From IMG/VR virus record IMGVR_UViG_3300042889_001274, positions 1-27,657 of that record: a stretch of DNA of 27,657 nucleotides. One strand, 5' to 3'. This stretch comes from a virus. The notes beneath the pieces are model-generated. The model was not told where the DNA came from, did not search any database, and saw nothing but the letters and a program-made list of their open reading frames with translations. The position numbers and the translations under genes are program-made. Below, piece by piece: positions 1 through 27,657 of this stretch. Positions within the stretch are counted from its first letter, which is position 1. Each line of letters begins with the position of its first letter.

Positions 1-145
1 AGGCGGGCATCGCCACCACGGCGAACAACAATGCGGGAACCTCTGCCGCAGCTGCCCTGGTCAGTCAGAACGCAGCGGCCACCAGCGCATCCAATGCGTC
101 TGGGTCAGCCTCCACCGCGACCACTCAGGCGGGCATCGCCACCAC
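1..145 (+). repeat. Direct repeat with 126-bp period in fibre shaft
   Basis: A 19-base segment starting AGGCGGGCATCGCC at position 1 recurs at 127-145, exactly 126 bases (42 codons) later and in the same reading frame. It encodes A-G-I-A-T-T-A in the Ala-rich shaft. Further copies may lie left of the window. Confidence 0.7.
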
Positions 146-1970
146 AGCCAAGGACGCGGCAGGGGTATCCCAGACGGCAGCCGGAGTTTCTGCCAGCAAT
201 TCCGCTACTTCGGCCGTTAATGCGGCGGGTTCAGCTACCTCTGCAGCGACGGCGCTGACCAATGTACAGGCCACGGTTCGCGGCACGTCACTGGGCCTGC
301 CACTGGCGCAATGGGTGCTGGGCAGCCAAACAATCGTTACGGTGTCCGATGGCAAAGTCGGCACTTCGGCATTGCGCTTGGCCCCCGGTAGTTACCCCAA
401 TCAGGGCACCTACATCGCCATCGACCCGACCAAAAAGTACCGCGCCCGTTTTTGGGCACGCCCAGTCTCAACCACCAATGGGCTGCTGTATTTCAGCTTG
501 CAGCAATTCACGAACGACACCGGGACGACTGGACCGGTGAACGGCGGCAGGTCGCCATACAAACCCAGCGGCCAGAGCAGGGCGTCGCACAACGCCACCT
601 ACGGCACGGATGCCTGGGGCGAGTACAGCTATGTCTGGGACGCTGCTGACTGGCAAGCGGGAGTCAAGTTCTTTCGGCCTGACTTTTTGGACAATTACTC
701 CGGTAACGCTGGCTATTGGGAGGTGCAGGATTTCACCCTGAACGAGGTGACTGCGCTGGAAACCAACTACGCAGCGATCCAGACTGAGGCCACCACTCGG
801 GCAACCCAAACTGGCAACTTGTTCGCCCAGTACAGCGTCAAGCTCGATGTGAATGGCTATGTGTCGGGGTTTGGCTTGTCCTCTACCTTGAACAACGCGG
901 CGCCCTACAGCCAGTTTATTTTCAAGGCCGATCAGTTTGCTTTTGGTGCGCCTGGACAGACCAGCGTCTACCCGTTTGTGATCCAAGCTACAGCAACTAC
1001 GGTAAATGGGGTAGCCGTGCCGGCTGGTGTATATATGGATGCGGCGTACATCCAGAATGGCACTATTACCAATGCCAAGATCGGTGACGCGACGATTGAT
1101 AGTGCAAAGATCGCCAGCTTGACCGCAGCCAAGATCACCGCCGGCTCGATGCAAGTTGGCAGCTATGTGCAATCCACCAGTTATGTGGCCGGCACATCGG
1201 GCTGGAGTATCAATGCCAACGGCACGGCGGAGTTCAGCGGGGTGGTTGTGCGTGGCACGGTGTACGCCACGGCCGGGAGTATTGGCGGCAACACAATTGA
1301 CAGTACGTCCATCCGCTCCGGTCAGACCGCTTTTAACACCGGCACTGGCTTCTACCTGGGCTCGGACGGCAAGCTGTCGCTGGGTAATTCTGCCGGTAAT
1401 CGGATGACCTGGGATGGCACCAATCTGAATGTGGTTGGCGGCGGTAGTTTTAGTGGCACATTAACGGCTGCTGCAGTTGATGCAGTGAATACTATTAATA
1501 TCGTAGGGAATGCAGTTTCTACTTCAGTGTTTGCTTCTGGTACTGGCTTTTCTAGATTTTGGAATCAGCCATCTGGTTTTCTAGTGGGCCCGTATGTAGA
1601 TGAATACTCGGTTTTAACCTTTTTTGCAAATGCAGGAGAAACTATACTCTTAGAAGCAACATTCTCTTTTGCTTGGGATACTTCACCTACGTACACTTGG
1701 AATAGCGGTACACAAATGAATCTTTATATCAGAATGGGTATCAATAATAATGAGTTTTACATGGACACCGATTCAGAAACTGAAGTAACTATTGGAAAAT
1801 TAACTGCTGTTCGTGGTGCAATATCACAAAAGGTTTTGAGAAAAGTTGTTACAGCATCTGCAACAGGTACGCAAACACTAAAGCTATCAGGCATATGTAG
1901 TTATCTTTTAGGATTTGGGTCTTATGGTCTAAACAAGGTAACTTTAAGCGCTTTAATTCGGAGAAGATAA
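3..1970 (+). CDS. Tail fibre / receptor-binding protein, gpJ (DUF1983)-like C-terminal part, 5' end outside window
   Basis: The open frame runs into the window from the left edge, giving about 655 codons ending in TAA at 1968-1970. The first ~95 residues are Ala/Ser/Thr-rich with a repeating A-G-I-A-T-T-A pattern, typical of a trimeric fibre shaft. The middle contains VKLDVNGYVSGFGL followed by YPFVIQAT and NGTITNAKIGDATIDSAKI, patterns I associate with the DUF1983 region of lambda gpJ-type host specificity proteins. The last ~165 residues (from about 1465) are aromatic- and Asn-rich and encoded by much AT-richer DNA; this is probably the receptor-binding tip. The stop overlaps the next start (TAATG), so the two are translationally coupled. 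The protein would sit at the tail tip and choose the host. Family placement is from motif memory; the fibre role is well supported by composition and context. Confidence 0.8.
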   Translation, partial: AGIATTANNNAGTSAAAALVSQNAAATSASNASGSASTATTQAGIATTAKDAAGVSQTAAGVSASNSATSAVNAAGSATSAATALTNVQATVRGTSLGLPLAQWVLGSQTIVTVSDGKVGTSALRLAPGSYPNQGTYIAIDPTKKYRARFWARPVSTTNGLLYFSLQQFTNDTGTTGPVNGGRSPYKPSGQSRASHNATYGTDAWGEYSYVWDAADWQAGVKFFRPDFLDNYSGNAGYWEVQDFTLNEVTALETNYAAIQTEATTRATQTGNLFAQYSVKLDVNGYVSGFGLSSTLNNAAPYSQFIFKADQFAFGAPGQTSVYPFVIQATATTVNGVAVPAGVYMDAAYIQNGTITNAKIGDATIDSAKIASLTAAKITAGSMQVGSYVQSTSYVAGTSGWSINANGTAEFSGVVVRGTVYATAGSIGGNTIDSTSIRSGQTAFNTGTGFYLGSDGKLSLGNSAGNRMTWDGTNLNVVGGGSFSGTLTAAAVDAVNTINIVGNAVSTSVFASGTGFSRFWNQPSGFLVGPYVDEYSVLTFFANAGETILLEATFSFAWDTSPTYTWNSGTQMNLYIRMGINNNEFYMDTDSETEVTIGKLTAVRGAISQKVLRKVVTASATGTQTLKLSGICSYLLGFGSYGLNKVTLSALIRRR

Positions 1971-2190
1971 TGAATAAATGTTATGCAAGAATATCAGAAG
2001 GTGCATTGGCACAAGGATACTGTATTGACGAAGTTTCTTTTGAATCAACTGAAAACATGTACCCTCAGGATACTTTCATAGAAGTATCTCTTTTAGTATC
2101 ACCGGAAACTCACTATGTATCAGATGGTGTTGTTTTGGAAAAACCCAATAAACCAGGGGACGGGTACTACTGGTACGGTACATCCAATAC
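1465..2190. other. AT-rich cassette spanning fibre tip and chaperone N-terminus
   Basis: Base composition drops sharply near 1465 and recovers near 2190. One 60-base line inside (1621-1680) has 21 G+C, against 36 in a line upstream (1261-1320). The patch covers the C-terminal ~165 codons of the fibre and roughly the first 70 codons of the following gene. Codon use changes with it (many A/T-ending codons). I infer a horizontally exchanged host-range module whose right edge falls inside the second gene, leaving its conserved C-terminal domain in the phage's own composition. Confidence 0.7.
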
Positions 2191-2407
2191 ATGGGTCGAT
2201 CCTCGCTCGACCGTCGAACGGTTAGCGGCGCAGTGGGTTGCTGTCCGGCAGCAACGAAACCAACTCCTCGGCCAATCCGACTGGACCCAGCTGCCGGACG
2301 TGCCATTGCCTACAAAAGATACCTGGGCCGTCTACCGCCAGGCGCTGCGCGATGTGACGCTGCAGCCCGACCCGTTCAGCATCGTCTGGCCGACGGCACC
2401 TGAATAG
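1970..2407 (+). CDS. Tail assembly chaperone-like protein (Phage_tail_APC type)
   Basis: This is a 145-aa protein whose ATG overlaps the fibre stop by one base (TAATG). Its C-terminal half contains AAQWVAVRQQRNQLLGQSDW, then TQLPDVPL and a DPFSIVWPT ending. That pattern is characteristic of the phage tail assembly chaperone family (PF16778 type), usually encoded directly downstream of a tail fibre. The N-terminal ~70 residues are unrelated in composition, being AT-rich like the adjoining fibre tip, and probably match that particular tip. The likely role is folding, trimerisation or attachment of the fibre. The family call rests on the C-terminal motif; the N-terminal swap is inferred. Confidence 0.75.
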   Translation: MNKCYARISEGALAQGYCIDEVSFESTENMYPQDTFIEVSLLVSPETHYVSDGVVLEKPNKPGDGYYWYGTSNTWVDPRSTVERLAAQWVAVRQQRNQLLGQSDWTQLPDVPLPTKDTWAVYRQALRDVTLQPDPFSIVWPTAPE

Positions 2408-2418
2408 TGCTGGTAAAT

Positions 2419-2432
2419 GCTTACACGTTAGC
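2419..2432. promoter_or_regulatory. Palindromic operator-like site, 11/12 match
   Basis: GCTTAC-AC-GTTAGC matches the family consensus GCTTAC-NN-GTAAGC at 11 of 12 positions. It lies in the short gap between the chaperone stop (2407) and the next start (2463), within the late operon. A two-base centre is too tight for a good RNA hairpin loop, so a DNA site for a dimeric protein is more likely. The binder is unknown. Confidence 0.55.
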
Positions 2433-2462
2433 GCATAATTCAGACTTTGACAAGGACTTTTG

Positions 2463-2678
2463 ATGACGCCTGCAGAACGCTTTTTGGCTGAGGGGGCAGA
2501 ACCCTTTGGCAACCGGCTGCTGTACCGCCGCCAGGATGTTGGGGTGTTCAATGCCGGGCAGCTGCTGCTGACGCCGCTGGGGCTGGCTGAGCTGGCGCGG
2601 TTGGAAGCCATCACCGATGTGGAAGTGAAGCCGGTAAAACCCCGACGGGTGCGCGACGCTGACGTCGCTGCCGAGTAA
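2463..2678 (+). CDS. Small conserved-looking phage protein, unknown function
   Basis: This 71-aa protein begins MTPAERFLAEGAEPFGNRLL. I chose the ATG at 2463, which has AAGGA six bases upstream; a TTG one codon earlier is possible. It is short, without membrane segments, with a Leu-rich centre (GQLLLTPLGLAELARLEA) and a basic end (KPVKPRRVRDADV). It lies between the fibre genes and the internal virion protein genes in the same direction, so it is probably a minor virion or assembly protein. I do not recognise a family. Confidence 0.7.
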   Translation: MTPAERFLAEGAEPFGNRLLYRRQDVGVFNAGQLLLTPLGLAELARLEAITDVEVKPVKPRRVRDADVAAE

Positions 2679-2718
2679 TTTGAAACTGCAAGCCCAGCGC
2701 TGGGCATAGGAGCACCCC

Positions 2719-3972
2719 ATGGATTTGTTGTACGCAAAACGCTCACTACGGGGGCAGGTGTTCCGAATGGAAGGCGATGGCGACGGATTTGGCTACGGTG
2801 AAGGTGCCGGCGCAGCACAAGGTTCTGGATTGGGGGGCACTGGAAGTTTTGGTGATGGGGGTGGGACTGGATTTGGCGGCGTTGGGACAGACCCTGGCGT
2901 CCTGGGCACCAACCCATCTGTCACAGGTAACTACGGCGCCATCGGCGGCACCATTGGTGGTATGTTTGCCGGTCCGTTCGGTTCCGCCCTTGGGCGGGCT
3001 TTCGGCGGTGCGTTCAACACCACCACTTCGGACATCAGCGGCAATCAGACGCAGTTCAATGGCGGCAGTAACAGCAGCGGGTTTGACGGCGGGGACGGCT
3101 CGGGCTCGGGCTCGGGTGGGGCCAGCGGCGGAGGTTCCTTTGCCGATTTCATTGCCGACGCCATGAGCCATGACCCAAGCAGCCAGGCATTCAACACCAC
3201 CAAGAGCGCTTGGGACGAGTGGATCAAACAACGGCCCGGCATGCAGACCCAGGTGAACACGCTGAGCACTCGCGGGGATGCAGCTTACAACACCAGCCTG
3301 ACGGCTGCGACTGGCATGCAGGGCATGTCAGACAACGCGATAGCAGACTACGACACGGTGTTTCGGCCGAACTACAAGCGCCTTGATACCGAGGTGCAGC
3401 GGTACGGCTCGCAGGCCTACCAGGACCAGATGTCGAACGAGGCGATGAGCGGGGTGCAGAGCAACATCGACTCTCAGCGCCAGCAGCTGCAGCGCAACCG
3501 CAACCGCATGGGGGCCAACCCAGCCAGCGTCGGCATGGACGCGCAACTGGCCATTGGTGCAGCCACCGCCAAAGCCTCAGCAGCGCGGGACGCTGTGTTT
3601 GGGGCCAAGAAGGCCTACACCGACGGCCTGACCGGCATGTCGTCCCTGGGTCTGAAAGTGGCTGACATGGGCAACACCGCCAGCAACACGGCCAAGGCAT
3701 GGGGTGACTTTGGGCTCAAGAGTTCTACGGCCGGTTTGAGCGCTGGGCTGGAGCTGAACCGCCTGGGCGGCACGATGGCCAACAGCACGGCGGCCAGCTA
3801 CAACGGCATCACCAACGCAGGCTCTGGCCGGATTCAAGCCAACAACGGCACGATGACGGCGCAGGCGGCGCAGGATGCCAACAACCCTTGGACCACGCTG
3901 GGTGGGGCGCTGATCTCAGGTGGTATCAGTAAGTGGGCCAACAGTAAGCCGGGTGTGTCGATCTGGGACTAA
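2719..3972 (+). CDS. Putative internal virion protein (gp14-like position), glycine-rich N-terminus
   Basis: This 417-aa protein starts at an ATG preceded by AGGAG. Residues ~18-145 are extremely Gly/Ser-rich and include a glycine-zipper-like stretch (GAIGGTIGGMFAGPFGSALG) that could insert in a membrane. The remainder is Ala/Asn/Gln-rich and helical, with a likely coiled coil around SNIDSQRQQLQRNRNRMGAN. There are no catalytic motifs. It is the first of three consecutive large genes of increasing size, a layout reminiscent of the T7 gp14-gp15-gp16 ejection proteins, which form the trans-envelope channel. I assign it to that role from gene order and composition only; a structural or scaffold protein is an alternative. 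Confidence 0.6.
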   Translation: MDLLYAKRSLRGQVFRMEGDGDGFGYGEGAGAAQGSGLGGTGSFGDGGGTGFGGVGTDPGVLGTNPSVTGNYGAIGGTIGGMFAGPFGSALGRAFGGAFNTTTSDISGNQTQFNGGSNSSGFDGGDGSGSGSGGASGGGSFADFIADAMSHDPSSQAFNTTKSAWDEWIKQRPGMQTQVNTLSTRGDAAYNTSLTAATGMQGMSDNAIADYDTVFRPNYKRLDTEVQRYGSQAYQDQMSNEAMSGVQSNIDSQRQQLQRNRNRMGANPASVGMDAQLAIGAATAKASAARDAVFGAKKAYTDGLTGMSSLGLKVADMGNTASNTAKAWGDFGLKSSTAGLSAGLELNRLGGTMANSTAASYNGITNAGSGRIQANNGTMTAQAAQDANNPWTTLGGALISGGISKWANSKPGVSIWD

Positions 3973-3982
3973 GGAGCTAATC

Positions 3983-5692
3983 ATGGGATGGAATGAAGGT
4001 ATCAAGTTAGGGCTAACCGCCTACGAGAACGCCCAGACGCGCCAGCAGCGGGAGCGCGAAAACACGCGCGCCGATGAACGCTTTGCCATGGACAAGGACC
4101 GCATCACCAGGGAAACCGCCTGGCAGGATGAGGAGCGGGGGCGTCAGCGTGTAGCGTGGTCGGACCAGGACAAGCTCAATGTGGGCATCGACGCCTACCG
4201 CGAAAAGTCGCTCAAGGACTTAAACAACCCCTGGACCGAGTCGAACTGGCAGGCGCAGGCAGGCTTGCGCCCCAGCGCAGCCCAGGGTTTTGAGGGGTAC
4301 GAAGCACCGGCTTACGCCGCTACGCAAGGCTTGGAGCCGTCCTATATCAGGCGGCAGCGGGAGGCTCTGGCTGGCCGAGTAAGTGTTGCCGGTCGTGACC
4401 GGGGTGCCATTGCGGGTGCCATGGATGAGGACCGCAAGCTAGAGATGGGTAACACTGCCGCGCAGATCAACAGCTATGTATTGGGCGCTACTCCCGAACA
4501 ACTGGCCGAGCTGGGCAGCAAGGTGACGCTGGACAAGCGCAACCAATACGAGATCAAAGTCGACGAAAAAACTGGCATGTCAACCGTCGTCCACGGCGAC
4601 AAGAAGGTGGAGTTGTCACGCAACGATCTGGGTAAGTTCATGGCGGCCAGCTACCGGCTCAAGCAGGGCGACGCCTCTGCCGCAGCAGAGATTGATGGCA
4701 TCGACACCAAGCTCACAGGGATTGTGAATGCCTCACTGACTGTTGCCGCCGCAAGAGCGAAGGTTGATAACGACGTCAGGTACAAAGTCGACAACACGAA
4801 GATTGCATCTGACACACAAGCCACTACAGCTGCGCGCAACCTGGTGTTGGGTTCTGACGCGACTAGGACGGCTGAGGAAATCGCTCGTCACAACAGAGAG
4901 CTGGAACGCACTGCCAGGGCCAACGCCGCAAAAGCGCCACGTGGCGCACCCCAGCAGTTGGTCAATGAGAAGGGTGAAGCTGGGCTGTTTTATCTGGACA
5001 GGACCAACGCAAAAACAGGAATGATCGAGCTTCCTACAGGGTGGCGTTTCCCTAACCAGAAGTCTGGCACCGAGGTGATCAAGGGCGAAGACGGCACCAA
5101 TGTGGTGGTGAATTCCCGCACCAAGACGCCGCTGTTTCATATCGACGCCCAAGGCCGACAACTTCCACCGGGGGCTGATACCTGGGCTGGAAAAGGAGTT
5201 GCTGCGGGTTGGGGCGCAAAGGGTGTCGATCGCCAACCTGGCCAAGACAGTGAAACCGGCGTAGTGTCCTTCCAATATTTTGACATTCAAAACCCTGGCA
5301 GACCGGGGCTTGATAGTCCAGAAGCAGTTCTGCAAAGGCGAGCTGCGGAAGACAAGTTGCGCAAAGCGGTACCTGGTCTTAGGCCGCAGTCTGGTGACAA
5401 CGTGTCGCCAGTTATCTATTCAAATAGCAATCCCCCACAACCTACTGGTGCCGTGGAGCAGGCGCCTGTAGCCGCGTCTGGCCCTATGGGAATGACGCAT
5501 CAGGGGTCTTACAGTCAAACCGGCACTGAGATAGACGCTAGGCGTGCTCTAGTGGTAGACGCTCAGCGTGGTCTAGCTGCGGCTAAAACTGACCTACGCA
5601 TAAAGATCGCCCGGAAAACTCCACTGAGCCGCGAAGAGCAGCGACTTGCTCAGGAATTCGGCTTGATTTCCTACGGTTCGGCTTACAAATAA
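3983..5692 (+). CDS. Putative internal virion / ejection protein (gp15-like position)
   Basis: This 569-aa protein starts at the ATG at 3983, ten bases after the previous stop and with AAGGAG just upstream. The first ~75 residues are highly charged (RQQRERENTRADERFAMDKD) and predicted to form a long helix or coiled coil; another charged helical stretch lies around residues 290-320. No enzyme motif or membrane segment is apparent. The stop is nine bases before the giant gene and overlaps its AAGGA ribosome binding site. By position between a glycine-zipper protein and a giant enzymatic protein it resembles the middle member of podoviral ejection protein trios. The role is inferred from context; sequence identity to T7 gp15 is not evident. 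Confidence 0.6.
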   Translation: MGWNEGIKLGLTAYENAQTRQQRERENTRADERFAMDKDRITRETAWQDEERGRQRVAWSDQDKLNVGIDAYREKSLKDLNNPWTESNWQAQAGLRPSAAQGFEGYEAPAYAATQGLEPSYIRRQREALAGRVSVAGRDRGAIAGAMDEDRKLEMGNTAAQINSYVLGATPEQLAELGSKVTLDKRNQYEIKVDEKTGMSTVVHGDKKVELSRNDLGKFMAASYRLKQGDASAAAEIDGIDTKLTGIVNASLTVAAARAKVDNDVRYKVDNTKIASDTQATTAARNLVLGSDATRTAEEIARHNRELERTARANAAKAPRGAPQQLVNEKGEAGLFYLDRTNAKTGMIELPTGWRFPNQKSGTEVIKGEDGTNVVVNSRTKTPLFHIDAQGRQLPPGADTWAGKGVAAGWGAKGVDRQPGQDSETGVVSFQYFDIQNPGRPGLDSPEAVLQRRAAEDKLRKAVPGLRPQSGDNVSPVIYSNSNPPQPTGAVEQAPVAASGPMGMTHQGSYSQTGTEIDARRALVVDAQRGLAAAKTDLRIKIARKTPLSREEQRLAQEFGLISYGSAYK

Positions 5693-5701
5693 GGATTACT
5701 T

Positions 5702-8700
5702 ATGGTTTGGCGCCCAATTGGAAAAATGCAGTCCGCTGCCGACTACGACACGTCGGGGCAGTGGTCTAACCGCATCGGAGCCTCTGTCGACAACTACCAG
5801 GCCAATCTGTACGGCTTGGCTGAGGCCATGGGCAGCGACTGGGCGGGCGAGCAGCGCCGCAAGAACGAGCAGGAGGCTGCCTACCAGCGCGAAGTGGCGC
5901 GTCGGCAGGGTGCAATCTCCTCCTACAAAGATGTTGGCGGTGTGGGTGACGCGCTGAACTACGTCGGCGGTCTGGCGGTGGACTCTGCGCCGTATCTGGC
6001 TGAGAGTGTTCTGGGTGGCGGCCTGGGTAGTCTGGCCGCGCGGGGCCTGGGGCTGGCCGGTAAAGCGGCGATCAACACGGCACGTACTGCCGGGGGCGTG
6101 GCAGCGTCTTACCCGTCCGCCGTGGGCGACATCTTGAGCAACCAGCGCGAGCAGGCGGGCGAGACGAACCTGGGCGCAGCCGGGCTGCTGGGCGTACCTT
6201 ACGCCGCGCTGAATGCTTTTGGCATTGAGGGGGCTTTGGCGCGCCGGCAGGGTCTGCGCAGTGCCGGGCGGTATCTGGACGAGCTGGGTGGCGTGACGGG
6301 TGGGTTGGCAAGGACGGGTGTGACTGGCTTGCGTACCGGCCTAGTCGAGGGCGCAGCAGAAACCGGGCAGGAGTTTGTCAACCAGGCTGGACGCAACGCG
6401 GTGGACCCGCGCGCGGGCTACTTTGGCGACGAGGCGGTGGATCGGTACAAAGAGTCGTTCGTCGGCGGTGCCGCCCTGGGCGGAGTGTTTGGCGGGGGTG
6501 CCGGTGGCTGGCGGCGCAGTGAGAACTACAAGGCGCCGGGGCAGGAGCAGGCACCGCCTGCGGGGGAGCAGCAGCAAGACCTGTTACGTCCTGCGTTCGA
6601 CTTGGACGGCGGTACTGGCGCGCCGGTGCCGCAGGGTGCTGCAGCCGAGCGGCCCGAGGTGGTCTGGACTCAGGTAACCGGCTCTGACGGTAAGCCGGTG
6701 ATGGTGCCGTCGTACCCCGCTGGCTACCAGGCCAGTCGCAGTGAGGATGGCCAACGCAGCTTAATGTCTGATGTGTACGAAACGGTGAACGGGGTGCCGA
6801 CCCAGCTGACCAATGATGAGCTGATGGGCAACCAGCTACCGTTCAACCAGGGTTCTTTTTGGCTGGAGCCCGGTACCAGCCAGGGCCTGGCGCGACCTAA
6901 TTACGGCAATTTGCTGGAGCCTACCGGACTGGTGCCGGCCATGGATGACCAGCAGGCCTCGACCGGACGCGATCTGCCTGAGTTGAGCACCACGATGGAC
7001 CCGCTGCAGCCGCGCATTGATGCCAATCTTGGGCTTGACCGCACCCCCTACGCGGGTAAGGGCTACGCCGCGCAGTTCGAGGCAGCAGCCTCAGAGCCGA
7101 CCCAGCAGCGGGTGGCCGATGCCGCAGGCGGGCAAGTGGAAGTTGCCGATACCGCATTGGAGGAAGTGCAGCGCCAGGCCGGAATTCTGGCCCAGGAGCA
7201 GAAGCAACAAAAGGATCGGGCTGAGCTGGTGGCAAAAACCAACGCTGAGAGGGACCGCTTGAAGGCGGTCGATACCAGCATGGCGGAATTTGGATTGAAG
7301 GGCACAAAATATCGTGAGCTGTTTGACCAACTGGAGCAGTTGTTCACGAGCAAAGCAATCACCAAGGAGCAGTTCCAAGAGCAGGTCAATGCGCTGCAAT
7401 TGAGAGCGTTGGGCAAAGTCAGCAAGTGGCTGGCCACCAACGGCACCCCAGTACCAGGCACCCCAACCACAGCAACCACCACCCCAGGAGCCCCGAATGC
7501 AAAAACCCCTCAAGCCCAGCAAACAGCGACGGCGGGATCAGCGGCCACCACCGCAGCGGTAACCAATGGGACAACTGCTGCACCTGGAGCCGGACCTGCA
7601 GTACGCAGTGGAGCAGGGAGCCCTGTCGCTGGCGCAAGCGTGGTGCCTGCAGGACGAGATACTGCTGTCGGAGACGGGAGTGCTGCTGCTGCCCCAGGAG
7701 TGGGAGCCCCTGCTGCTGCGCCTGCAGCTGCTGCAAACGGAGCTGCCGCCGGGGGTACGGCGGTCGTAACCCAGAAAAGCCGCGTCGTCGCTCCTGGCTT
7801 GATGAGCCGGGTGGCGCCACAAAAGCCCGATCCTGTGGCCCCGCCTGCAACTGCACCGGCGACGCAGACAACTGCACCGGCCGTGGCCGCAAAGGTTGGC
7901 GGAATGGCAGTGCAGGTCGACCCACAAACAGGGGCCCCGAGGGTCGCCTATTCCAAAAACGGCGAAGGCACGATATTCAAGCTGACGGCGGAGATGACGG
8001 CGGGACCGCGCGCGGTGGCCCAGTTGGAAAATGGCCGCTGGATGCTCAACCCGGAGGCCTCTGAGCGATCCGACGCAGCCCCAGTGGTGCTGGGCGCCAC
8101 GGAGGAGGAAGCCCTGCAGAACCTGCCGGCCGCAGTGACCGCCGCTGATGCGCAGGTGGCAGCTGCCATGGACGCAAAGAAAACCCAGACGGCTTCTGGC
8201 AAGCGGGCGGTTAAGTTTGAGGCAGTGAACGGCAAGGCTGTTGACAATGCTGGCCGAGTCGACCCCGTAAAGCTGGATCAGGCGGCTGCACACAATTTGC
8301 CTATCCTGCGCGCAGTGCGCCTGAGCCTGGGCATTGACGATGAAGGCAACCGGATACCGCCGCTGGCCGATGGTGCTGCGGCCTCGATGGCGGGGATTGG
8401 TGAGAACTCGCAGTCAGCGGTGAGTAACGCGCGCAGTGCGCTGTTTGGGAAAAACCATTCGGCAGCGACCAAAACTTTCAGGGCAGGGGACCAGCAGGGC
8501 TCCAAGTTCCCCGGCGCAGTTCCTGGCACACCACTTGACAGCAATGAGACTGCCTTGTCTGATGAGGTGGCGCCAACTACCTTGGACGAGCAGCTGGACA
8601 CCCCGGCTGAGGACACCACTGATGCCGGGTACCAGCGAGGTTTTTCTGACGTTGGCCTGACCGACGAACAGGGCGACCGGGCTGCGGATAGTGGCACTGA

Positions 8701-11700
8701 CAAAGATGAATGGTCGGAAGGCACGCAGATCGTGGAGACGGCCGGCGGCAGCGGCAGCGCGATCGAAACCACCAGGCCAACTCGAATCGACTCGTCCCCA
8801 TCGTTCAAAAAAGTAAAACTCTTGGGTGGAATTACCAAAGCGCCCACAGCGCTGGTACTGCTGGCCACACAGATGGCGCAGCGCCATGTCAACAGCCAGA
8901 CAGTGCAAACGACTGATACGCCCACGGTCAAGCAGAACGCCAAGGACAACGACCAGTTGTTTGAGCTGCTGACGAAGGAGACTGCGAAGCGCGAGGCGGA
9001 TAACCCCCAGGCTTACCGAGCTGCAAAGAAAGTGTTTCAGCTGGCGTTGGCCAAGCTCGGCAAGCCGGAGACGAACGAATCCACTGAGACTGAAGGCCAA
9101 ACCACGCAGGATGAAGCGCTGGACGAGGACGTGTCAGACGAGGTGCTGGACGCCGTAAGCGCCGAGCCAGGGACCCAGCTCCAAACCAGGCCCAAGCGGG
9201 GGAAAAAGGCCGCCCAGATCACCGACGACTCCAACACCATCGACGGCACTGACCTGGTGCGCGAGGTGCCCGATGTACCCACTGAAACCAAGCAGGTGCT
9301 GCGGCTCGGCTTGGATGGCGCGACTCCCGCGCAGCTGGATGCCCTGGCGAAACACTACGGCACATCGCGCGGCTCGCGTGAGTTCTGGGCCAAACTGAAC
9401 GAGGACGTCAGCAGCTTCATTACCCAGGGCGCAGAGGCCGTGGCTACGGCCATTCGGGCCATCATCAAGAAGGTGTCGGAGGGAGTGTTGGCCATGGCGG
9501 TGGTGTTCAACCCCAGCGGCTTTGACACGAATGTTGGGGCCGCCATGGCGGCAGCACCGCAGACGGTGACCATCACCAAAGAGGTGCAGTTCCGGCAGAA
9601 CCGGACGGCTGACACGGGCGGCCGGGTGCTGGCCCCCAACGTGCAGAAGGTGGTGGATTGGATCGCCTCACAGAACCGGGCCTCCGAGGTGTCGCTGGTG
9701 CTGGACCCGGCCAGTGGCAAGATGCTGGTGCTGAAGGGCGGCAAGATTGTGGCCGACGCGCCAGCGCTGTTTGGCGAGCTGGGGGTGCAGGTGGTCAATG
9801 GGGACTATGGTCGCAAGGCAACGCCGGCCGGCAAGTTTGCCCTCAAGCAGGTGAACGATAGCGAGTACGGCACAACGCTGGAGTTCCTTCGCCCTGGCGA
9901 TGGCAGCGGCTATTACGCGGTGCACCGGGTTTACCTTGGCGACCCGAAAGAACGGCGTGAGCAGCGGCTGGCCAGCCCGAGCGGCGCGGACAACAACATC
10001 AGCTTCGGCTGCGTCAACGTCAGCAATGATTTCTACGACAACACGCTGGCAAAGTTCGACTACTCTGGGTCGGCATATGCTTACATGTTACCAAGTGACG
10101 TGACGCAGCAGGATGCTGTGATCCCGACACCGGACAACACGCTGCGCCAGACCGTGACGCAGACAACGCAGCAAGGCTCGGCAACCACCCAGGCAACCCC
10201 GGCGCAGGGCGCTGCGGACCGGCGAGTGACAGGGACGACTCAGCAGCAGGGCAGTATTGAGAAGTCCACTGCCGCCAAATTGCCAGCCAAAGGCACGGCC
10301 CACACCGCCAAGTCTTTGAATCGGGCACTGACCCAGTTCATGCGGGTGCGGGCTTTGGGCCGGCGCGTGGTGGTGGTGGGAACGGCTGCAGAACTGCAAA
10401 GCAAAATGACACCGGCGGACCACGCCGCCTTTGTGGCTGCCGAGTTGACTGGCGCCAGGGCAGTGGCTTTTGCCAAGGATGGCCGGGCTTACTTCATTGC
10501 CGACCGGATGACGATCGGTAAGGAGCGCGGCATTTTCCTGCATGAAGTCGGCTCGCACCTGGGGCTGCAGAAGATTCTGACGCCGACCGAGTTCGCCAAA
10601 CTACACACCCAAATTGTGAGCTGGGCACTCAAAAACGACAAGTCCCCCGAAGCTCGGTATGCCAAGCAGGCGATTGCTCGCGCGGACGCCGCTCAGACTG
10701 AAGCCGGCCAGCTGGAAACCGAGCAAGTTGCCTACTTCATTGAGGAGGCAGTGAACGATGGCTTTGACCCGTCGATGTCCCAGATAAAGAAAGGGCCTGT
10801 CGAGCTGTTCATGGCGCTGGTGATGCGGGCCTTCAAGAAAGCGCTGGATGCCCTGGACTTCAACACCAGCAAGCTGACGGCGCTGGATGTGGTGGACCTG
10901 GCCTATGGTGCGGCCGGCATGGTAGCCCGTGCGGATCAGGGGCCGGTGATGAAATCCCTGATGCAGTTCTCCAAGGCAGCAGCAGCAGCCGCCCCCAACC
11001 AGTCCACCATCCCACCGCAGCTGCGCAGCACAACCACCAAGATCGCCCAGGTGATCAAGGATGCCTTGTCGGGGGTGGCCAACAAGGTGGTGTTTACGCA
11101 GGACTTGCTGGAGCGGGCGCAGCGGCTTGGGTTGACCTCTGCCAAGACGTTTGGCGAGCTGTACCGGAAACGGGCCACGATGCTCAACGGCCTGAACAAC
11201 CGGGTCAATGATGTGGCGCTGCTGTACGGGCAGGTGCCTGAGCGCGAGCGGGGGACGGGTGCTGGCAGTGTCAACGCACTGCTCAAAGAAAGCACGATGG
11301 ATGAGAAGTGGGCGTTTGCGCCGAGCTGGATGCCCAAGGCGCCGGTGGACGCTGCGCTGGCCAAGCGGTTTACTGCCATGTCGCCCGAGGGACAGGCGTT
11401 TGTGACGGCGGTGCTGGAGCACGGCCACAAGACCCTGAAGGACAAGCAGCGGATTGTGCTGGGCGCCACCAGCAGCGAGTACGACGCCCTGATCGCCAAC
11501 GCCCGCCAGCGCGGCGACACGGACGAGGTGAGCAAGCTCGAAGCTGACAAGGCCAAGCTGGTGGCCAAGTTTGAGGGCCTGTTCAAGACCAGTGGGCTGA
11601 ACCCTTACGCGCCGATCAAACGCTTTGGGGATCATGTGGTGCTGGCCGAGTCCAAGCAGCTCAAGGCCGCGCGCGCCGCTGGCGACGACAAGCTGGTGAC

Positions 11701-13756
11701 CACGCTGGAGAAGGACGGCGACCATTACTACGTGGACTTCTTTGAGAGCAAGTACGCCGCGCTGACGGCGCAGGACAAGCTGCGCGCTACCGGGCTGTAT
11801 GACACCGGCGATGAGGGGGTGGTGGTGCGCAACAAGGAGACTGAGCGCGATCGGCTGTACGGCGGCGACGGCATGGCGGCCGCGTTTACCAAGCTGCGCA
11901 ACCAGACCAAGATGCGGGCTGACGGCAGTGCCGATGCCTCCAAGAAGGCCCTGCTGAACATGGTGACGGACATGTACCTGGGCGCCATGGCTGAGCAGTC
12001 TGCCCGCAAGTCGGAGATGCGCCGGCGCGGGATTGAGGGTGACATTGACATGCTGCGCTCGTTCAGCCAGCAGGGTTATGCCGATGCCCACATGCTGGCC
12101 GCGCTGGCCTTCAACGGCGACCAGGGGGATGCGATCAACGAGATGCGCCGGGAAAAGAACAAGGGCAGCTCGGCAGAGCAGGGGCCGAAATCCCTGGCCT
12201 TCAACGAGATCACCGCTCGGCACGTCAACAGCATGGAGTACGTGGAGCCCAACCTGCTGGACTCGGCCAAGAGCGTGGCGTCTGTGTATTACTTGGCGAC
12301 CAGCCCGGCCTACTACCTGCAGAACTTGACCCAGCCCTGGATGATGTCGCTGCCGGTGATGGCCGGCCGGCACGGCTACGGCAAGGCTGCAGCGGCCCTG
12401 TTCTCCGCTGGCAACGACATGCGCGCGGCCTGGCTGGGCGGTGGGATGAACCGGGCTTTGGACCTGAGCAAGGCGCCGGCCGATGTGCGCCAGGTGTTGC
12501 AGACGCTGCTAGATCGTGGCTCGCTGACCACCGGGATGAACAAGGAAGCCGAGCGCCTGATGGCCGCTGACCGCAATGCCGCGGCGACCAAGTGGAACAA
12601 TGCCAAGGACTTTATCGACGGGCTGCAGATGAAAGCCGAGGCGATGAACCGCGCCAGCACGGCAGCGGCAGCGTACCGGATGGAGTTGGCCAAGTCAGGG
12701 GATGTCGCGGCCGCGACAGAGTACGCTGAACGGATGCTGCGCGAGACCCACGGGGACTACAGCCGCATGGCCGCACCCCGGGCCTTTGACTCGAACTTTG
12801 GCAAGCTGGCCCTGCAGTTCAGGAAGTACCAGCTGCTGCAGCTGAGCCTGATGGCCCGGCTGGCGCGCGACATCTACACAGGCACCGACCGGGCCGCCGC
12901 CCTCAAGACGTTGGGCTATGTGTTTGCCCAGACCGGGCTGCTGGCCGGCTCGATGGGGACACCGGGTTTTGCCGCCGCCGCCTACGTTTTCAGCAAGCTG
13001 TTGGGTGACGAGGATGAACCGAAGAATGCCGAGTACCAAATGCGGCGGTGGATTGGGGACAAGGCGACCGCTGACCTGGTCCTCAAAGGGGTGCCGGCCG
13101 CGTTTGGGGTTGACCTGAGCAACAAGATTGGCATGCAGAACATGCTGTCGATCCTGCCGTTCACAGATTTTGAGCTGTCTGGCAAGGGGGTCAAGGAGAT
13201 TGGTTTTGCCCTGGTCGGTGGCGCAGCCGGCGCAATGACCGCGCGGATGGCCGATGGTGTGAGCGCGATGGGGGAGGGGCGCTACTACGAGGGCCTGGCC
13301 AAGACGCTGCCCAGCGGCATGGGTAACCTGATCAAGGGCTACGACACCGCGGTGAACGGGGTGCGTAACAAGCAGGGTGAGACGCTGCTGTCCCCGGACG
13401 AGATCAATGTGGCCGAGGGGGTGTTGGCCGGTTTGGGCCTGCAATCGACAACCGTGAGCGCGCAGCAGTTCCGCCAGAACGTCAACTACGACGCCAACAA
13501 AACCTTTGGTGACCGGGCCACCCGCATCAAGCAGCAGTATGTGGAGGCGGTGCGCGATGGCGAGAGCCCGCAAGCGGCGCGCGAGGCTTGGACCCGGCTG
13601 CAGACCCACCGCAAAGAGAACGGGCTTGCGGTGCAGCCGCTGTCGGAGCTGCTGAAGTCGGCGCAGGACAGCCGCAAGCAAGAGCGTGAAACGGCCAACG
13701 GGGTGCAGTACCGCGCCACGAACAAGAAGTTTGTCGAACAGCTGGGTCAGATGTGA
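5702..13756 (+). CDS. Giant virion/polyvalent protein with L,D-transpeptidase-like and zincin-like domains
   Basis: This 2684-aa protein is the last gene of the late operon. Residues ~80-270 are Gly/Ala-rich and weakly hydrophobic, suggesting membrane interaction. A Pro/Ala/Thr/Gly-rich linker covers ~574-690. Residues ~1330-1455 look like a YkuD-type L,D-transpeptidase: NGDYGRKATPAGKFAL, then His1408, then S-F-G-C with Ser1434 and Cys1437, which corresponds to the family's catalytic SxGC motif. Residues ~1545-1680 hold HEVGSHLG (His1614, Glu1615, His1619), a zinc peptidase-like site with one extra residue compared with HEXXH. The C-terminal third resembles large polyvalent protein-associated regions (LPD38-like), with hydrophobic helices near 2195-2225, 2402-2433 and 2500-2520. 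I infer a T7 gp16-like ejected protein that remodels peptidoglycan during DNA entry, with peptidoglycan chemistry different from gp16's transglycosylase. The domain calls are motif-based. Confidence 0.8.
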   Translation: MVWRPIGKMQSAADYDTSGQWSNRIGASVDNYQANLYGLAEAMGSDWAGEQRRKNEQEAAYQREVARRQGAISSYKDVGGVGDALNYVGGLAVDSAPYLAESVLGGGLGSLAARGLGLAGKAAINTARTAGGVAASYPSAVGDILSNQREQAGETNLGAAGLLGVPYAALNAFGIEGALARRQGLRSAGRYLDELGGVTGGLARTGVTGLRTGLVEGAAETGQEFVNQAGRNAVDPRAGYFGDEAVDRYKESFVGGAALGGVFGGGAGGWRRSENYKAPGQEQAPPAGEQQQDLLRPAFDLDGGTGAPVPQGAAAERPEVVWTQVTGSDGKPVMVPSYPAGYQASRSEDGQRSLMSDVYETVNGVPTQLTNDELMGNQLPFNQGSFWLEPGTSQGLARPNYGNLLEPTGLVPAMDDQQASTGRDLPELSTTMDPLQPRIDANLGLDRTPYAGKGYAAQFEAAASEPTQQRVADAAGGQVEVADTALEEVQRQAGILAQEQKQQKDRAELVAKTNAERDRLKAVDTSMAEFGLKGTKYRELFDQLEQLFTSKAITKEQFQEQVNALQLRALGKVSKWLATNGTPVPGTPTTATTTPGAPNAKTPQAQQTATAGSAATTAAVTNGTTAAPGAGPAVRSGAGSPVAGASVVPAGRDTAVGDGSAAAAPGVGAPAAAPAAAANGAAAGGTAVVTQKSRVVAPGLMSRVAPQKPDPVAPPATAPATQTTAPAVAAKVGGMAVQVDPQTGAPRVAYSKNGEGTIFKLTAEMTAGPRAVAQLENGRWMLNPEASERSDAAPVVLGATEEEALQNLPAAVTAADAQVAAAMDAKKTQTASGKRAVKFEAVNGKAVDNAGRVDPVKLDQAAAHNLPILRAVRLSLGIDDEGNRIPPLADGAAASMAGIGENSQSAVSNARSALFGKNHSAATKTFRAGDQQGSKFPGAVPGTPLDSNETALSDEVAPTTLDEQLDTPAEDTTDAGYQRGFSDVGLTDEQGDRAADSGTDKDEWSEGTQIVETAGGSGSAIETTRPTRIDSSPSFKKVKLLGGITKAPTALVLLATQMAQRHVNSQTVQTTDTPTVKQNAKDNDQLFELLTKETAKREADNPQAYRAAKKVFQLALAKLGKPETNESTETEGQTTQDEALDEDVSDEVLDAVSAEPGTQLQTRPKRGKKAAQITDDSNTIDGTDLVREVPDVPTETKQVLRLGLDGATPAQLDALAKHYGTSRGSREFWAKLNEDVSSFITQGAEAVATAIRAIIKKVSEGVLAMAVVFNPSGFDTNVGAAMAAAPQTVTITKEVQFRQNRTADTGGRVLAPNVQKVVDWIASQNRASEVSLVLDPASGKMLVLKGGKIVADAPALFGELGVQVVNGDYGRKATPAGKFALKQVNDSEYGTTLEFLRPGDGSGYYAVHRVYLGDPKERREQRLASPSGADNNISFGCVNVSNDFYDNTLAKFDYSGSAYAYMLPSDVTQQDAVIPTPDNTLRQTVTQTTQQGSATTQATPAQGAADRRVTGTTQQQGSIEKSTAAKLPAKGTAHTAKSLNRALTQFMRVRALGRRVVVVGTAAELQSKMTPADHAAFVAAELTGARAVAFAKDGRAYFIADRMTIGKERGIFLHEVGSHLGLQKILTPTEFAKLHTQIVSWALKNDKSPEARYAKQAIARADAAQTEAGQLETEQVAYFIEEAVNDGFDPSMSQIKKGPVELFMALVMRAFKKALDALDFNTSKLTALDVVDLAYGAAGMVARADQGPVMKSLMQFSKAAAAAAPNQSTIPPQLRSTTTKIAQVIKDALSGVANKVVFTQDLLERAQRLGLTSAKTFGELYRKRATMLNGLNNRVNDVALLYGQVPERERGTGAGSVNALLKESTMDEKWAFAPSWMPKAPVDAALAKRFTAMSPEGQAFVTAVLEHGHKTLKDKQRIVLGATSSEYDALIANARQRGDTDEVSKLEADKAKLVAKFEGLFKTSGLNPYAPIKRFGDHVVLAESKQLKAARAAGDDKLVTTLEKDGDHYYVDFFESKYAALTAQDKLRATGLYDTGDEGVVVRNKETERDRLYGGDGMAAAFTKLRNQTKMRADGSADASKKALLNMVTDMYLGAMAEQSARKSEMRRRGIEGDIDMLRSFSQQGYADAHMLAALAFNGDQGDAINEMRREKNKGSSAEQGPKSLAFNEITARHVNSMEYVEPNLLDSAKSVASVYYLATSPAYYLQNLTQPWMMSLPVMAGRHGYGKAAAALFSAGNDMRAAWLGGGMNRALDLSKAPADVRQVLQTLLDRGSLTTGMNKEAERLMAADRNAAATKWNNAKDFIDGLQMKAEAMNRASTAAAAYRMELAKSGDVAAATEYAERMLRETHGDYSRMAAPRAFDSNFGKLALQFRKYQLLQLSLMARLARDIYTGTDRAAALKTLGYVFAQTGLLAGSMGTPGFAAAAYVFSKLLGDEDEPKNAEYQMRRWIGDKATADLVLKGVPAAFGVDLSNKIGMQNMLSILPFTDFELSGKGVKEIGFALVGGAAGAMTARMADGVSAMGEGRYYEGLAKTLPSGMGNLIKGYDTAVNGVRNKQGETLLSPDEINVAEGVLAGLGLQSTTVSAQQFRQNVNYDANKTFGDRATRIKQQYVEAVRDGESPQAAREAWTRLQTHRKENGLAVQPLSELLKSAQDSRKQERETANGVQYRATNKKFVEQLGQM

Positions 13757-13764
13757 GGTAAACT

Positions 13765-13778
13765 GCTTACCTGTAAGT
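13765..13778. promoter_or_regulatory. Palindromic operator-like site, 11/12 match
   Basis: GCTTAC-CT-GTAAGT matches GCTTAC-NN-GTAAGC at 11 of 12 positions. It begins nine bases after the giant gene's stop and precedes the late terminator. It is also framed by a six-base inverted repeat (AACTGC at 13761-13766 and GCAGTT at 13786-13791). Its place at an operon end, away from any start codon, would suit a site that blocks elongation rather than initiation. Confidence 0.55.
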
Positions 13779-13816
13779 ACACCGCGCAGTTGCCATCAAG
13801 AACCGTTACTCCCCGG

Positions 13817-14986
13817 TTATAGCTCGCGGATTGAGCCCCCCTCTGTTGCGGGGGCTCTTTTTTCTGTGCTGACCAGTTGCAGCAGGTGGCGCTCCCAGGC
13901 GCGCCAAGCAGCGCGCTTCTCAACCACGTACTCGCCCCGGTCGTAGATCGCCAGCACACCCCCGAGCTTGTGGTTCAGACACTTCTCGCCGATGTGCGGC
14001 ATGACGCCGAGGTCGCTCATGTGGGTCCGCATGGTGCGGCGCAAATCGTGCGGGGTGAAGGGTACTGCGAACTTCATGTAGCGGGTGGCGTGAGACAGCG
14101 CCTGGCCCGCCATGGGCACACCGTCAACCACAAAGGGTTCGCTACCGAATTCCTTGAGCAGCAACTTGCACAAGCGGCGCGCTACTGGTCCCAATTGAAC
14201 TTGCATGTCAACGGTGGTTTTTGTGATCTGCTTGGGGATGCGCCAGACGCCGCCCTTGAAGTGCGCCCGAGTGAAGGACCGGATTTCGCCAGAACGCTGG
14301 CCGGTCAGCAGCGCCAGCCCCAGCGCCAGCCGGGTACGCAGATCGAAGGCAGTTTCCTTCTGCCGCGCCGCCGACCAGTTGTGGCGCAGCACCCCCAGCA
14401 ACTCCAGCAGTTCTTCATCGCTCAGTACCCGGTCCTTGCTGATCTCCCGGCCGCCAGCCACGGTTTGGTTCAGCAGCTGCGCCGGTGAGCCCTCCAGCCA
14501 GCCGCGGGTCACGGCGTAATTGAACAGCAGCTTGATGTCGGTGAGCAGCCGATTGGCCTGCACCGGTGCGGTGGTGGCGACTTTGCTCAGGCAGTTGGCC
14601 AGCTCGGCGCGAGTGATTTGCGCCAGCAGCCGGGTGCCGTATTTGGGGGTGAAGTGCAGCTCCATGCGGTCACGCACCTGCTTGGGGCTTTTGTACTTTT
14701 TCTCGATCGCTCGGACAATCCACTCGTCATAGGCGGTCTGAACTGTGACTTTATCGCCGGACAATTTGCCGGCCATGACGAGCACTTTTTTCCGGGCATC
14801 GGCCAGTCCAAGCTCTGGGTAGGTGCCCAAACTGACCCAGCGCGAGCTGCCCGAACTTTGGTCGCGGTAGACAAACACTTTGCTGCCGTTCCTGTAGACT
14901 CGCAGGTAGAGCTTGCGGCCGTCGCTGTGGAACACGTCCTTGTCTTCGGCCTTCAAGGTTTTGATTTTTAGATCAGTGAGTGGCAT
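13817..14986 (-). CDS. int: Tyrosine recombinase / integrase (P4-type, DUF4102 N-terminus)
   Basis: This 389-aa protein catalyses site-specific recombination between attP and the host tRNA gene. The N-terminal ~85 residues (LKIKTLKAEDKDVFHSDGRK, LYLRVYRNGSK, LGTYPELGLADARKK) match the DUF4102 arm-binding domain of P4-type integrases. The catalytic set is complete: Arg231 in LLTGQRSGEIR, His313 and Arg316 in HDLRRT, His339 in CLNHKLGG and Tyr349 as nucleophile (AIYDRGEY). It is transcribed leftward and converges on the late operon, sharing its last ~30 bases with the late terminator. The start has only a weak GAGGGT ten bases upstream. A TAGAAT box about 62 bases upstream may be its -10 element. 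The attP lies directly upstream of the gene, as is usual for tRNA-targeting integrases. Confidence 0.95.
   Translation of the reverse strand: MPLTDLKIKTLKAEDKDVFHSDGRKLYLRVYRNGSKVFVYRDQSSGSSRWVSLGTYPELGLADARKKVLVMAGKLSGDKVTVQTAYDEWIVRAIEKKYKSPKQVRDRMELHFTPKYGTRLLAQITRAELANCLSKVATTAPVQANRLLTDIKLLFNYAVTRGWLEGSPAQLLNQTVAGGREISKDRVLSDEELLELLGVLRHNWSAARQKETAFDLRTRLALGLALLTGQRSGEIRSFTRAHFKGGVWRIPKQITKTTVDMQVQLGPVARRLCKLLLKEFGSEPFVVDGVPMAGQALSHATRYMKFAVPFTPHDLRRTMRTHMSDLGVMPHIGEKCLNHKLGGVLAIYDRGEYVVEKRAAWRAWERHLLQLVSTEKRAPATEGGSIREL
13833..13863 (+). terminator. Rho-independent terminator of the late operon
   Basis: GAGCCCCC (13833-13840) pairs perfectly with GGGGGCTC (13850-13857) across a nine-base loop and is followed by six T (13858-13863). 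It faces the rightward virion genes. It lies inside the 3' coding end of the leftward integrase; read leftward, the stem is not followed by a T run, so it should act on the late transcript only. Confidence 0.9.
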
Positions 14987-15010
14987 TCAATGGTGACCCT
15001 CTGGGCCTCG

Positions 15011-15035
15011 TTTACCGTGACTTCTACCGTGACTT
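15011..15035 (+). repeat. Left-arm direct repeats of attP (2 x TACCGTGACTT)
   Basis: TACCGTGACTT occurs twice in a row, with GTGACT at 15017-15022 and 15029-15034, exactly 12 bases apart. They lie between the integrase start and the attachment core. The same sequence recurs on the far side of the core, which is the expected arrangement of integrase arm-type sites. The function is inferred. Confidence 0.6.
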
Positions 15036-15100
15036 ATTCGGTCAGGATTCTAGTACATGCAGGTAGACGCTCTTGGACGAGTTTCAGAGGAGAAATGGCA

Positions 15101-15130
15101 AAAAGAGGGGTCCCGTCAGTGACCCCTTTT
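15101..15130. terminator. Bidirectional terminator between primase and integrase
   Basis: GGGGTC (15107-15112) pairs with GACCCC (15121-15126) across eight bases. The stem is flanked by an A-run on the left (15100-15104) and T4 on the right (15127-15130), with further A/T pairing extending the stem. It would end the leftward replication transcript after crossing attP, and any rightward transcript. Confidence 0.7.
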
Positions 15131-15134
15131 GTGA

Positions 15135-15179
<45 letters not shown>

Positions 15180-15185
15180 ATAGAA

Positions 15186-18100
15186 TCAAGGACTTACAGC
15201 GGTTTCGGTAGGTGCAGCAGGGTCCACAGTGACTGCTACCGTGACTTCTTGAGTGACTGCAGCTAAGTCAGTGACTTCCACTGGCGGCAGCTGCACCACG
15301 TTGCTCAAGCCAGCGCTCTCGTCGCTGGCGCTGAAGTTGACAACCTTCTCGTAATCAAATTCATAGCACTGCGCTTGCGGACGTGTCACCGAGGTGCCAC
15401 TGCCAATATTGATCAAAATCGGGGTGACTTTCTGCCCAGGCACCACGTTAGCCAGGTAGCCCCGCTGCAGCATTTCTGCCAGCATGGTGCTGGGCATGAT
15501 GCGTTTGCCGGCTGCCCATTCCTTGAGCGCGTTGGATGTGACCACGAAGCGCTTGTCGTCGAGCGCCTTGCGCGCCACCGGGATCGCGTTGACTGACAGC
15601 GGCTCCAGCGGCAGCTCGACGTTCTTGGCGCGCCGGCCCGGGCCGAGCTTCATCTGGCGGGTGACGATGGTGCGGCCGTGCAGGCTGGCGACAAAGTCCG
15701 AGATCGTGCTTTCCCAATCCACCGCGCCAATGTTGTCGCGCAGTTTGAGCAGCTGCGCTTCGCCCCAGCGGACCATGGCCGGGATGTCCCAGTGGATATA
15801 GCCCTTGGCCTTGGCCAGGGTGCCCGCCACGCTGATGGTGACCAGCAGGTCCTTGTAGAAGCGAATGCTGCTGGTGTCCTCCGGGTCGATCATGTAGCTC
15901 TTGCGCTTCTTGCCCAGCTCCTCGGCGATGCGCAACCGGTTGTTGACCAGGAACTGAATCCACTCTCGCCCGACCTTGCCGTACTGCTGGGCCAGCAGAT
16001 CATCCTCCACGGTACTGCGGTGGATGTCGTGGAACAGGGTCCGCACGTTGTTGGGGAGCGTCATCTCAAAGCTGCGCAGCTGGGTGGCTTCCTGGGTTTT
16101 TGCGGAGCGCAGACCCTTGAGCACTTCATGCGCGCTCTCGTTGGCGGTGATCAGGCTGATCAGGTCCCAGCGGTAGGGGTTGGGAATCATCTTGCCGTTG
16201 GTGCCCATGCGGTCCTTGGCTTTGCCGTTGGCCTGCATGTAAAAAATGTCGCCAAACTTTGAGGCCTCGACGTCACTCATCTCATCCATCAAAAACGGCA
16301 GGTTGCGTAGGGACCCCATCTTGATCGACAGGGCGTTGATGGTGTCGCCCTGGCCGCCCTTGCCGCCCTGGGCGGTGAAGCGCAGCACCTGCGCCGGTGC
16401 GTACATCGACATGCCGGCCAGCGCCGTGGAGGTTTTGGCCGCGCCGGAGTCGCCCCAGATGACGATCGGGATGCCGTGCCATTCGCCGCCACCCGGCATG
16501 AGACGCACCAGCGGGGATGCAAACATGGAGGTGACGATGAACTGGTAGGCCTCGGCGTTGGGCCGGTTGTAAATCCGGTCGACCAGCGCCACCCATTGGG
16601 CGGTCGTGCCCTTGCTGGTGAAGTCGGCGCGCAGCGTGGCGTCCACGGTGTCCGCCAGCAGAATCTGCTGCGGGGGTTCTTTGGGCCGGAAAACGGTGTC
16701 GCCCAGCACAAACTCGCCGGTGAGTTCGCCGCGCTGGCTGTGGTTTTCACTGACCCAGCCCATGGTGGGGAACATGGCGGTCTCTTGCTGGTATTGGTAG
16801 AGGAGTGTTTGTTCGTACATCAGAATTTGTTGTGCCTTGGGCAGCGCGTATTTGCTTCCGTAAAAGTGCAGCTCTCGGGATGAGAACTCTTTGCGCAGCA
16901 GATCGGAAGTGGAGACTGCTGCGCTGTCCAGTAAAAATGTTTTGTAGGGTTTGCCGGGGTACTGTTCGTAGCCGATCACCAATTGCCAGACGTTGTCGAC
17001 GGTGCGGACCCGGTCCATGACTTGCCAGTAGCGGTCGCAAAAGGGCACATGCTTGTAGGTGCCGTCCTCCCGCTTCTCGCTCATGGTCATGGCGCCGTTG
17101 GAGTAGCCGGTGCGGGTGGCCCGGGCAGTTGCGTCCATGATCCACTGGGCCCCAAAGGTCCAAGCACCGGGCATGCTGGGGATTGACGGGCTCTGGGCGC
17201 CGGGCGCTGGCGCCGGCAACGCCGCAACGATGGGTTGGGCGGGTACGCCCAGCTGGATCGGGCTTTTGATCTTGCCGCTGTGGGGGCAGCTGGCGCAGGC
17301 GGTGCTGTGTTTGCCAAAATCGGCGCAGGTGGTCGGGCCCACTGCCCAAGCTGCAGTGACGGCCTGCCAATCAGATTTGTCGTGTGTGGCAGCACGATCG
17401 CGGGTCCATTGGGCGGCGACGGCGTCGCCGTCTTCGCAATGCTTAGCCACACCCATGGCGCGCCACCAGATTTCGTAGGGGACGTCGCCACCTTGGATGT
17501 CAACTTTGGCCAGGATCGGGCAGCTGCTGGAGACCAGCACGCCATCTGCCGGCGGGTAGGCCTTGTTACCAATCAAGTCGTTGGTCACGGGGGCGGCCAG
17601 CTTGGGCAGTTTGACGCCGACGATCAGGCCCTGTGCATCCGCGTAGGCTTTGAGCAGGCGCCACAGCGCGGCAGCCGGGCTGGCTTGGCCGAGCCGCTTG
17701 AGGGTGACGGCCTTGGCCGGGCTGCCCTTGTAGTTGTGGGTGCCGGGAATGCGCAGGATGCTGGCCTTGTCCTGGGTGCGGCTGGTGTCGTGCTTGACGC
17801 CAAAGTGGTCGAGGCAGGCGGCGTACATGGCGGCCAAGCGGTCCCACTGCTCGGCAACGATGGGTTTGGTCAGCGGCTGGTACAGGTGCACGCCACCACC
17901 GGAGCCGACGACGTGCGCCAGCGGCAGGCCTAGTGCCACCCGGAAGCGTTCGTAATGGGTGACGGCCTCTTTCTGGCTGGCGTAGGGTTTGGTTGGGCCG
18001 ACATCCAGATCGAGCCAGATGGCCTGGATCGCCAGCACGTTGTCGCCCTTGCGGTTGTCGCTGGTCTTGTAGACAGCGCAGCCGTGGTAGACGTTTTTGC

Positions 18101-18272
18101 CGAGGCCGTCGTAGGTGGCAGCGGCCACCATCAGGTCATCGTTGTTGTCGTAGAAACTGTGGGTGGGTGGGCTTTTCAAACCGTTCTTGAAAACGGCAAG
18201 CGCGCGCAGCCCGACAGTCGGGAAAATACTTGCGTAAAAATTGGTGTCCACTTGTCCCCCGACGTGGTGCAT
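15186..18272 (-). CDS. Bifunctional primase-helicase (AEP/PrimPol N-terminus, DUF927-like helicase C-terminus)
   Basis: This 1028-aa protein probably primes and unwinds phage DNA. The N-terminal domain has the archaeo-eukaryotic primase signatures: Asp88 and Asp90 in WLDLDVG (metal binding), His129 in GSGGGVHLY, and RIPGTHNYKG at 174-182. The C-terminal domain has Walker A GDSGAAKT (607-614) and Walker B with Asp663-Glu664 (LMDEMS), followed by an ITANES sensor-like strand. The region before Walker A (MGWVSENHSQRGELTGEFVLGD) resembles DUF927-type helicases. The Val-Thr-rich C-terminal tail carries att arm repeats. The ATG at 18272 lacks a visible Shine-Dalgarno; instead a CCTGCTTACACAT block ends 13 bases upstream, as in the preceding gene. 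It is the last gene of the leftward replication block. Confidence 0.9.
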   Translation of the reverse strand: MHHVGGQVDTNFYASIFPTVGLRALAVFKNGLKSPPTHSFYDNNDDLMVAAATYDGLGKNVYHGCAVYKTSDNRKGDNVLAIQAIWLDLDVGPTKPYASQKEAVTHYERFRVALGLPLAHVVGSGGGVHLYQPLTKPIVAEQWDRLAAMYAACLDHFGVKHDTSRTQDKASILRIPGTHNYKGSPAKAVTLKRLGQASPAAALWRLLKAYADAQGLIVGVKLPKLAAPVTNDLIGNKAYPPADGVLVSSSCPILAKVDIQGGDVPYEIWWRAMGVAKHCEDGDAVAAQWTRDRAATHDKSDWQAVTAAWAVGPTTCADFGKHSTACASCPHSGKIKSPIQLGVPAQPIVAALPAPAPGAQSPSIPSMPGAWTFGAQWIMDATARATRTGYSNGAMTMSEKREDGTYKHVPFCDRYWQVMDRVRTVDNVWQLVIGYEQYPGKPYKTFLLDSAAVSTSDLLRKEFSSRELHFYGSKYALPKAQQILMYEQTLLYQYQQETAMFPTMGWVSENHSQRGELTGEFVLGDTVFRPKEPPQQILLADTVDATLRADFTSKGTTAQWVALVDRIYNRPNAEAYQFIVTSMFASPLVRLMPGGGEWHGIPIVIWGDSGAAKTSTALAGMSMYAPAQVLRFTAQGGKGGQGDTINALSIKMGSLRNLPFLMDEMSDVEASKFGDIFYMQANGKAKDRMGTNGKMIPNPYRWDLISLITANESAHEVLKGLRSAKTQEATQLRSFEMTLPNNVRTLFHDIHRSTVEDDLLAQQYGKVGREWIQFLVNNRLRIAEELGKKRKSYMIDPEDTSSIRFYKDLLVTISVAGTLAKAKGYIHWDIPAMVRWGEAQLLKLRDNIGAVDWESTISDFVASLHGRTIVTRQMKLGPGRRAKNVELPLEPLSVNAIPVARKALDDKRFVVTSNALKEWAAGKRIMPSTMLAEMLQRGYLANVVPGQKVTPILINIGSGTSVTRPQAQCYEFDYEKVVNFSASDESAGLSNVVQLPPVEVTDLAAVTQEVTVAVTVDPAAPTETAVSP
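15225..15280 (+). repeat. Right-arm direct repeats of attP inside the primase 3' end
   Basis: GTGACT recurs at 15229, 15241, 15253 and 15271 (spacings 12, 12 and 18). The second copy lies in TACCGTGACTTCT, identical to the left arm repeat over 12-13 bases. These lie within the last codons of the primase gene and correspond to its repetitive Val-Thr tail (EVTDLAAVTQEVTVAVTV). I infer arm-type integrase or accessory-factor sites that also serve as coding sequence. Confidence 0.55.
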
Positions 18273-18281
18273 GAATAATAT

Positions 18282-18295
18282 GCTTATGTGTAAGC
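18282..18295. promoter_or_regulatory. Palindromic operator-like site before primase, 11/12 match
   Basis: On the plus strand GCTTAT-GT-GTAAGC matches GCTTAC-NN-GTAAGC at 11 of 12 positions. It lies in the 79-base gap upstream of the primase, nine bases before its ATG. Read in the direction of the gene it is part of CCTGCTTACACAT, which recurs with identical spacing before the 19350 gene. The gap also holds two small GC hairpins (18301-18318 and 18320-18334) without T runs. Confidence 0.6.
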
Positions 18296-18351
18296 AGGTT
18301 GCCGGTTACGGTTCCGGCGGCGGTATTGCACCGCCCGTTCGTCAGGGGTTC

Positions 18352-19350
18352 TTAGTCGTCGAAGTCCATGCCGTCGATCATGGATTCGATCTGGGATTCC
18401 AGGCTGGCGCCGGCAGCGGCGGGCGCGGCGGCGGCGGGGGGAGCCTCAACCACCACGGCCACCTTTTTGGTGGTGGCTGCAGCAGCAACAGCGGCGTTGA
18501 CGGCCGCATCGGTGGCCTTGCTTGGCTTGGCTGGGGCGGGTGCTGGTTTGGCTGCGGGGGCCTTGGCGGCGACGGGTGCTGCCGCGGCTGGGATGGCTGG
18601 CGCTGCCTCGGTCCCATCACCGGCCTCAGCGCCAGCGGCCACTGGCTTGGTGCCGACGATTTGCGCGGCGACATCGCCGTCGCTGGCGGCCTTGATCTCA
18701 GTCAGCTGCTCAGCGTCACCGATCAGGCCGATCGGCTTGAAGGTCAGGGCAGGGTGGGCCACGCTGTAGTCGAACCCGATCTTGGTCACCACGGCCTGGG
18801 GCGGGACGCCACGGGCGGCCAGAATCTTGCCGTACTCCTCCAAGGATTTCATCGAGGCTGCAGGTACCCGCAGCAAGATCGGGTCGTTGGGAGTGTCCAG
18901 CGTAGCGATGGCCAGACGACGGCTGTCGCTGCAGGCCTTGCCCTTGGCGCCGTTGTCGGTGATGCGGGAGCCCCACTGGTTGTGGGTGCAGGTGGCGCAC
19001 TTCTTGGACTGCGGCTCGGTAGCGTCGGCCTCGGGTTCGAGCCCGCTGTTGCTGTAGCAGGTGGGTTTGCTGTCCGAGCCCTCTTGGTAGCCGCTGGCGT
19101 AGTAGACCTTGCTGCGGTTGGGGTTGGCCCGCAGAATAACCACCTCGATGCTGGCGGCCGGGTCGTCTTCGCCGGGCTTGGTGACCAGGGTGCGCTCGCC
19201 GCCACGGCTGATGTGAAAGACCTTGCCCTTGATGGACATGACGGGGAAGCCGCCGCCACCGGCGTTGCCGACCAAGTCGCCAGCGGAGCTGCTGAACAGG
19301 GTGCTGATGGCTGCCGGGACTTTGGCGGAATCGAAAGGAATGATATTCAT
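18352..19350 (-). CDS. Candidate single-stranded DNA-binding protein with zinc-ribbon-like cysteines and acidic tail
   Basis: This 332-aa protein resembles conserved unnamed proteins of temperate beta-proteobacterial phages. The N-terminal ~215 residues are a folded domain (GGGGFPVMSIKGKVFHISRG) with Cys98, Cys118, Cys121 and Cys140 spaced like a zinc ribbon (CATC pair in KKCATCTHNQWGSRI). A long Ala/Pro/Lys linker follows (~235-315). The protein ends in an acidic, hydrophobic tip (SQIESMIDGMDFDD). Folded domain, disordered linker and acidic tip is the architecture of bacterial and phage SSBs, whose tips recruit replication partners. It lies immediately upstream of the primase in the replication block. 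SSB is an inference from this architecture; no OB-fold can be proven by eye. Confidence 0.6.
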   Translation of the reverse strand: MNIIPFDSAKVPAAISTLFSSSAGDLVGNAGGGGFPVMSIKGKVFHISRGGERTLVTKPGEDDPAASIEVVILRANPNRSKVYYASGYQEGSDSKPTCYSNSGLEPEADATEPQSKKCATCTHNQWGSRITDNGAKGKACSDSRRLAIATLDTPNDPILLRVPAASMKSLEEYGKILAARGVPPQAVVTKIGFDYSVAHPALTFKPIGLIGDAEQLTEIKAASDGDVAAQIVGTKPVAAGAEAGDGTEAAPAIPAAAAPVAAKAPAAKPAPAPAKPSKATDAAVNAAVAAAATTKKVAVVVEAPPAAAAPAAAGASLESQIESMIDGMDFDD

Positions 19351-19359
19351 AGCTGTGTT

Positions 19360-19373
19360 GTTGATGTGTAAGC
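19360..19373 (-). promoter_or_regulatory. Half-conserved site before the SSB candidate
   Basis: In gene orientation the block CCTGCTTACACAT (complement of 19364-19376) ends 13 bases before the ATG at 19350. One palindrome half (GCTTAC) is intact and the other is degenerate (ATCAAC). The same 13 bases at the same distance precede the primase. No Shine-Dalgarno is visible between the block and the ATG. Confidence 0.45.
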
Positions 19374-19388
19374 AGGATAAATGTTAAC

Positions 19389-19772
19389 TCAAGCGCGGCG
19401 GAAGTTAACCGTGCGCGTTTCGGACCAGTTGATGCCGGGGGGCAGCTCGTCGTTGGAGGCGCGGTACTGTTCCACCGCGCTCTTGTTGGCCTTGCGATCC
19501 AGGAACTGGAACGGGTCGGCTTGGGCTTGGCAGAAGGTGCGAAACGCATCCCAATCCGCCATGGTAGCACTGGTCAGGGTGCTGCTGTAGGCAGTACCAA
19601 ACTCAGTTTTGATGGAGTCGATGCCCAACTCTTTGAAGCGCAGCAGCAGCAGGGCTTCGATCTTGTCTTGCAGGGTGTCGTACTTCCCCTTGTCGGCGTC
19701 GTAGGCAGCTTTAAGCTGCGACTTCTTCTCGCGGGTCTGAATGTACTTCAGCACCAGGTCGTCCATTTTCAT
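19389..19772 (-). CDS. Conserved phage protein of the replication block, unknown function
   Basis: This 127-aa protein begins MKMDDLVLKYIQTREKKSQL. I chose the ATG at 19772, which has GAGG nine bases upstream; ATG at 19766 is an alternative. The first ~55 residues form a charged helix or coiled coil (REKKSQLKAAYDADKGKYDTLQDKIEALLLLRF). The rest includes TEFGTAYSSTLTSATMADWD and DELPPGINWSETRTVNFRR. I recall this type of protein as recurrent beside replication genes in phages, but no biochemical role is known to me. It overlaps the preceding HTH gene by 62 bases and is followed 38 bases later by the SSB candidate, so the three are probably cotranscribed. Confidence 0.75.
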   Translation of the reverse strand: MKMDDLVLKYIQTREKKSQLKAAYDADKGKYDTLQDKIEALLLLRFKELGIDSIKTEFGTAYSSTLTSATMADWDAFRTFCQAQADPFQFLDRKANKSAVEQYRASNDELPPGINWSETRTVNFRRA

Positions 19773-19989
19773 TTGTAAGTACCTCATTGTTGTCGTTGGC
19801 TGTGGTGTGCTTACTTTGCACCCACTCGTGAATGGCACCATCTACCCAGCGGGTGCCTCGCGCTCGCTCCTCCCCCCCGCCGATGCTGATCGGCTTGGGA
19901 AAGGCGGGGTCTCGTTTGAGCAGCAACCAGATATAGCTGGTTGAGCAGCTCAGTTTTTCGGATACTTGTTTAACTGTAAGCAGGTTCAT
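19711..19989 (-). CDS. AlpA/excisionase-like helix-turn-helix protein
   Basis: This 92-aa protein starts MNLLTVKQVSEKLSCSTSYIW. The N-terminal ~60 residues fit a MerR/AlpA/Xis-type winged helix: a 'VKQVSEKLSCSTSYIWLLL' helix-turn-helix, then FPKPISIGGG and RWVDGAIHEWVQ, the usual end of AlpA-like domains. Such proteins activate or repress phage genes or direct excision. I chose the ATG at 19989 because a strong promoter lies directly upstream with a predicted transcript start at about 19990, giving a leaderless message; an in-frame ATG at 20052 would lie upstream of that promoter. The C-terminal ~30 residues are low-complexity and overlap the next gene by 62 bases. Its second to sixth codons contain AACCTGCTTACA, also found before the primase. 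Confidence 0.7.
   Translation of the reverse strand: MNLLTVKQVSEKLSCSTSYIWLLLKRDPAFPKPISIGGGEERARGTRWVDGAIHEWVQSKHTTANDNNEVLTNENGRPGAEVHSDPREEVAA
19968..19981 (-). promoter_or_regulatory. Half-site at the start of the HTH gene
   Basis: In gene orientation the HTH gene begins ATG-AACCTGCTTACA; the GCTTAC half is intact and the second half (GTTAAA-like) is degenerate. The same AACCTGCTTACA 12-mer occurs before the primase. The site lies immediately downstream of the promoter at 19997-20024, where a bound protein would block initiation or early elongation. Confidence 0.4.
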
Positions 19990-19996
19990 ATGGGTA

Positions 19997-20024
19997 ATGA
20001 TAAGGGTGGTTTTGAAATTGTCAA
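19997..20024 (-). promoter_or_regulatory. Sigma70-type promoter for the HTH-SSB-primase operon
   Basis: Reading leftward: TTGACA (complement of 20019-20024), a 16-base spacer, then TATCAT (complement of 19997-20002). The -35 is a perfect consensus and the -10 matches five of six. The -35 overlaps the stop codon of the helicase gene. Initiation about seven bases after the -10 would place the transcript start next to the ATG at 19989. Confidence 0.7.
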
Positions 20025-21598
20025 GTGCTTGTAGATACTCTGTTGTCTTCAACCATGGTTAACAGGATGCCCTGCATCTTCTGCTTGTTCTTCAAGCGGT
20101 CGTAGGTTTTCTGCTCGATCGGGCTCCCTTCGATGTTGACGATGAGCTGTCCGCGCTTCTGCCCAGGCCGGGTGATCCGGGCACAGGCTTGGTCGTAGAT
20201 GTCGTTACTGAAGATCGGGGCGTACCAGATGATGGTATCGGCTGCGGTCAGGGTCAGGCCGTGGCTCATGGCAGCGGGTTGTGCCACCAGCACACGTGGA
20301 TCGTCTGTGTTCTGGAAGGCGCCAAAGATGCGGTCGCGCTCGTTCTTGCTGACCTCGCCGTAAATACACTCGACGGTGACGCCATGGGTCTCAAGGTAGC
20401 GGGCCACGTGGGACACAGCCGATATGAATGGGACGAACACAATGACTTTGCCGGCCGCCTCCTCGATGATCTCGCGCACCACCTTGAGCCGGGGTTCGGA
20501 GTCCAGCGCCACCTCCTGGCCGTTGACATCGTATGCAACTCCACACGCTATCTGCACTAATTTACTGGCCTTGACCGCCTCGTTGACCGCCAGCACCTGG
20601 CCGGCAGCAGCCTCGAAACTGAGCTTGGTCAGCATGTCTTTGTAGGCGCTGGTCTGCTCGGCGGTCAGGGCGACGTGCCGGGTTTGGAACACACAGGGCG
20701 GCAGGTCAACGCACTCGGCCCGGCTGAACCGGATGGCTGGCTGCATGGCCGCATGCACCGTTTCCATGGCGCCGGGCCGGGCGACCCACAGGAAGTTGTT
20801 GACCTGCTTCATGACCAGGTCTTTGAAGCGGTTGAAGTAGGTCGGCACGCTGCCCGGGGTGACCAGCCGGCATTGGGCCCAGGCGTCTGTGGGGGCGTTC
20901 GGCGTAGGCGTGCCGGTCATGCCCCAGCACCAGCGGGTGCCGTTTTGCTGCTTGTTGATGAGCTGGTTGAGCGCCTTCCAGCGGTCGGTTGAGGCGTTGC
21001 GGGCGGCCTGGGCGATCTCGTCACTGATGATCAGGTCGATGTCGGGCCGGTCTTTGAGGTCGTCGAGGATGATCTGCAGGCCGTCGTGGTTGACGATGTA
21101 GACGTCGGATGACTGCTGCAGCAGCTTGAGCCGGCGCTTGCGGTCGCCATACAGCACGCAGTAGTCCAGATGCGGGAAGTGGCGGAACACCTCGTCGGCC
21201 CAGGTGCGCTCCATGGTGGAGAGCGGGCAGACCACCAGCATCCGGTTAACGACGCCGAGCTTTTTCAGGTAATCAAAGGCCCACAGCGCAGCCAGGGTCT
21301 TGCCGGTGCCCATCTCATTGAGCACGTAAGCGCGCCGGTTGAGAGTCAGGAACTCCGAGGTGTCCATCTGCGCCTTGAACGGCGTGTAGCTGCCGGACCA
21401 CTTGTAGAAGTAGCGAATGGGGGAGGGCGGGCTCATGCCCAGGTTCTGCAGCACCCGCATCTCGTCGAGCTTATGGGGCACAGCCACGAACTGCTTGCCG
21501 CCAACGGTCAGGGGCCTTGCAGTGGGGATCAGCGCCAGCAGCTGTTCAGGGTTGCGGGGGCGCAGCACCAGCGCCTTTTTGTGGGGGTAGACCAGCAT
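20021..21598 (-). CDS. SNF2-family (superfamily 2) DNA helicase
   Basis: This 525-aa protein has the ordered SF2 motifs: Walker A GTGKT (97-101, NEMGTGKTLAAL), motif Ia region VVCPLSTMERTW (122-133), Walker B-type DEIA (193-196), motif III WGMTGTPTPN (225-234), a C-terminal SHGLTLTAADTIIWYAP region (motif V) and ARITRPGQKRG (motif VI). The RITRPGQ form is typical of SNF2-like phage helicases. It is about the usual length for a minimal two-RecA-domain enzyme. It probably remodels or unwinds DNA during replication or recombination. It starts three bases after the stop of the HNH-like gene; its end overlaps the -35 of the next promoter. Confidence 0.93.
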   Translation of the reverse strand: MLVYPHKKALVLRPRNPEQLLALIPTARPLTVGGKQFVAVPHKLDEMRVLQNLGMSPPSPIRYFYKWSGSYTPFKAQMDTSEFLTLNRRAYVLNEMGTGKTLAALWAFDYLKKLGVVNRMLVVCPLSTMERTWADEVFRHFPHLDYCVLYGDRKRRLKLLQQSSDVYIVNHDGLQIILDDLKDRPDIDLIISDEIAQAARNASTDRWKALNQLINKQQNGTRWCWGMTGTPTPNAPTDAWAQCRLVTPGSVPTYFNRFKDLVMKQVNNFLWVARPGAMETVHAAMQPAIRFSRAECVDLPPCVFQTRHVALTAEQTSAYKDMLTKLSFEAAAGQVLAVNEAVKASKLVQIACGVAYDVNGQEVALDSEPRLKVVREIIEEAAGKVIVFVPFISAVSHVARYLETHGVTVECIYGEVSKNERDRIFGAFQNTDDPRVLVAQPAAMSHGLTLTAADTIIWYAPIFSNDIYDQACARITRPGQKRGQLIVNIEGSPIEQKTYDRLKNKQKMQGILLTMVEDNRVSTST

Positions 21599-21601
21599 GG
21601 T

Positions 21602-21871
21602 TTACTTTTTGCCCCCATACGCTGCCGGGTGCTTCTCGCGCCAGGCGCGGTTCTCTGCGGCACTGACGACGCGCCGGTTGCCTGGGCTGTTGCTGCCGCC
21701 CTGGTCGAGCAGCTTCTTGTGGTCGATCTCTTTGCCGTCGCCCTTGTGGACTGTGCCGGCGCGCAGGGCCTCACGCCGGGCTTTGTTGCGTTCGACCCGC
21801 TTGTCGACGTTTTCGGGTTTCTTCTGGTACTCAGCCATGTAGGCGAGTTTGGCTTTGGAGGAGCTAGGCAT
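21602..21871 (-). CDS. HNH-like small phage protein
   Basis: This 89-aa protein starts MPSSSKAKLAYMAEYQKKPE at the ATG at 21871, with AAGGA seven bases upstream. Its centre reads GDGKEIDHKKLLDQGGSNSPGNRRVVSAAENR, matching the core of compact phage HNH proteins: Asp50-His51, an Asn-rich turn and a final Asn74-Arg pair. The first of the two zinc-coordinating Cys pairs found in larger HNH enzymes is absent. It may be an endonuclease helping packaging or recombination, or an inactive relative. It overlaps the VRR-NUC stop by eight bases (ATGCCTAG) and is followed closely by the helicase. Confidence 0.75.
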   Translation of the reverse strand: MPSSSKAKLAYMAEYQKKPENVDKRVERNKARREALRAGTVHKGDGKEIDHKKLLDQGGSNSPGNRRVVSAAENRAWREKHPAAYGGKK

Positions 21872-22163
21872 CTTGGGTCCTTTCAAAATAATGGTCGAGT
21901 TGGGCCACGTCATCTACCACCAGCGCCGCGCCACCGGCTTGGTGGATCAGGGCAATCTGACGGTCTTGGTTGGCCGTGGTATTGCCGCGCTTGCCGGGGG
22001 CCTTGGTCTCGATCGCCAGGAACTTACCGTCCCAGCAGCAGATCAGATCGGGAATGCCTACAACGCCCATGCCGTTCTGCACGGGCATGTAGTGCCAGAT
22101 GCCGCGCGCTGTGAGCCAGCGCTTGACCGACTGCTTGACGCGGCCTTCAGGGGTCAGTGCCAT
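21864..22163 (-). CDS. VRR-NUC domain nuclease
   Basis: This 99-aa stand-alone VRR-NUC protein belongs to the PD-(D/E)XK superfamily. Visible core: GVVGIPDLICCW with Pro38-Asp39, then FLAIETKAPG with Glu52 and Lys54, then QDRQIALIHQAGGAALVVDD. The length is normal for phage-encoded VRR-NUC proteins, some of which resolve Holliday junctions or cut flaps. Neighbouring nuclease and helicase genes support a role in resolving replication or recombination intermediates. The ATG at 22163 has only a weak ribosome site; it lies six bases after the stop of the preceding small gene. Confidence 0.92.
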   Translation of the reverse strand: MALTPEGRVKQSVKRWLTARGIWHYMPVQNGMGVVGIPDLICCWDGKFLAIETKAPGKRGNTTANQDRQIALIHQAGGAALVVDDVAQLDHYFERTQDA

Positions 22164-22169
22164 GATCGC

Positions 22170-22421
22170 TCAGCACTTCCACGCCTTGAGCGACTTGTTG
22201 ATGCGGCTGTTGGGGTCCTTGGCTGTCTTCTCGGACGTCAGCTTTTCCTTCATGCCGGTCATCCGGGCACAGAATGAGTCGCGCCGCGCGCCGCCCTCGG
22301 GCTGCGGTGCTTTGAGCCCCGGCTTGCCTGGGTTGGCCTTGTTGTAGGCCGCGCGCCCTTTGGCGTTCAGGCCGCCGTCCGGGTCTTTGCCTTCTTTACG
22401 CGTCCATGCGGGTGTCTTCAT
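22170..22421 (-). CDS. Small phage protein of DUF6321 type
   Basis: This 83-aa basic protein begins MKTPAWTRKEGKDPDGGLNA and continues KGRAAYNKANPGKPGLKAPQ. The middle contains RRDSFCARMTGMK and the end is LKAWKC. The pattern 'W.RKEGK.P.GGLNAKGR' with a later 'R..SF.ARM.GM' is one I associate with DUF6321, a family of small phage proteins with no known function. Its ATG overlaps the previous stop as ATGA. Its basic, low-complexity nature suggests nucleic-acid contact, but nothing firmer can be said. Confidence 0.8.
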   Translation of the reverse strand: MKTPAWTRKEGKDPDGGLNAKGRAAYNKANPGKPGLKAPQPEGGARRDSFCARMTGMKEKLTSEKTAKDPNSRINKSLKAWKC

Positions 22422-22606
22422 GTTGGTCGTTGCTCGGCTTGCGCCAGAACATCCTCCAGGTTGGGCGCAGGCAGCGCCAGTTGGTCCAGTGCATGGACGA
22501 GTCGGGTGGCCAGCTCAAGCTCTAAGGCATTGCGTAACTCGACGGTTTGGTAGACCACTTGCAGCAATTCCTCGTCGCTGTAGTGGCCGTATGGGGTGAG
22601 TGACAT
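22418..22606 (-). CDS. Small acidic-helical protein, unknown function
   Basis: This 62-aa protein reads MSLTPYGHYSDEELLQVVYQ, then TVELRNALELELATRLVHAL and an acidic end. It starts at 22606, where its ATG overlaps the nuclease stop (TGATG). It is almost entirely helical, like many short phage accessory proteins with 'YSDEELL' starts. I do not recognise a function. It is coupled on both sides, so it belongs to the same leftward operon. Confidence 0.7.
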   Translation of the reverse strand: MSLTPYGHYSDEELLQVVYQTVELRNALELELATRLVHALDQLALPAPNLEDVLAQAEQRPT

Positions 22607-23277
22607 CACGTTTTCCCTGAAAAAGAACATTGACTGCGGCCGACAGGACAGTAACGAGCGCACAGTCCTGACGGTTTGGGTGGGAAACTTGCTGTCGTGT
22701 AAGCACGAACAAGTCGCTGCGTACGAGGAAGGAAGCTCTGCCAAATGCTCGGCAAATCCGACCGCGTGAAACTTTGCTTGTCTATCTTCTTATCCTTGAG
22801 CCAGATGAAGCCTGTTTGCACCTGCTCCAACTGAGGATAGTGAGAAAACGCCAGACCGGCAAACAGCATGAGCTGATCGGAGTCGGGTTTTCGCTTACCT
22901 GTTTTCCAGTCTAACAGTAAGGCCTGCTGTCCGCTACTACTGACTAACCCTATGTCAACAATGCCACGGCACCAGGCCTCGGGGGCGGTCCACTCAACGG
23001 GTTGGAAGGCCGCGTCGATCGCCAGCTGCTCCTCGATCAGCAGGGTGCCGGTGGTGCCCAGGAGTGGGGCGACCAGGCTCTCATAGCCCGCGATGCTGCT
23101 GGGCAGCGGGGTGCCGTCGCGGACGCGGTCTTCCAAATGTTTGTGCACGATGCTGCCCCACAGGGCGGCCTCGCCCGGCGCGTCTTGCACGTCTTTGGCG
23201 ACCTTGATGTGGTAGTAGCGTTTGGCACAGGTCTCGAAGGACGTCAGGCCTGAGTAGGACCAGGGGGGTGTTGTCAT
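22606..23277 (-). CDS. Cas4/RecB-like PD-(D/E)XK nuclease with probable Fe-S cysteines
   Basis: This 223-aa protein is of the Cas4/AddB-like exonuclease type. Core residues: WGSIVHKHLE (His45), GIVDIG (Asp108), and LLLDWKTGKRK with Asp123 and Lys125, followed by QLMLFAGLAF (motif QxxxY-like). One Cys near the N-terminus (Cys17 in ETCAKRYY) and three at the C-terminus (Cys206, Cys210, Cys217 in GLCARYCPVGRSQC) match the four-Cys iron-sulphur arrangement of Cas4 and AddB. No cas1/cas2 or CRISPR array is present, so it is a phage recombination/replication nuclease. It starts with a TAATG overlap and ends with a TGATG overlap. Confidence 0.9.
   Translation of the reverse strand: MTTPPWSYSGLTSFETCAKRYYHIKVAKDVQDAPGEAALWGSIVHKHLEDRVRDGTPLPSSIAGYESLVAPLLGTTGTLLIEEQLAIDAAFQPVEWTAPEAWCRGIVDIGLVSSSGQQALLLDWKTGKRKPDSDQLMLFAGLAFSHYPQLEQVQTGFIWLKDKKIDKQSFTRSDLPSIWQSFLPRTQRLVRAYTTASFPPKPSGLCARYCPVGRSQCSFSGKT
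22691..22704 (-). promoter_or_regulatory. Weak half-site inside nuclease gene
   Basis: In gene orientation GTGCTTACACGAC retains one intact half (GCTTAC) of the dispersed palindrome; the other half is degenerate (GACAGC). It lies in coding sequence about 85 bases before the next start. It may be chance; it is listed because TGCTTACAC recurs at three better sites. Confidence 0.2.
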
Positions 23278-23873
23278 TATTTGGGGAATAGGTTGACGAT
23301 GTCGTTCAAGGTGGCTTCGCCCAGCGGCACTGTGCCTTGGTCCAGCTGCAGGTCGAGCTGCTTCCAGAAATCATCCAGCAGGGTGCCACGGTTGTCACTA
23401 CTGAGGCGCTTGGCTTTCTGGCTACTGCGCTCCTCACTCATCGCTGCCATCCGCATCGCGCCCCAGCACTGCTCCAGGAACTTGGCGACACGCTGCTGGT
23501 CGTCGTAACCGATGCTTCGCCCCAGCAGGGGTTCAAGTTGGGGGACCAGCAGCAGCGTGGCTTTGCGTAGCCGGGTGCGCCGGACCAGCTGCAGCACGCG
23601 CACCGAGACGGTGCGATAGAGGGCATGCAGTTCGTCATAGGCCACGCCATCAGCGGCATCCCGCAGCGCCCGCAGGTACTGGCTGAACGCCTCGCCATCA
23701 CTGGCGAAAGCCTCAATGATGGGCTTCAGCAGGGCGTGATCGGCGGGCAGCACGAACCGCTCCGGCAGGCGGTTGTAGGTCTGGATGTAGTTGTCGGCCA
23801 GCTTCATCCAGGCGCCGATGTCGGGCAGGCGCAGTAGGTAGGCGGTGGTTTCGCGTAGGTCCATGAATTTCAT
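23277..23873 (-). CDS. Conserved-looking phage protein, unknown function
   Basis: This 198-aa protein begins MKFMDLRETTAYLLRLPDIG. It is mostly helical with a Leu/Arg-rich centre (RVLQLVRRTRLRKATLLLVPQ) and a C-terminal charged stretch, with no catalytic or metal-binding motif seen. Two starts are possible: 23873 (GGAG only one base away) or the ATG at 23864 (GGAG ten bases away). It is the first gene after the polymerase and follows a 130-base gap with promoter-like and operator-like sequence. It is translationally coupled to the Cas4-like nuclease, so it may work with it. I do not recognise its family. Confidence 0.7.
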   Translation of the reverse strand: MKFMDLRETTAYLLRLPDIGAWMKLADNYIQTYNRLPERFVLPADHALLKPIIEAFASDGEAFSQYLRALRDAADGVAYDELHALYRTVSVRVLQLVRRTRLRKATLLLVPQLEPLLGRSIGYDDQQRVAKFLEQCWGAMRMAAMSEERSSQKAKRLSSDNRGTLLDDFWKQLDLQLDQGTVPLGEATLNDIVNLFPK

Positions 23874-23905
23874 GCTCCGGTTGTAGTTTGCGAGTAGATT
23901 CTAGT

Positions 23906-23919
23906 GTCTACCTGTTAGC
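23906..23919. promoter_or_regulatory. Degenerate palindrome in the gap after polA, 9/12 match
   Basis: GTCTAC-CT-GTTAGC matches GCTTAC-NN-GTAAGC at nine of 12. It lies 33 bases before the start at 23873 in the only sizeable gap (23874-24003) of the upstream half of this block. Next to it, GATTCTAGT (23897-23905) gives TAGAAT in gene orientation, a possible -10. A related GATTCTAGT plus GTAGAC block lies upstream of the integrase. Confidence 0.35.
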
Positions 23920-24003
23920 ACATGCGTCCTATACCTTGCTGCAGATCAGGAGCGCGCGAAGATTAGCACACATCAGTAAAAATAATCATTGCGGTGTCTT
24001 TTT

Positions 24004-25947
24004 TTACTTGGCCGCGCCGTAGCTCTCGGCAATGTCCCCCTCGCTCCACAGCACAATCCCCGGTAACCAGCTGGGCGGACTGCGCATGATGCGGTTCACC
24101 TGCTGCAGGTGGGCTGTGGCTTTGGCTTCTGGCACCACGTACACCAGCTCATCGTGCACGGTCAGCGCTGGGCTGTAGCCGGTGGCTTGTCGAATCGACA
24201 GGGCCTGCTCAGCGATGACGTCGCGGGCGATGGCTTGCACCACGTTCTCATCCATGAGACCTGAGTACACCTTGGACTCTGTGCGGCCACTGCCATAGCG
24301 GTACTGCTGTTTGCCGCGATCGTCGATGGTGCTGCGCAGCTCCGGGTAGTAGAGGAAGCGGCCCGACGGTAGCCGGACTTTGTCCGGCCCAGCGTGTAGC
24401 AGCGCGCGTTTGTCGGGGCTGAACGCCACGCCCTGGTGCATAGACTTGATCATCTGTTGGCAGCTGCGCCAGCCGTCGACGATCTCGTGGTACTTGACGC
24501 GCCAGGTGGTGGTGACGCGCATGGCCTCGTTGCTGTCGAGGTCGATGCCGCCCATGAGCTTGGCGACTTTCTGGAACGTGGTGGCCCCGGCCCCGAAGCC
24601 CAGGCCCAACTGCGCGACTTTGGCCAACTGGCGCTGGTCCTTGCTGACCTGGTCCCGTGTGATACCAAACAGATCGGCTGCGAATTCTTTGTACAGGTCG
24701 GCCTCGGGGTCCGCCGCGTACAGCTGCCGGGTGCTGGGCACGTCCCACAGGTAGTGGTTTACCCGTAGTTCGATGCCGGACAAGTCAGAGACCACGATCA
24801 GGTGCCCCGGTGGGGCGACCAGCGACTGGCGCAGGGCATTGCTGAGCTTGGGGATGATGCTGCCGTCTTTGTTGCGCGGGATGCGCGGCAGGTTCTGCGG
24901 GTTCCAAATCCGTCCACTCCAGCGCCCGGTTGTGGCCCCGTGGTAGGCGAGGGGTACGGGCATGCGCCCGCCCATCATCTTGGCGCAAACACTCATCCGG
25001 TGCAGTCGTGTTTCCAATAACGTGGACTTCACACCCAGCCTAGTGGAGGTGATGAGTTGCACGCGCTCGTCTTCATGCTCAAGCAGCGCAGTAAATTCCT
25101 CGTCAGTCTTGGCCAGGGCCAGGGCTTCTTTGCCGGTGGTCTTGCTGATCTTGGTCGGAGGCTCAACCCCAAAGCTGCGTAGGGCTTGGGCGAATGCGTT
25201 GGCGCTGGCCAGGGTGGCACGGACTTCCTCGGCGTCCAGCACACCCAGCACGTCAGTCAACGCCTCCAGCTGCTGCTGCTTGGTCGCCTCGACTTGCACC
25301 AGGGTGTCGTCCAGCAGGTCGGTGTCGCAGTGCAGCTGGGGGTAGCAGATCATCCGGGCGGTCATGTCACTGAGCAGCAGCTCCCGCTTCATGGCTTGGC
25401 TGCTGTCCACGATCTGGCGCAGGTCCTCCAAGTCCGCAACATCCGGGGCGCGCAGCAGCTTAAACAGCTCGCTGGTGTTGTCGGTGTCGGTCTTGTTGTA
25501 GGTGTGCATCTGGTCAACCTCATCGGCGCTGAACTCGCTGAGGCGCCGGCCCTTGGTGTTGAGCAGCACGGTGTTGTCTTTGACGGGCAGGTTGTAGTGC
25601 GAGGACAACTTCTTCAGGCTGCCGCCCACCTGTGACTGGTGCCGCGCTTTGGACAGGGCCAGGGTGTCAACGAACAGGGCCGGGTGGACGTCGTAGGTCC
25701 AGACCAGCAGCGGGAAGTCGAACTCGTTGCCGTTGTGGGCGACGCAGGCCTTGTCGCTCCAGTCGATGCTGCGCAGGTAGGGGGCGACGTCCTCGCCGAA
25801 GTACACCTCGGTGGCAGCGCTGCCGATCTTGGCCGCCACGCTGATGACCTCGAACTCGGGCGACTGGATGTACTCGATGAAACTGATCTTGCTCAAGCTG
25901 AACTCAGTCGTCCAGAATGTTTCAAAGTCGATGGTGATGGGGGTCAT
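24004..25947 (-). CDS. polA: Family A DNA polymerase with 3'-5' exonuclease domain
   Basis: This 647-aa replicative polymerase has exonuclease motifs Asp7/Glu9 (IDFETFW), Asp77 (AHNGNEFDF) and Tyr150..Asp154 (YNKTDTD). Polymerase motif A is VVSDLSGIELRV with Asp388; motif B is RQLAKVAQLGLGFGAG; motif C is TVHDELVY with His598, Asp599 and Glu600. The length fits phage PolA enzymes lacking the 5'-nuclease domain. Motif A has Leu-Ser-Gly where bacterial Pol I has Tyr-Ser-Gln, and motif B has Phe where Pol I has Tyr; both suggest a distinct phage subfamily. Its ATG overlaps the upstream stop as ATGA, and a perfect operator-like palindrome lies 37 bases upstream. Confidence 0.96.
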   Translation of the reverse strand: MTPITIDFETFWTTEFSLSKISFIEYIQSPEFEVISVAAKIGSAATEVYFGEDVAPYLRSIDWSDKACVAHNGNEFDFPLLVWTYDVHPALFVDTLALSKARHQSQVGGSLKKLSSHYNLPVKDNTVLLNTKGRRLSEFSADEVDQMHTYNKTDTDNTSELFKLLRAPDVADLEDLRQIVDSSQAMKRELLLSDMTARMICYPQLHCDTDLLDDTLVQVEATKQQQLEALTDVLGVLDAEEVRATLASANAFAQALRSFGVEPPTKISKTTGKEALALAKTDEEFTALLEHEDERVQLITSTRLGVKSTLLETRLHRMSVCAKMMGGRMPVPLAYHGATTGRWSGRIWNPQNLPRIPRNKDGSIIPKLSNALRQSLVAPPGHLIVVSDLSGIELRVNHYLWDVPSTRQLYAADPEADLYKEFAADLFGITRDQVSKDQRQLAKVAQLGLGFGAGATTFQKVAKLMGGIDLDSNEAMRVTTTWRVKYHEIVDGWRSCQQMIKSMHQGVAFSPDKRALLHAGPDKVRLPSGRFLYYPELRSTIDDRGKQQYRYGSGRTESKVYSGLMDENVVQAIARDVIAEQALSIRQATGYSPALTVHDELVYVVPEAKATAHLQQVNRIMRSPPSWLPGIVLWSEGDIAESYGAAK

Positions 25948-26162
25948 TTCCAGTCGTCCGTGTTTGTTGTGTTGGTTGTGTACTGCTTACGAGTAAGCGC
26001 CATGGCATCGCGCAAATCTTTGCGGTATTGGTCCAGCGCCTGCTCTTGCAGCAGCAGCCGGGTGTTGGCCTCCAGGGCGAACTTGGCAAGGGTATCAAGG
26101 GCCCAGCTTGCGAATGGGTTGTGTGCCGGGTTGTTGGGCGGGGTCGGGGGTAGCGAGTCCAT
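25944..26162 (-). CDS. Small helical protein upstream of polA, unknown function
   Basis: This 72-aa protein begins MDSLPPTPPNNPAHNPFASW; the ATG at 26162 has AAGGA five bases upstream. After a Pro/Asn-rich start it forms one amphipathic helix (ALDTLAKFALEANTRLLLQEQALDQYRKDLRDAM). It ends in an ATGA overlap with polA, so its translation is coupled to the polymerase. Codons near its end contain the perfect palindrome at 25985-25998. I recognise no family; a helical adaptor or regulator is possible. Confidence 0.65.
   Translation of the reverse strand: MDSLPPTPPNNPAHNPFASWALDTLAKFALEANTRLLLQEQALDQYRKDLRDAMALTRKQYTTNTTNTDDWK
25985..25998. promoter_or_regulatory. Perfect palindromic operator-like site upstream of polA, 12/12
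   Basis: GCTTAC-GA-GTAAGC is the only perfect copy of the dispersed palindrome in the window. It lies within the last codons of the small gene preceding polA, 37 bases before the polA start. Being inside coding sequence, it argues for selection on the DNA site as well as on the protein. Confidence 0.6.
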
Positions 26163-26298
26163 GGGGTTCCTTGGCGTTGTCAATTTGTTCGCGCAGCCAC
26201 TGCGGGCCGCCCAGCAGTAAGAGCTTGATCCGCTGTGTTTGGGTGATGCGGATCGAGTAGGGTGCAACCCAGGGTTCAGAGGTTCGGCGGGCGCTCAT
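26095..26298 (-). CDS. Small phage protein, unknown function
   Basis: This 67-aa protein begins MSARRTSEPWVAPYSIRITQ; GGAG lies about ten bases before the ATG at 26298. The centre TQRIKLLLLGGPQWLREQID is a helix followed by a Pro/Gln-rich end. It overlaps the preceding gene by 23 bases and the following gene by 68 bases in another frame, which is long for this region, so its extent is less certain. The charged helix resembles short phage proteins of unknown role. Confidence 0.5.
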   Translation of the reverse strand: MSARRTSEPWVAPYSIRITQTQRIKLLLLGGPQWLREQIDNAKEPHGLATPDPAQQPGTQPIRKLGP

Positions 26299-26494
26299 TG
26301 AGTGCTGTCTCCTTGTCTTTGTCGCGTTTGGGCAGCGGCGCCCAGCCCAGTAGAAACGGGTCGTCTTTCCACACACCAAGGATGCAGATACCGCCGCGGG
26401 TCAGCAGCAGCACCTTGGCGCCTCCCAAGGGTGCGGGATCACCCATTCTAGGATACAGGTAAGCACTACCGCCGGCCACATACTTCTCGTTCAA
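26276..26494 (-). CDS. Small phage protein with TTG start, unknown function
   Basis: This 72-aa protein reads NEKYVAGGSAYLYPRMGDPA, then PLGGAKVLLLTRGGICILGV and a charged end (PKRDKDKETALNERPPNL). The central beta-rich part with KVLLL and ICILGVW looks like a small beta-barrel or KOW-like fold, but this is a guess. I place the start at TTG 26494 because it overlaps the stop of the 31-aa gene as TTGA and has GAGGA about ten bases upstream; no in-frame ATG fits better. No family is recognised. Confidence 0.6.
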   Translation of the reverse strand: MNEKYVAGGSAYLYPRMGDPAPLGGAKVLLLTRGGICILGVWKDDPFLLGWAPLPKRDKDKETALNERPPNL

Positions 26495-26586
26495 AATGGG
26501 GCGTCCTCATGATTTGAAGGATTAAACGGCATGGGCGGTACGGGCTTATTCGGCGGCAGTTCAGTGGGGAATGGCCAGTTATCCAT
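26491..26586 (-). CDS. 31-aa proline-rich mini-protein
   Basis: This very short frame begins MDNWPFPTELPPNKPVPPMP and ends HEDAPF. AAGGAG lies five bases before its ATG (26586), a better ribosome site than most neighbours. It overlaps the preceding stop (ATGGATAA, eight bases) and the next start (TTGA), so it fits exactly into the coupled chain. It is Pro- and Asn-rich with no fold expected; it may act as a peptide or only transmit translation to the TTG-started gene. Confidence 0.55.
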   Translation of the reverse strand: MDNWPFPTELPPNKPVPPMPFNPSNHEDAPF

Positions 26587-27166
26587 TGCGCTCCTTTAGT
26601 TTGGCTTGTATGCGCTGAAACGCAAGCAGGTAATTCCCACGTTCTGCAAGCTCACAGGCTTCCAAAAACTCCTCCTCCGTCAGCCCCTGCCACGGGCGCT
26701 GTGCTGCGGGTGGGGTGACATAGCCAAACAGTTTAGCGAACTCATTCACCATATATGTCCCCCGCGACCCATCATCAAACGCAATGTCTGGCGACCCACC
26801 AGCGGTCAAAGACGCAACTGTCCCAAAACTTTCGTCTTCAAGGCAGATAACCCTGTCACCCACTTTTGGCATACGCATCTGCTCCTGCTCTGGCTGTGCC
26901 AGTGCGGTGCGGAGGGCTGACTTCAAGCTGCGAATCTCGATCTCGAATGCCTTGGCTTCGCAGTGCCGAGCACACGGCGCGGGGTGAATACCTGCGGCTT
27001 GTAAGGCTCGGCGGTCGGCTGGCTGCTCTGGCTGCTCCAGTGCGGCTTCAAGGGCTTTTTTGTTATCTGCAAAGTAGTTAGCAAAGCCTTCAAGCCCGAC
27101 AATTTCTGCCACGCCATCGGCAAACCCAGCCTCCCGCGCCATGCGGATGATGTCATCTGTAGTCAT
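26579..27166 (-). CDS. Composite phage accessory protein, unknown function
   Basis: This 195-aa protein begins MTTDDIIRMAREAGFADGVA, a start common in phage early accessory proteins, where it is joined to varying C-termini. The middle contains PKVGDRVICLEDESFGTVASL and GGSPDIAFDDGSRGTYMVNEF, a possible small beta-barrel domain. The end has WQGLTEEEFLEACELAERGN, another modular segment often seen in phage small proteins. Two EQPEQ-type linkers separate the parts. The modular build suggests shuffling; the function is unknown. It starts with an ATGA overlap with the previous gene. Confidence 0.75.
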   Translation of the reverse strand: MTTDDIIRMAREAGFADGVAEIVGLEGFANYFADNKKALEAALEQPEQPADRRALQAAGIHPAPCARHCEAKAFEIEIRSLKSALRTALAQPEQEQMRMPKVGDRVICLEDESFGTVASLTAGGSPDIAFDDGSRGTYMVNEFAKLFGYVTPPAAQRPWQGLTEEEFLEACELAERGNYLLAFQRIQAKLKERNG

Positions 27167-27345
27167 GCTTCATCCCTCTTTATGTGTCCGATCACTACCG
27201 CAATCACATCGCCTGTCTTGCCGAACGCTCGGGTTGCGTTCATCGCCAACAGCACCGCCCGGTCGAACTCTGCTTTGCCGTACTCAATCATTTGAGCTTC
27301 GGTGTAGCCGACCAGCCCGTGGCATTTAGGCAGCGGTGTTTTCAC
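27163..27345 (-). CDS. Small phage protein, unknown function (GTG start)
   Basis: This 60-aa protein starts with GTG at 27345 and reads (M)KTPLPKCHGLVGYTEAQMIE, then YGKAEFDRAVLLAMNATRAF. The 'YTEAQMIEYG.AEFDRAV' pattern recurs in short phage proteins of unknown role. The GTG overlaps the stop of the membrane mini-gene (GTGA) and its own stop overlaps the next start (ATGA), so it is tightly coupled. Confidence 0.7.
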   Translation of the reverse strand: MKTPLPKCHGLVGYTEAQMIEYGKAEFDRAVLLAMNATRAFGKTGDVIAVVIGHIKRDEA

Positions 27346-27509
27346 GTTACATACCCAACGAAGAATCCCAACGCAGCTGTCGAGCTGACGATGATCAGCA
27401 CCACGATCGAATATTCAATCCACTCGTTAATCATGTACAGGTCTTCCACGTCCGTGTCATAAACACAGTCGCACAGGCGGCCTTGCTTGCAGTTGTTGTT
27501 ACAGGGCAT
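27342..27509 (-). CDS. 55-aa cysteine-rich single-pass membrane protein
   Basis: This protein begins MPCNNNCKQGRLCDCVYDTD with four Cys in the first 15 residues (3, 7, 13, 15), then an acidic stretch. A hydrophobic segment at about 34-53 (SIVVLIIVSSTAALGFFVGY) would span the inner membrane. AAGGAG lies eight bases before the ATG at 27509. It overlaps the upstream gene's end by eleven bases and the downstream GTG by four. The Cys cluster could bind metal. It could be a small anti-host or superinfection protein; that is a guess. Confidence 0.65.
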   Translation of the reverse strand: MPCNNNCKQGRLCDCVYDTDVEDLYMINEWIEYSIVVLIIVSSTAALGFFVGYVT

Positions 27510-27657
27510 TTGTTAACTCCTTGGTCAATACCCGCAGGTGCACCAGCCGGGCGGCTTCGCGCAGCTTGCTCACGTTGGTGTGCTTCATCACTTCCAGGGC
27601 GATCGCCACGAAAGTCTCGATCTCGGCCCGCTCGTCGTCGCCCCAGCCGATCAGGCC
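27499..27657 (-). CDS. C-terminal fragment of an early phage gene, 5' part outside window
   Basis: The open frame enters from the right edge and ends at TAA (27499-27501), giving 52 codons including GWGDDERAEIETFVAIALEV and ARLVHLRVLTKELTNAL. It is helical and charged. It overlaps the membrane mini-gene by eleven bases in another frame. Too little remains for a family call. Confidence 0.55.
   Translation of the reverse strand, partial: GLIGWGDDERAEIETFVAIALEVMKHTNVSKLREAARLVHLRVLTKELTNAL

What the first reader, a model, noticed from the sequence alone, without database searches (positions are those of the whole stretch)
2419..25998. Dispersed palindrome GCTTAC-NN-GTAAGC: candidate regulator binding sites across the phage genome
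Seen: 25985-25998 matches 12/12; 2419-2432, 13765-13778 and 18282-18295 match 11/12. With equal base frequencies, windows of this length should contain about 0.06 matches at 11 or better. Three of the four strong copies fall in the few short intergenic gaps, and the fourth is 37 bases before polA. Weaker copies lie at 19360, 19968 and 23906. The two-base centre makes an RNA hairpin unlikely, so a dimeric DNA-binding protein is implied. Sites in both the late and early operons, including one after the last late gene, recall the 'stoperators' of mycobacteriophage L5 (established example of scattered repressor sites). No repressor gene is in the window.
Basis: partly seen in the sequence, partly recalled or inferred. 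Interest (0 to 1): 0.75.

Follow-up and report, generated by a model that had tools for sequence, protein, structure and literature searches.

The report
Dispersed phage operators in gene gaps
This phage and its relatives carry dozens of copies of one short DNA palindrome, mostly in the gaps between genes, and related phage lineages carry different palindromes in the same kinds of place, which points to a viral control protein that switches the whole genome on or off.

Summary
GCTTAC-NN-GTAAGC is the core of a 22-bp palindrome (ACTTGCTTAC-NN-GTAAGCAAGT). A weight matrix trained only on relatives finds 11 sites of at least 12 bits in the window, against 0.2 in shuffles. The 55-63 kb relatives carry about 25 sites each; 1.45 Mb of other phage loci hold 2.

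Sites concentrate at gene boundaries (22 of 31 against 4.1 expected). Cores are conserved at matching gaps where the flanks have diverged to chance. Other lineages of the family (including Rhizobium phage RHph_TM3_14A) carry their own dispersed boundary palindromes, 16-36 per genome.

The two halves vary independently, so the sites look like DNA sites for a dimeric protein, not RNA hairpins. Best explanation: operators of a phage-encoded dimeric regulator, probably a repressor that silences the genome piecemeal, as mycobacteriophage stoperators do. In this clade about 30% of gap sites precede a -10-like box, so many are probably promoter operators. They are not L5-type stoperators: the sites are symmetric, and no CI-type repressor was found.

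The regulator is unidentified. The 19711-19989 HTH (Phage_AlpA) carries a site at its own 5' end but is absent from the other lineages.

The parts
2419..2432 (.). palindromic site (core), 11/12, 22.8 bits; in the gap before the small gene 2463-2678; followed by CATAAT one base later
   Evidence: orthologous sites in G001 (3729) and G005 (30206) with a -10-like box at the same spacing
13765..13778 (.). palindromic site in the convergent gap, 8 nt after the stop of the last late gene
   Evidence: core 14/14 identical to G004 20818 at the same position, flanks 25% identical
18282..18295 (.). palindromic site 9 nt upstream of the primase-like (DUF927) gene; followed by TATTAT
   Evidence: sites in the same gap in G001, G002, G004 and, weaker, G005
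19360..19373 (.). weaker palindromic site 9 nt upstream of gene 18352-19350
   Evidence: 14.1 bits; G005 has a 10.9-bit site in the same gap, other relatives none
19968..19981 (.). palindromic site covering codons 3-7 of the AlpA-like gene, just downstream of its promoter
   Evidence: 22.1 bits; site at the 5' end of this gene in G001, G005, G002 and G004
22691..22704 (.). palindromic site inside the exonuclease gene (coding constraint may contribute)
   Evidence: 20.9 bits; same position in G002 and G004
22893..22906 (.). weaker palindromic site inside the exonuclease gene
   Evidence: 14.2 bits
23906..23919 (.). weaker palindromic site in the gap between polA and the 195-198 aa gene
   Evidence: 13.6 bits; sites in the same gap in G001, G002 and G004
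25985..25998 (.). palindromic site, perfect core, 37 nt upstream of polA
   Evidence: a weaker site in the same gap in G004 only
26451..26464 (.). palindromic site followed directly by TAGAAT on the - strand
   Evidence: 16.8 bits
19711..19989 (-). AlpA-like HTH gene (92 aa), candidate but unproven regulator
   Evidence: Pfam Phage_AlpA E 5e-6, above cut-off; orthologues in the clade; absent from lineages with other palindromes
19997..20024 (-). sigma-70-type promoter (TTGACA-16-TATCAT) of the AlpA-like gene, ending 16 bases from the 19968-19981 site
13817..14986 (-). tyrosine integrase (Arm-DNA-bind_3 + Phage_integrase): temperate phage or descendant of one
15186..18272 (-). primase/DUF927 protein
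20021..21598 (-). SNF2-type helicase, family marker used to fetch relatives
24004..25947 (-). DNA polymerase, family marker used to fetch relatives
5702..13756 (+). giant 2684-aa late (virion) protein

Best explanation
The palindromes are operators read by a phage-encoded dimeric DNA-binding regulator. Most likely it is a lysogeny-type repressor that silences the genome piece by piece: at promoter sites it blocks initiation, and at sites in gaps without a promoter it blocks or pauses elongation, as stoperators do. In this clade many sites lie immediately upstream of a -10-like box, in the place of the -35/-10 spacer, so they are probably promoter operators. Related lineages carry different palindromes, as expected if the regulator and its sites diverge together as immunity systems do. 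Shown: the sites, their number, symmetry, gap placement, conservation, the -10 association and lineage specificity. Inferred: a protein ligand, repression rather than activation, the elongation block and the immunity role. The regulator gene is unidentified and may lie outside this 27.7-kb fragment.
For: A matrix from three relatives finds 11 window sites of 12 bits or more, against 0.23 in shuffles. Relatives reach 3-9 sites per 10 kb, against 2 in 1.45 Mb of other loci. 22 of 31 strong sites lie at gene boundaries, against 4.1 expected, P 3e-13. At orthologous gaps the cores are 79-100% identical while the flanks are 23-46%. The halves deviate independently: 307 one-sided changes, and 38 double changes against 37 expected. 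A -10-like box lies 1-5 nt downstream in the transcription direction in 11 of 39 co-directional gap sites, against 1 of 39 on the antisense flank; its spacing is conserved at the 2419-type gap in three phages. Other lineages have their own dispersed boundary palindromes. The phage has an integrase.
Against: No repressor was found. HTH_3 is below cut-off or absent in all ten records searched, and a candidate with three operators upstream (G013 53960-54700) matches nothing in Pfam or PHROGs. Several family members with many sites lack a Pfam integrase match (G011, G013, RHph_TM3_14A), so lysogeny is not assured for all. The -35 regions next to the -10-like boxes look poor to the eye, which would also suit an activator. 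The extra -10 boxes are not seen in the other lineages. Gene boundaries come from my own simple gene caller.
Confidence: 0.5

Rival explanations
1. The palindrome is the site of a lytic-cycle activator or switch protein that turns on many dispersed promoters, rather than a lysogeny repressor.
For: In this clade 11 of 39 co-directional gap sites have a -10-like box at +1 to +5, with conserved spacing at orthologous gaps; -35 elements look weak by eye; some family members lack a Pfam integrase match.
Against: A dimer centred near -20 overlaps the polymerase footprint, which is typical of repressors. Most sites lack a -10-like box, and the convergent-gap site at 13765, conserved in three phages, has no gene to activate. 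RHph_TM3_14A, G011 and G013 show no -10 association.
Confidence: 0.25
2. The AlpA-like HTH protein encoded at 19711-19989 is the protein that binds the sites in this clade.
For: It is the only DNA-binding protein I found shared by the clade. Its own 5' end carries a site in W, G001, G005 and G002 (inside codons 3-7) and in G004 (36 nt upstream). In marine relatives L118-L124 and L143, related palindromes lie 37-60 nt upstream of it, in L119-L121 around a -35/-10 pair.
Against: Phages with other dispersed palindromes lack it (G011, G012, G013, RHph_TM3_14A). Its predicted recognition helix varies widely while the operator stays constant. Nearly every gap has a site, so one at this gene is weak evidence. 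In four phages the site is inside coding sequence and could follow from the peptide L-T-x-K-Q.
Confidence: 0.2
3. The sites act in RNA as short hairpins that control translation or processing near start codons.
For: In RHph_TM3_14A and some G011 sites the right half carries the Shine-Dalgarno sequence 2-6 nt before the start codon; in G013 the SD follows the palindrome directly.
Against: Halves vary independently, complementary double changes are not enriched, and G.U-compatible changes are 34 of 307 in this clade. Here the sites are typically 30-40 nt from the start codon, some in convergent gaps or inside genes. The core allows only a 5-bp stem.
Confidence: 0.06
4. Dispersed partition, packaging or chromosome-organising sites (ParB/KorB-like or nucleoid-type) rather than transcription operators.
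For: Many symmetric sites through the whole genome. A related plasmid record, pSTEC648_2, encodes a ParB-family protein.
Against: That ParB has no detectable homologue in the phages with the palindromes. Spacing is not more regular than random, and placement follows gene boundaries.
Confidence: 0.08

Closest known systems
Stoperators of cluster A mycobacteriophages (L5, TipsytheTRex)
   Same: More than 20 copies of a short site through the genome, in promoters and in short intergenic gaps; variation between related phages.
   Different: L5 sites are asymmetric 13-mers oriented with transcription and bound by a monomeric two-domain repressor (PMC9283540). Here the site is a symmetric 22-bp palindrome, in podovirus-like phages related to phages of Proteobacteria, with no repressor identified.
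SPBRE elements of Bacillus phage SPbeta, bound by MrpR
   Same: A repeated ~15-bp element at various intergenic regions, first found in silico and later shown to be the master repressor's site (PMC10516654).
   Different: MrpR has a tyrosine-recombinase fold. Several phages here with many palindromes have no Pfam integrase match.
phiC31 conserved inverted repeats and P1 c1 operators (recalled, not checked)
   Same: Repressor sites dispersed over a temperate phage genome; the phiC31 sites are inverted repeats.
   Different: Different phages and site sequences; no homologous repressor tested here.
AlpA of Pseudomonas aeruginosa and its binding element
   Same: Binding element between the -35 and -10 boxes.
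   Different: That element is asymmetric (GGGACGN5GGTA; PMC7969949). The window's protein matches the CP4-57 AlpA Pfam family; I believe the two share only the name (their homology was not tested).

Membership tests
L5-type stoperator system | many short sites dispersed over early and late regions | tested here: met
   11 sites in 27.7 kb; 25-26 sites of >=12 bits in the 55-63 kb relatives
L5-type stoperator system | sites in short intergenic gaps near start and stop codons | tested here: met
   22 of 31 against 4.1 expected
L5-type stoperator system | asymmetric site, oriented with transcription | tested here: not met
   symmetric 22-bp palindrome; definition
L5-type stoperator system | cognate repressor gene with HTH and stoperator domain | not tested
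   no search with an L5-type repressor was made; HTH_3 gives no match over cut-off
L5-type stoperator system | bound repressor stops elongation | not testable with these tools
   needs reporter assays
SPBRE/MrpR-type system | repressor with an inactive tyrosine-recombinase fold | tested here: inconclusive
   PF00589 found in the window and four relatives, weakly in G005, absent in G011, G013 and RHph_TM3_14A; a divergent MrpR-like fold could be missed
lambda CI/Xre-type immunity | HTH_3 repressor encoded by the phage | tested here: inconclusive
   no match over cut-off in ten records, but the window record and several relatives are incomplete
Phage_AlpA (PF05930) | match above the curated cut-off | tested here: met
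   26.6 bits against 21; concerns the gene 19711-19989, not the palindrome
RNA hairpin regulon | pairing kept by compensatory changes | tested here: not met
   13 complementary and 25 non-complementary double changes, 307 one-sided; doubles at the level of independence

The most novel reading that the evidence does not exclude
A whole family of podovirus-like phages of Proteobacteria (hosts of most members unknown) regulates nearly every transcription block through its own fast-diverging palindromic operator, read by a regulator of a type not yet known (neither CI/Xre nor MrpR nor L5-type), so that each lineage has its own genome-wide code of 16-36 sites.
Probability: 0.2. Interest if true: 0.8.

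Novelty: new variant of a known kind. Interest (0 to 1): 0.62.

Why it matters
Genome-wide silencing by dispersed operators is well worked out in only a few phages, mostly of Gram-positive hosts. A family with symmetric, lineage-specific sites and no recognisable repressor offers many natural pairs of regulator and site, so the evolution of immunity specificity can be studied by comparison. RHph_TM3_14A, with 36 sites and a culturable Rhizobium host, makes it testable. The palindromes can also type uncultured phages and help find the missing regulator.

Tried and rejected
(1) P. aeruginosa AlpA antitermination: looked attractive because the sites sit next to -10 boxes, but its element is asymmetric and the window's protein belongs to the CP4-57 AlpA Pfam family. 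(2) AlpA-like protein as the family-wide regulator: absent from lineages with other palindromes. (3) Integrase arm sites: several phages with many palindromes have no Pfam integrase match. (4) RNA hairpins: no compensatory signal. (5) ParB/KorB sites: ParB of pSTEC648_2 has no homologue in the others; its TGCGCANTGCGCA repeats are not at gene boundaries (4 of 18, P 0.34), whereas CATAATATTATG is (7 of 9). (6) Even spacing: not different from random. (8) G002 seemed to have another palindrome (AAGTTGN5CAACTT), but its copies lie mostly inside genes. (9) Distant phages Rollin, Parlo, Xp15, Effie and a Bradyrhizobium plasmid show no comparable palindrome (best -log10 P 5.7-8.4). (10) Literature searches for dispersed palindromes in such phages and for RHph_TM3_14A found nothing.

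Full report
WHAT IS THERE. The pattern search confirms the four strong copies (25985 at 12/12; 2419, 13765 and 18282 at 11/12) and counts 20 matches at up to three mismatches, against 8.9 +- 3.2 in shuffles, none of which reached 20. At two mismatches the window holds 10, and the backwards-read control none. Among 179 other palindromes of the same composition the mean is 0.02 at one mismatch, against 4 observed. The window is a complete virus record of 27,657 bases, but a fragment of a larger genome: a late operon on the + strand up to the 2684-aa gene, then an integrase and the replication genes on the - strand.

RELATIVES. Polymerase, primase, helicase and terminase searches gave relatives. 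The exact pattern with up to two mismatches occurs 23 times in G001 (55 kb, 3 perfect), 19 in G005 (63 kb, 2 perfect) and 14 in G004 (34 kb, 1 perfect); the control gives 0-2. A blind scan of all 6-base half-sites with spacers 0-8 puts GCTTAC-N2 first in G001 and G004. In the window itself and in G005 that scan is topped by codon-periodic motifs, so there the evidence rests on the controls above.

THE FULL SITE. Aligning gap sites extends the palindrome to ACTTGCTTAC-NN-GTAAGCAAGT. A matrix from G001, G005 and G004 only, applied to the window, finds 11 sites at or above 12 bits, against 0.23 in shuffles; G002 gives 9 against 0.4, G006 only 1. Over all fetched loci the matrix finds 3-9 sites per 10 kb in many relatives, with GC from 0.46 to 0.63, and 2 sites in the remaining 1.45 Mb. 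The spread of base composition suggests several hosts, which favours a phage-encoded reader; this is inference.

PLACEMENT AND CONSERVATION. Of 31 strong sites in the clade, 22 are at gene boundaries or gaps against 4.1 expected (P 3e-13). At orthologous gaps the cores are 79-100% identical and the 40-base flanks 23-46%. Examples: the site after the giant virion gene in W, G004 and G005; before the primase in W, G001, G002 and G004; at the 5' end of the AlpA-like gene in W, G001, G002, G004 and G005; before the 75-aa gene in W, G001 and G005. Some gaps are not shared: before polA, only G004 has a second, weaker site. Gene boundaries come from my own codon-usage caller.

PROMOTERS. In co-directional gaps, 11 of 39 sites have a strong -10-like hexamer starting 1-5 bases downstream in the direction of transcription, against 1 of 39 on the other flank. 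At the gap of site 2419 the boxes CATAAT, CATAAT and TATCAT stand at the same spacing in three phages. So a good part of the sites are probably promoter operators in the spacer; the rest, such as the convergent-gap site 13765, are not at an obvious promoter.

OTHER LINEAGES. More distant family members have their own dispersed palindromes: TTACCTN4AGGTAA in Rhizobium phage RHph_TM3_14A (36 sites, 0.08 expected), TTGACAN3TGTCAA in G013 (30, 0.05), TTGTTCN4GAACAA in G011 and G012 (20 and 16), and fewer GTTAACN2GTTAAC in G014 and GTATCCNGGATAC in G016. For the first three sets, boundary placement has P between 1e-10 and 1e-16. Five more distant genomes show nothing comparable. In these lineages the sites lie 6-17 bases before start codons and show no -10 association.

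DNA OR RNA. If pairing in RNA were the function, changes would be compensated. In the GCTTAC clade 307 pair positions deviate on one side and 38 on both, with 37 expected from independence; 13 of the 38 are complementary, and only 34 of the 307 could form G.U. This suits a dimeric protein reading two half-sites in DNA.

WHO BINDS. Not settled. The 92-aa protein at 19711-19989 matches Phage_AlpA, has a promoter TTGACA-16-TATCAT and a site in its first codons. But phages with other palindromes lack the gene, and its recognition helix varies among phages with the same operator. HTH_3 repressors were not found over cut-off. In G013 three operators stand directly before a 246-aa gene (53960-54700), and in RHph_TM3_14A sites flank a 242-aa gene; neither matches a known family.

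MECHANISM AND KNOWN SYSTEMS. The best account is a phage-encoded dimeric repressor that occupies promoter operators and gap sites and silences the genome in blocks. It works like the stoperators of L5 and the SPBRE/MrpR system, but is a member of neither on the features tested. Activation in the lytic cycle is the main rival. My literature searches found no description of this system, but the library lacks most subscription journals.

Noticed in passing
L228 (RHph_TM3_14A) e.g. 8333, 21631, 57369: The right half of the TTACCTN4AGGTAA palindrome doubles as the Shine-Dalgarno sequence 2-6 nt before start codons.
   Followed up: partly
L223 (G013 53960-54700): A 246-aa gene of no known family has three perfect or near-perfect operators directly upstream, divergent from the next gene: a candidate regulator or main early gene.
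   Followed up: partly
L232/L233 (pSTEC648_2, CP061838.1): This E. coli 'plasmid' looks like a phage-plasmid of the same family (terminase 30%, helicase 32%, DUF927 protein) with its own boundary palindrome CATAATATTATG and a ParB-family gene.
   Followed up: partly
L228 42239-45322: Annotated as putative integrase in RHph_TM3_14A, but homologous to the DUF927 primase-like protein of this window (25%) and G011 (39%).
   Followed up: no
G005:C1:19996-20208: Only a short integrase fragment (92-aa open frame) in G005, which still carries about 26 sites.
   Followed up: no
window 22170-22421: A DUF6321 protein 85% identical to one at a different place in G001 (25612-25866), next to the terminase and portal genes.
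   Followed up: no
L144, L152, L155, L162 upstream of the AlpA-like gene: Marine relatives without GCTTAC sites have TTGACA with different imperfect palindromes (such as ACCCTAAA..TTTAGGGT) in the spacer before a -10-like box.
   Followed up: no
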